Source: Inonotus obliquus
Lineage: Eukaryota; Basidiomycota; Agaricomycetes; Hymenochaetales; Hymenochaetaceae
Assembly (NCBI GenBank): GCA_032164295.1
Contig: JAJHTX010000005.1
Span: 930,001 to 994,000, forward strand
DNA length: 64,000 nt
Direction: 5' to 3'
In this document: positions 1-64,000 of the stretch, piece after piece
Layout: every line of letters begins with the position of its first letter
Position numbering within the stretch: position 1 is the first letter of the stretch
Notes under the pieces: generated by a model
The model's database searches: none
The model's input: the letters and a program-made list of their open reading frames with translations, nothing else
Told to the model about the DNA's origin: nothing
Program-made: the position numbers and the translations under genes

Positions 1-798
1 CGTCAGTGTAAGGTAACGGTAAGGAGGATGAGACCCACTTCCTGATCGAAACCGTAGGTAGAGCACCAATTTGACCAACCAGTTTTTCGGAGCTCGTCAT
101 TGTCGGCATGAGGAGCGATATCTACGACGGCATGGATGAAACAGAGAACAATGCCGTCAGCAACACAATTAACAACAAGGTAAACGGCCATGTAATCTGC
201 ATCGACAGCTATACGATCTGCAGGGAAATTGGACGGATAGGGTTGGGAATTGTCTGACCACCCAAGGAGTCGGCGGACACGACTAAGGCGGCAATATCGG
301 ACGCTGCACTCTGATGTCAGGATGTCTGATGCACAACCATGATTCAAGCCAGAAAGACCAACCGAGTCACACTACCATGAAGAGCTCGCTCTGCCAGAAC
401 ATTACCCAGGTCTGTCCGAGCTGACTCTCTTTCATCTGGATGAACGAAGTCCAACAAGCCGTAATCAAGGATGGAAGATGCTTGCTCTTGCAAATGATAC
501 TGAAGAACCGGATCGAGGACTGTGAATTGTAATGAAGTCGTAAGCAGGGCCCAGTCTACAGGGTCTGTGAGTTCTATCGGACATGATCTGGTATGGGAAG
601 GAAAGGCATACAGCACCGGGTTTGACCGACTTGAGGTAGCGCGGGTGGAACCCGCTTTAAAGGGAGGCCAGGAGAGGGGGAAGTACTCTGGTTTATACGT
701 GGAGGAGGAAGTGAGCCGTGATGGGGGTGAAAGTGATGGTGGGAGTCTGTGTGATACACTGAGGAGAAGCCAGCAGAAGGTGGGGGAGTAGGGTCCAT
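1..798 (-). CDS. PAS-domain protein, 5' part (partial, runs off left edge)
   Basis: Three exons are readable on the minus strand: 612-798 with the start codon at 798, 363-555, and 303 downward to about 47. Introns at 556-611 (56 bp) and 304-362 (59 bp) have GT-AG ends and keep the frame (phase 1, then phase 2). The N-terminus is proline, serine and histidine rich. After the first splice the protein reads TRCYWALL, then a PAS core including LLDFVHPDERESART and LHGSVTR, then VRYCRLSRVRRLLG. Such PAS proteins in fungi resemble the WC-2/cutinase-palindrome-binding group of light or redox transcription regulators; a C-terminal GATA finger, if present, is outside the window. Near 47 another GT may start a third intron. 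No nonsense codons are seen. The family placement is from memory of motifs, not a search. Confidence 0.65.
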
Positions 799-1722
799 CG
801 AGGAAGAAGTCGAAGAGTGGTTAGAATGACATGGGACTGGGGGTGAGAGGGGGCGTCGAGTCGAGTGATGTTTCAGACGACGATGCGCGGAGGTTACGTG
901 AAGAACGTCGAACGCACCGCCACGCCACCGCCGCCGTCGATAGAGATTTTATCAGGGCGCGGCGGGAGGGATGTGGTCAATGTGATCGAGAGAATTGAAT
1001 TGGATCGACGCGTCCCGTGCCTTTTCTCTCGATCACCCGCGCTTTTCTTACGACGAATCCTACAAAAAATACTCGGCCTTCTTCGATTCTAATCGAATCC
1101 CCTGGCACACGTGACTCAGTGGATTTGGAATTCACAACACGTGTGATTCTCATCAATTTAGGTTGCTGAATTCATGTGCCTTCTTCAAGATAACAACAGA
1201 AATGGTTGAGAGTTGAATTATTGATATCTAAATATTACACTGAGAGCTGTTTAAGTCGAGACTTTTTTTAATGAGAATAGGAATGCACAGAAATAGAGCA
1301 ATATAAAGGGTACAATGCAATCTGAAAAAATGTACCTTACTGTGTGTGATCTCTCCATCAGCAGAAAGTCTTAGCACTTCTATTGGCTTATAAGGTTATG
1401 TAAGATGCAGAAGAGGTGACAGCAGTGAAAGCTCATGTATTTAAGGTTGGGTTTTAGAAAGATGATAGAAAGTACTATAAGCAATCAAAGGTCTTGTGCA
1501 TCTTTCAGAAATATGTAAGACTGGTAGAGTTTTACTTTTCATGAGAAGCATTGTCATACTTTACATACCATTCACCAAATGTAGGAGTTTGAATGTGATT
1601 GTATATAGACATATGAATCTTGATTATGTGGAAGGATGGTGAGCTTTTAGATGTGATCAGAGACTTTCCAAATATTTATTGTGCTGATCAATGTTTACAA
1701 ATATATGGAAGTGCATACAATC
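799..1722. other. 5' flank of PAS gene and degenerate AT-rich DNA
   Basis: The first 300 bases (799-1100) are GC-rich and should hold the PAS gene promoter and 5' leader; I see no convincing TATA box. From about 1100 to 1722 the DNA is AT-rich. Short open stretches on the plus strand around 1450-1700 look like decayed coding sequence but I cannot assign them. The region ends at the first LTR base of gypsy-2 (1723). Confidence 0.4.
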
Positions 1723-1943
1723 TGTTACGCCTTGTGCTGTTAAAGACGTCGATGGTTATAAGAAGGCGAGCTACCACTTAATTACAAAAGACCATAGTCT
1801 GCAACAAAGATAATAGTACCAGAATAAATTAACAATCTACATAATATATAGTGAGAGGGGACATACCTGCGACAAAGGTGATAGTACCGGAACAAGAGAG
1901 TGAAGAGCAATCTCTTGTTGTCCCAGCCTTATATACACTTCGA
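1723..1943 (-). repeat. gypsy-2 3' LTR, outer part
   Basis: The repeat starts TGTTACGCC and matches 47351-47600 with many transitions. A TATATAAG box (minus strand) is seen at about 1930-1937. The LTR is interrupted after TTCGA at 1943 by gypsy-1 and resumes at 8988. Confidence 0.85.
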
Positions 1944-2508
1944 TGTTAGGACGGACAAGGTGGCAGTGCATGCTCGAGGCCTGTTCTCACGAAGATCATC
2001 TGGTTAAACCAAAACAACCTCTACACTGTCTTGAGGGGGAGTACACAGTCGTCGGCAATGTACGTCTAAGGTGGATGACCTTGAGTAATGCACACGTCTA
2101 GGAACAGTATACGACTAAGACGTCGTCGTGGTAAGTAGATTGAATAAACTAAGTAAGTACAAGAGAGGAATACCTAAGACGTTGTGGTGGTAAGTAGAAG
2201 AGTCGAGTGGGAAAGACGAGACAAGATCTATCTACTTATATACACCTGGATTGTGGGAAGGTATTACTCTAAGAATGTGCTGTGCAGCAGCATAACAATA
2301 TAAACAAACAAACAACGGGGCCCAACGAGTCAGCAAGAATGAGTAAGGTGAGTAAGCGTCGTCGGGGTTGGGACGGAATTAGTAATGCAGTATTAGTAAT
2401 ATATCAGGATGGGGCGGAGGGAGTCATAAGGTATTAGTAATGAAAGGAAATTAGTAATATAAGAGAATATAAAATAAGAAAAGATGAAAAAGGAAAAGTA
2501 TTCTTACA
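1944..2508 (-). repeat. gypsy-1 3' LTR (565 bp)
   Basis: A direct repeat of 8418-8982 of the same length, with TG...CA ends on the plus strand as written. There are scattered single-base differences, mostly transitions. Confidence 0.95.
2235..2242 (-). promoter_or_regulatory. TATA box in gypsy-1 3' LTR
   Basis: TATATAAG reads on the minus strand, at the same place in both LTRs. In the 3' LTR it would drive read-out leftward toward the host PAS gene side. Confidence 0.4.
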
Positions 2509-2521
2509 TCACCCCCCCTTC
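2509..2521 (-). other. polypurine tract of gypsy-1
   Basis: Immediately inside the 3' LTR the minus strand reads GAAGGGGGGGTGA, a purine run placed where plus-strand DNA priming occurs in LTR retroelements. An equivalent run adjoins the gypsy-2 3' LTR at about 9218-9230. Confidence 0.75.
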
Positions 2522-2544
2522 AAGGTTGGGCGTCCCGACCAACG

Positions 2545-5500
2545 TTATGCCAGTAGTCCTAGTTGGTCAACCGGATCTACATAGAGGGGTAGATCTTCCA
2601 TATCGATTGCGACCATAGGTTTTCCTTTCCAACCATTCACTGGATCTGGAGGTTCTGTATATGCAAAGATTTGACGTAACGACCGTTGAGGTATCGTGAG
2701 TTTACGAGGGGCTCCTGGGTGTTTTTGGTAGAACTTGTCGACAGCTTCCTTTGCATTGTCTCCTAAGTTCGACTCTGGTTGCCAGGTTGCTTCTTCGTAT
2801 CCTGCCCACTTTATCAAATATTGTAGCTTCCGTCGATGTAGTCGTGAATCGAGTATTCCTTCAACCTCGTATTCTTCTTCTTCATCGATGAGAACAGGTG
2901 GTGGTGGCGGTGCTTTCTTTTGAGATTCGAATGAGGGCTTGACCGCAGGTTTCAGTAGAATTTCATTGAAGACGGGGTGAATCTTCTTCCACGCCTTTGG
3001 TAACTTGAGCCTGTATGCGCCGGCTCTAACCTTCTCGATGATTTCATAAGGTCCATACCACTTGTCCTCCATCTTCTTCGTAGGCCTCGTCATTTTGATG
3101 TTTCGTCCATCCAGAAATACCTTGTCTCCTGGTACAAACTCTATTGACTTTCCTACGTGACGGTCATGGTACTTCTTCATGTCATCAGCAGCTTTCTGAA
3201 GGTTTTCTTTGGCCTGCTCATGCGTCTCTTTGATCTTCTTTGCAAAGTCTTCTGCAACCATGTTCAAGGATGACGTTGCAACGTCCGAGAAGTCACCTAG
3301 ATTCCTACCCAGATTCGCAAAGAAAGGAGACATCTTCGTTGTTGAGTGTTCTCTGTTGTTGTATGCGAATTCAGCCATAGCCAACCAGTTTGCCCAATCC
3401 GACTGTCAATGATCCACATAGAGATGAAGGTACTGTTCCAGTTCCTGATTGACCCGCTCGGTTTGTCCATCCGTCTGTGGGTGATATACTGTTGATGGAT
3501 TTCCTTCGATGTGGAGAAGCTTGTACAGTTCCTTCATCATCTTGGCATCGAACTGAGTTCCTCAATTGTGAATGATTTTGTGTGGTAGACCATGGTGACG
3601 GAAAATGTGATCTCTGTAAATCCTAGCCATTCCTTCTGCTGTTAACTTCGTCGTAGTCGGTATCGCATATATTTGTTTGCTGAAGCGATCGACAATTACA
3701 CAGATAGCGTTGTATCCTTCTGATTCTGGTAACTCTCCAATCAAATCGACAGTGACGATTTCCCATGGCTTGTCAGGTACTTCATTCGGGTGCAGACTCC
3801 TAGCTCTCGTTGCCCTTGTAGCCTTTGTCTTTTGACACTTGTCGCATCCTTTGACGTAAGTACGGATGTCGTAGAACATCGTAGGCCACCAGAACTTTCA
3901 GCGTATGAGGTTAACAGTCTTTGTCGTCCCAGGATGCCCAGCCATCGGTAAATCATGGTATTCCTTCAACACAAGCTCTTTCACATCGTTCGGCACAAAG
4001 ATGACATTTTCTAGCTTTAACCACCCATCCTTCGGTACCACCCCCTTTGGTCTCTTCTTCACCTCCTGCTGCGCCTCCCGTACCTTTTCCAACACATCCT
4101 CCTGTGATGTCCGCACCACTCCTCGTACTAACCAGTCTTCCTTTATGAAGGTGACATTCTCATTATCGTGTTCGCCTTTATCATAATCCGCTCGTTGTGA
4201 CAGAAGGTCAGCTTTGCCCATTGATGTTCCTGCTTTATGAATCAACGTAAAGTCGTAATCGGCTAGTTCGAGTCGCCACCTCGCCTGACGGTAGTTCAGC
4301 TTCTGTGGTGACTTGAAGTAGAGAAGATTAGCATGATCCGACCAGACTTCAAAACGTTGACAAGCTCCTAGCAAATATTGTCGCCATTCCCTAAGAGCCT
4401 GTACAATTGCGAGCATCTCTTTGTCATAGATCTCGTAATTTCGTTCAGCATCTGATAATGTCTTTGATCTATAAGCCACTGGTTTCCACTTGCCCCCTTG
4501 CTCCTGTAGTAACACTCCTCCAGTTACATAGTTCGACGCATCAGCTTCAACTCTAAACGCTCCTTCGTCATTCGGAATGACAAGCACGGGTGGTTCGCAT
4601 AGACGTCTCTTGAGCTCCTCATAAGCCACCTGTTCTTCTTCGTCCCACTTCCATTCTACCTTTCCCATCAACTTCGTAAGTGGTTTGACGACCTCGCTGT
4701 AATCTTTGACGAATCGTCGTAACCAGTTTCCAAACCCTAAGAACTCCTATAACGTCTTTAGGTTCTTCGGCACTGGCCAATCCTGAATTGCCTTTGATTT
4801 CTTCGGATCCACTTTCACCACTCTGTTACCGATGATGTGACCAAGGTATTTGACATGGTCTATTTCGAACTCGCATTTCTGAGGTTTGAGGTACAGGTTG
4901 TTCTTTCGTAAGACCTCGAATACTCGTTTGACTAGCTGTTGGTGTTCGTCTTGCCCTTCGGAGAAGATAAGTATGTCGTCGAGGTAGATGATGACGTGTC
5001 CCTCGTGTACTAGTTCCCTGAAAATGTCATTCATGAATCCTTGGAATGTAGCCAGCACATTAGTTAAACCAAAAAACATAACCATCGGTTTGAAGAATCC
5101 TAGGTTAGTCCTAAATGCAGCCTTCCACTCGTCACCTTCTTGAATACGAATGTTGTAATACCCCCAATGAACGTCAAGCTTCGTGATATAGCGAGAGTCC
5201 CTGACCTTATCGACAAGTTCTTGAATCAATGGAAGTGGGTACTTGTTCTTGATAGTACCTTCGTTCAGCTTCCTATAATCCTGAATCGCTCGAAGAGACC
5301 CGTCTTCCTTTTTGATAAAAAAGAACGGTGACGCCATTGGAGATTTCAAGTGTCGAATGTATCCTGAAGCAAGGTTCTCGTCAATGAAGTCTTGTAGCAC
5401 CTGTTGTTCCTTTGGATTGAGAGGGTACACCTTGCAGTCGCTTGGCTTGAAATCCGCCTTTAGCTCTATGGCGTGGTCCCAAACTCGATGCTCCGGCAAC

Positions 5501-6276
5501 TTTTCAAAGTTCTCCTCACTGAAGACGTCCGCAAACTCATCGAGGTACTCTGGCCACTTTGTCGCTCTTCTAACCTGCTTCTTGCGATACTCCTCCACCT
5601 CCCTTTCCAAGGACCAACATGTCTCCGGACAACGAGTGAATGACATGACGCCCGTCTTCCAGTCAATTTCCAGATTGTGCTTGCGTAACCAGTCATATCC
5701 AAGAAAGACGTTAGTTGACGCTAGGGATGTCACTGCTAGACGAATAGTTTCTTCATGTATCCCGTCGAAGATCATTTGCACTTTCACATACTCCGTCATT
5801 GAACCCTCCTTGTTGCCAGTTCCATTAGCATTAAAGAGTGGTATAGGACGAATATAGCATTTGGTGGGGATCTTGTACCTTTCGACGAATCCTTCGTCGA
5901 TGAGAGAACCAGTTGCTCCAGAGTCAATGAGCACATGTGCATCCAACTCCAGTCTGTCCATATTGTATTCTTCTCCATCCAGCTGCTGCATCTCCTGTTT
6001 ATCTTTGGGAGTCAGTTGCCAATTTAAGGGATGAATGATGGTTACGATGATGTCCAGTTGGTATCCATTCATTCGTCGCACAAAGACGGCTTCCGGTTCC
6101 TTCTCCTTAGGCTGTACACCTTTGTCATACATCCACGTATCATCATAGTCATCAACGTCTAAATCATCTTCTTTTTCGGGGATGGGTATTACGTCGTTCA
6201 GGATCTCATGATTTTTTAACTCGGTGTATTGAGGCACATTTAGATACTGTACAGCACGCAAGTTATAATTTAACAC
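2545..6276 (-). pseudogene. pol: gypsy-1 pol polyprotein with four nonsense codons
   Basis: One frame runs the whole length. The N-terminal part carries an aspartic protease (LIDSGATGSLIDEGF, about 5880-5930). RT follows, with KLDVHWGYYNIR and catalytic YLDDILIF near 4965-4990. RNase H includes VEADASNYVTGGVLLQ near 4500-4560. The integrase has an HHCC-like region (GHPGTTKTVNLIR ... CDKCQ) and a core with VTVDLIG and [17 protein letters not shown] chromodomain (YEVEGILDSRLHRRKLQYLIKWAGYEE) lies near 2790-2880; this last motif is quoted only to mark its place. In-frame stops lie at 3406-3408, 3562-3564, 3898-3900 (all TGA, where the family has Arg) and 4747-4749 (TAG, expected Gln). Each is one C-to-T change from sense. 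Without them the protein is about 1240 residues, normal for chromoviral pol. Confidence 0.93.
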
Positions 6277-6317
6277 TGACGAGAGTCCTTGAGAATGTTG
6301 ACCAGTAGTTACAGTGT

Positions 6318-7399
6318 CTACTGCTGGTCTTCCGAAAAATCCTGCTCGACGTTGACTCCTTCGGTCTCGGTCGTAGCTCTAACTTCGACAGTTTCCTCAC
6401 TGTATTCTTCTTCGACAAAAGCCGACTCTGGCAGTTCCCCAAGCTGTTCCGCCATCTCCCTTCGAATCGTCAGGTCTATTCCCACGATGATTTGTCGCAC
6501 CACCTGTTTTTTGTCCGGGGATTGACTCACAAAGTGTCCAGGCTTTCTGCACGCCCAGCAAAGCAGACAATGATGAGTGGCGTCAACTTCCATTGGAATC
6601 CCCATTCCAGGGTGTGTACCCAGCTTTACTCCTTGTGCCTGCAACGGGGGACGTTGTGGTTGTGACTGCTGTTGTTGGGGTGGGGGTCCTGGGGGTCGAC
6701 GATACTGAGTTTGGGGGTTTGGGGGAAGGTTTCGCACCGGTGGTTGATTCGGACGCAGTTGGGTTCAAAGCTGTTGTTCTACTGCATTGATGGCTAACGC
6801 TTTCGCCTTCCATTCATTATACGTCGTTGGTATCTTCTCTGCTCGCATGACTCCTCGAAGAACATCAGGGTTGACTGCCTGCTCTAGACGATGGATGAGG
6901 ATGGCATTGTGTTCCTTGTTGGTGAGTTTCGCCGAGATCCTTAGTTGTTCGAAGACGTTGAAAAACTCATCAGCCGTACGACATCCTTGGACTTCTGAAT
7001 ATATTCATTCTAGCGCCTTTGATGCTTTGTGGGGGTCTCTAAAAGACGCATCGAGGGCCTCAACAAACTTCTTGAAGTCGTCAGGAATGGTCGAACTTCC
7101 GTCCGCTGCTGTGTTCGAATCAACATAGTTCTGCCCGACTTTAGGTATGACAGCACGAATTTGATCCGGTTGACGTTGGTTCCAAACCTTCCTGGGTTCT
7201 CCGAGACATACAACAAGAATTCCCGACGGAAATCTTCATAATCGTCGCCTCTGTGATACTGTCTTGGCTTATCGATGGATGGGTTGTCTGTTGATGCTAT
7301 TGCTGGTGCATTCGTCAGTGTTCTTGGCTGTCTAACTCCTGCCTGTGCTAGGGCATGAGCGACAATTGCTGCGATCACGTCTACTGTGAGTTGTGACAT
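6318..7399 (-). pseudogene. gag: gypsy-1 gag with frameshift and nonsense codons
   Basis: The start MSQLTVDVIAAIVAHALAQAG at 7399 leads into a retrotransposon Gag core (EDFRREFLLYVSENPG). The frame shifts near 7130 and continues as DDFKKFVEALDASFRDPHK, HRLEQAVNPDVLRG and a Pro/Gln-rich stretch. Two TGA codons interrupt it (after KALE near 7013 and after VEQQL near 6770), both CGA-type changes. The zinc knuckle CWACRKPGHFVSQS (about 6510-6560) has Ser in place of the last Cys. Gag ends at 6318 in a different frame from pol; a T5 run near 6335-6339 could let ribosomes slip by -1 into pol. Confidence 0.85.
6331..6342 (-). promoter_or_regulatory. candidate -1 gag/pol frameshift site, gypsy-1
   Basis: On the minus strand GATTTTTCGGA lies ten codons before the gag stop. 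Reading through gives FSEDQQ and stop; slipping back one base at the T run gives FFGRPAVD and enters the pol frame. The same layout with AATTTTTCAGA occurs in gypsy-2 at 34846-34856. Confidence 0.5.
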
Positions 7400-8417
7400 G
7401 TTGTCTTCAGGGGGTTCAATGTCAATACGGTCTTCTTCGACAGGGGGTGGAACAGGTTCGTGTGTTGATAGTGGTCTGGATATAATACCTTGCAGAGGAT
7501 CGAATGCTCCTACTGATGATTCCTCAGGTTCTTCGCGTGCCGAGAATCTCGCAGCTGTCGACGAGGTTGGGGCAAAGGATGAGATGGGAGCTGGGACGGT
7601 AGTTGGTGCATGTACCCAATTGTCCTTTGCTTGATCCCAAACTATACGCTGTTCCTTCCTAGTACCTGTCGTATAATAGAAGCCTTGATGACTTCCACTG
7701 TACCTCCTGCTTCTAAGCTGACCAAGACGCTGAACCGCGCGCTCCGATACAGTATCTATTGTGGTGGTCTGACGGGGAGAGGATGAGTCTGTTGTTGTTG
7801 TCGACGAGCAGGGATTGTATCGTCGAATGAGATGGTGACTTTAAAAATCCAGAGGGAAATGACGAAAGAGATACGCTGGCTGCAGTATACTTCATCTGTT
7901 CACTTCATTCAGATACGGTTGCCTCTAAAATGCAATGTCAATGTTAACACCAGTGTTTACCAACGTACGATTGACTTCTGCCAACTGGAAGGGTCTTCTT
8001 CTTCAACCTTAACGTCGGCTTCCTCGATCTTCACTTCTACTTCTTCTTCTTTAACAACAACTACTGGTTGCTGGGGACGGTACCTAAGCTTGATGTACTG
8101 AGCACGTCCTTTCCTGTCCGTTCCTAAGATGATATTGTTTGGATCGTAGTCGAGAGGATTGAACTTGATGACGTAGGACTTGGGCTTTCGGTACTGTCGT
8201 TGACGGCGACTAGGAGCCAGGGTGACAAGTGAGGGTTGATTTCTTTATGAGTCCAATACACGACAACGTTGATCAACATCGCCGGGCAGGGTTGAGGGTT
8301 TCTGTCATGCTCGGGTAAACCCGGGTTGATGCGATATCGACCTACTAGGGGACGCTCGCAAAGGAGAGACGTTGATGACGAGTCAGACGTCGGTCCTGAG
8401 GGGAGACTCGACTCTTA
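7400..8417 (-). other. gypsy-1 5' leader and degenerate Gag N-terminal region
   Basis: The minus strand between the 5' LTR and the gag start contains open stretches, including KFNPLDYDPNNIILGT and an acidic Val/Glu-rich run near 7990-8060, and a Ser/Thr/Pro-rich stretch just before gag. They may be an N-terminal extension of Gag broken by stops, or a separate leader peptide. I cannot decide from one copy. Confidence 0.4.
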
Positions 8418-8982
8418 TGTTAGGACGGATGAGGTGGCAGTGCACGCTCGAGGCCTGTTCTCACGAAGATCATCTGGTTAAACCAAAACAACCTCTACAC
8501 TGTCTTGAGGGGGAGTACACAGTCGTCGGCAATGTATGTCTAAGGTGGATGACCTTGAGTAATGCACGCGTCTAGGAACAGTATACGACTAAGACATCGT
8601 GGTGGTAAGTAGATTGAATAAACTAAGTAAGTACAAGAGAGGAATACCTAAGACGTCGTGGTGGTAAGTAGAAGAGTCGAGTGGGGAAGACAAGACAAGA
8701 TCTATCTACTTATATACACCTGGATTGTGGGAAGGTATTACTCTAAGAATGTGCTGCACAGCAGCATAACAATATAAACAAACAAACAATGGGGCCCGAC
8801 GAGTCAGCAAGAATGAGTAAGGTGAGTAAGCGTCGTCGGGGTTGGGACAGAATTAGTAATGCAGTATTAGTAATATATCGGGATGGGGCGGAGGGAGTCA
8901 TAAGGTATTAGTAATGAAAGGAAATTAGTAATATAAGGGAATATAAAATAAGAAAAGACGAAAAAGGAAAAGTGTTCTTACA
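8418..8982 (-). repeat. gypsy-1 5' LTR (565 bp)
   Basis: This partner of 1944-2508 is followed by the second TTCGA target duplication (8983-8987). It holds a TATATAAG box on the minus strand at 8709-8716. Confidence 0.95.
8709..8716 (-). promoter_or_regulatory. TATA box in gypsy-1 5' LTR
   Basis: TATATAAG on the minus strand, correctly placed in the 5' LTR to start the gag-pol transcript. Confidence 0.5.
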
Positions 8983-8987
8983 TTCGA

Positions 8988-9217
8988 CTGTAGGTAAGTC
9001 TTGTATAAACTATACAGTATAAATAAAGGTAAATATGACGAAAGAATATTAGAATTAATAGAAAGGTAGAAAGGAATGGCGGGATAAAGTTGTCCTAGAT
9101 TGTGATTAGCTAAGCTCGTATGTATTAGATAAGGAATGTGATGAAAAGGAAAGTAAATATGTGTCAATGAAAATGAAGGAAAGGCCATTTAAGGAAAATG
9201 AAAAAGATATCATAACA
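8988..9217 (-). repeat. gypsy-2 3' LTR, inner part
   Basis: Continues 1723-1943 after the gypsy-1 insertion and ends CATAACA. The two parts together are 451 bp. The last 11 bases differ from the 5' LTR copy at 47813-47823 by transitions only, fitting a shared CpG-containing ancestor. Confidence 0.85.
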
Positions 9218-11201
9218 TCACCCCCCCTTTAAGGTTGGGCATCTCAACCAACCATTTGTCCTATCTGGCTCTATGTATCTGAAAAGAGGCTTGAACATTG
9301 ATAAGCCTAGACATGCGACGAAAGCTCAGGGAGCACCTGGATGCTTCTTGTAAAAGTTATCAATAGTCTTATTAGGGTTCGAGACGAGGTTTTCACACAG
9401 TTCCCAAGTTGTTTCGTCGTATCCCTTCCACCTGAAGAGAAAATGAAGCCTTTCTTGATGTTCACACGAGTCCAGGATTTTGTTGACTTTGTACTCTTCC
9501 TTACCGTTAATGAGCTCTGGCAGAGGTGGAGACGGTTTCTTTTGTCCTTCGAAAGCCGGTTTGATGTACAGTTTAAGAAATGCCTCATTGAAGACTAGAT
9601 GTACTCCCTTCCACATCTTCGGCAGCTTGAGTTTATACGCTGCTGCTCCAACCTTTTCTACAATGTCAAATGCACCGTACCATTTGTCTGCAAACTTCCT
9701 GGTGAGCCTGACCATTGTGATGTTCCTTTCATTTAGCATGATTTTGTCTCCTGCTTTGTACTCTACAATGCTGGCTGCTTGTTGATCATGTACCTTCTTC
9801 ATTATGTCATTCACTTTCTCCAGGTTTTCCCTTTCTCCAGGTTTTCCTTGACCTGAGAGTGTGTGACTTTGAGCCCTTTAGTGAATTCTTCTGTTGACAA
9901 GTTGCCTGACATCATATGGATCATTCCTGGATCTAGAGGATCGAGGCCTGTGTTGACAAAAAAAGGAGACATTTTTGTCAACGAGTATTCTCGGTTATTG
10001 TACGTGAACTCTGCAAGAGATAGCCATTCTGACCAATCCATCTGTCGATGATTAATGTATATCCTTAGATACAGTTCAAGTTCTTGGTTAACTTGTTCTG
10101 TTTGTCCATCAGTTTGAGAATGATATGTCATCAACAGATTTCCTTCAATATGAAGTAGTTTATACAGTTCCTTCATGAAGTCGGTGTCGAATTGAGGAAC
10201 TCGATCATGAACAATCTTCTTTGGAAGTCCATGCAGCCTGAAAATGTTGTCTTGGTAAAGTCTAGCCATTTCTGGGGCTGTGATCTTTGTTGTCGTAGGT
10301 ATTGCATGTATTTGTTTCAAAAATTTATTGACAACAACACAGATTGCATTGTAACCATTTAACTCGGGAAGTTCACCAATGAGATTGACCGATATTGTCT
10401 GCCATGGACCTTCCAGAACATCATGTGGATGTAGAGTGTATTATTTCAATTGTCTAGACAGTTTGGTTCTCTGGCAAATGTCGTATCCTTTAATGTACTT
10501 GACAACATCTTGGATTAAGCCAGGCCACCAGTACTTCTGACCAATAGATCTCTATGTCTTTGTCTGGCCTGGATGTCTGGCCAATAGAGAGTTATGGTGT
10601 TTCTTCAGGACGTCCTTGATGAATTCCACCTGTATGATGAGTCTACCATCCGCTCTCGACTCTAACTCTTTGCTTGCATCCTTGATCCATTATTCTAATG
10701 TTGTCCTTGATGTTTCTACAATAGCTCTTGTCTTAAACTATTCATCATTCAACAGTTGTAATCCTTGGTTATCCTCCTTGCCTTCATCATAGTCATACCG
10801 ACGAGACGAAGCATCTGCCTTTGTCATTGTTGTTTCTAGCTTATGAACAAATACCATGTCAGATTTTGACAAAAACAATGACCAGCGGGCTTGTCAACAG
10901 TTCAGGTCTTGCAGTTTCTAGAAGTACATTAAGTTTGCATGATCTGTCCAAAGTTTGACGGGACATTTAGCTCCTAGGAGGTAATATCTCTATTCCGTCA
11001 GCACTTAGACGACTGCGAGGAGCTCTTTGTCGTAAATCTGGTAGTTCTGTTCCACTGCTGACAATGTCTATGATCAGTAGGCAATTACCCTCCACACATC
11101 TCCTTGCTTCTGGAGTAACACTCCTCTGGTCGCAAAGTCTGATGCATCCATCTCTACCCAGAAAGGATTATTGTCATTCGGAATTGCTAGGACTGGAGCG
11201 C
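9218..11201 (-). pseudogene. pol: gypsy-2 pol: RNase H, integrase, chromodomain (broken)
   Basis: Minus-strand homology to gypsy-1 pol is clear: a chromodomain with LHFLFRWKGYDETTWE near 9400-9450, an integrase core with FRLHGLPKKIVHDRVPQFDT and YHSQTDGQTEQVNQELELY at 10050-10250, and RNase H fragments up to 11201. A 17-bp tandem duplication at 9813-9846 shifts the frame. Many stops occur between 10320 and 11200, so this is dead. The coding sequence stops abruptly at 11201 inside RNase H and resumes at 15308. Confidence 0.9.
9813..9846. repeat. 17-bp tandem duplication causing frameshift
   Basis: CTTTCTCCAGGTTTTCC occurs twice in direct succession. Because 17 is not a multiple of 3, it separates the integrase frame (9811-10320) from the chromodomain frame (9326-9814). 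Confidence 0.85.
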
Positions 11202-12810
11202 TAAAGGGTAATACTGGAAGCTACGATCGATATGGGCTTAATTCTGCAATTCTACCGCTTCTTCCAATTAACAATACTTCTGTGATGCTACCGCTTCTTA
11301 CTTCTCTTCGGACCACAGTACTTCTGCCGTCCTATCTACGCCTGCGGTTCCAATGAAGTACGAGGCTTCTGCAATTTGACAAGGCTAAGATCGAGTGAGA
11401 ACTGGTCCTGCATGTGTTTAGCCAGACTTCTGTGCCAATACCAAATCACCAATCCCTACGCCCGTCTTCCATCACAATACCGAACCACCAGACTTCGATA
11501 CCGATGATACCAATACCGTACCGTCCACCCATCCTGATACCAATGCTTAATAGTCCACATTTAGTCAATACTACACCCTCGACGGCCCGTACTGAGGGAA
11601 AGGCTCACAAGCTACGATCGGTCTGCCATACGTTGCTGCGAAGAGTTGGATCATTGTCGAAGCTCCAAGTCCAACGGTCTGCCCTTCTGAACTGCCACGT
11701 ATCGATACCGATGATACCGTTGTTGATACCAATGGCCCACTCTGGTACCGAAGTTTGTAATGTGTGCTAGGTCGAGACCGCACCCTTAGAGATCTACGTC
11801 GAGAGGAAGGTTGGGAAATGAATCAGATCTGTGGTACGCTGCTTCAATCTCGGAGGAGACCATCGATCTGACTCGAAGGCGAAGCCAAGCAATGCCCAGT
11901 CGAGTCAGGCAATGCGTACCGATCGATATCGAGAGGCACAAGCAATCTCATCGATGCTCAGGGACGATCCCAGCGTACTGATTGGCACCGAGCGATAGAG
12001 TACCCCAATGCCAAGGTTAGGTTGTACCGACATGTCAACATCGGAGCATGCTGTCCGATCACTCGGTAGATGCCCAGACTGACGCCGCATGGATCATGAT
12101 ACTAGAACAAAGGTAAATCTGGATGACATGCTTCTCCGGAGAAGAAGACAACAGGGCCATTGTCAGGAGCACCCATGCGGTAGCTTGAGACACATCCTTA
12201 CTTTAGCGCTGGTCGACATCGGTACCGCCACCCTACCTCGGTATCACTTGTTGTGAGTTTTCATTGGGTTCTTGTCTCGTCCTGCCCTATTCTTAGCTAC
12301 CCCCTGATTAAACTTCTTATTCATTCATCATCTTATGTTTTCCCTGATTATATTTTTACATTCATTTTGACCTTATGTTCCCCTTCTTGTTTGTAAAAAC
12401 TCCCCATTTGGTATCTTGAATGGCTACGGTATTATGGTATTTATAGCCTGCATGTTCTACCATAGCAAACCAGCTAATCTAAGAGGAACTTCCAGAGTGA
12501 AGATCTGGGTTTTGCTCATCTTGTTCAAGTCCCCGTTCATTCGTCTCGTCTCATAGTCGCCAGTATCGAAACCGGTAGTCATCGATATTGTCTTCGTTGT
12601 CCTCACCCCCTCGTCTCACAACTAGTCCTATCAGAAACTCATCCTCTACTCGTCTTCTCTACTGCTTTGTTCTCACTACTGCGATACCGAACAACGAACA
12701 TCTCAGTATCGACGGATTTGTCTCGGTATTGATCGTCTCCTGATTCTTCGTCTCCCAGGCCCTACTATCTCTCTTGACAACCTGTCTGTGACAGTACGAC
12801 TTAGTACCGC

Positions 12811-15217
12811 TAAATGTGCGAGAACGCGGCCGGTATCAGAAGTACCGGACGAGGGGGGTACAATTTAGATGCGTTGGGAGGGCCGGTACGTGGCGGTACT
12901 AAGTCGTACAGTCACAGACAAGTTGTCAAGAGAGAATAGTAGGGCCTGGCTGGATTGATGAGTACAGGAGGCTATAGGTGACTGCTCAAGAGGCGAGGTA
13001 TCAGGAGACGATCGATACCGAGACGAATCTGTCGATACCGAGTTGTCTGGTGTCCGGTATCACGGTAGAGAGAACGAAGCAGTAGAGAAAGCGAGCTGAG
13101 GAGGTGTTTCTGATGGGACTGGTCGTGAGACGAGAGGCGAGGGCGACGAAGACGAAAACGATGACTACTGGTATCGATACCGGCGACTACGAGACGAGAC
13201 GAACGAACGGGGACTTGAACAAGATGAGCAAAACCCGGACCTTCACTCTGGAAGTTCCTCTCAGATTAGCTGGTTTGCTACAGTAGAACATGCAGGCTAT
13301 AAATACCATAATACCGTAGCCATTCAAGATACCAAATGGGGGTTTATACAAGTCGAATCGTACCGCAATCTGGTACAAGAAAGGGAACATAAAGTCGAAT
13401 AGAATGTAAGATTATAATCAGGGGAAACATAAGATGATGAATGAATAAGAAGTTTTATCAGGGGGTAGCTAAGAATAGGGTGGGACAAGACAAGAACCCA
13501 ATGAAACTCACGACGAGTGATACCGAGGTAGGGCGGCGGTACCGACGTCGACCAGCGCTAAAATAAGGACATGTCTCAAGCTACCGCATGGGCGCTCCTG
13601 GCGATGTCCCTGTCGTAGGAGAAGCACGTCATCCTGATTTACCTTTGTTCCGGTATCATGATCCGTGCGGCGTCAGTCTGGGCGTCTACCGATCGATCGG
13701 ACGGTGTGCTCCGATGTTGACGTGTCGGTACAGCCCAACCTTGGCAATGGGGTACTCTACCGCTCGGTACCAATCAGTACCCTGGGATCGTCCCTGAGCA
13801 TCAACGAGATCGCTCGAGCCCCTCGATATCGATCGGTACGCGTTGCCTGACTCGACTGGGCATTGCTTGGCTTCCCCTCCGAGTCGGATCGATGGCCTCC
13901 TCCGAGATCGAAGCAGCGTACGGCGGACTTGATTCATTTCCCAACCTTCCTCTCGATGTAGATCTCCGAGGGCATGGTCTCGACCTAGCACACGTTACGA
14001 ACTCTGGTACAGGAGCGGACCATCGGTATCAACACCGGTATTCGTCGGTATCGATGCATGGCAGTTCGGAAGGGCATACCGTCGGACTGGGAGCTTCGAC
14101 CATGATCCAACTCTTCGCAGCAACGTATGGCAGACCGATCGTAGCTTTGTGAGCCTTTCCCTCTGGTATGGGCTGTCGAGGGCATAGTACCGACTAGACG
14201 TGGACTATTAAGCATCGGTATCAGGATGGGTGGGCGGTACGGTATCGGTATCATCGGTATCGAAGTCTGGTGGTTCGGTACTGTGATGGAAGACGGGCGT
14301 AGGGATTGGTGATTCGGTACAGTAATTCACCGTTCCTTTGAACACCAATTACTTTTTCATTTGCACGACCTCTCCCCCTCAACTATTTGCACATTTTATT
14401 TCATGTATGAAAATGGCACACTGAGACGTACCTGAGAGAATTTTTTCAATGTCTGGAAAGTACCGGTTAGATTAATACAGAGAAAAGAAAAACGGAGAGA
14501 TTTTGGACCAAAAACCACTCCTTTGAACACCCCGTCGCCTAATCAATTTGTTACCCCTGTCTCGGCAAGTAACACTTTACGTCATCTAATTTTCTTACTT
14601 AACACAAGAAACTATGACTTATGACAATTGTCTGCTACATAGAAATCACAATTCTTGTCCAAATTGCTTCGGAGAATATGGAATGTGCGCATGAGATACT
14701 ATATAATATGAATCATAGCCCAGATCTTCCCAAACTCTGCATGTTATTATATGAGGAGATTTGGACGGAGGAACATGGTTAGAAATTGCTCTGATTCTTG
14801 CAATGTCGATTTTTTTGACATTTAACTACTCAACCAAATTCTACAGAAACTTATATGAGAGTAGGCCACATAAGTTGGAATGTGATGTTATTTTTTCAGG
14901 CGAAAAGATGGAGAATTGCGGGAGAAAATGCCAGGTGTTCAAAGGAGTGGTGGTGTTCAAAGGAACGGTGAATTACTGTATTGGCACAGAAGTCTGGCTA
15001 AACGTATGCAGGACCAGTTCTCAATTGTTCTTAGCCTTGTTGAATCGCAGAAGCCTCGTACTTTGTTGGAACCGCAGGCATAGATAGGACGGCAGAAGTA
15101 CCATGGTCCGAAGAGAAGTAAGAAGCGGTAGCATCACAGAAGTATTGTTAATTGGAAGAAGCGGTAGAATCGCAGAATTAAGCCCATATCGATCGTAGCC
15201 TCCGGTATTACTCTTTA
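12811..15217 (+). repeat. family B LTR-like unit nested in a B unit
   Basis: Starts TAAATGTGCGAG and ends CTCTTTA, with a perfect target duplication CCGC (12807-12810 and 15218-15221). Its own length is 1746 bp after removing MITE-1 (14320-14978 plus one TA). The nesting makes a large inverted repeat centred near 12.88 kb. A TATAAATA word near 13300 is conserved among B copies. Confidence 0.85.
14320..14978. mobile_element. MITE-1, 659-bp non-autonomous Tc1/mariner-type element
   Basis: Terminal inverted repeats of about 27 bp start CAGTAATTCACCGTTCC. The TA target is duplicated (14318-14319 and 14979-14980). The empty site can be read in the sister B unit near 11420-11436. A subterminal ACTCCTTTGAACACC is repeated in inverted form (about 14517 and 14934). 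No transposase frame lies inside. Confidence 0.9.
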
Positions 15218-15307
15218 CCGCCATGTACCGGCCCTCCCAACGCACCTAAATTGTACCCCCCTCGTCTGGTATTTCTGATACCAGCTGCGTTCTCGCACAT
15301 TCAGTGC

Positions 15308-15538
15308 TTGTCAGCCTTCCCTTGATTTCTTCAAAGGCTTCTTGCTCCGTTGAAGTCCATTCCCAGATGATGTCTCCTGTCAGGCAATTTAGGGGTTTAA
15401 CAATTGCACTGTATTCTTTGACGAATTGTTGTAACTAGTTGCCTAGTCCAAGAAATTGTTGTAGCTGTTTCTTGTTCTTGGGAGAGGGCCACTTTGCAAT
15501 GGTGTCAATCTTTTCTGGATCTATGTGCACTTCACTAT
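15308..15538 (-). pseudogene. pol: gypsy-2 pol fragment: RT end to RNase H start
   Basis: The minus strand reads VHIDPEKIDTIAKWPSPKNK, then FLGLGNWLQQFVKEYSA and WEWTSTEQEAFEEIKGRLT, the connection between RT and RNase H. It joins 11201 on one side and 18577 on the other once the insertions are removed. Confidence 0.9.
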
Positions 15539-18500
15539 TAATTGTGCAAGAACACGGCCGATATCAGAAGTACCAGTCGAGAAGGGTACAATTTAGATGC
15601 ATTAGGAGGGCCGGTATGTGGCAGTACTAAGTTGTACTGTCACAGACAAGTCGCCGAGAGAGGTTAGATGGCCTGGCAAGCTAATAGAGTGCAGGAAGGC
15701 TCTAGGTAATCACTCACGAAGGGAAGTAGCAGGCAGTGTTTGATACCGAGATGAATTCATTGATACCAAGTCATCTGGCATCAGTACTGAGACAGTAAGA
15801 TCGAAGGAGGGAAGGGGACGAGAGTGCGAGGAGTCTTGATGAGGTGAGTCGTGAGAGGCAAGTGCTAAGAGAGACAATGTTGATAATGAAAAGAGCTACG
15901 TGCAGCTGAGCTTGGTATCAAGTCTGGTATCTCATTCTATGTTTACTCTATGCTACAGTACAGTTCTATCTACTCACACAGGGAAACTGTCTGTCCTATT
16001 TCTCAAGATACTGAATGCCAAGAGTACTGGTACTGAGCGCCAAGAACTCCAGTGCCAAGAGTGCTGAGAGTACCAAGTGCTGATAAACTTGGTACCGAGA
16101 CATTTTAACGATTCAACATGCTCTCATAACATGGATTAGACATCTCTCTCTGGTATCTATTCCTAATAGTTGGACTATGTGTGCCGGTTCTTTGGGAAGC
16201 TCAGGGTCAGTATCCATTGAGGTTTTCGGGTCTGGTACCATCTGAAACATGTTGGTATCAATCAGCAGGGGCGCAGATCTCTTGTCCTGAGAACTTTTCA
16301 TCCAGAGGTACTCTATATGCTACGTTTTCATTGGTGTCTTGTCCTACCTAACTCTTTCTTGTTTTCCTCCTGATGGCACTGCTATATTCACTTTCCTTGT
16401 TACATTTTTCTGTAAACTTTTATGTGTTTTGATCTTCCTTTTTACTTTCTCCTTTTGGACTTATGAGCTAACTACAGTACAGTAGTATAAATATCTCCTC
16501 CTGTACGAAGTAGCTCTCCAGGTAATCTTAGGAGCTAGCCTCTAGCGTGAGGGCTCAGGTTTTCTCACCCCAACTCAGTCTCGTCTCAGTCCATTCTCAG
16601 CTCTATCTTGAGTTTTGTCCCAGTCCCATCCCAGTTCCGTGTCCAGTAAACCTCAGAAGTTAGCCTTCTATGTAAGAGCTCAGGTTTGCTTCTCGGTACA
16701 GCTCATCCTCTCAGCCATCAGTCTCCCCTATTCTGTTTCTTTCTATACCACCCTGTGCCAGCTGTTTTCTTGCAGTACCGACTTGTATCAACATTTTTCC
16801 CATGGTACCGACATTTTGTTCTCCTACTTTTTTCTAAATATCACCCTTTTGTTTCTGTACTAACCTTTTGTTTTACAATGATTCTTCACATACTAATCCT
16901 GTTCATTCGAGTACTAACCTGTACCAACATTTTTTCCATAGTACTGACCCTCTCTATTCTGGACAAGAACACATTCCTCCTAATGTCTAGATAGTTCAGC
17001 ACTCCTTTCTATTATTCCTTTGACTCCCTTTACATCCTCCTTCTACAGACAACAAGTACTGTGAGTGTACTAGATAAGTACTGCCTCATTTGGCCCTCTC
17101 TCTTTCTTATACCATACACCTCTTGACCGGTATCCCCAGTACCGGCCACGATCCTACACATTTAACAAATACCAGTATTGATACTGGCAACTATGAGATG
17201 AGACAAACAAACTAGGACTTGAACAAGATGAGCAAAATCTGGATCTTCACTCTGGAAGCTCTCTCAGATTAGCTGGTTTGTTACAGTAGAACATGCAGGC
17301 TATAAATACCATAATACTGTAGCTATTTAAGATACCAAATGAGGAATTTTACAAGTCAAATTGTACCACAATCTGGTACAAGAAGAAAAACATAAGGTCA
17401 AAATAAATGTAAAAATATAATCAGGGGGAACATAAGATGACAAATGAATAAGAAGTTTTATCAGGGGGAAGCTAAGAATAGAGTAGAACATGACAAGAAT
17501 CTAATGAAAACTCACGACGAGTGATACTGATGTAGGGTGGTGGTACTGATGTTGACCAGCGCTAAAATAAGGACATGTTTCAGACTATAGCAAGGGTGCT
17601 TCTGATGGTGGCTCTGTCATCTTCTTCTCTAGAGAAACACATCATCAAGATTTACCTTTGTTCTGGTATCTTGATCCGTGCGGTGTCAGTCTGGGCATCT
17701 ACCAAGCAATCGGGCAGTGTGCACCAATGTTGACATGTCGATATATTCAAACCTTGGCAGCGGAGTACTCTATTGCTCAGTACCAATCAGTATGCTGGGA
17801 TTGTCCCTAGGCATCGATAAGGTCGCTCATGCTCCTCGGTATCTATTGGTATGTGTTGCCTGGTTTGACTGGGCATTGCTTGGCCTCACTTCTGAGTTGA
17901 ATTAGTGGTTCCCTCCAAGACTGAAGCAGCATAAGGCAGACCTGATTTATTTCCCAACCTTCCTCTCGGTATGGATCATCGAGGACATGGTATCAACCTA
18001 GCACATGTTACAAGATGCCAGTACCAGAGTAGGCGATTGATATCAGTATCGGTATTGTCAGTATCAAAGTGTGGTGGTTTGGTAAGGTAGACTGACAAAC
18101 TTGGAGCTTCAAAACTTTTGATGATTCAACTTCTCACAGCAACGTAGGGTAGACCAATTGCTGTTCATGACCTTCCTCTCGGTATGAATTGTCGAGAGCA
18201 TAGTATTGACTGATTGTGGACCATAAAATGTCGGTACCAGGATGGGTGGTCAGTACAGTATTGGTATCATCGGTATTGAAGCTTGGTGGTTCGATACTGG
18301 GATAGAAAATGGGCATAAGAATTGGTGGTTCGGTACTGGTGCAGAAGTCTGGCTTAAAGCCTACAGGACCAATTCCTAATTGATCTTAGCCTGGTTGAGT
18401 CGCAGAAGTTTTATATTCCATCAGAACTGTAGGCATAGATAGGATGACAGAAGTACCGTAGTCCGAAGAGAAGTAAGAAGTGGTAGGATCGCCAAAGTAT

Positions 18501-18572
18501 TGTTAATTGGAAGAAGTGGTAGAATTGCAAAATTAAGCCTATATCGATTGTAGCCTCTGGTATTTCCCTTTA
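15539..18572 (+). repeat. family B LTR-like unit interrupted by an A unit
   Basis: Starts TAATTGTGCAAGAAC and ends CCCTTTA. The target duplication CTAT/CCGT (15535-15538, 18573-18576) derives from CCGT, as the rejoined gypsy-2 codons (LGNGEVH) show. Own length is about 1752 bp after removing the A unit at 15887-17164. Confidence 0.85.
15887..17164 (-). repeat. family A solo LTR nested in a B unit
   Basis: Starts TGAAAAGAGC and ends CACATTTA, 1278 bp. The target duplication ATAA/ACAA lies where other B copies have ACGA. It is similar throughout to the 1309-bp LTRs at 20807-31005, with many transitions. Confidence 0.85.
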
Positions 18573-18576
18573 CCGT

Positions 18577-18810
18577 TACCAAGAATGTAACTGAGGAACT
18601 TTACTGTTGACACTTCGAACTCGCACTTCACCAGTTTCAAGTACAGCTTGTGCTCTCTCAGCACACTGAATACCTGCTTAATCAGCTGTTGGTGCTCATC
18701 GAGGTTGTCCAAAAAGATGAGGATGTCATCTAGGTAAATAACAACTTTCCCTTGTCTAATCAGGTCTCTGAAAATGTTGTTAACAAATGTTTGGAAAGTT
18801 GCAGGTGCGT
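18577..18810 (-). pseudogene. pol: gypsy-2 pol fragment: RT catalytic region
   Basis: The minus strand reads ATFQTFVNNIFRDLIRQGK, then the RT catalytic VVIYLDDILIF, then DEHQQLIKQVFSVLREHKLY and KCEFEV. Both catalytic aspartates survive here although the element as a whole is dead. Confidence 0.92.
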
Positions 18811-20383
18811 TAAAGGAAAATACTAGAGGCTACAATTAATATGAGCTTAATTCTGCAATTCTACTGCTTCTTCCAATTAACAATACTTTGGTGATTCTAC
18901 CGCTTCTTACTTCTCTTCAGACTATGGTACTTCTGCTGTCCTATCTATGCTTATAGTTCTGACAGAATACAAGGCTTCTGCGACTCAACCAGGCTAAGAT
19001 CAATTGGGAATTAGTTCTGCAGGCTTTAATCCAGACTTCTATGCCAGTACTGAACCACCAATTCTTACGCCTGTCTTCTGTCCCAGTATCAAACCACCAA
19101 GCTTCAATACTGATGATACTAATACCATACCAACCACCCATCCTAGTACCGACATTTTATGGTCCACAATCAGTCAATACTACGCTCTCGAAGATCCGTA
19201 CAGTTAATACTACACTCTCAATGATCCATACCAAGAGAAAGGTTGAAAAATGAATCAGGTCTGCCTTACGCTGCTTTGGTCTTGGAGAGAACCACTGATC
19301 TGACTTGGAGGCGAGGCTAAGCAATGCCCAGTTGAGCCAGGCAATACATACTGATAGATACTAAGGGGCACGAGCGATCTTATTGATGTCCAGGGATGAT
19401 CCCAGCAAACTGATTGGTACTGAGCAATAGAGTACTCTGCTGTCAAGGTTTGATTATACCAACATGTCAACATTGGTGTACACTGTCTGATCACTCAGTA
19501 GCCGCCCAGACTGACACCGCATGAATCAAGATACTGGAACAAAGGTAAATCTTGGTGACACATTCTCCAAAGAAGAAGACGACAGAGCCACCATCAGAAG
19601 CACCCTTGCTATAGTCTGAAACACATCCTTATTTTAGTGCTGGTCAATGTTGGTACTGCCACCCTACTTCAGTATCACTTGTCATAAGTTTTCATTGGAT
19701 TCTTGTCTTGTTCTACTCTATTCTTAGCTTCCCCCTGATAAAACTTCTTATTCATTCATCATCTTATGTTCCCCCTGATTATATTTTTACATTTATTTTG
19801 ACCTTATGTTTTTCTTCTTGTACCAGATTGTGGTACAATTTGACTTGTAAAATTCCTCATTTGGTATCTTGAATAGCTACAGTATTATGGTATTTATAGC
19901 CTGCATGTTCTACTGTAACAAACCAGCTAATCTGAGAGGAGCTTCCAGAGTAAAGATCCAGATTTTGCTCATCTTGTTTAAGTTCTAGTTTATTTGTCTT
20001 GTCTTGTAGTCACCAGTATCAATACCAGTATTCGTCATCATTGTGTCTCTTAGCTCTTGCCTTTCGCCTCACAACTCACCCCATCAAGACTCCTTGCTAT
20101 CTCGTCCCTCCTCTGCTTTGATTGTGCTGCCTCAGTACTGATGCCAGACAACTTGGTATTGACAGATTTGTATTGGTATTGAACGCTGCCTGCTACTTTC
20201 CTTCATGAGTGGTCACCTAGAGCCTCTCTGTACCCTATTATCTCACCAGGACATACTACATCTCTCAATGACTTGTCTGTGACAGTACAACTTAGTATTG
20301 CCACCTACTAGCCCTCTCAACGCACCTAAATTGTACCCCTCTTCACCGGTACTTCTGATACTGGCTGTGTTCTTGCACATTCA
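18811..20383 (-). repeat. family B LTR-like unit
   Basis: Starts TAAAGGAAAAT and ends TTGCACATTCA. The target duplication is GCGT/GCAT (18807-18810, 20384-20387). At 1573 bp it is shorter than its sisters, by an internal deletion near 19200. It splits the Asn-Ala-Pro-Ala RT motif of gypsy-2. Confidence 0.83.
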
Positions 20384-20387
20384 GCAT

Positions 20388-20445
20388 TGCATAAACTAAA
20401 GAACATGACAGTAGGTTCGAAAAGCCCCTCATTTGTTCTAAACAC
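20388..20445 (-). pseudogene. pol: gypsy-2 pol fragment: short RT piece
   Basis: These 58 bases encode RTNEGLFEPTVMFFSLC on the minus strand, the RT segment just before the NAPATFQ motif. The piece is bounded by a B unit on the left and an A unit on the right. Confidence 0.85.
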
Positions 20446-20806
20446 TGAAGAAAGCTACATGCGGCTGAGCTTGGTATCAAGCCCAGTATCTCATTCTACG
20501 CTTACCCCATGCTACGGTATGGTCTCATCTACACCTTTCAGTATCCAACAGCACACCTAGAGAAACCATCAGTCCCATTTCTCAAAGTACCGAATGCCAA
20601 GAGTACTGGTACCAAGCACCAAGAAACCCAGTGAATGTGCGAGATCACGGCCAGTATCAGAATTACCAGACGAGGGGGGTACAATTTAGGTGCGTTGGGA
20701 GGGCCGGTACGTAGCGGTACTAAGTTGTACTGTCACAGACAGGTCGTCAAGAGAGATAGTAGGGCCTGGCTGGATTGATGAGTTCAGGGGGGCTCTAGGT
20801 GACCGC

Positions 20807-22115
20807 TAAATGTGCGAGATCGTGTCCAGTACCGGAGGTACTGAGACGAGGGGTGTATGGTTTTAAGTGGGGGAGGGCTAATATGTGCCGGTACTTAACC
20901 AGTACGGTCACGGTACTTGTTGTCTATGAAAAGGGGGAGTGAATGGATGGGCCAGAAGCAAAGAGTATATGATTCTGGTATGAAAAGGACAGTTTTGAAC
21001 GTGGGAAAAACTTCAGTATAGGTCGGTATGAGAGAGAACGTAGCAAAACAAGAGTCTAATACCGTGGGAAAAACCTCGGTACAGGTCGGTACAGAAAGAA
21101 AGGGGTCGGTACATGAAGGTATGTTGTCAAACAAGAAGATCAGTACAGAAACAAAAGGGTGACGTGCAGAATGCAAAGGATAACAAAATGTCGGTACCGT
21201 GGGAAAAACGTTGGTATAGGTCGGTACTGCAGGAAACAGCTAGCACGGGATGGTATAGCAAGGGACTGAATGAGGTTGACTGGTGGCTGAAGGTGTCGAC
21301 TGGACTGGGAAGCAAACCTGAGCCCTCACACGGGAGGCTAACTCCGAAGGTTCACTTGAGACGGAACTGGGATGGGATTGGGACGAAGCTTGAGATGAGA
21401 CTGAGACGGAACTGAGAAGGGGGTGAGGAAAACCGAGCCCTCACGTTAGAGGCTAGCTCCTAAGATTACCTCGAGAGCTACTACGTACAGGAGGAGATAT
21501 TTATACTACTGTACCGTAGTTAGCTCATAAATCCAAAAGGAGAAAGTAGAAAGAAAGATCAAAACAAAGAAAAGTCTGAAGAGAATTGTAACAAGGAAAG
21601 TGAACATTGCAGCGCCATCAGGGGGACAACAAGAAAGGGTTAGGGAGGACAAGATACCAATGAAAACGTAGCATATAGTACCCCTGGATGAAAAGTCCTC
21701 AGGACAAGAGATCTGCGCTCCTGCTGATTGATACCGACACGTTCCTGGTGGTACCGGACCTGAAAACCTTAATGGATACTGACCCTGAGCTTTCCCAAAG
21801 AACCAGCATGCATAGTCCAACCATCAGGAATGAATACCGTAGAGGGAGACGTCTGATCCATGTCATGAGAGCATGTCGAATAGTCAATTTGTCTCGGTAC
21901 CGGGTTTCTCGGCACTCGGTACTCTCGGCATTCTCGGTACCGGGTTTCTTGGCGCTCGGTACTAGTACTCTCGGTGTTCGGTACTTCGAGAAATGGGACT
22001 GACGGTTTCTCTGGGTGTGCTGGTGGATACTGGAAGGACTGTACCGTAGCATGGGGTAAGTGTAGAATGGGATACCAGGCTTGATACCGAGCTCAGCTGC
22101 ACGTAGTTCTCTTCA
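20807..22115 (-). repeat. family A LTR, copy 1 (3' LTR of unit 1)
   Basis: On the minus strand it runs from TGAAGAGAAC to CACATTTA. It contains spaced copies of GTGGGAAAAAC next to GGTAC words (about 21010, 21070, 21200). A TATAAATA box lies at 21498-21505 on the minus strand. Confidence 0.9.
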
Positions 22116-22489
22116 TCTCCCGGGCACTTTAAATAGTGACTGTCCTCAGTCATCCTCCATAGCCAAGGTGCATCGGTAACGTGAGGCGGCACAAGGAGAG
22201 GTAAGCCAAAGAGTCCTTCCTCCAACCCAATCCATCATCAAGTCGACTCGGCGTCTCCGGTACCAGTGATTAGTAAGCTTCGGTACCAGGAGTGGTAGTG
22301 GAATGCAACTGCAGTGTCATCGAATAGGAACCAATACCGAAATTCGCACAAAGGACAGAAGAACGTGAATAAGTGAGACAGTGGAAGAATGTATAAGATA
22401 ATTTGAGAATGGGATGGGGGTATAGGTACGGAAGGTAAAACAATCAAATACCGACCGTGCAAACAGTTTTCAGAAGTAGAAGTTCAAAA

Positions 22490-23518
22490 TTATCCATAAT
22501 CAGAAAGGAGAGGGTGGAATAGAAGAAAGAATAGCTGGGAAAGGGGTAGCAACCAGTCCACAGCCATACCGAGGTATGTTCCACCATTGATACAATAGCC
22601 CCGTCCGGTACCGAGCTTATGTAAGCAGTACCGAGGCGGTACTGAGAACAGGAGAGAGTCTTGCGCAGTATTCTGGTACCGGTAGCTGCTGCGAGCCGTC
22701 GCTAGTTGCTTGCCCGGGTTGGCAGGGAATGTCTGGCTGAGTTGTCCTAAAATGAGCAAGCCATAGTCGTCCTTGAACCATAGTCTGTCACGTGTACCAA
22801 ATACCGACAACTCCTTGGTGCTTGTAGACTTTACGGTCACCACATTTCCCAACTCGAGAGCCCTTACTGAAGTACCGGAAATGCTTCGATGGGTCGTAGA
22901 ATGAGTTCCAAGAGCTGCTGCCACCACTGAACGAACTACCGAGCCAATACCAGGGGGTTGGTACCGATGCCGAGAGAAAAGTACCGGTACCGGTACCAGA
23001 AATCGATCGAATAAGCCAAAACATGCAACTCCTCCAATACCAATAGAAGCCCTACTAGTTCCAGTAGATGTCGTACGGCTGACCTGAGACTCCTGGGCTG
23101 AATTCTGCCTGACACCATAGTCCAAATGGCTGGCGTCTAACGACTTGATGTGGCTGTGCTTGGTACCGAGAGGCTGGGGAATCCCGGGTGACGAGACTCG
23201 CATGGGGGAGCAACCAATAAACGCCTTTCGAAATTCATATACTGGATCCAAAACCTGAGGATGAGCACCGACTAGACAAAAGATTGACATGGGGGCCTTC
23301 CTAGCTATCCCAACGACTGGGAGAATGGGTACCGAAGATTCTGGAGCATGTACTGGGGCCTCGACGATTGCATTCTGCACTGGAACGATTGGTACCGGGG
23401 ACTTGACAATTTCATCTGGCACCAGAATAACTGGTACCGGAGCCACCAATGACACTAACGAGTCGTCAGCTGGATCCATATCCTGACTGATACCAGGGTC
23501 CGGTACGTGGCTGTGCAC
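22490..23518 (-). CDS. unknown 342-residue frame downstream of gag, unit 1
   Basis: The frame starts at 23518, 19 bases after the gag stop, and runs to 22490. The protein is rich in Val, Pro, Ser and Gly, with repeated VPV and PVPI words in the first 90 residues (SLVAPVPVILVPDE, SPVPIVPVQN). I recognise no RT, protease or integrase motif. Part of the composition follows from the CGGTAC words that fill this DNA (they read as Val-Pro or Gly-Thr). It may be the remnant of a longer polyprotein, or non-coding sequence kept open by recent origin. Unit 2 has the same frame with one residue different. Confidence 0.4.
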   Translation of the reverse strand: MHSHVPDPGISQDMDPADDSLVSLVAPVPVILVPDEIVKSPVPIVPVQNAIVEAPVHAPESSVPILPVVGIARKAPMSIFCLVGAHPQVLDPVYEFRKAFIGCSPMRVSSPGIPQPLGTKHSHIKSLDASHLDYGVRQNSAQESQVSRTTSTGTSRASIGIGGVACFGLFDRFLVPVPVLFSRHRYQPPGIGSVVRSVVAAALGTHSTTHRSISGTSVRALELGNVVTVKSTSTKELSVFGTRDRLWFKDDYGLLILGQLSQTFPANPGKQLATARSSYRYQNTAQDSLLFSVPPRYCLHKLGTGRGYCINGGTYLGMAVDWLLPLSQLFFLLFHPLLSDYG

Positions 23519-23536
23519 CTCAATTCCGATCGATAC

Positions 23537-24982
23537 TCAATGCACGTCCACCAGATCTATGCCTCCTAGACACTGCACCACTTCCTGACCTAACACGTCA
23601 TCTCCTGCAACCGAATCCGCTGATCCTTCCTCAACTAACAACCTGGAACTGAGTACCGGGGGATCTTCTTCCTTCTCTGACAGCTCTCCTGCTGCCTCAG
23701 TACCAACTGCATATACGCTCCCGGGACCTCCACACTCAACTGAAACCAACTCGCTCATCTGCCTTCTAAGCTCCTGCGATAACGCCAACAACTCGCGTTG
23801 AGATACCGTAAGCCCAGATCCAAGAGGCTGATCTACTGGGGCCAGTACCGGAGACTTCCAGTCAGCTACCGAGGGCTCGTATGCATCTTCTTTGAGTTTC
23901 GGGAGTGGGTCTGACATTGCTAAGACTCTGCTGGGAGACGTGTCCTCCATGTAGTAGTACTCTGGTACTGATGATCTCTCGGCGCTCCGGTACTCCGGTA
24001 CTTGCAATCTCTCGGCGCTCCGGTACTCCGGTACTAACGGTCTCTCTGCACTCCGGTACTTCCTCCTGCGTGCTTCCTCTGCCTTCCTTTGAGCCTCCTC
24101 AAGCAGAATCTCCAACCTAACGACCTCCTGATCATCTTCTACCTCCTCTGCAATTCTCTGCCTTGCAACTGGGGACTCTCGGCATTGCTGGATCGGTACC
24201 GGGACTGATACCGGAGGTGAATGGGCCACAACTACGTTTACCGAAGGCAACTCCAATGGTTCCAGTAACAACTGCTGCTCCTGCTCCAGTTCCTCTACCT
24301 GTAACTGAAGGACCTGCAACGTCTTCCAGAGTGTACCAAGCTCCGGCTCCTCCTCGACTGGCTGCGACTCAGCATTACATAATCCGGTACGAGGTGATTC
24401 ATCGAAAAAGTCGGTACTGAGAACATAATCAGCATGCTTATGGATCTGCTCCACTGTATATGTCATTCCAGGCTGGGGATCGGCTTCTTTTGTCTCGAGA
24501 CGTAAACGGATGCGATCCCGAAGGCTACCGGTGAATACTGAGAAGTAGTACCGGGCTGCTTCCTCTACCGAGAGGGTACCGAGACTCTTCAGATAGCTCC
24601 AACGCATGAGATATTCGTTCCGGTACTGGGCCAGATTGAGTCGTGTCTTGATCCCTTTGCATCTCCAGAACTCTACAAGCTGAATAACGTCTTCTTGAGT
24701 ATACTGGGCTCCTTCAGACAAAATCAGGTAAAACGACTTGATGGCTGCTTTGGCCTTCGACCAATCGGTAGCGGTATCTGATGCATCTGGTGAGGTCTTC
24801 CAAAGCTCGGCTACGGTGCGAGATGCATAGTATCCAGCATACCAAATCGTCTGGGCTGGGTCTAGGTTGTATTCGGCAGCTAGGTACTCTATGTCTTCAA
24901 GGTACCGGGGCAGTTCTCGTGGTTCGGTACCATCGAACGAAGGAGTGTCTTCGGTTCCGCGTCTGGGAGGACGTCCTACCAT
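23537..24982 (-). CDS. gag: Gag-like protein (481 residues), unit 1
   Basis: The start at 24982 gives MVGRPPRRGTEDTPSFDG followed by RELPRYLEDIEYLAAEYNLD and WYAGYYASRTVAELWKTSPD. This is the layout of retrotransposon Gag proteins of agaric fungi: a target-sequence-like FDG, then a helical capsid-like domain up to about residue 200. Next come a Leu/Gln/Glu-rich likely coiled coil (residues about 215-245), a basic/glutamate helix, and three 11-residue repeats of the type YRSAERPLVPE near residues 305-340. No CCHC zinc knuckle is seen. The frame is open and identical in both units, so it is young and possibly expressed from the LTR. Capsid assembly that would package the element RNA is inferred from the family. 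Confidence 0.8.
   Translation of the reverse strand: MVGRPPRRGTEDTPSFDGTEPRELPRYLEDIEYLAAEYNLDPAQTIWYAGYYASRTVAELWKTSPDASDTATDWSKAKAAIKSFYLILSEGAQYTQEDVIQLVEFWRCKGIKTRLNLAQYRNEYLMRWSYLKSLGTLSVEEAARYYFSVFTGSLRDRIRLRLETKEADPQPGMTYTVEQIHKHADYVLSTDFFDESPRTGLCNAESQPVEEEPELGTLWKTLQVLQLQVEELEQEQQLLLEPLELPSVNVVVAHSPPVSVPVPIQQCRESPVARQRIAEEVEDDQEVVRLEILLEEAQRKAEEARRRKYRSAERPLVPEYRSAERLQVPEYRSAERSSVPEYYYMEDTSPSRVLAMSDPLPKLKEDAYEPSVADWKSPVLAPVDQPLGSGLTVSQRELLALSQELRRQMSELVSVECGGPGSVYAVGTEAAGELSEKEEDPPVLSSRLLVEEGSADSVAGDDVLGQEVVQCLGGIDLVDVH
23975..24062. repeat. 33-bp coding tandem repeat in gag, unit 1
   Basis: Three units of 33 bp (23975, 24008, 24041) encode the 11-residue YRSAER...VPE repeats. Each contains one or two CCGGTAC words. 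The same array recurs at +4445. Confidence 0.8.
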
Positions 24983-25251
24983 CTTGCTCGAGTGGGGTTA
25001 TACTTCTAAATTGATAACGGAGTGAAATACGAACTGAAAAGGGAAAACAACTAATGGCTGGGGGATTGTGAAGCGGCAATAAGAACAAATGCTACCGTCC
25101 AGTACCGAGGTACCGGTCTGCCGAAACTTTTACAGAGATGAACTGGACAAAACAAACTGTCGGTATTGAAAGGGAATGAAAGGGGAGTAGTCAGAATAAT
25201 CAATTAGACAACAAGACACCTTGAAAACCCTCCCTCGCGGTGGGCTCCAGA

Positions 25252-26560
25252 TAAATGTGCAAGATCGCGTCCAGTACCGGAGGTACTGAGACGAGGGGTG
25301 TATGGTTTTAAGTGGGGGAGGGCTAATATGTGCCGGTACTTAACCAGTACGGTCACGGTACTTGTTGTCTATGAAAAGGGGGAGTGAATGGATGGGCCAG
25401 AAGCAAAGAGTATATGATTCTGGTATGAAAAGGACAGTTTTGAACGTGGGAAAAACTTCAGTATAGGTCGGTATGAGAGAGAACGTAGCAAAACAAGAGT
25501 CTAATACCGTGGGAAAAACCTCGGTACAGGTCGGTACAGAAAGAAAGGGGTCGGTACGTGAAGGTATGTTGTCAAACAAGAAGATCAGTACAGAAACAAA
25601 AGGGTGACGTGCAGAATGCAAAGGATAACAAAATGTCGGTATCGTGGGAAAAACGTTGGTATAGGTCGGTACTGCAGGAAACAGCTAGCACGGGATGGTA
25701 TAGCAAGGGACTGAATGAGGTTGACTGGTGGCTGAAGGTGTCGACTGGACTGGGAAGCAAACCTGAGCCCTCACACGGGAGGCTAACTCCGAAGGTTCAC
25801 TTGAGACGGAACTGGGATGGGATTGGGACGAAGCTTGAGATGAGACTGAGACGGAACTGAGAAGGGGGTGAGGAAAACCGAGCCCTCACGTTAGAGGCTA
25901 GCTCCTAAGATTACCTCGAGAGCTACTACGTACAGGAGGAGATATTTATACTACTGTACCGTAGTTAGCTCATAAATCCAAAAGGAGAAAGTAGAAAGAA
26001 AGATCAAAACAAAGAAAAGTCTGAAGAGAATTGTAACAAGGAAAGTGAACATTGCAGCGCCATCAGGGGGACAACAAGAAAGGGTTAGGGAGGACAAGAT
26101 ACCAATGAAAACGTAGCATATAGTACCCCTGGATGAAAAGTCCTCAGGACAAGAGATCTGCGCTCCTGCTGATTGATACCGACACGTTCCTGGTGGTACC
26201 GGACCTGAAAACCTTAATGGATACTGACCCTGAGCTTTCCCAAAGAACCAGCATGCATAGTCCAACCATCAGGAATGAATACCGTAGAGGGAGACGTCTG
26301 ATCCATGTCATGAGAGCATGTCGAATAGTCAATTTGTCTCGGTACCGGGTTTCTCGGCACTCGGTACTCTCGGCATTCTCGGTACCGGGTTTCTTGGCGC
26401 TCGGTACTAGTACTCTCGGTGTTCGGTACTTCGAGAAATGGGACTGACGGTTTCTCTGGGTGTGCTGGTGGATACTGGAAGGACTGTACCGTAGCATGGG
26501 GTAAGTGTAGAATGGGATACCAGGCTTGATACCGAGCTCAGCTGCACGTAGTTCTCTTCA
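25252..26560 (-). repeat. family A LTR, copy 2 (shared by both units)
   Basis: The 5' LTR of unit 1 and 3' LTR of unit 2. Just inside its left end the minus strand reads TCTGGAGCCCACCGCGAG; the TGG two bases after the LTR is placed where a tRNA primer site would be. Confidence 0.9.
25943..25950 (-). promoter_or_regulatory. TATA box of family A LTR (unit 1 promoter)
   Basis: TATAAATA on the minus strand, kept in all LTR-A copies seen, including solo ones. It lies about 960 bases upstream of the gag start. Confidence 0.5.
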
Positions 26561-26934
26561 TCTCCCGGGCACTTTAAATAGTGACTGTCCTCAGTCATCC
26601 TCCATAGCCAAGGTGCATCGGTAACGTGAGGCGGCACAAGGAGAGGTAAGCCAAAGAGTCCTTCCTCCAACCCAATCCATCATCAAGTCGACTCGGCGTC
26701 TCCGGTACCAGTGATTAGTAAGCTTCGGTACCAGGAGTGGTAGTGGAATGCAACTGCAGTGTCATCGAATAGGAACCAATACCGAAATTCGCACAAAGGA
26801 CAGAAGAACGTGAATAAGTGAGACAGTGGAAGAATGTATAAGATAATTTGAGAATGGGATGGGGGTATAGGTACGGAAGGTAAAACAATCAAATACCGAC
26901 CGTGCAAACAGTTTTCAGAAGTAGAAGTTCAAAA

Positions 26935-27963
26935 TTATCCATAATCAGAAAGGAGAGGGTGGAATAGAAGAAAGAATAGCTGGGAAAGGGGTAGCAACCA
27001 GTCCACAGCCATACCGAGGTATGTTCCACCATTGATACAATAGCCCCGTCCGGTACCGAGCTTATGTAAGCAGTACCGAGGCGGTACTGAGAACAGGAGA
27101 GAGTCTTGCGCAGTATTCTGGTACCGGTAGCTGCTGCGAGCCGTCGCTAGTTGCTTGCCCGGGTTGGCAGGGAATGTCTGGCTGAGTTGTCCTAAAATGA
27201 GCAAGCCATAGTCGTCCTTGAACCATAGTCTGTCACGTGTACCAAATACCGACAACTCCTTGGTGCTTGTAGACTTTACGGTCACCACATTTCCCAACTC
27301 GAGAGCCCTTACTGAAGTACCGGAAATGCTTCGATGGGTCGTAGAATGAGTTCCAAGAGCTGCTGCCACCACTGAACGAACTACCGAGCCAATACCAGGG
27401 GGTTGGTACCGATGCCGAGAGAAAAGTACCGGTACCGGTACCGGAAATCGATCGAATAAGCCAAAACATGCAACTCCTCCAATACCAATAGAAGCCCTAC
27501 TAGTTCCAGTAGATGTCGTACGGCTGACCTGAGACTCCTGGGCTGAATTCTGCCTGACACCATAGTCCAAATGGCTGGCGTCTAACGACTTGATGTGGCT
27601 GTGCTTGGTACCGAGAGGCTGGGGAATCCCGGGTGACGAGACTCGCATGGGGGAGCAACCAATAAACGCCTTTCGAAATTCATATACTGGATCCAAAACC
27701 TGAGGATGAGCACCGACTAGACAAAAGATTGACATGGGGGCCTTCCTAGCTATCCCAACGACTGGGAGAATGGGTACCGAAGATTCTGGAGCATGTACTG
27801 GGGCCTCGACGATTGCATTCTGCACTGGAACGATTGGTACCGGGGACTTGACAATTTCATCTGGCACCAGAATAACTGGTACCGGAGCCACCAATGACAC
27901 TAACGAGTCGTCAGCTGGATCCATATCCTGACTGATACCAGGGTCCGGTACGTGGCTGTGCAC
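26935..27963 (-). CDS. unknown 342-residue frame downstream of gag, unit 2
   Basis: The copy of 22490-23518 at +4445. One residue differs (FDRFPVP against FDRFLVP). Function unknown. Confidence 0.4.
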   Translation of the reverse strand: MHSHVPDPGISQDMDPADDSLVSLVAPVPVILVPDEIVKSPVPIVPVQNAIVEAPVHAPESSVPILPVVGIARKAPMSIFCLVGAHPQVLDPVYEFRKAFIGCSPMRVSSPGIPQPLGTKHSHIKSLDASHLDYGVRQNSAQESQVSRTTSTGTSRASIGIGGVACFGLFDRFPVPVPVLFSRHRYQPPGIGSVVRSVVAAALGTHSTTHRSISGTSVRALELGNVVTVKSTSTKELSVFGTRDRLWFKDDYGLLILGQLSQTFPANPGKQLATARSSYRYQNTAQDSLLFSVPPRYCLHKLGTGRGYCINGGTYLGMAVDWLLPLSQLFFLLFHPLLSDYG

Positions 27964-27981
27964 CTCAATTCCGATCGATAC

Positions 27982-29427
27982 TCAATGCACGTCCACCAGA
28001 TCTATGCCTCCTAGACACTGCACCACTTCCTGACCTAACACGTCATCTCCTGCAACCGAATCCGCTGATCCTTCCTCAACTAACAACCTGGAACTGAGTA
28101 CCGGGGGATCTTCTTCCTTCTCTGACAGCTCTCCTGCTGCCTCAGTACCAACTGCATATACGCTCCCGGGACCTCCACACTCAACTGAAACCAACTCGCT
28201 CATCTGCCTTCTAAGCTCCTGCGATAACGCCAACAACTCGCGTTGAGATACCGTAAGCCCAGATCCAAGAGGCTGATCTACTGGGGCCAGTACCGGAGAC
28301 TTCCAGTCAGCTACCGAGGGCTCGTATGCATCTTCTTTGAGTTTCGGGAGTGGGTCTGACATTGCTAAGACTCTGCTGGGAGACGTGTCCTCCATGTAGT
28401 AGTACTCTGGTACTGATGATCTCTCGGCGCTCCGGTACTCCGGTACTTGCAATCTCTCGGCGCTCCGGTACTCCGGTACTAACGGTCTCTCTGCACTCCG
28501 GTACTTCCTCCTGCGTGCTTCCTCTGCCTTCCTTTGAGCCTCCTCAAGCAGAATCTCCAACCTAACGACCTCCTGATCATCTTCTACCTCCTCTGCAATT
28601 CTCTGCCTTGCAACTGGGGACTCTCGGCATTGCTGGATCGGTACCGGGACTGATACCGGAGGTGAATGGGCCACAACTACGTTTACCGAAGGCAACTCCA
28701 ATGGTTCCAGTAACAACTGCTGCTCCTGCTCCAGTTCCTCTACCTGTAACTGAAGGACCTGCAACGTCTTCCAGAGTGTACCAAGCTCCGGCTCCTCCTC
28801 GACTGGCTGCGACTCAGCATTACATAATCCGGTACGAGGTGATTCATCGAAAAAGTCGGTACTGAGAACATAATCAGCATGCTTATGGATCTGCTCCACT
28901 GTATATGTCATTCCAGGCTGGGGATCGGCTTCTTTTGTCTCGAGACGTAAACGGATGCGATCCCGAAGGCTACCGGTGAATACTGAGAAGTAGTACCGGG
29001 CTGCTTCCTCTACCGAGAGGGTACCGAGACTCTTCAGATAGCTCCAACGCATGAGATATTCGTTCCGGTACTGGGCCAGATTGAGTCGTGTCTTGATCCC
29101 TTTGCATCTCCAGAACTCTACAAGCTGAATAACGTCTTCTTGAGTATACTGGGCTCCTTCAGACAAAATCAGGTAAAACGACTTGATGGCTGCTTTGGCC
29201 TTCGACCAATCGGTAGCGGTATCTGATGCATCTGGTGAGGTCTTCCAAAGCTCGGCTACGGTGCGAGATGCATAGTATCCAGCATACCAAATCGTCTGGG
29301 CTGGGTCTAGGTTGTATTCGGCAGCTAGGTACTCTATGTCTTCAAGGTACCGGGGCAGTTCTCGTGGTTCGGTACCATCGAACGAAGGAGTGTCTTCGGT
29401 TCCGCGTCTGGGAGGACGTCCTACCAT
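27982..29427 (-). CDS. gag: Gag-like protein (481 residues), unit 2
   Basis: The protein is identical to that of 23537-24982: capsid-like N-terminal domain, Leu/Gln-rich helix, three YRSAER-type repeats. Complete identity over 1446 bp of coding length, set against strongly decayed neighbouring solo LTRs, shows that the duplication is recent. Confidence 0.8.
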   Translation of the reverse strand: MVGRPPRRGTEDTPSFDGTEPRELPRYLEDIEYLAAEYNLDPAQTIWYAGYYASRTVAELWKTSPDASDTATDWSKAKAAIKSFYLILSEGAQYTQEDVIQLVEFWRCKGIKTRLNLAQYRNEYLMRWSYLKSLGTLSVEEAARYYFSVFTGSLRDRIRLRLETKEADPQPGMTYTVEQIHKHADYVLSTDFFDESPRTGLCNAESQPVEEEPELGTLWKTLQVLQLQVEELEQEQQLLLEPLELPSVNVVVAHSPPVSVPVPIQQCRESPVARQRIAEEVEDDQEVVRLEILLEEAQRKAEEARRRKYRSAERPLVPEYRSAERLQVPEYRSAERSSVPEYYYMEDTSPSRVLAMSDPLPKLKEDAYEPSVADWKSPVLAPVDQPLGSGLTVSQRELLALSQELRRQMSELVSVECGGPGSVYAVGTEAAGELSEKEEDPPVLSSRLLVEEGSADSVAGDDVLGQEVVQCLGGIDLVDVH

Positions 29428-29696
29428 CTTGCTCGAGTGGGGTTATACTTCTAAATTGATAACGGAGTGAAATACGAACTGAAAAGGGAAAACAACTAAT
29501 GGCTGGGGGATTGTGAAGCGGCAATAAGAACAAATGCTACCGTCCAGTACCGAGGTACCGGTCTGCCGAAACTTTTACAGAGATGAACTGGACAAAACAA
29601 ACTGTCGGTATTGAAAGGGAATGAAAGGGGAGTAGTCAGAATAATCAATTAGACAACAAGACACCTTGAAAACCCTCCCTCGCGGTGGGCTCCAGA

Positions 29697-31005
29697 TAAA
29701 TGTGCAAGATCGCGTCCAGTACCGGAGGTACTGAGACGAGGGGTGTATGGTTTTAAGTGGGGGAGGGCTAATATGTGCCGGTACTTAACCAGTACGGTCA
29801 CGGTACTTGTTGTCTATGAAAAGGGGGAGTGAATGGATGGGCCAGAAGCAAAGAGTATATGATTCTGGTATGAAAAGGACAGTTTTGAACGTGGGAAAAA
29901 CTTCAGTATAGGTCGGTATGAGAGAGAACGTAGCAAAACAAGAGTCTAATACCGTGGGAAAAACCTCGGTACAGGTCGGTACAGAAAGAAAGGGGTCGGT
30001 ACGTGAAGGTATGTTGTCAAACAAGAAGATCAGTACAGAAACAAAAGGGTGACGTGCAGAATGCAAAGGATAACAAAATGTCGGTATCGTGGGAAAAACG
30101 TTGGTATAGGTCGGTACTGCAGGAAACAGCTAGCACGGGATGGTATAGCAAGGGACTGAATGAGGTTGACTGGTGGCTGAAGGTGTCGACTGGACTGGGA
30201 AGCAAACCTGAGCCCTCACACGGGAGGCTAACTCCGAAGGTTCACTTGAGACGGAACTGGGATGGGATTGGGACGAAGCTTGAGATGAGACTGAGACGGA
30301 ACTGAGAAGGGGGTGAGGAAAACCGAGCCCTCACGTTAGAGGCTAGCTCCTAAGATTACCTCGAGAGCTACTACGTACAGGAGGAGATATTTATACTACT
30401 GTACCGTAGTTAGCTCATAAATCCAAAAGGAGAAAGTAGAAAGAAAGATCAAAACAAAGAAAAGTCTGAAGAGAATTGTAACAAGGAAAGTGAACATTGC
30501 AGCGCCATCAGGGGGACAACAAGAAAGGGTTAGGGAGGACAAGATACCAATGAAAACGTAGCATATAGTACCCCTGGATGAAAAGTCCTCAGGACAAGAG
30601 ATCTGCGCTCCTGCTGATTGATACCGACACGTTCCTGGTGGTACCGGACCTGAAAACCTTAATGGATACTGACCCTGAGCTTTCCCAAAGAACCAGCATG
30701 CATAGTCCAACCATCAGGAATGAATACCGTAGAGGGAGACGTCTGATCCATGTCATGAGAGCATGTCGAATAGTCAATTTGTCTCGGTACCGGGTTTCTC
30801 GGCACTCGGTACTCTCGGTATTCTCAGTACCGGGTTTCTTGGCGCTCGGTACCAGTACTCTCGGCGTTCGGTACTTCGAGAAATGGGACTGACGGTTTCT
30901 CTGGGTGTGCTGGTGGATACTGAAAGGACTGTACCGTAGCATGGGGTAAGCGTAGAATGGGATACCAGGCTTGATACCGAGCTCAGCTGCACGTAGTTCT
31001 CTTCA
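29697..31005 (-). repeat. family A LTR, copy 3 (5' LTR of unit 2)
   Basis: It differs from copies 1 and 2 at a handful of positions near 30815-30950. It ends CTCTTCA at 31005, the outer border of the array. Confidence 0.9.
30388..30395 (-). promoter_or_regulatory. TATA box of family A LTR (unit 2 promoter)
   Basis: TATAAATA on the minus strand in the 5' LTR of the rightmost unit; it could drive transcription through the whole array. Confidence 0.5.
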
Positions 31006-33731
31006 CTGCTCAAGAGACAAAGAATCAGGAGTCAATCGATACTGAGTTGAACCCGTCGATACCGAGTCTTTTGTTGTTCAGTATTGTGGTAGTGAGAACA
31101 AAGCAGTAGAGAAGATGAGTAGAGAATGAGTTTCTGATAGGACTAGTTGTGAGACGAGGAGGGCGAGGATAACGAAGACAATATCGACGACTACCGGTTT
31201 CAATACCAACGACTACGAGACGAGACGAACAAATGGGGACTTGGACGAGATGAGCAAAACCCAGATCTTCACTCTGGAAGTTCCTCTCAGATTAGCTGGT
31301 TTGCTATGGTAGAACATGCAGGCTATAAATACCATAATACCACAGCCATTCAAGATACCAAAAGGGGAGTTTTTACAAGTCGAATTGTACTGCAATCTGG
31401 TACAAGAAGGGGAACATAAGGTCGAATTGAATGTAAAAATATAATCAGGGGAAACATAAGATGGTGAATAAATAAGAAGTTTTATCAGGGGGTAGCTAAG
31501 AATAGGGTGGGACGAGACAAGAACCCAATGAAAACTCACGACAAGTGATACCGAGGTAGGGTGGCGGTACCGATGTCGACCAGCGCTAAAGTAAGGACAT
31601 GTCTCAAGCTACTGCATGGGCGCTCCTGACGATGGCCCTGTCGTCTTCTTCTCCAGAGAGGTGCATCATCTAGATTTACCTTTGTTCCAGTATCATAATC
31701 CGTGTGGCGTCAGTCTGGGCATCTACTGAGAGATCGGATGGCATGCTCCGATGTTGACATGTTGGTACAACCTAACCTTGGCATTGGAGTACTGTATCGC
31801 TTGGTACCAATCAGTATGCTGGGATTGTCCCTGGGCATCAATGAGATCGCTCGAGCCCCTCGATATAGATCGATACGCGTTGCCTGACTCGACTGGGCAT
31901 TGCTTGGCTTCACCTCCGAGTCGGATCAATGGTCTCCTCCAAGATCGAAGCAGCATACCGTGGACCTGATTCATTTCCCAACCTTCCTCTCGACGTAGAT
32001 CACCGAGGGCACGGTCTCGACCTAGTACATGTCACGAACTTTGGTACTGGAGTGGACCATCGGTATCAACACCAGTATCGTCGGTATCGATGCATGGCAG
32101 TTCAGAAGGGCATACCGTCAGACTTGGAGCTTTGACAATGATCCAACTCTTCGCAGCAACGTATGGCAGACCGATCGTAGCTTATGAGCCTTTCTCTCGG
32201 TATGGACTGTCGAGAGCGTAGTATTAACTAATGGTGGACTATTAAACGTTAGTATCAGGATGGGTGGACGGTACAGTATCGGTATCATCGGTATCGAAGC
32301 CAGGTGGTTTGGTACTGTGATGGAAGACAGGCATAAGAATGTGTGATTCAGTATTGGCGCAGAAGTCTGGCTAAAGCATGCAGTACCAGTTCTCAATTGA
32401 TCTTAGCCTTGTTGAATCGCAGAAGCCTTATACTTTGTCCGAACCGCAGGCGTAGATAGGATGGCAGAAGTACCGTAGTCCAAAGAGAAGTAAGAAGTCA
32501 TAGAATCGCAGAAGTATTGTCAATTGGAAGAAGTGGTAGAATCGCAAAATTAAGCCCATATCGATCATAGCCTCCGGTATTACCCTTTACCAGTACTGAG
32601 AGTGCCGAGAGTGCCAAGTGCTGAGAAACTCGGTACTGAGATAATCTGACAATTTGACATGCTCTCATAACATAGATCGGACATCTCCCTCTCTGGTATT
32701 CATTCCTGATGGTTGGACTATGCATGCCGGTTCTTTGGAGAAGCTCAGGGTCAGTATCCATTAAGGTTTTCAGGTCTGGTACCACCAGAAATGCTTCGGT
32801 ATCAATTAGCAGAGGCTCAAATCTCTTGTTCTGAGAACTTTTCATCTAGAGGTACTATATGCTACGTTTTCATTGGTATCTTGTCCTACCTAACCCTTTC
32901 TTGTTGTCCCCCTGATGGCTCTACTGTATTCATTCTTCTTATGACATTTTTCTTCAGACTTTTCTTTGTTTTGATCTTCCCTTTTACTTTCTCCTTTTGG
33001 ACTTTTGAGCTAACTACAGTACAGTAGTATAAGTATCTCCTCCTGTACGTAGTAGCTCTCCAGATAATCTTAGGAGCTAGCCTCTAGCGTGAGGGCTCGG
33101 GTTTCCTCACCCTCTTCTCAGTTCTGTCTCAGTCTCATCTCGAGTTCTATCCTGGTCCCATCCCAGTTCTGTCTCAAGTGAACCTTCAGAGTTAGCCTCC
33201 TGTGCGAGAGCTCAGGTTTACTTCCCAGCACAGTCGACACCTCTCAGCCACCAGTCTACCTCATTCAGTCCCTTGCTATACCACCCCGTACTAGCTGTTT
33301 TCTTGCAGTACCGACCTGTACCGATGTTTTTCCCATGGTACCGACCTTTTGTTATCCTTCGTATTTTGCACATTATTCTTTAGTTTCTGTACTGATCTTC
33401 TTGTTTGACAACATACCTCCACATACCGACCCCTTTGTTTCTGTACCGACCTGTACCAAGGTTTTTCCCATGGTATTAGACTTTTGTTTTGATACATTCT
33501 CCCTTGTACTGACCTGTACCAAAGTTTTTCCCACATTCTGACCTGTCCTCTTTTCATACAAGTCTCATACCCTTCCCTTCCGGCCAGTCCATTAACTCCC
33601 CCTTTTCATAGAGAACAAGTACTGTGACCATACTGGTTAAGTACCGGCACGTATTAGCCCTTCTCCACTTAAAACCATACACTCCTTGTCTCGGTATTTT
33701 GGTACCGGATGCAATCTTGCACATTTAATGC

Positions 33732-35348
33732 TGCCTTCTATTTGTCGCCTTCCCTGACATGGATGTTGTAATATCTCTATCTGACGTCAAGCTTTGTGAT
33801 AAACTGTGCTATTTTTACTTTGTCAACAAGTTCGCCAATAAGTGGTAATAGGTATTTGTTCTTTACTATACCCTCATTAAGCTTCCTATAGTCTTGGATA
33901 GCTTGTAGCAATCTGTCAGCCTTCTTGATGAAGAAGAAGGGGGATGCTATTGGCGATAATGATTCGGTTTTTGTTGATAAAGGTATATAGTTTCTTATGC
34001 TCCTTCATGTTCAGTAGATATACCTTGCAATCAGAGGGCTTAAAGTCCGGTTCAAGATTGATGATGTGGTCCCATACTCTGTGCTCAGGTAACCTCTCAA
34101 AGTTTTTCTTCACTGAAGACGTTGGCATGATCATCCAGGTATGTCGGCCATGATGACTGTCTGTGCTGAGGGATAACATGTCGAGCTTTCTGGATGTTGT
34201 GCTGTTTACATGATTTTGGACAGCTATCAAAGTCAATGCATCCACGCTTCCAATCAATTGATGGATTATGTTTACTCAGCCACAAATATCCTAGGAACAG
34301 ATTTGACATTGATATGGTAAGAATGGGTAGACGTATTCATTCTTCATGGTTCTCGATTTAAAGATTAAGTTTGACATAGTGCATCATCTTGCCTCCTTCG
34401 ATTATTGTCCCATCAGCATTCATGACATTCATTGGGTGCAGAAGTTCTAACATTGGGATCTGATATTGCTTGACAAAACCTGCATTGACATATGAGTCTG
34501 TGCATCCTGAGTCGATTAACACATATGCATCCAATGTTCTTCCATTATCCAGGATCAGGTTGACATATAAGTCCAGCTCATGTCAGACTTTCATCTTATT
34601 TTCCTCTTCCATATTTCTAGCAACTGAGCCTTTGACGAGTTTGTCAAGGAGAAACCCAAAGTCATCATTGTCGAATTCATTTTCTTTAAACTGTTCGCTT
34701 TGGGTTTGATTTTTAAATTCATCAATCTTATTTACAGACGTCTCATTTAATAGTGTTACATCTGATGAATTATAAATATTTGGAGACCATAGCAAATCAT
34801 CTAAGAAATTTGAGCCAGAGACATTGATGTCATCTACTGGCTTTCTGAAAAATTCTCATTGTCAGGATTACTTTCATTGACGACTTCTACTTCTTCCACC
34901 CAACGCGCTGCTGCTGACGCTAAGTCTGCTTCCGCAAATAACTTGTTGCAGAGCAGTTTCTTCATCTTATCAGAGAGTTCTGTGATGATTGTGCAGACAG
35001 CTTGCAGAGTTTTTGGCATGGGGCACTTTCTAGCAATGTGGCCAAGCTTGCCACAATTGAAGCATCTTCTTTCATGTCAAAGATGTTGAAGGGTCACCTG
35101 CATCAGCTCGCCCTGTCCACCGAACATGATGTCTGTCAAGTCCTTCTTGTCATCATGCGACAGGTCGAATAGTGCCAGTTGTTGTGGCTCCAGCTGGAAG
35201 GTTTGTCAATGTGGAGGTGGTTGTGTTGGTGTGTTCTGTCACCTTAGCTGATGAACTTCTTGCTCCTTTGTGTTAAAGGAAATGGCATATGCCTTTATCT
35301 GGTTGTATGTCATTGGGGTAGTAGGGAGATGGATTATAACTGTCGCGA
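33732..35348 (-). pseudogene. gag-pol: gypsy-2 gag C-terminus, protease and RT start
   Basis: The minus strand holds a CCHC zinc knuckle CFNCGKLGHIARKC (about 35025-35070) and the gag end FSESQ-stop at 34834. In the -1 frame FFRKPVDDINVSG opens pol. The protease motif is LIDSGCTDSYV (about 34495-34530). RT begins with DHIINLEPDFKPSDCKVY and PLPLI-like remnants. Several stops and frameshifts, for example at 34257 and 34583, make it non-functional. The left end joins the RT piece at 20388-20445; the right end joins gag at 36746. Confidence 0.88.
34846..34856 (-). promoter_or_regulatory. candidate -1 gag/pol frameshift site, gypsy-2
   Basis: AATTTTTCAGA on the minus strand, seven codons before the gag stop TAG. 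A one-base back-slip changes FSESQ-stop into FFRKPVDD and enters pol, as in gypsy-1. Confidence 0.5.
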
Positions 35349-36741
35349 TGAAGAGAACTACATGCGGCTGAGCTCAGTATCAAGCCCAGTATCCCATTCT
35401 ACGCTTACCTTATGCTATAGTTCAGTCCCATCTATACCTTTTAGAAGCCACCAGCACACTCAAGGAAACTGTTTGTTCTATTTCTTAAGATACCAAATGC
35501 TGAGAGTACTGGTACCAAGCGCCAAGAAACCCGGTACTGAGAGTTCCAAGTGCCGAGAAACTTGGTACCAAGACAATTTGATAATTTGATATATTCTCAT
35601 GATATAGATTAGATGTCTCTCTCTCTGGTATTCACTTCTGATGGTTGGACCATGCATGCTGGTTCTTTGAAGAAGCTCAGGTTCAGTATTCAATAAGGTT
35701 TTCGGGTCTGGTACCACCTGAAATGTGTTGGTATCAATCGATGGAGGTGCAGATCTCTTGTCATGAGGACTTTTTATCTAGGGGTACTATGTGCTACATT
35801 TTCATTGGTATCTTGTCCTACCTAACCCTTTCTTGTTGTCCCCCTGATGGCTCTGCTGTATTCATTCTTCTTATGACATTTTTCTTCAGCCTTTTCTATA
35901 TTTCAATTTCCCTTTCTACTTTCTCCTTTTAGAATTATGAGCTAACTACAGAACAGTAGTATGAATATCTCCTCCTGTATGTAGTAGCTCTCCAGGTAAT
36001 CTTAGGAGCTAGCCTCTAGTGTAAGAGCTCAGGTTTCCTCACCCCCTCTTAGTCTCATCTCAGTCTCGTCTCAGCTTCGTCTTGAGTTTTGTCCCAGTCC
36101 TGTCTCAGTCCTGTCTCAAGTGAACCTCAGGAGTTAGCCTCCCATGCGAGAGCTCAGGTTTACTTTCCAGCACAGTCGACACCTCTCAGCCACCAGTCTA
36201 TCTCACTCAGTTCCTTGCTATACCACCCCATGCTAGCTGTTTTCTTGCAGTACCAACCTGTACCAATGTTTTTCCTACGGTACTGACCTATTGTTATCCT
36301 ACATGTTCTGCATATCATCCTCTTGTTTCTGTACTGATCTTCTTGTTTGACAACATATCTCTATGTACCAGCCCCTTTGTTTCTGTACCAACCTGTACCA
36401 AGGTTTTTCCCATGGTACTGACCTTTTGTTATCCTTTGTATTCTGCACATCACCCTTTTGTTTCTGTACTGACCTTTGTGCTTGACTACATTTCTCCACG
36501 TACCGACCTCTTTGTTTCTGTACTGACCTGTACTGAGGTTTTTTCCACATTCTAACCTACTCTTTTCATACCAGAGTCTTATACCCTTCATTTCTGGCCC
36601 ATCTATTAACTCCCCCTTTTCATAGACAACAAGTACCGTAACCATCCGGGTTAAGTACCAGCACGTATTAGCCCTCCCCCACTTAAAACCATACACCTCT
36701 TGTCTTGGTATTTTGGTACTGAACACAATCTCGCACATTTA
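35349..36741 (-). repeat. family A solo LTR in gypsy-2 gag
   Basis: Starts TGAAGAGAAC and ends TCGCACATTTA, with a perfect target duplication GCGA (35345-35348, 36742-36745). It is 1393 bp, longer than the array LTRs because the region of GTTTTTCCCA and GGTACTGACC repeats (36260-36545) is expanded. Removing it joins LCKEV with ATVIIHLPTTP in gag. Confidence 0.9.
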
Positions 36742-36745
36742 GCGA

Positions 36746-37911
36746 CTTCTTTACAGAGAGCCTTTTTCAGCTGTGGTAATATGACATTGACATTACTCAT
36801 TGTGATGCCAGCTTGACTCATTGTGATCTCGAAGTTGGCAAGGAAAACACTGGCATTAATGTTTCCTTGACACATCTCCAACCATCGGGTATATGCCCAA
36901 TCCTTCTCTCTTGGGTTCTTAAAGGACTGGTCAAGTTTTTCAAGAAATTTGTCGAAGGTGTCGACAATTTAGTTACAGTGCTCTGAGCAGATAGTGCCAC
37001 TGCGACAAGGGCGGTAAAGTCTTGGAGTTGTTGTGGAGCGAGCAACGACATTGTAGTTTGAGAGTTTGATGAGGTTTGCATCAGTCCAAATGCAGTCAAC
37101 ATTGATGGTAAGGATGACGACAGGGGAGCAGAAGATTGAGGAGACAGAGTGGCTGTGGAGGTCAATACGGCCGAAGCTTTTAGCTTCCACTTGAATATGG
37201 TCTTCTTCTCTTTGTCAGACCATGACATCTACAACTTATGTACGTCTGACCACCAAGAAGCAACCTTGACGATGTCCTTATTTGTTATAGTAACTTCATC
37301 CTGGTTGTTTACGACAGCTCTGTATGGGAGTGCAGCTAGCTGTTCCGGTATTAGAGGCACTTTGTTAATGTCAATGGGTCAACAGCATCCACAATTATAT
37401 ATGCAAATCATTGGTACCCAAGTGATAAGGGCACAATGAAAGTGACCTGGGTCGTTGAAGTAAATGCCAACATCGAAAGGAACTAAGTGATCGTTATCAT
37501 TGAGGTAGTAGCCGACAATAGTGTAGGTGGGATAAAACTCGAGAAACCCGATATACTTGCGGAGGGAACACGGTACACTGGATATGCAATGTTGATCAAC
37601 TTAACACTCAGATAATATGTGTATTCTCATGTCATCTCAGAAGGTTCAGCAACACTTCGAGGGACAACTTTCTAACAATAAGTAACCACTAGGCACTACT
37701 GGGCTTTCTTGTCGCAAGTGACAACTGATGGTAGCGCTGTCAGAGAGCAGTGTCTAGTCAACATTAAGCAAGGACATGAGATGACACTTCACTGGCAGAA
37801 GATATATGTTTGTCTCAGAGGTTCCATGACTATCCACTAACCGACATTGACAATGAAAGAAACAGAGGTGGAGCAGATAATATTAGAAACACGTACGAGT
37901 TAGTTGTTTTA
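36746..37911 (-). pseudogene. gag: gypsy-2 gag N-terminal and central part, with leader
   Basis: The minus strand reads FLKNLTSP or, in the shifted frame, KNPREKDWAYTRWLEMCQGN and ANFEITMSQAGITMSN, a Gag core. Upstream lies a Ser/Thr/Pro/Gln-rich N-terminus (MSWSDKEKKTIFKWKLKASA from 37228). The rest to 37911 is leader with no clear frame. It ends at the TA (37910-37911) where the composite element is inserted and resumes at 47310. Confidence 0.75.
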
Positions 37912-38700
37912 CAGCTATTTGCAAAAATATTGGCAGTTGAGCCTTCACGTGCTTTTTTTGACACACATCGTGCTCTCAGCACTCAAAAACGCACTGTTGC
38001 ATCAATTTCTTGGTCAATACTGCATGTATGGACATGATACCAGCACCAAAACAATCTCCTCAAAGATGCACTTCTGGTAATACTAATATGTTGTGGAACA
38101 AATGCATACATACCCCGGTGGACAAGACGACATTTCTACTAGTGCTGATCATCACATTATTCCATGCACACAGTATGCGCCCTAGAACAATGAATACAGC
38201 ACGTAAATTCTTCATTCAAAAACCAAAAAACTCTCCTCAAAAATGTGCTTCTGGTAATACCAATATGTTGTAGAATGAACACACACATGCCCTGGTGGAA
38301 AAGAGAACATTCTCACTTGTTCCTATTATCACTTCATCTTGACTGTCCTATATTCTAACATAACCCTACAACATCTGCTTTCTTGGCCTATCTGTTACAT
38401 CAACAGCTCTGCCCTAGCCTAAGATAGAAAGCTGGACTAAGTAGGGTGCATGCGGTTGGTAAAATTAGGTGTGATACTCTAGGACAGCGATGACAATGGG
38501 ACTAGTAATGCGATAATGTGAAGTTGTTAGTTGGCTTACACATTTTCTTTGCAGCTAGCTGTCCTGTCGCTTGCTGCTGCACAACAAAAGAGGAGCGATG
38601 GCAGGACCACATGAAGAATGACACTCGGCAGAGGTTGTAGAATAAGCGAGGGTATTGCATAAGTGATGGATGAGTGTGATAATTAAATGTGTGCCAGATA

Positions 38701-39674
38701 CAGCCGGGTATCAAAAGTGACCATCACCTCACATGACACCTCATTTCGCTCTGTAATGCTCACATTTTTTGACACCAGGCAGGAAAAACACCATCATTTT
38801 ACGCCCAACTTTTTGTAGATAGCAATAAAAGAGAATAGTAACTTCTAATATTTGTAGATTCTATGTCAATATTCAATTGTAAATATATAATAATCAGGCA
38901 TAATTTCCGAGACCTCATAATTAGTTCAGTGTCAATACCTGCCTTTTCTGTATGGTGTATTAATATAATTGAGAAGCCTCTCGCTCTAATAAATGTACCA
39001 TGATACAGAGTATATATAGTGATACTCAAGTATCTAAAGTATGGGTGTTCCAGGTTTACTTTGTAAAATAAATGGCTGACAGTGACTAGTATAGAATTGG
39101 GTGATTTTGTAACAAGACCGTACTTCAGCTCTTTTCTCAAAATGAGCATAATCCTCTCCAAAGCACCAGATACAGAAAGTTAATGCTAATTTGAAATGTC
39201 CTGGGCAATTTGTGGAGGATTATACCAAGAAACACACCTCTAGCACCAGATTAGTTTTGCTCACCTTGATTTTAAGAGGTAAGACGAGTGCAACAATATC
39301 AATTTAGTGAAAGCACATATCATCTTGGAGATGGCATAGAAATATGCCTATTAGCTCTTTGAATAAGTTACAGCTACTTCGAAGCGTGTCATTTTATTTG
39401 CTGGTGAATTATAAGTACAATAAAATAGTGCATATAGTCAGTGGTGCTTATTAAACTTTGTCACCTAGCATATAGGTAGAAACTACTATTTTAATTCAAG
39501 CATGTAAATTTTTGTACTAATCTATAATAAAGGCAAGATGATACAGAAAATAACAGAGAAAATTTGATGAGCAAAGGAGCAGTTGAAGCTAAGTTATGGT
39601 CAGCTGAATAAAGAGTCATGATCAACGCTGCGGCATGTTACATCAAAGTGATGGTCACTTTTGATATCCGGCTG
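38701..39674. mobile_element. MITE-2, 974-bp non-autonomous element
   Basis: Terminal inverted repeats (26 of 27 bases match) start CAGCCGGGTATCAAAAGTGA. TA is duplicated (38699-38700, 39675-39676), and the empty site GCCAGATAGATAGC is present in copies 1-right and 3. A 120-residue minus frame (38799-39161) has no recognisable domain. Confidence 0.92.
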
Positions 39675-39754
39675 TAGATAGCAAGATGTGTCAATAGTAC
39701 ATCTTGCTCTTACTCCCATCTTCTAACAACTTGTATGGCCTGACGTTGTCGCAG

Positions 39755-40702
39755 AATTTCCAATGACTTGAGAGAATGCATCATAAGAATCTATTGAAGT
39801 GGGATTCATGTTATGCAGCTTTCACAGTGGATGGAAATTTTGGAACGTACAATGTTCAGAATTATCAGTAGTTCAATCATAATGAGACTATGCCAATGGA
39901 GGTTCTGGTAAACCACAGAAGGCCTAGGGTTCTGGATTATGTCAACACAGAGACAAGTTATCACTCTGAGTGCTCAACGTGTAGCCTCTCATACATAGTG
40001 CATAGTTCCTAATCAGTTCATTGGTAAACTGAAACAACCTCTATTTGAATGAACTGAAGGGAATTTTGCAAGAGAGACAAGAGAAAGACATTTCAGACTC
40101 AACTATATACAGGGCATTGAGGCACACAGACTTCAGGCTGAAGAAAGTAATCGCTCTGTCCACTTGTTTAGGTGGTGCAGGATATGCTAACACAATGCAT
40201 CTCAGCTCTCAAAGGTTGCTCTGGAATGGAGCAAAATACAGTGCGCACATTATCAGGTGCGAATTGGAACTCATTACACATCTGAGCAGCTGGTGTTTGT
40301 GGATGAAAGCGCATGTGATTGCTGGACTTTATATTTGAAATCAAGCATGGGCGCTTGAAGGCAAACGAGCTTGTCAGAAGCACTTCTTCACAAGAGGAAA
40401 GTGGTGTGTCAATGCCCTGGATTCTTCACAGACCACCTGGTCTATCAAATGAATACAGGTATTCCTTGCTACCCACTATCACTCTTGATGGGGTGGTTGA
40501 CTGTGTGGTCATTGAAAATGCGTTCAATGCAAATCTCTTTGCAGAGTTCATTGCTGGTCTTTTGGATAAAATGAACCCATTCTCCACACCAAGGTCCATG
40601 ATCGTTATGGACAACTGTTCTAATACACAAGGCTCCTGCAATTTGTCAACTCATAGAGTCCAGGTCGGCTTCCTCCTTGTCATCTACCTATTGTTGTGCT
40701 AA
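39755..40702 (+). pseudogene. Tc1/mariner-like transposase, left copy, truncated
   Basis: The N-terminal helix-turn-helix part (SNDLRECIIRIY, GRPRVLDYVDTE-like) is broken by stops. ELKGILQERQEKDISDSTIY follows from 40045, then FVDESACD with the first catalytic Asp (about 40300-40325). LLPTITLDGVVDCVVIENAF and VMDNCS carry the second Asp near 40605. The third catalytic residue region (PYLPDFNSIELAF in the other copies) is missing. Frameshifts near 40340 and 40640 are evident. After 40702 a short degenerate repeat of the IENAF region occurs. Confidence 0.8.
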
Positions 40703-41267
40703 CTTGACTGTGTGATCATCAAATATGCATTTGGCGCGAGCCTTTGCAGAGTTTGTTGTTAAAAGAGACCAGAAGTTTGTATCATCATCATTTACTGTAT
40801 TTTGCAACTGATTCTTTACTTGTACTAGTCTAGTATCTACCTTTCCTTTAAATTCTACCAATGTCTTTCTTTGTAAAGTAGAGGACAGAAGTAGCTAGCC
40901 CATGACTGACCTATACACTATCCTGTTCTGCTATTGTAAGTATATCTGACATGGATAGTTGCACAAATACTGGATCAACCCATATATAACTGTTCTTTTT
41001 TAGCATATCTGAAAGTTCTATATAATTGCATTTATCTCAGCCTCATTCTGTGTCATCCTCGCAAGTTTTCAACCAGACATCAACCAGAGGGTAGCTTTAA
41101 AACTCAGATACTGGTGATACTGATAGTTGTCTATACTTCTTGGGTGGACCATGCAGTTCCCTTGAAGACAAACAATGATTGTGCTCATTCTAATGGCAGT
41201 GATGTGTTAAGTATGATTGGCAGTGACTGTGACAGCAATGTCTATAGGACTCGGGTGAATGATAGTT

Positions 41268-41764
41268 TCAATGTCGGTGACTTCTCTGGGATCTGCTCCT
41301 CCCCCATCTTCCTTTGCAGGTTGATTCATTGCTGCTACTAGAGGATGATCCAGATTTTTTCCAATCCTTTTCTAGTTTGTAGAATTCCTGTTCACATCCT
41401 GGCTCATCATCAAAATCCTGATTACTAGAGGTACGTGGCACTTCCCTTCTTGTCAGTTTTGAATAGTCCAGTAACTTGAGTTGACTAGGGACCTCTCTGG
41501 ACATTACACCCGATGTATCTGCCAACTTCATATATTGTTAGTGTGCCATTAGATAAAGTGTTGAACTTTTGGACTCACAATCATTCGAGCATGATCAGTA
41601 TAATGTGCCACGTTATAGCAAATATGCCTGCCATCATTGCAGACAAAGCAAACATTCTGCGAGTGCTCATTACATACAAGGTTCCTTCTGATTTCCTGTA
41701 TGGTGGAGCCAAGGACCTCCTCCGAACTCATCTTCTTTTGCTGATTTGTACTTAGAACAGTCAA
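41268..41764 (-). CDS. cargo gene Z: small Cys/His protein, hypothetical
   Basis: The minus strand opens with MSSEEVLGSTIQEIRRN (ATG at 41731; an in-frame ATG also at 41764). Next come LVCNEHSQNVCFVCNDGRH and YTDHARMIV, whose C..H...C..C..H spacing suggests a small zinc-binding motif. A GTGAGT at about 41586 looks like an intron donor; DTSGVMSREVPSQLKLLDYS follows and ends in a Ser-rich, basic tail (41268). I could not place the acceptor in frame. Fungal hypothetical proteins with similar C..H...C...GxH motifs exist to my memory; no function is known to me. Confidence 0.4.
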
Positions 41765-41902
41765 AGTTGGCTTGATTGTATTTGTTGTGGAGTTGGAACA
41801 TTTCAGACCATCCTAGGTAATGGATAACATATCAGACACACACAGCAGCTTCATATAATATAGAAAATCACTATTTCATTATTTATGTTGTGAAATACAA
41901 CC

Positions 41903-42726
41903 TCACACATAACATTTAGCTTTTTTTTTCTTTTTCTGATCTGCAATATACTCCCCTATTTCTCTAGTCAGTTCATCGAGCTCTTCCTTTGAGTTGAGAT
42001 AACATGGTGTCACCTTCTGGGCAGCAGTTTGTTTGAGCTATGGAGCGATGTAACCAAGTGAAATAGAAGCATAGTGGTGCTGAAGGATTTCTGCAATGTT
42101 CCTGCAAACATCATACAGTGTATCAAATGAACCAATGTTCAACCTTTGTAAACTACGACCATTGTTGACAAGTGCTATAAAAGGAGCATGCTGCTTCAAG
42201 ACATCATTGGCAGGCCGGCGACCAGCTTGGATAGGTGTGGATGTCACAATATTATCCCCATCACCTGTAAAATTGCTAAATCATCAGAACACACCTCTAA
42301 ACCGGCTCGCACATACCAGGTAGAAGTTCCGAATCAGAGGAGACCACCAATTTATCTTGATAAGTAGGATCTATTTCTTCAACTATATTTGCAATATCTT
42401 GCTGCAATGGTTCGTCTTGCTCTTCATCTTCTTCATAGATGAGAGTAAGATCATGACGAGATGTTTTTACCTGTGGTTCAGCCTGCTAAATAAAATGCGT
42501 AAAAATACATTTACAAACTGATAAATGTCCACACATCTTTCATGAGCTTTTCAATAGGTTTTTGAGTACGACCGTATTGAGGCCTGGGCACGTACTTACG
42601 TTAGGCCTCAGTACCCTTTTCTTTCACTAATGTGGACTTGGTTGAAGGTGTCCTTGTTACCTACACCGGCCTGTGCTGGTGGGTTGCAGGGGCCTCTGTT
42701 GTCAATTTTTTTCTGCCATAGGGCAT
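41903..42726 (-). pseudogene. cargo gene Y: hypothetical, three C-to-T nonsense codons
   Basis: The start MPYGRKKLTTEAPATHQ at 42726 is followed by KSTLVKEKGTEA, RKYVPRPQYGRTQKPIEKLM, an acidic LIYEEDEEQDEPLQQD, then TPIQAGRRPANDVLKQHA and IGSFDTLYDVCRNIAEILQ. It ends in a Lys-rich tail with a TGA at 41903-41905. Two short introns are likely (about 42490-42540 and 42265-42315). In-frame TAG or TAA codons after HRPV, after TEA and after YIAP are each one C-to-T step from Gln. Not recognised. It diverges from gene X across about 580 bp that should hold both promoters. Confidence 0.5.
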
Positions 42727-43306
42727 CGCAATGGTTGGAAACAAAGGTGGTTTTTTTTTCTTCCATTTTAGAAATTGAATGACAAAATGAGTGAATGTTC
42801 TATACTTCAAAATAAGGCATCTCTTTATGTATTTCTCAATTTCTGTGTGCATCTCTTCGATAAGGTACCCTTTACATATCACTCAATTTCTGCACGCACC
42901 CACCTTTCCGTAATCTACTATTCAAGAGCACTTTCTGGCAAAAATTAAGATGTGCCTGTGCTAAGCACAAGAGGCTCATGGGATGGGAAAAATATTCCCA
43001 CGATAAAACAATACAAACAGGAGATAAGCCACACTGTGTTAACTTATTCTCCATCCATCATTACGAGTTAAGGGTACATCAGTTCTCATCACCCTTCAAG
43101 TTTGTGGGCCCCCTCTCTAGACAGTAGTAGTCATGCTAATTACCAGTATAGTGAGTGCATTACAGAAACAGGAACAGTATCATTTGCAGGAAGGAGCCAA
43201 TATAGGTATGAACACTACTATCTTTCCCAGTGGCAACATAGCTGATGCTTGATTAACAGATATACAATCTGGAGAAGAGGCTGCAGAGAGTGATTAGAGT
43301 CTTCAG

Positions 43307-45157
43307 ATGGCTGTCACAAAGTCCAGAGACTCAATAAAGACAAACAGTTTAGACTGTAGATATCTCAGCCACCTTCCTAGTCAAGTACCAGTTTCTGACA
43401 GTATCACAGCTGATAATACAAAGGAAACAAAAGGAGAAGTTTGTGACTCCCTGGAAATACTACACAAGAAGGGCACGAATGATGAAGAAGTGACATCTAA
43501 ACTCCTCAGTTCAGTAAGCAAGCTAATCATGAAAATAGACAAAGATAAGAGGATGCAGAGAGAGAACAAGAAAAAGTTGGACGAGTTAAAGTTGAGAATG
43601 GGAGAATGCCACATGAACTTGCAGAACAGTGTAGGCAATCTGGATGCGAGCGTATTTGGAAATGTAAGTTGTGTGTAACAATGTGAAGAGTATAAATCTG
43701 CTGATAGCCCCTTTTCAGCTGGATACAGCCCAGGTTGATTACATATTGTATCGGGACTACACTGTCCATACAGTGCGCTGTATTTACAATGCGGCATGCG
43801 CAGCCTTTGCCCTAATACAGCCTGCAGAAGACACTGTCAATCTACTACAAGAGGTAATTCTGCAAAGAAGGCTTGACCAATCTATGTTTCTTGTAAAATT
43901 GCATCAATGCTTCTTCAAACTGAAGGCATCCTCAAATGCAGAAGACAGATACATGCCAGTATCGAAGCGGAAGGACACGGGGACTCCATGGAGCATTTTA
44001 TCTACTGAGAGGATTGCTGGACAGCAACCATCCCATGATCAGCTTTTGGAATTTTTGATATACGTGACTCAGGATGCTACCTGTGAATACCAGACACAGC
44101 TAGGAGGGCTTAGGTCTGAACTGGAGAAGCTGGAGGAAGATATTGTGCAGGCTCGAGGGTGTATAGCCAAGCAGCGAAAGCATTTTTGGGACTTTGCAAA
44201 ATTTGAAATCAATGACAATGAGGTCTCAAGCACTTTTGGTATCTTTGAACATGCCAGATCCCCTAACGAGTCACTTGAGTCGCTTCTTGCATAAGCAAAA
44301 GAACAGACCAAATGCAAATTGAATGCTAAATGGAAGAAGCAGGCATGGTATGCAGCTGACAGATACAATTTTTATATGGCGCAAGAGCAGGCATTGCTTG
44401 CTTTCTAAACATCAAAGCAGCAACTTCTGTAAAACATGGAAACTCTTTCTTACTTCTCGAAACGGGGCGCGGCAATCTTGAATGATTGCAACGTCTAGGG
44501 TTACTTCCTGGATGCGAGGACTAAAGGTCACTTCGATGCCTCTAAGAATGCTAGTCTCTTCAGAACTCCAGGAAATCTTGCCATCCATCTGCCATATTAT
44601 CCCGAGAGGGTCCAGGGTGCTATACCGAGGCTTAACGAGAGGGCTTCTCAGCCTTTATGCCGCTATACAGAAATGCTAATTTTAAAACAAAAGATGCTCT
44701 GGAGAATCTGAAAAAACTGCACGTTGTGTTCACTGAAACCCGACCAACAACAGTGTACAACGACCTCTTTTCCCCACCTGAAGGCTATCCTTGGCATCAT
44801 TTGCCGCAGGATCAGGATGGCCTACTGACAAGTATACCCCCCCCTCTGGAATGTAAAAATTTGTCAAAATTGCTCAAGGACCTTCCGAAAGTCGAAATGA
44901 GGTTATTTGATAAAAGAAAATATGGATCCCCTACAGTTGGTCCATCTGCACCATCTGCGCCATCTACATCATTCATGCCATCTGCGTTATCTGTGCCATC
45001 TATGCGGGCAAGCTTCACAAACAGGTTCGCTTTACTTACTCTCAACAATGAAGTGAAGTTTAGTGAGTCTAATGGTGGTCCCAACATTGATCAGTCTCAG
45101 CAGCAGAGAAAGAAATCTCTCTTAGCAAAAATCAGTATGAAGGGGAAGGGTTCATGA
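43307..45157 (+). pseudogene. cargo gene X: coiled-coil protein of unknown function, broken
   Basis: Exon 1 (43307-43663) is hydrophilic with a Lys/Glu-rich likely coiled coil (DKDKRMQRENKKKLDELKLR). A clean 55-bp intron, GTAAGT to CAG, lies at 43664-43718. Then come DYILYRDYTVHTVRCIYNAA, a likely second intron from 43853, WSILSTERIAGQQPSHDQ and a second coiled coil (LRSELEKLEEDIVQARG). TAA at 44292 interrupts SLESLLA from AKEQTKCKLNAKWKKQAWY. Further on GYFLDARTKGHFDASKNASL and HLPYYPERVQGAIPRLNERA sit after a TAG. A frame change then leads into 44657-45157 with DLFSPPEGYPWHHLP and a Pro-Ser-Ala 9-bp repeat tract. The stops look like CAA or CAG changes. I do not recognise the family. Confidence 0.55.
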
Positions 45158-45321
45158 ATATATGTATGAACATGATTTTTGCTAGGTCATACATTACTTA
45201 TTTATGTATTTCGTTTTCAAATTTAACCTATGCCTTTGTTCTTTGACAAATGGATAGAGCTCTTCCACTCAGTCTAAAATTATGAGAAAATTTCTATTAC
45301 AAGATATTGTATCCTGAGTGT

Positions 45322-46467
45322 CAAAAGAAAGATCTACTTTCTTTAGAAGAAACACAGTAAGCCTGGGTATATAATTGTTCAACAATTGATTGATCTCCTT
45401 GCATTCAATGTCTCCTAAGTTGAGCCTTTATAAGTGAGAAGGCAAGTTCAATGGAGTTAAAGTCTGGTAAATATGGAGGCAAAAACTGCAGTCTAATACC
45501 TTTATGCAAACATTAGCACAACAATAGGTAAATGACAAGGAGGAAGCCGATCTGGACTCTATAAGTTGACAAATTGTAGGAGCTTTGTGTATTGAACAGT
45601 TGTCCATAACGATCACAGACCTTGGTGCAGGGAATGAGTTCATTTTATTCAGAAGACCAGTAATGAACTCTGCAAAGAGATTTGTGTTGAACGTATTTTC
45701 AATGACCACACAGTCAACCACTCTATCAAGGGTGATAGTGGGTAGTAAGGAATACCTGTATTCATTTGATAGACTGGGTGGTCTGTGAAGAATTCAAGGC
45801 ATCGACTCACCGCTTTCCTCTTGTGAAGAAGTGCTTCTGACAAGCTCATTTGCCTTCAAGTGCCCATGCTTGATTTCAAATATAAAGTCCAGCAATCACA
45901 TGTGCTTTCATCTACAAACACCAGCTGCTTAGATGTGTAACGAGTTCCAATTTACACCTGATAATGTGCGCGCTGTATTTTGCTCCGTTCCAGAGCAACC
46001 TTTAAGATCTGAGATGCATTGTGTTAGCATATCCTGCACCACCTAAACAAGTGAACAAAGTGATTACTTTCTTCAGCCTGAAGCCCACACATTTCAATGC
46101 CCTGTATATAGTTGAGTCTAAAATGTCTTTCTCTCATCTCTCTTGCAAAATTCCCTTCAGTTCATTCAAATAGAGGTTGTTTCAGTTTACCAATGAACTG
46201 ATTAGGAACTATGCACTACGTATGAGAGGCTACACGTTGACCGCTTAGAGTGATGACTTGCCTCTGTGTCAACGTAATCCAGAACCCTAGGCCTTCCACG
46301 GTTCACCAGAACCTCCGTTGACATAGTCCCGTTATGATTGAACTGCTGAATGATTCTGAACATTGTACGTTCCTAAATTTCCATCCACTGTGAAAGCTGC
46401 ATAACATGAATCCCACTTCAATAGATTCTTATGATGCATTCTCTCAAGTCATTGGAAATTCTGCGAC
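45322..46467 (-). pseudogene. Tc1/mariner-like transposase, right copy
   Basis: Minus strand. Helix-turn-helix part NHNGTMSTEVLVNRGRPRVL (about 46300), ELKGILQE-like region (46150), first Asp in FVDES (about 45910), second Asp in VIVMDNCSIHKAP (45602-45604), and Glu in LPDFNSIELAFSLIKAQL (45447-45449). All three catalytic positions of a DDE enzyme are thus present, but in different frames and with stops; the change between the second and third may be a short intron. It converges on gene X with about 165 bp between them. Confidence 0.82.
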
Positions 46468-47309
46468 AACGTCAGGCCATACAAGTTGTTAGAAGATGGG
46501 AGTAAGAGCAAGATATGCTGTTGACGCATCTTGCTATCTATCTGGCACACATTTAATTATCACACCCATCCATCACTTGTGCAACACCCTCGCTTATTCT
46601 ACAACCCCCGCTGAGTGTTATTCTTCATGTGGTCCTGCCATCGCCCCTCTTTTGTTGTGCAGCAGCAAGCGACAGGACGGCTAGCTGCAAAGAAAATGTG
46701 TAAGCCAACTAACAACTTTACATTATCACATTACTAGTCCTGTCGTTGTCGTTGTCCTAGGGTATCACATCTAAATTTGCCAACAGCACACACTCTGCTT
46801 GGTCCAGCTTTCTATCTTAGGCTAGGGCGGAGCTATTGATATAACAGATAGGCCGAGAAAGCAGAATATAGGACGGTCAAGGCAAAGTGATGATTAGAAC
46901 AAGTGAGAATGTTCTCTTTTCCACTAGGGCATGTGTATGTTCATTCTACAACATATTGGTATCACTAAAAGCACATTTTCAAGGAGAGTGTTTTGGCTTT
47001 TGAATAAAGAATTTACATGCTGTATTTATTGTTGTAGGGTGTATACTATGTGCACAGGATAATGTGATGATCAGCACTGGTAGAAATATCATCTTGTCCA
47101 CCAGGGTGTATGTGCATTTGTTCTACAACATATTGGTATTACCAGAAGTGCATTTTCGAGAGAATTTTTTTGGTGCTAGAATCATGTCCATACGTGCAGT
47201 ATTGATCGAGAAATTGACGTGTTAGTATATTTTTGAGTACTGAGGGCATGACGCACATCAAAAAAAGTACGTAAAGGCCTGACTGCCAATATTTTTGCAA
47301 ACAGCTGTA

Positions 47310-47823
47310 ACGTCAACAACTGCAACACAAGGTAAAAGACTCTCTTGTTATGTTACACCTTGCGCTGTCAGAGACATTGATTGTAGAGAACAGAGACATT
47401 GATAGTTGCAAGAAGGCGAGCTACTACTTAATCACAAAAGACCATAGTCTGTGACGAAGGTGATAGTACCAGAATAAATTAACAGTCTACATAATATACA
47501 GTAAGAGGGGACATACCTGCAATGAGGGTGATAGTACCGAAACAAGAGAGTGAAGAGCAATCTCTTGTTGTCCCAACCTTATATACACTTTGACCATGAA
47601 TAAGTCTTATATGAACTATACAATATAAATAAAGGTAAACATGATGAAAGAATATTAAAGTTAATGGAAAGGTAGAAAGGAATGGCGAGATAAAGTTGTT
47701 CTAGATTGTGATTAGCTAAGCTCATATGTATTAGATAAGGAATGTGATGAAAAGGAAAGTAGATATGTGTTAATGAAAACGAAGGAAAGACTATTTAAGG
47801 AAAATGAAAAAGACGTTGCAATA
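47310..47823 (-). repeat. gypsy-2 leader remnant and 5' LTR
   Basis: 47310-47350 is a 41-bp leader piece left between the composite element and the LTR. 47351-47823 matches 1723-1943 plus 8988-9217 over its length, starting TGTTACACC, with many transitions. It holds the TATATAAG box on the minus strand near 47578-47585. It ends AGACGTTGCAATA, against AGATATCATAACA in the other LTR. Confidence 0.8.
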
Positions 47824-50213
47824 GCACTATCTGTACTATCCACATCATTCATGACATCTATACTATCTGCGCCATTTATATCAGTAGGCTCTACAAACAG
47901 GTTTACTTTACTTACTCTTAGCAATGAAGTGGAGCTTAGTGAGTCTGATAGTAGTTCCAAAGTTGATCAGTCTCAGCAGTAGAAAAAGAAATCTCTCTTA
48001 GTAAAAATGGTTATGAAGGGGAAGAGTTTGTAAATATATATATAGACATAGTTTTTGCTAGATCATATATTACTTATTTATGTATTTTGTTTTTGAATTT
48101 AACTTATGCCTTTGTTCTTTGACAAATAGATAGAGCTCTTTCACTTGGTCCAAAATTATGAGAAAATTTCTATTATAAGACATTGCATCCTATGTGTCAA
48201 AAGAAAGATCTACATTCTTCAGAAGAAATATAGTAAGCCTAGATATATAATTGCTCAACAATTGATTGTTCTCCTTTCATTTCATGCCTCCTAAGTCAGA
48301 CCTTTATAAGTGAGAAGGCAAGTTCAATGGGGTTAAAGTATGATGAATATGGAGGCAAAAACTACAGTCTAACACTTCCATGCAAATATTAGTACGATAA
48401 TAGGTAGATGATAAGGAGGAAGCTGACCTGGACTCTATAAGTTGACAAATTGTAGAAGCCTTGTGTATTGAACAGTTGTCCATAATAATTACAGACCTTA
48501 GTGCAGGGAATAGATTCATTTTATCCAGAAGACTGGCAATAAACTCTGCAAAGAGATTTGTGTTGAATGCATTTTCAATGACCACACAGTCAACCACCCC
48601 ATCAAGAGTGATAGTGGGTAGCAAGGAATACCTGTATTCATTTGATAGACCAGATGGTCTGTGAAGAATTTAAGACATTGACTTCCCACTTTTCTCTTAT
48701 GAAGATGTACTTCTGACAAGCTCATTTGCCTTTAAGCACCTATGCTTAATTTCAAATATAAGTCTGGTGATCACATGCACTTTTATCCACAAACACCAGC
48801 TGCTCAGATGTGTAATGAGTTCCAATTTGCACCTGATAATGTGTACATTGTGTTTTACTTTATTCTAGAGTAACCTTTGAGATCTGAGACACATTGTGTT
48901 AGCATATCCTGCACCACTTAAATAAGTGGATGAAGTGATTACTTTCTTCAGCCTGAAGCCCATGTGCCTTTATGCCTTGTATATAGTTGAGCCTAAAATG
49001 TCTTTCTCTCATCTCTCTTACAAAATTCCCTTCAGTTTATTCAAATAAAGGTCATTTTGATTTATCAATAAACTAATTAGAAACTATGCACTACATATGA
49101 GAGACTATATGTTAACTACTCAGAGTAACAACTTGCCTCTGTGCCAATGTAATCTAAAACTCTAGGCCTTCCATGGTTCACCAGAACCTCTGTTGATGTA
49201 GTTCCATTATGATTAAACTACTGATGATTCTGAACATTGTACTTTCTAGAATTTCTGTCTACTGTGAAAGCTGTGTGACACAAATTCTACTTTGATAGAT
49301 CCTTAAGATGCATTCTCTCAAGTCATCAGAATTCTGCAGCGACATCGGGCCATATAAGTTATTGGAAGATGGGAGTAAGAGCAAGACATACTGTTGATAC
49401 ATCTTGCTATCTATCTGACATATATTTAATTATCACACCCATCTATCACTTGCACAATACCTTTGCTTATTCTACAATCTCTGCCGAGTGTCATTCTTCA
49501 TATGGTCCTGCCATCACCCCTTTTTTGTTGTGCAGCAGCAAGCAACAGGACAGCTGGCTGCAAAGAAAATGTGTAAACTGACTAACAACTTTGCATTATC
49601 ACATTACTAGTGGCAATGCCCATCATTATTGCTGTCCTAGAGTATCACACCTAATTTTGCCAACCTCATGCACCCTGCTTAGTCCAGCTTTCTATCTTAG
49701 GCTAGAGCAAAGCTGTTAATGTAATAGATAGGTCGAGAAAGTAGATGTTATAGAGTTATGTTAGAATATAAGATGGTCAAGACGAAGTGATGATCAGAAC
49801 AAGTGAGAATATTCTCTTTTTCAATAAGGCATGTGTGTATTCATTCTACAATATATTAGTATTACTAAAAGCATCTTTTTAAGGAGATTTTTTAGATTTT
49901 GAATGAAGAATTTGCATACTGTATTTATTGTTGTAGAGTGCATACTGTGTGCAAGAGACAATGTGATGATCAGCACTAGTAAGAATGTCATCTTGTTCAC
50001 CGGGGTGTGTGTGCATTTGTTCTATAATATATTGGTATCACTAGAAGCACATTTTTAAGGCAATCCTTTTTGTGCTAGTATCATGTCCATACATACAGTA
50101 TTGACTAAGAAATTGGTGCATTACACATAAGTGTGTTTTTAAGTGCTGAGAGCATGACACACATCAAAAAAAGCATGTGAAGGCCCGACTGCCAATATTT
50201 TTACAAACAGCTG
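47824..50213. mobile_element. composite element copy 2, decayed right-end fragment
   Basis: The right end TTTACAAACAGCTG is followed by TA (50214-50215). 47824-48030 is a decayed tail of gene X on the plus strand (SVLSTSFMTSILSAPF, FTLLTLSNEVELSES). It is followed by a minus transposase, the same order as copies 1 and 3. Compared with copy 1 most differences are C-to-T or G-to-A. The left side is cut by gypsy-2. Confidence 0.82.
48180..49340 (-). pseudogene. Tc1/mariner-like transposase, decayed copy
   Basis: Minus strand. LLPTITLDGVVDCVVIENAF and VIIMDNCSIHKASTICQLIE (48455-48620) keep the second catalytic Asp; the FNSIELAF-like region is near 48330. The N-terminal half is heavily mutated with many stops. 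Confidence 0.78.
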
Positions 50214-50322
50214 TAATATCCTCTAAGAAGCTATAAAATATAATATTTAATATACAATTCAAGTACTAAGAGAACTGCAACTTACATCTTGAAAACCAAA
50301 TCTATTATCTATACTTTTTATT

Positions 50323-51000
50323 TCAAAAATAGTAAAATTTAAGATCTGTTCCTTTTTTCTTTTGAAAATACCTAGGTTTTTGAGCATAACCAATAATAAG
50401 AGGCTTTTGAATATCTAATCTATCAGAATTGGCAATAAAACCAAAGGTAATCTGAGTTTTGTCTTCTTTCTCATCAGATATCTGTTCTCTAGCTAGGGTC
50501 TGATCCAGAGGCATTCTATAATAAGGTTTTGTTTTATTAAAATTATATATATTATATAGTTTGTATTTTAAGAGAAGTGTGTGAAGATACTTTTGTGCAG
50601 CTGTGACATCATTAGAGAAAATGAAAACTGCTTCGCCATATTGAACCTTATAAAAGCTATGACATTATTTAAAGGACTCCACTCAATTTGCTGTTGGTCT
50701 CTTGAGATTCTTGGTTGCTTAATAAAAAACTTAGCCTTAACTTTAAAAACTGCAGCTGTAATATTAATACATCTGGTGGCTATATTGACCTAAAGAGAGA
50801 GTGCCTCTTTCAACTGTGAGAATTTGACATGTTCAGACTTCTTCTTGAATGCATGATTTGAATCTGATTAAGCAGTAGTACAAAGTTCTTAGTGGCTCAT
50901 TTAAATTTCATGTATAGTAAACTGATTGAGTTTAGGCCACTATAGTAAAAGTGTTTAGCAATGTCTGTCTGTGACATACTTATACTAGAGCTTTTTGTAA
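50323..51000 (-). pseudogene. pogo/Fot1/Tigger-like DDE transposase relic
   Basis: The minus strand reads YGEAVFIFSNDVTAA-like, then IYNFNKTKPYYRMPLDQTLA and KEDKTQITFGFIANSDRLD, PLIIGYAQKPRYFQKKKGTD. This matches the order seen in fungal pogo-type transposases, where the first part is NxDET...YR.PPD.TLA and KKDKTR.T..L..NADGS. The catalytic D and E of DET read N and K here, both G-to-A changes. The N-terminal part (KVKAKFFIKQPRISRDQQQ) is present but frame-shifted. No terminal repeats were found. Confidence 0.7.
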
Positions 51001-52144
51001 AGTCAAAGATCTTTAACTGGTTATTATTAGTATATGCAATCTATTTTTGTATTAGATAAACTATGACTGTAATAACCACTTTCTGAGTTTCTAGAGTTTT
51101 GATATCTTACTATGAGAAAGCTTCTTTGATTCAAAAGTTGTTGGTGGTGATAGAAGTATGGGAGGTGTGAGAAGTAGAAGAAGTAAAGGCAGCTGAAAAT
51201 CTGGTCTGGAAATATCAAGAAGTATAGAGAAGCTATCTTAAGAATGAGTCCATTAAATTTAACTAGCATTCTTAAGTTTGCCATTTATTCTGTGCATATC
51301 TATATTCAGAGGACATAGTGAAAGACAGTGAAGAGGCAATAGAGATATTCTGTAATTTTTTTATAGTATCTAAGCTACAAAAATTAGTAGAAACCATTAT
51401 GAGATAGTTAAATTTAATTTTTTTTTATCATGTAATTACAGTCCTTTTTAAAAGTTCTGTGATATATGCTAAATTGCTAATTTCGGCCTCTCTAGTATCT
51501 TAGAATACAAAATAAACTGTATCTCACTCACTTCTTGACCATTTTGCATTATCTAAGTTGCTAAATTTATGCCTCAATTGTGCTGTCAAAACTATAATAA
51601 AAATGAGTGATGTTGATAAAGACTTAATCTCAAAATGGTGCAAAATGTCATTTTTTTATGTATTCCTTATATAAATTTTTTCCTACACTCAATTCTAGGT
51701 CTACAACATCCACAAGTATCCTAGAGCTCTCAGATAGAATAACTGTAAATTTGGGGACTGCATTTGAGATGTATTTGGAGATGTATGTGCTGGTCTGAGA
51801 ACATGTCTGGAAGACAAAAATGCTCCCTTATTTCTCAAGCTCCCCATACCATAGAAAAAAAATTCTGAAGTCCCATTTATATATAAAACTTGTTTAGAGT
51901 ATATTTAAATGTATTTGAGCCTTTCTTAAAGCAAATAGATATGTTGGGAAGCTAAGAAAAGGCAGAAAAGCATAGTACATATCTTTTGTCTTTCCCACCT
52001 TAAACAATGCACCAATCCTCATGGCAGATATAAGAAGTACTCAAATCACTTTCAATAGGTCTGTAACGAATTTACATGTATGAGCTTAGCTTCAAACATT
52101 TCTTCTTGGAGCTTGTGGGAGAGAGGAGAGAGAAGGAGAATTTT
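51001..52144. other. AT-rich DNA without recognised genes
   Basis: About 70% A+T with no frame of interest and no repeat shared with the rest of the window. The left part may be further decayed pogo-type sequence. It ends where the inverted copia fragment starts. Confidence 0.5.
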
Positions 52145-54043
52145 TGCCTTTCTCTTCAGCTTGAACACCTATCTACAGCCAATTAGTTTTCTGCCAGCAG
52201 GAAGTCTCACAGGCTAGAATGTGCCATTTTCAATAAGATAAATAAGCTCCTATATTGCAGCTTCTTTCCAGAGATATGCATCAGGTTTTGCCTTTGGTGT
52301 CCTTCTGCTAGTATGGCTCAGATCTATACTGTTGTCGGACTTGTGCAGAGAACACTTGCTCAAACTTGTTGGTGGATTGGAAGACATAGTCAAAGACATC
52401 CTCAAATAGAATGTACATATCCTCCAGGCTTGCATTGACTTCAAAGTCTATTGGAGCAGAGAACATAAGTGCTTCAGCTTGCAGCTCCTCTTCAGACATC
52501 ACATCTAGCTCATTAGAATCACTGTCCATGTTCACATCTTTATCTGGCCAATGCACCACCTCAGGCTCTGGCTCTGGATTTGACACTGACTGTATAGCTA
52601 GCACAGATGGTCTAGGTAGTCTCCTCCCAGAATAGTGCATGAGAGGATTGATGTACCTGTCCCAACTACCAGTAAATGGTCTCAGTTTGGGTCTCTAGTT
52701 AGAGCCAGGCCTCGGTTTGGACTGAGGAGCAGTTCTAGCTCTCTTCTCAGGTAATGATGAATTGGACTGTAAATGACTTTGTGTGGAACTTGAAGATGCA
52801 GGTGCATTGTGAGGCTGCTGAGTGTGCTGAGCAGGCTGTGGTCTGGTGGGTGGTGGAGGTGATTATGCAGCAGGTGGTGGAGAAGGTGAATGCGGCCTGG
52901 TGAGTGGATTCCAGAATAGCAAGCCTTTGTAGTTGGAAGGATAACCAAGAAAGACACACTTCTGAGTGTGAGACTGCAATGGCCTTCTTTGGTTCTTCTT
53001 CACATGCACATAGGAGGTGCATCCAAACACTCTCAAATAAGACACATCTGGTTTGGACTTGTACCAGGCCTCATAAGGGGTCTTGCCATCTACAGAGGTG
53101 GGAGAGTGGTTGTGCACATGCACAAATGCTGCCACTGCATCCCACCAGAAGCTGGGAGGCAGACATACCTCATTGAGCATTGTGGTAATTCCCTCTGCAA
53201 GTGTCCTGTTGGCCCTCTCTGCAACTCCATTCTGGTGAGGTTCATCTCTGATGGTGTGCTGCCTGTGAATGCCTGCTCTCTGGCAGAACTGCTCCCACTC
53301 TGTGGACATGTACTCTCCTCCCTTGTCATCTCTAGTGGCTTTGGTCTTTGCACCAAGCTGATTCTCAGGAAATGCCTTGAGTTGCTTGAATGCATCACTC
53401 TTCTTTCTGAGTGGAAGGACAGTCCAGAAGTGACTGGACTCATCAATGAAGGTAATCCAGTACTTGTAACTGCTCTGGACTGGACAGGGAGTGGACCATG
53501 GAGGTCAGAGTGGACCAGTTGAAGTGGAGCAGTTGCTGTATAAGATGCAAATCTAGAGACTTTGGCTCTATGCTGCTTGCCTGCAATGCATAGCTCACAA
53601 ATTTGATCTGGAGCAGTTGTGGACTTGATCACCATTTCATTCACCATCTGCTCCTTGTGCAACAGCTTTACATCACTGTGGTTGAGGTGTGCAAACCAGT
53701 GGCACAGGATAAAGTTAAGTGGACAAGTACTTGTGAATGCAGAGTATGCACACATTGGTACAGCTTGCCCATTGAGTGTTGTAGCATTGTTGGAAGCAAT
53801 GATCACGGTGAAGAGGAGTGTATTTTGTGTTGTTTAAATAGGATTTAATTGTGGAGAATGGTGACAACATAGGATTTGGTTCTGGTTAAATACAAGACTG
53901 AGAGGAGGTTCTTTATGAGATTTGGAACATGGAGTATATGATGGAATTTAAGCAGCTGTCTATATTTTTCACCCAACAAAGGTTGGAAGCATACTGACAC
54001 TACACCAACTGAATAAATACTGTGGTTGTTTGCAAGTCTGACT
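52145..54043 (-). repeat. inverted copia fragment (left arm of inner inverted repeat)
   Basis: An exact-looking reverse copy of 55671-57569 (coordinates sum to 109714): protease end, GAG-pre-integrase, integrase and the start of RT of the copia element. Each open frame has a mirrored identical partner. The arm is 1899 bp, with a 1627-bp spacer to the right arm. It has no LTR and no flanking duplication that I can see. Confidence 0.95.
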
Positions 54044-54067
54044 TAAATACACTTTGGTTCGTAATAG

Positions 54068-54600
54068 TGTTGGAATTAAAATCCTAACACATTCTTCTTA
54101 TTTATTAACACATGTGCACACTTGTGCATCTTATGGTTACTTGTGTTTTATTTTGTTTCTCCTTTATTTCTGTAGTGTGATGACTTTTGGTCACATTCTG
54201 ATTATGTAATCTAGCCCTCAAAGCGGCCTGATGCAGTGGATGACACTCCTTACATTTTGTGCTCATCCACTGCATACAATGTGTTTTAGGTGCTGCTACT
54301 CACAGGTTATGAGCCTTGTGCTCTGAGTCACACACACACATACTGTTGCTTCTGGGTGGGAATCAGTTCACACCAAGTTCATTGCATTAAATTGTTATTG
54401 TTGGATCATGGAATCCTACAGACTCTGAAGCTTGCCTGCCTGGCCTTAGTTTGCTGGTGCTTAGAGCCTCTCTGAGTCAGCGGTGCCTATGGGACTTAGC
54501 AGTCCAACAGACCAGCACTGTCTTGCAGTGAACCTGTGTATACTTTACAATACAGGGTGTGTAGTTACCACTGACTGTATCTGAATTAGTGCCTAATTCA
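54068..54600 (+). repeat. copia 5' LTR (right border approximate)
   Basis: Starts TGTTGGAATTAAAATCC. An end at AATTCA (54600) is plausible but the 3' LTR is not in the window, so the border cannot be fixed. Confidence 0.6.
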
Positions 54601-54704
54601 TCCCTACTTCGATTTTGCTCACATCTCACCTTCCACTTATCTGATCATGATCCTGCTTTGCACACTAGCTCTTGCACATGCCAATTACCTCCCTACCAAG
54701 CACC

Positions 54705-55869
54705 ATGTCCGACCCTGTAGGTGTTGACTCACAATCAGCATTTGCAAAGCTGGACACACCCAACTATGCAACTAGGAAGTTTGACATGCAGGCCCTCCTG
54801 CAGACTGAGATGCTATGGCAGCTTTATGAGTGGTCAAGAGAAGCAACCTGATGAGCAGAACAAGCCTAAACTAGCCACATGGTAGGTGAAGGCTGAGCAT
54901 ACAGCTGGTCTCATCTATCAGAATATAGACCAGAGCATGCAGATCCTTGTTAGGGAGAACATCTCAGACTCTGTCAAGATGTGGAGTGCACTTCAGAAGT
55001 TGTATGAGCAGGACAACCCCACTGTACACTATCTGGCCTACCACTCTTTTCTGTCCATTCAGAAGAAAGAGAATGAGTCACTCAAGCTCATCTCCAGAGT
55101 TGAAAGGGCATTGCATGATATCAGGAACACTCACAAAGCAGACCTCACTTTAGAGAAGTTTGAGGAAGAGCCTGCATGTGCTGTTCTGTGTCATTTTCTG
55201 CCTGAGTAGTTAGTTCTCTTCCTTCAGATCTGCTGTCCTTCTCAAGCCTGACTTTGGCTGGGAGGCACTCAAGTCATCCTTCATCCTTGAAGATGACAAC
55301 AGGAGGTTGCAATGCACATCTCCACCTCAGCTCAGAAACACTCCAAGGACATTACTTGTGAGTTCTGTGGCATTAGGGGACATGCAGAGGCAACCTGCTT
55401 TAAGAAGCAGAATGCAAGCAAGGCAGTGGGACAGAGATCAAGGACAAGAAGGGAAAGAAGAGACAGAAGCAGAAGGTCAATGTTGCTGAGGAGGAAGACT
55501 CTGATGCTGCTCAAACTGCTGAACTTGCTAGCAATGCAAGTACTCAAGACTACACCAATCTCACCACTCATCTCTGATGCTGGATCTGACTGGATTGTTG
55601 ACACAGGTGCCACTTGCCACATGACATCACACAGACACTGGTTCCACCACTATGAGCCAAAGCGCATTCCAGTCAGACTTGCAAATAACCACAGTATTTA
55701 TTCAGTTGGTGTAGTGTCAGTATGCTTCCAACCTTTGTTGGGTGAAAAATATAGACAGCTGCTTAAATTCCATCATATACTCCATGTTCCAAATCTCATA
55801 AAGAACCTCCTCTCAGTCTTGTATTTAACCAGAACCAAATCCTATGTTGTCACCATTCTCCACAATTAA
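54705..55869 (+). pseudogene. gag: copia gag and protease
   Basis: The start MSDPVGVDSQSAFAKLDTPN at 54705 runs into a frameshift near 54830 and a TAG after KLATW. It then continues as GLIYQNIDQSMQILVRENIS and SVKMWSALQKLYEQDN, a copia Gag core. The zinc knuckle CEFCGIRGHAEATC is at 55357-55398. A retroviral-type protease follows with WIVDTGATCHMTSH (active DTG near 55600) and FHHILHVPNLIKNLLSV. The protease lies directly before the integrase, as usual in copia. Confidence 0.88.
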
Positions 55870-57569
55870 ATCCTATTTAAACAACACAAAATACACTCCT
55901 CTTCACCGTGATCATTGCTTCCAACAATGCTACAACACTCAATGGGCAAGCTGTACCAATGTGTGCATACTCTGCATTCACAAGTACTTGTCCACTTAAC
56001 TTTATCCTGTGCCACTGGTTTGCACACCTCAACCACAGTGATGTAAAGCTGTTGCACAAGGAGCAGATGGTGAATGAAATGGTGATCAAGTCCACAACTG
56101 CTCCAGATCAAATTTGTGAGCTATGCATTGCAGGCAAGCAGCATAGAGCCAAAGTCTCTAGATTTGCATCTTATACAGCAACTGCTCCACTTCAACTGGT
56201 CCACTCTGACCTCCATGGTCCACTCCCTGTCCAGTCCAGAGCAGTTACAAGTACTGGATTACCTTCATTGATGAGTCCAGTCACTTCTGGACTGTCCTTC
56301 CACTCAGAAAGAAGAGTGATGCATTCAAGCAACTCAAGGCATTTCCTGAGAATCAGCTTGGTGCAAAGACCAAAGCCACTAGAGATGACAAGGGAGGAGA
56401 GTACATGTCCACAGAGTGGGAGCAGTTCTGCCAGAGAGCAGGCATTCACAGGCAGCACACCATCAGAGATGAACCTCACCAGAATGGAGTTGCAGAGAGG
56501 GCCAACAGGACACTTGCAGAGGGAATTACCACAATGCTCAATGAGGTATGTCTGCCTCCCAGCTTCTGGTGGGATGCAGTGGCAGCATTTGTGCATGTGC
56601 ACAACCACTCTCCCACCTCTGTAGATGGCAAGACCCCTTATGAGGCCTGGTACAAGTCCAAACCAGATGTGTCTTATTTGAGAGTGTTTGGATGCACCTC
56701 CTATGTGCATGTGAAGAAGAACCAAAGAAGGCCATTGCAGTCTCACACTCAGAAGTGTGTCTTTCTTGGTTATCCTTCCAACTACAAAGGCTTGCTATTC
56801 TGGAATCCACTCACCAGGCCGCATTCACCTTCTCCACCACCTGCTGCATAATCACCTCCACCACCCACCAGACCACAGCCTGCTCAGCACACTCAGCAGC
56901 CTCACAATGCACCTGCATCTTCAAGTTCCACACAAAGTCATTTACAGTCCAATTCATCATTACCTGAGAAGAGAGCTAGAACTGCTCCTCAGTCCAAACC
57001 GAGGCCTGGCTCTAACTAGAGACCCAAACTGAGACCATTTACTGGTAGTTGGGACAGGTACATCAATCCTCTCATGCACTATTCTGGGAGGAGACTACCT
57101 AGACCATCTGTGCTAGCTATACAGTCAGTGTCAAATCCAGAGCCAGAGCCTGAGGTGGTGCATTGGCCAGATAAAGATGTGAACATGGACAGTGATTCTA
57201 ATGAGCTAGATGTGATGTCTGAAGAGGAGCTGCAAGCTGAAGCACTTATGTTCTCTGCTCCAATAGACTTTGAAGTCAATGCAAGCCTGGAGGATATGTA
57301 CATTCTATTTGAGGATGTCTTTGACTATGTCTTCCAATCCACCAACAAGTTTGAGCAAGTGTTCTCTGCACAAGTCCGACAACAGTATAGATCTGAGCCA
57401 TACTAGCAGAAGGACACCAAAGGCAAAACCTGATGCATATCTCTGGAAAGAAGCTGCAATATAGGAGCTTATTTATCTTATTGAAAATGGCACATTCTAG
57501 CCTGTGAGACTTCCTGCTGGCAGAAAACTAATTGGCTGTAGATAGGTGTTCAAGCTGAAGAGAAAGGCA
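55671..57569. repeat. right arm of inner inverted repeat
   Basis: Lies within the copia element and pairs with 52145-54043. Identity ends abruptly at both borders, inside protease and inside RT, not at element ends. Confidence 0.95.
55870..57009 (+). pseudogene. pol: copia GAG-pre-integrase and integrase
   Basis: Across frames: HWFAHLNHSDVKLLHKEQMV and CELCIAGKQHR form the HHCC zinc region. LQLVHSDLHGPLPVQS carries the first catalytic Asp, then DKGGEYMSTEWEQFCQ has the second Asp near 56387. DEPHQNGVAERANRTLAE carries the Glu near 56490. VFGCTSYVHVKKNQR and KCVFLGYPSNYKGLLFWNP form the C-terminal part. The frame changes near 56240 and 56390, so it is not a single reading frame. Confidence 0.9.
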
Positions 57570-58324
57570 TATGGGTCAGTGGACAGATATAAGGCCAGAC
57601 TGGTTGCAAAGGGCTACTCTCAGCATCCTGGATTGGAGTTCCCTCAAGTGTTTGCCCCTACAGCCAAGTGGGCAGCATTGAGAGCCATTCTTGCACTTGC
57701 TGCACTTGAGGACCTGGAGTTCTACAGTGTGGACATCTCCACTGCCTTCCTCAATGGTGACATGGAGCATGAAATGTACATGCAGCAGCCTGAGGGGTTT
57801 GAAGACTACTTTGGTCCTGGCTTTGTTCTCAAGCTTGTCAAGTCTATCTATAGACTTCAACAAGCTGGCAGACAGTGGCACAAGAAGCTTGACACTGTTC
57901 TGAAGGATATGGGCTTCACACTGGTGCACTGTGACTATAGTATATGGGTCTACAGAAAGGAGGATGTCAGAATCATCATTCCTGTCTATGTTGATAATAT
58001 GACCATTGCTGCAAAGTCAAAGTAGCAGTACCTATTTGTGAGAGATGAGCTGGCCCAACACTTCAAGCTGCATGATCTGGATCCTACATTCTTCCTACTT
58101 GGTGTGCACATTAAGAGAGACAGAAGCAAGCATTCCTTATCCCTCTCACAGAGACAATACATTGGATGTGCTTGAGATTTGGGATATCTGACTGCAGTCC
58201 TGTGAAGACTCCTATTGATAAGTATCACAAACTTAGCAAGTCAATGGCTCCTCAGACAGACCAGGAGACAGCTTACATGCAGACTGTGCCATACAAGCAA
58301 CTGGTTGATACACTCATGTATCTA
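57010..58324 (+). pseudogene. pol: copia reverse transcriptase with altered active site
   Basis: The linker is acidic (EPEPEVVHWPDKDVNMDSD); RT begins near 57470. KARLVAKGYSQHPGLEFPQV, FYSVDISTAFLNGDMEHEMY and LKLVKSIYRLQQAGRQWHKK are typical. The catalytic YVDDM reads YVDNM: codon AAT at 57996-57998 replaces a GAT or GAC, a G-to-A change that removes a metal-binding Asp. A TAG follows at 58023. VPYKQLVDTLMYL runs into MITE-3 at 58325. Confidence 0.92.
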
Positions 58325-58876
58325 CAGAGTCTGATCAAAAGTGTCCATGGTTGTCGAACATCAAGGTCAACTTTACTATTTCTTAGCACTTTCCCAAGCA
58401 ACTCTTCATCACAAGTCCTCATCTGTGAAAGGTATGCATCGAGTGAATAAGAATATATATCTGTCATATAGCTATTTCGTTATTTGCTTATAAAATTATA
58501 GGAACAAAATCTAGTATAAAATATGCATGCTCTCAATTCATTCCTGGTTTCTCCCTTTCTCGTTACCTCTGTTTCACAGTTTTGGTTACACAATTGCTCC
58601 TCATAGTGCAGACATGCAGTTGGTCAGTACATCTAAGCTAATGATAGCTTTAACTATACTCCATAGTATAAATATACAATAGTCTCAGAAACTACACATC
58701 CACTCCTCCCATTCTATATCCTCGTCCAAATACCAGGTTGTATTTTTAGATAAGAATAATCATTGCCCTCCCTGTTTTCAACTAGTGTAGGAGTTATCCC
58801 TTAGAATGAAAGAGGTTTCATAAAAATAACAGATATTTTTTTTGCGTACATCACAGAGACTTTTGATCAGACCCTG
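58325..58876. mobile_element. MITE-3, 552-bp non-autonomous element in copia
   Basis: Terminal inverted repeats start CAG(A/G)GTCTGATCAAAAGT. TA is duplicated (58323-58324, 58877-58878). Removal restores MYLAVGTRPDIAYTVGVLAR in the copia frame. The ATCAAAAGT core is shared with MITE-2. Confidence 0.92.
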
Positions 58877-58878
58877 TA

Positions 58879-59384
58879 GCTGTAGGCACTAGGCCAGACA
58901 TTGCTTATACTGTAGGGGTCCTAGCAAGGTTCTTCTCCAATTGTAGTATTGCACACTGGAACACTGCAAAGCACCTATGCAGATATCCAAAAGGGACAAA
59001 GGACTATAAGCTTACCTATGCTCCAGATCCCTCCTTCTCTGAGCTGTTCACTACCTACTGTGATGCAGACCATGGTGAAAATCAGAACAACAAGAGATCC
59101 ACAAGTGGATGGTGATCAAGATGAGAACTGGTGCAATCAGCTGGGCTAGCAAGTTACAGCCTTTTGTTACTCTATCTACCACTGAAGCAAATACATTGCT
59201 ACAGTCAGTGCAGGTCAGAAGATCATATAGCTAAAGAATCTGTTCACAGAGTTTGAATATAGCTTTAGTGCACCCTCCTCTTTGTAGATGAATAATCAGT
59301 TGGTCCTATCTGTTGCTCAGAATCCTGAACACCATGTTAGGATGAAGCTGGATCTGTGGTTCTATTGGCTTAGAGATGCTGTTA
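58879..59384 (+). pseudogene. pol: copia RT end and RNase H, truncated
   Basis: AVGTRPDIAYTVGVLARFFS, then CDADHGENQNNKRSTSGW and TLSTTEANTLLQSVQVRRSY-like sequence with frameshifts, then PEHHVRMKLDLWFYWLRDAV. It stops at the TA where composite copy 3 is inserted; the final part of RNase H and the 3' LTR are missing here. Confidence 0.88.
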
Positions 59385-60214
59385 CAGCTGTTTGCAAAAA
59401 TATTGACAGTCGGGCCTTCACGTGCTTTTTTTGACATGCATCGTGCTCTCAGCACTCAAAAATGCCAATTTCTCAGTCAATACTGCACGTATGGACATGA
59501 TTCTAGCACCAAAAAAATTCCCTCGAAAATGCACTTCTGGTGATACCAATATGTTGTGGAACAAATGCACATACACCCTGGTGGACAAGACGATATTTCT
59601 ACCAGTGCTGATCATCACATTATTCTGTGCACACAGTATACACCCTACAACAATAAATACAGCATGTAAATTCTTTATTCAAAAGCCAAAACACTCTCCT
59701 TGAAAATGTGCTTTTAGTGATACCAATATGTTGTAGAATGAACATACACATGCCCTAGTGGAAAAGAGAACATTCTTACTTGTTCTAATCATCACTTTGC
59801 CTTGACCGTCCTATATTCTGCTTTCTCGGCCTATCTGTTACATCAATAGCTCCGCCCTAGCCTAAGATAGAAAGCTGGACCAAGCAGAGTGTGTGCTGTT
59901 GGCAAATTTAGATGTGATATCCTAGGACAACGACAACGACAGGACTAGTAATGTGATAATGTAAAGTTGTTAGTTGGCTTACACATTTTCTTTGCAGCTA
60001 GCCGTCCTGTCGCTTGCTGCTGCACAACAAAAGAGGGGCGATGGCAGGACCACATGAAGAATAACACTCAGCGGGGGTTGTAGAATAAGCGAGGGTGTTG
60101 CACAAGTGATGGATGGGTGTGATAATTAAATGTGTGCCAGATAGATAGCAAGATGCGTCAACAGCATATCTTGCTCTTACTCCCATCTTCTAACAACTTG
60201 TATGGCCTGACGTT

Positions 60215-61360
60215 GTCGCAGAATTTCCAATGACTTGAGAGAATGCATCATAAGAATCTATTGAAGTGGGATTCATGTTATGCAGCTTTCACAGTGGATG
60301 GAAATTTAGGAACGTACAATGTTCAGAATCATTCAGCAGTTCAATCATAACGGGACTATGTCAACGGAGGTTCTGGTGAACCGTGGAAGGCCTAGGGTTC
60401 TGGATTACGTTGACACAGAGGCAAGTCATCACTCTAAGCGGTCAACGTGTAGCCTCTCATACGTAGTGCATAGTTCCTAATCAGTTCATTGGTAAACTGA
60501 AACAACCTCTATTTGAATGAACTGAAGGGAATTTTGCAAGAGAGATGAGAGAAAGACATTTTAGACTCAACTATATACAGGGCATTGAAATGTGTGGGCT
60601 TCAGGCTGAAGAAAGTAATCACTTTGTTCACTTGTTTAGGTGGTGCAGGATATGCTAACACAATGCATCTCAGATCTTAAAGGTTGCTCTGGAACGGAGC
60701 AAAATACAGCGCGCACATTATCAGGTGTAAATTGGAACTCGTTACACATCTAAGCAGCTGGTGTTTGTAGATGAAAGCACATGTGATTGCTGGACTTTAT
60801 ATTTGAAATCAAGCATGGGCACTTGAAGGCAAATGAGCTTGTCAGAAGCACTTCTTCACAAGAGGAAAGCGGTGAGTCGATGCCTTGAATTCTTCACAGA
60901 CCACCCAGTCTATCAAATGAATACAGGTATTCCTTACTACCCACTATCACCCTTGATAGAGTGGTTGACTGTGTGGTCATTGAAAATACGTTCAACACAA
61001 ATCTCTTTGCAGAGTTCATTACTGGTCTTCTGAATAAAATGAACTCATTCCCTGCACCAAGGTCTGTGATCGTTATGGACAACTGTTCAATACACAAAGC
61101 TCCTACAATTTGTCAACTTATAGAGTCCAGATCGGCTTCCTCCTTGTCATTTACCTATTGTTGTGCTAATGTTTGCATAAAGGTATTAGACTGCAGTTTT
61201 TGCCTCCATATTTACCAGACTTTAACTCCATTGAACTTGCCTTCTCACTTATAAAGGCTCAACTTAGGAGACATTGAATGCAAGGAGATCAATCAATTGT
61301 TGAACAATTATATACCCAGGCTTACTGTGTTTCTTCTAAAGAAAGTAGATCTTTCTTTTG
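60215..61360 (+). pseudogene. Tc1/mariner-like transposase, copy 3
   Basis: The mirror of 45322-46467 with the same motifs and the same stops: GRPRVLDYVDTE, ELKGILQE, FVDES, VIVMDNCSIHKAP (61075-61080), LPDFNSIELAF (about 61220-61250). Because the stops are shared, they arose before the two arms were copied. Confidence 0.82.
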
Positions 61361-61524
61361 ACACTCAGGATACAATATCTTGTAATAGAAATTTTCTCAT
61401 AATTTTAGACTGAGTGGAAGAGCTCTATCCATTTGTCAAAGAACAAAGGCATAGGTTAAATTTGAAAACGAAATACATAAATAAGTAATGTATGACCTAG
61501 CAAAAATCATGTTCATACATATAT

Positions 61525-63375
61525 TCATGAACCCTTCCCCTTCATACTGATTTTTGCTAAGAGAGATTTCTTTCTCTGCTGCTGAGACTGATCAATGTTG
61601 GGACCACCATTAGACTCACTAAACTTCACTTCATTGTTGAGAGTAAGTAAAGCGAACCTGTTTGTGAAGCTTGCCCGCATAGATGGCACAGATAACGCAG
61701 ATGGCATGAATGATGTAGATGGCGCAGATGGTGCAGATGGACCAACTGTAGGGGATCCATATTTTCTTTTATCAAATAACCTCATTTCGACTTTCGGAAG
61801 GTCCTTGAGCAATTTTGACAAATTTTTACATTCCAGAGGGGGGGGTATACTTGTCAGTAGGCCATCCTGATCCTGCGGCAAATGATGCCAAGGATAGCCT
61901 TCAGGTGGGGAAAAGAGGTCGTTGTACACTGTTGTTGGTCGGGTTTCAGTGAACACAACGTGCAGTTTTTTCAGATTCTCCAGAGCATCTTTTGTTTTAA
62001 AATTAGCATTTCTGTATAGCGGCATAAAGGCTGAGAAGCCCTCTCGTTAAGCCTCGGTATAGCACCCTGGACCCTCTCGGGATAATATGGCAGATGGATG
62101 GCAAGATTTCCTGGAGTTCTGAAGAGACTAGCATTCTTAGAGGCATCGAAGTGACCTTTAGTCCTCGCATCCAGGAAGTAACCCTAGACGTTGCAATCAT
62201 TCAAGATTGCCGCGCCCCGTTTCGAGAAGTAAGAAAGAGTTTCCATGTTTTACAGAAGTTGCTGCTTTGATGTTTAGAAAGCAAGCAATGCCTGCTCTTG
62301 CGCCATATAAAAATTGTATCTGTCAGCTGCATACCATGCCTGCTTCTTCCATTTAGCATTCAATTTGCATTTGGTCTGTTCTTTTGCTTATGCAAGAAGC
62401 GACTCAAGTGACTCGTTAGGGGATCTGGCATGTTCAAAGATACCAAAAGTGCTTGAGACCTCATTGTCATTGATTTCAAATTTTGCAAAGTCCCAAAAAT
62501 GCTTTCGCTGCTTGGCTATACACCCTCGAGCCTGCACAATATCTTCCTCCAGCTTCTCCAGTTCAGACCTAAGCCCTCCTAGCTGTGTCTGGTATTCACA
62601 GGTAGCATCCTGAGTCACGTATATCAAAAATTCCAAAAGCTGATCATGGGATGGTTGCTGTCCAGCAATCCTCTCAGTAGATAAAATGCTCCATGGAGTC
62701 CCCGTGTCCTTCCGCTTCGATACTGGCATGTATCTGTCTTCTGCATTTGAGGATGCCTTCAGTTTGAAGAAGCATTGATGCAATTTTACAAGAAACATAG
62801 ATTGGTCAAGCCTTCTTTGCAGAATTACCTCTTGTAGTAGATTGACAGTGTCTTCTGCAGGCTGTATTAGGGCAAAGGCTGCGCATGCCGCATTGTAAAT
62901 ACAGCGCACTGTATGGACAGTGTAGTCCCGATACAATATGTAATCAACCTGGGCTGTATCCAGCTGAAAAGGGGCTATCAGCAGATTTATACTCTTCACA
63001 TTGTTACACACAACTTACATTTCCAAATACGCTCGCATCCAGATTGCCTACACTGTTCTGCAAGTTCATGTGGCATTCTCCCATTCTCAACTTTAACTCG
63101 TCCAACTTTTTCTTGTTCTCTCTCTGCATCCTCTTATCTTTGTCTATTTTCATGATTAGCTTGCTTACTGAACTGAGGAGTTTAGATGTCACTTCTTCAT
63201 CATTCGTGCCCTTCTTGTGTAGTATTTCCAGGGAGTCACAAACTTCTCCTTTTGTTTCCTTTGTATTATCAGCTGTGATACTGTCAGAAACTGGTACTTG
63301 ACTAGGAAGGTGGCTGAGATATCTACAGTCTAAACTGTTTGTCTTTATTGAGTCTCTGGACTTTGTGACAGCCAT
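61525..63375 (-). pseudogene. cargo gene X, copy in right arm
   Basis: Identical at protein level to 43307-45157, including the TAA after SLESLLA (62388-62390), the 55-bp intron (62964-63018) and the Pro-Ser-Ala tract (about 61680-61740). Its start codon is at 63375. Confidence 0.55.
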
Positions 63376-63955
63376 CTGAAGACTCTAATCACTCTCTGCA
63401 GCCTCTTCTCCAGATTGTATATCTGTTAATCAAGCATCAGCTATGTTGCCACTGGGAAAGATAGTAGTGTTCATACCTATATTGGCTCCTTCCTGCAAAT
63501 GATACTGTTCCTGTTTCTGTAATGCACTCACTATACTGGTAATTAGCATGACTACTACTGTCTAGAGAGGGGGCCCACAAACTTGAAGGGTGATGAGAAC
63601 TGATGTACCCTTAACTCGTAATGATGGATGGAGAATAAGTTAACACAGTGTGGCTTATCTCCTGTTTGTATTGTTTTATCGTGGGAATATTTTTCCCATC
63701 CCATGAGCCTCTTGTGCTTAGCACAGGCACATCTTAATTTTTGCCAGAAAGTGCTCTTGAACAGTAGATTACGGAAAGGTGGGTGCGTGCAGAAATTGAG
63801 TGATATGTAAAGGGTACCTTATCGAAGAGATGCACACAGAAATTGAGAAATACATAAAGAGATGCCTTATTTTGAAGTATAGAACATTCACTCATTTTGT
63901 CATTCAATTTCTAAAATGGAAGAAAAAAAAACCACCTTTGTTTCCAACCATTGCG

Positions 63956-64000
63956 ATGCCCTATGGCAGAAAAAAATTGACAACAGAGGCCCCTGCAACC
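63956..64000 (+). pseudogene. cargo gene Y, first codons of right-arm copy
   Basis: MPYGRKKLTTEAPAT reads from 63956 to the window edge, matching the start at 42726 on the minus strand. Confidence 0.5.

What the first reader, a model, noticed from the sequence alone, without database searches (positions are those of the whole stretch)
11198..36745. LTR families A and B insert at CpG: every 4-bp target duplication is NCGN
Nine independent insertions have these left/right duplications: GCGC/GTGC (11202), CCGC/CCGC (12811), CTAT/CCGT (15539), ATAA/ACAA (15887), GCGT/GCAT (18811), ACAC/ATGC (20446), CCAG/CCAG (20632), CCGC/CTGC (20807), GCGA/GCGA (35349). After allowing C-to-T decay, and checking against rejoined gypsy-2 codons or sister repeats, all nine fit N-C-G-N. 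Chance alone gives about 1 in 16 for a CG centre per site, less in CpG-poor DNA. An integrase complex that selects CpG, perhaps methylated CpG in silent DNA, would explain both the specificity and the nesting. I know of no described element with this rule.
Basis: partly seen in the sequence, partly recalled or inferred. Interest (0 to 1): 0.88.

Follow-up and report, generated by a model that had tools for sequence, protein, structure and literature searches.

The report
Fungal retroelements that insert at CpG
Two families of gag-only jumping elements in a mushroom-type fungus almost always land with one CG pair exactly in the middle of their 4-base target, a much stricter landing rule than is usual for such elements.

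Summary
All nine window insertions exist as described. At 8 of 9 sites at least one relative without the insert carries NCGN.

I tested it on ends found by element sequence alone. Of 125 distinct outer ends outside the window, 110 have CG at target positions 2-3 and 12 have TG/CA. Other registers give 0-16 of 141. Of 42 usable paired ends, 32 have identical 4-bp flanks, all NCGN. Genome-wide, 142 of 180 TAAA-type matches, inner junctions included, have the CG. A chromodomain gypsy of the same genome makes 5-bp duplications, with CG in 1 of 19.

The elements are LTRs and full copies of gag-only LTR retrotransposons. I found no copy with pol, so I infer an integrase in trans, not identified. The rule resembles the 4-bp intasome motif V-YR-B hardened to V-CG-B. 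CG is fixed between the cuts, which a chromatin tether alone would not explain.

Methylation as the cue is untested. Precedents: Ginger1 (CCGG/CCGT) and ZAM (CGCGCg). New variant of a known kind.

The parts
11198..15307 (-). Family A LTR 11202-15303 with target duplication GCGC (11198-11201) / GTGC (15304-15307), inserted in a gypsy (G1-like) pol region
   Evidence: boundaries; empty site GCGC in 21 of 23 relatives; G1-like host
12807..15221 (+). Family A LTR 12811-15217, duplication CCGC/CCGC, nested in the previous one
   Evidence: relatives CCGG 44, CTGC 23, CCGC 10 of 87
15535..18576 (+). Family A LTR 15539-18572, duplication CTAT/CCGT
   Evidence: relatives CCAT 21, CTGT 1, CCGT 1 of 23
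15883..17168 (-). Family B LTR 15887-17164, duplication ATAA/ACAA
   Evidence: relatives ATGA 9, ACGA 7, ATAA 1 of 17
18807..20387 (-). Family A LTR 18811-20383, duplication GCGT/GCAT
   Evidence: relatives GCAT 11, GCGT 11, ACAT 1 of 23
20442..33731 (-). Family B LTR 20446-33727 (split by nested insertions), duplication ACAC/ATGC
   Evidence: relatives AAGC 9, AGGC 9, ACGC 4, ATGC 1 of 23
20628..32593 (+). Family A LTR 20632-32589 (split by the B tandem), duplication CCAG/CCAG
   Evidence: relatives CCGG 65, CCAG 3, CTGG 2 of 71
20803..31009 (+). Family B full element as a tandem: LTR 20807-22115, internal 22116-25251, LTR 25252-26560, internal 26561-29696, LTR 29697-31005; duplication CCGC/CTGC; coding strand is minus
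   Evidence: relatives CCGC 7, CTGC 3 of 16
22490..24997 (-). gag-like reading frame of B, two in-frame pieces of 486 and 348 aa divided by one stop; some other copies have it open over 835 aa
26935..29442 (-). second copy of the gag-like frame in the tandem
25233..25249 (-). primer binding site TGGAGCCCACCGCGAGG next to the LTR end; second copy 29678-29694
   Evidence: positions converted by hand
35345..36745 (-). Family B LTR 35349-36741, duplication GCGA/GCGA
   Evidence: no relative without the insert found

Best explanation
Families A and B are LTRs (mostly solo, judging by counts) and full copies of two related gag-only, non-autonomous LTR retrotransposons. Their cDNA is integrated by an integrase supplied in trans by an unidentified autonomous element. 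That integrase cuts target DNA with a 4-bp stagger and accepts essentially only CG as the central dinucleotide, giving NCGN duplications. Shown here: gag-only frames, exact 4-bp duplications, CG in register 2-3, pre-existing CG in relatives without the insert, a weak symmetric V..B bias at the outer positions, and absence of the rule in one other gypsy family of the same genome. Inferred: that the specificity sits in the integrase-target contact and bending step (a hardened form of the V-YR-B motif of 4-bp retroviral intasomes), and that the enzyme comes from a gypsy element.
For: Hold-out ends: 110 of 125 CG. Register: 117 of 141 at positions 2-3 against 0-16 of 141 at the other offsets up to 20. 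Pairs: 44 found, 2 spurious pairings set aside by hand (L049/1272, L074/1379); of 42, 32 identical and all NCGN, 5 differ only by decay of the CG on one side, 5 otherwise; no pair agrees over 5 bp. None of these identical pairs is TG or CA, so TG/CA ends are better read as later decay than as targets. Relatives without the insert: 16 of 43 joined sites matched, 12 of the 16 with at least one NCGN relative, plus 8 of 9 window sites. Genome-wide counts: CGNTAAATGTGCGAGAW 142 (reversed-pattern control 1) of 180 AAATGTGCGAGAW; CGNTGAATGTGC 184 (control 13). Outer bases: V at position 1 in 74 of 85 sites and B at position 4 in 73 of 85 (p 8e-5), as for retroviruses with 4-bp duplications, where T and A are disfavoured at those places and the centre is YR (PMC4422553, passages). 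Gag-only: 26 of 28 LTR-PBS junctions lie beside a gag match (compared by hand) and no frame among the 47 gag matches exceeds 901 aa.
Against: No integrase with these ends was found. The best gag relative with pol (frames up to 1934 aa with DUF4100, and up to 1274 aa with an integrase zinc domain about 7 kb away) shows no such primer binding site. Among the 100 of 184 CGNTGAATGTGC places listed, only one, C1:3771796, lies within 5 kb of a DUF4100 match (compared by hand), so its ends do not look shared; its own duplications could not be read. Two of 125 ends (CGGT, TTTA) break the rule outright and one is TA. Five of 42 pairs are not clean duplications; four of these still have CG on both sides, L059 is CCGG/TTTA. 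In 4 of 16 matched sites no relative reads CG, and at L074 and L018 most relatives read CA (TCAA 43 of 64; ACAG 39 of 67). Window gypsy-1, another family, has one 5-bp duplication TTCGA that also holds a CG.
Confidence: 0.78

Rival explanations
1. The integration complex reads methylated CpG (through the integrase or a methyl-CpG-binding partner), so that silent methylated repeats are the target.
For: CpG decay is marked in these repeats: C-to-T/G-to-A at CpG 0.056 per site against 0.024 elsewhere, with transversions about 8 times rarer at CpG, over 486 copy pairs, which suggests methylated CpG. Many insertions lie in other repeats. CpG methylation of repeats is high in another agaricomycete, Marasmius oreades (PMC9674265, passages).
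Against: No methylation data for this genome. A tether alone would enrich CpG around the site but not fix it between the two cut positions, which is what is seen. For 27 of 43 joined sites no relative was found among the fetched loci, so they may be single-copy DNA, though only 1% of the genome was compared.
Confidence: 0.13
2. A general preference for flexible YR steps (CG, TG, CA, TA) at the centre of the duplication, with CG only the commonest.
For: 4-bp intasomes prefer central YR (PMC4422553, passages); 139 of 141 ends have CG, TG, CA or TA.
Against: All 32 identical pairs are CG, while TG and CA are each commoner than CG in the loci counted, so a YR rule would give many non-CG identical pairs. 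In the five decay pairs one side still has CG.
Confidence: 0.05
3. The CG is part of the element or of a wrongly placed boundary.
For: Boundaries of elements with TA..TA ends are easy to misplace.
Against: Relatives without the insert carry the site once; outer bases differ between copies but agree between the two sides of one copy.
Confidence: 0.01
4. Insertions fall at random and only those at CpG survive or are recognised.
For: None direct.
Against: Copies were chosen by their own end sequence, not by flank; G1 gypsy insertions in the same genome show CG in 1 of 19; no reason is known to me why a 1-bp shift of an LTR would decide survival.
Confidence: 0.03

Closest known systems
Ginger1 DNA transposons (PMC2836005: passages, some from the abstract, and the Discussion section)
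   Same: 4-bp duplication with CG core (CCGG 75%, CCGT/ACGG 24%), made by a gypsy-type integrase
   Different: Terminal inverted repeats and own transposase; outer bases strongly fixed. Here long direct LTRs, gag only, and CCGG+CCGT+ACGG make up 36 of 117 CG ends
ZAM, Drosophila LTR retroelement (PMC2527525: passages, some from the abstract)
   Same: LTR element with near-strict CpG-containing target, attributed to its integrase; 4-bp duplication (3 insertions) in the table of PMC3276498 (passage)
   Different: Target CGCGCg; here only the central CG is fixed. ZAM has its own integrase
Drosophila Gypsy clades with TATA or ATAT target motifs (PMC3276498: passages and section 12)
   Same: 4-bp duplication, palindromic core characteristic of the clade
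   Different: AT-rich core instead of CG
4-bp retroviral intasomes such as prototype foamy virus (PMC4422553: passages)
   Same: V-YR-B motif over the duplication
   Different: described there as weak specificity; near-absolute CG here
TR-GAG non-autonomous LTR retrotransposons of plants (seen only in a search listing; structure recalled)
   Same: LTRs, primer binding site, gag without pol
   Different: fungal host, B LTRs of about 1.1-1.4 kb, target rule

Membership tests
LTR retrotransposon | direct long terminal repeats flanking an internal region | tested here: met
   three 1309-bp repeats at 99% around two 3136-bp internal regions
LTR retrotransposon | primer binding site next to the 5' LTR | tested here: met
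   TGGAGCCCACCGCGAGG; 26 of 32 places have 0-1 mismatch and lie beside gag matches by hand comparison; the matching tRNA was not looked for
LTR retrotransposon | polypurine tract before the 3' LTR | not tested
   only the last bases (CCCGGGAGA on the coding strand) were seen
LTR retrotransposon | gag | tested here: met
   35% identity over 49% to P0001, which carries DUF4100 and aspartic protease matches; no Pfam match of its own
autonomous gypsy (Ty3) element | RT, RNase H and integrase in the element | tested here: not met
   no Pfam match in the internal frames of the window copy; 26 of 28 LTR-PBS junctions lie beside gag frames, none over 901 aa
TR-GAG type non-autonomous element | LTRs, PBS, PPT and gag, no pol | tested here: inconclusive
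   all but the PPT seen; definition recalled, papers seen only as a listing
Ginger1 | terminal inverted repeats and an encoded DDE transposase | tested here: not met
   repeats in direct orientation, no transposase match
Ginger1 | CCGG or CCGT/ACGG duplication | tested here: not met
   36 of 117 CG ends
ZAM-like target rule | CGCGCg target | tested here: not met
   outer bases vary over 15 of the 16 possible NCGN words
4-bp intasome V-YR-B motif | T disfavoured at first and A at last position, YR centre | tested here: met
   T first in 11 of 85 and A last in 12 of 85 CG sites, p 8e-5

The most novel reading that the evidence does not exclude
The integration complex reads 5-methylcytosine in a symmetric CpG at the very centre of the cut site, so that an LTR retroelement uses the host's silencing mark as its landing code and piles up in DNA that is already silent.
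Probability: 0.13. Interest if true: 0.88.

Novelty: new variant of a known kind. Interest (0 to 1): 0.62.

Why it matters
Target preferences of LTR elements are usually weak palindromes. A rule close to absolute on one dinucleotide, in hundreds of natural copies by genome counts, isolates the central step of the target as the deciding contact and can be tested directly with purified integrase. Because CpG is also the dinucleotide methylated in repeats of such fungi, it raises a testable question: does an element read the silencing mark to choose where to land? The rule also gives annotators a sharp check on insertion boundaries, since the CG of each duplication decays separately on the two sides.

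Tried and rejected
CG as part of the element: rejected by relatives without the insert. Longer duplication: no pair agrees over 5 bp. General property of LTR elements here: rejected for gypsy G1; the other gypsy families were not read. A pol-bearing copy with the same LTR end and primer site: not found. The DUF4100 gypsy as partner: left open, since its ends could not be read. Decay counts on a mixed alignment of A and B (0.116 at CpG against 0.101 elsewhere, little difference) were set aside because family differences swamp them; (pairwise, copies at least 93% alike) replaces them. Naming the host: nearest named G1 integrase relatives are from Sanghuangporus at 63-67%, which I recall as Hymenochaetales; the species is not identified. 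Rows dropped before the count of 141: 26 of 167 distinct ends: 9 inner LTR-internal junctions and 17 below the LTR-similarity cut, two of which (L053 at 38, GCGG; L028 at 21, ACGG) may be real ends cut by the locus edge. A search of the 347-aa gag piece against PDB sequences gave nothing.
Full report
What was checked. The window is G000:C5:930001-994000 of a 36.07-Mb genome in 30 contigs. By nearest named relatives of a gypsy integrase (Sanghuangporus, 63-67%) it is an agaricomycete fungus, probably Hymenochaetales (order recalled); the species is not known to me.

Hold-out test. I searched the whole genome for the U5-side end of the elements without any condition on the flank and took the loci given (30, 15 and 30). 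Together with the 20 integrase loci, the 8-kb stretch and the window, a script listed ends like T(A/G)AATGTGCGAGA..GTAGTTCTCTTCA or ..GGTATTACCCTTTA with 2-3 mismatches allowed: 209 hits, 167 distinct. After 26 were dropped for stated reasons, 141 remained. CG stands at target positions 2-3 in 117, TG or CA in 19, TA in 3, something else in 2. At the other offsets up to 20 bases out, CG is found in 0 to 16 of 141. Leaving out the window's 16 ends, the count is 110 CG, 12 TG/CA, 1 TA, 2 other of 125.

Duplication. Both ends of one LTR were found in 44 pairings, of which two were spurious (an earlier U5 end paired over a neighbour). Of 42, 32 have identical 4-bp flanks and all 32 are NCGN; 5 are NCGN on one side and one CpG-decay step away on the other; 5 differ otherwise (GCGA/GCGC, ACGT/GCGT, TCGG/CCGG, CCGA/CCGT, CCGG/TTTA). 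No pair agrees over five bases. All pairs of this call are of B-type right ends; A-type pairs come from the window only. The identical pairs matter most: if TG or CA were real targets, identical TG or CA pairs should occur, and none does. The one known (CCAG/CCAG at 20632) lies in a repeat whose relatives without the insert are CCGG in 65 of 71.

The CG belongs to the target. Joining the flanks and looking for relatives without the insert gave matches for 16 of 43 sites (one of the 43 a spurious pairing), 12 of the 16 with at least one NCGN relative, and for 8 of 9 window sites. At 11202/15304, 21 of 23 gypsy relatives read GCGC once. At L074 and L018 most relatives read CA in place of CG.

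Genome-wide counts. CGNTAAATGTGCGAGAW occurs 142 times (reversed-pattern control 1) against 180 for AAATGTGCGAGAW. The remainder includes inner LTR-internal junctions (one search lists 16 exact ones of this type, two of them in the window without the full end motif) and at least one chance match (L005). CGNTGAATGTGC occurs 184 times (control 13), so TGAA-type ends obey the rule as well; how many TGAA-type ends lack the CG was not counted genome-wide.

Control. A frequent intact gypsy of the genome (here G1; 1214-aa frame with integrase zinc domain; relatives carry a chromodomain) ends TGTTACGACG...GCGTAACA. Its duplications are 5 bp (AAAGG/AAAGG and CCCTA/CCCTA). The first five flank bases at 19 further 3' ends hold a CG in 1 of 19 and none at positions 2-3. 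Window gypsy-1 (LTRs 1943-2509 and 8417-8983) has TTCGA on both sides, a single case that happens to hold CG.

What the elements are. The B tandem at 20807-31005 shows the anatomy: 1309-bp LTRs, a primer binding site TGGAGCCCACCGCGAGG, and a 3136-bp internal region with one gag-like frame on the minus strand. Genome-wide the gag gives 47 matches, several in frames of 800-901 aa, and falls in two groups 53-56% alike. Locus L099 shows that a copy of the second group has a family A type LTR end (by eye). 28 places match the LTR-PBS junction, 26 of them beside a gag match (compared by hand). The primer site alone is found with 0-1 mismatch at 26 places, also beside gag matches, and with 2 mismatches at 6 others (control 7). 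None of the gag frames runs on into pol. The elements therefore look non-autonomous, with an integrase acting in trans. A gypsy with a DUF4100 gag (seven frames of 1934 aa) and, at five DUF4100 loci by hand comparison, an integrase zinc domain about 7 kb away (frames up to 1274 aa) is the nearest gag relative with pol.

Mechanism. A chromatin tether can explain why insertions crowd in repeats, but not why the CG sits exactly between the staggered cuts. That points to the strand-transfer complex. Retroviruses with 4-bp duplications prefer a flexible YR centre and disfavour T at the first and A at the last position (PMC4422553, passages). Here the same outer bias is seen (T first 11 of 85, A last 12 of 85, p 8e-5), and the third base outside shows a depletion of G (17 of 141, p 1.6e-5 before correction for 16 positions). 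I read the rule as that motif with the centre narrowed from YR to CG. This step is inference: no integrase was identified or tested.

Methylation. Close copies differ at CpG by C-to-T/G-to-A 2.4 times as often as elsewhere, while transversions are about 8 times rarer, and the CG of the duplications decays in the same way. This suggests that these CpGs are methylated after insertion. It does not show that they were methylated before, which is what the methyl-reading idea needs.

Comparison with known elements. Ginger1 and ZAM show that gypsy-type integrases can be strict about CpG. The differences are in the membership table. My searches of the open literature for an LTR element with an NCGN rule found none in their listings, but most subscription papers and Repbase notes are not held. 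I therefore rate it a new variant of a known kind.

Noticed in passing
window 20807-31005: A family B element is present as a head-to-tail tandem, LTR-internal-LTR-internal-LTR, units 4445 bp apart and 99% alike.
   Followed up: partly
window 14320-14978: A 659-bp insert with inverted ends CAGTAATTCACCGTTCCTTTGAACACC and TA on both sides inside an A LTR, like a small Tc1/mariner-type element (recognised by eye).
   Followed up: no
window 1943-8983: A gypsy with 567-bp LTRs (96.6% alike), a chromodomain match and a 5-bp duplication TTCGA; that duplication also holds a CG.
   Followed up: partly
window 42682-47311 and 59381-64000: A 4.6-kb inverted pair 99.3% alike, and a second inverted pair 52145-54075 / 55642-57569 at 99.5%, with different centres.
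   Followed up: no
L099 and the gag matches at C2:1097243, C5:2002464, C12:1876117: A second gag-only group with equal scores in three copies (824-aa open frames), so probably young; the one end read (L099) is of family A type.
   Followed up: partly
genome G000, e.g. C1:3690453 and C1:3697505: A gypsy with a 1934-aa DUF4100 frame (seven copies) and an integrase frame of up to 1274 aa about 7 kb away; candidate source of the trans-acting integrase.
   Followed up: partly
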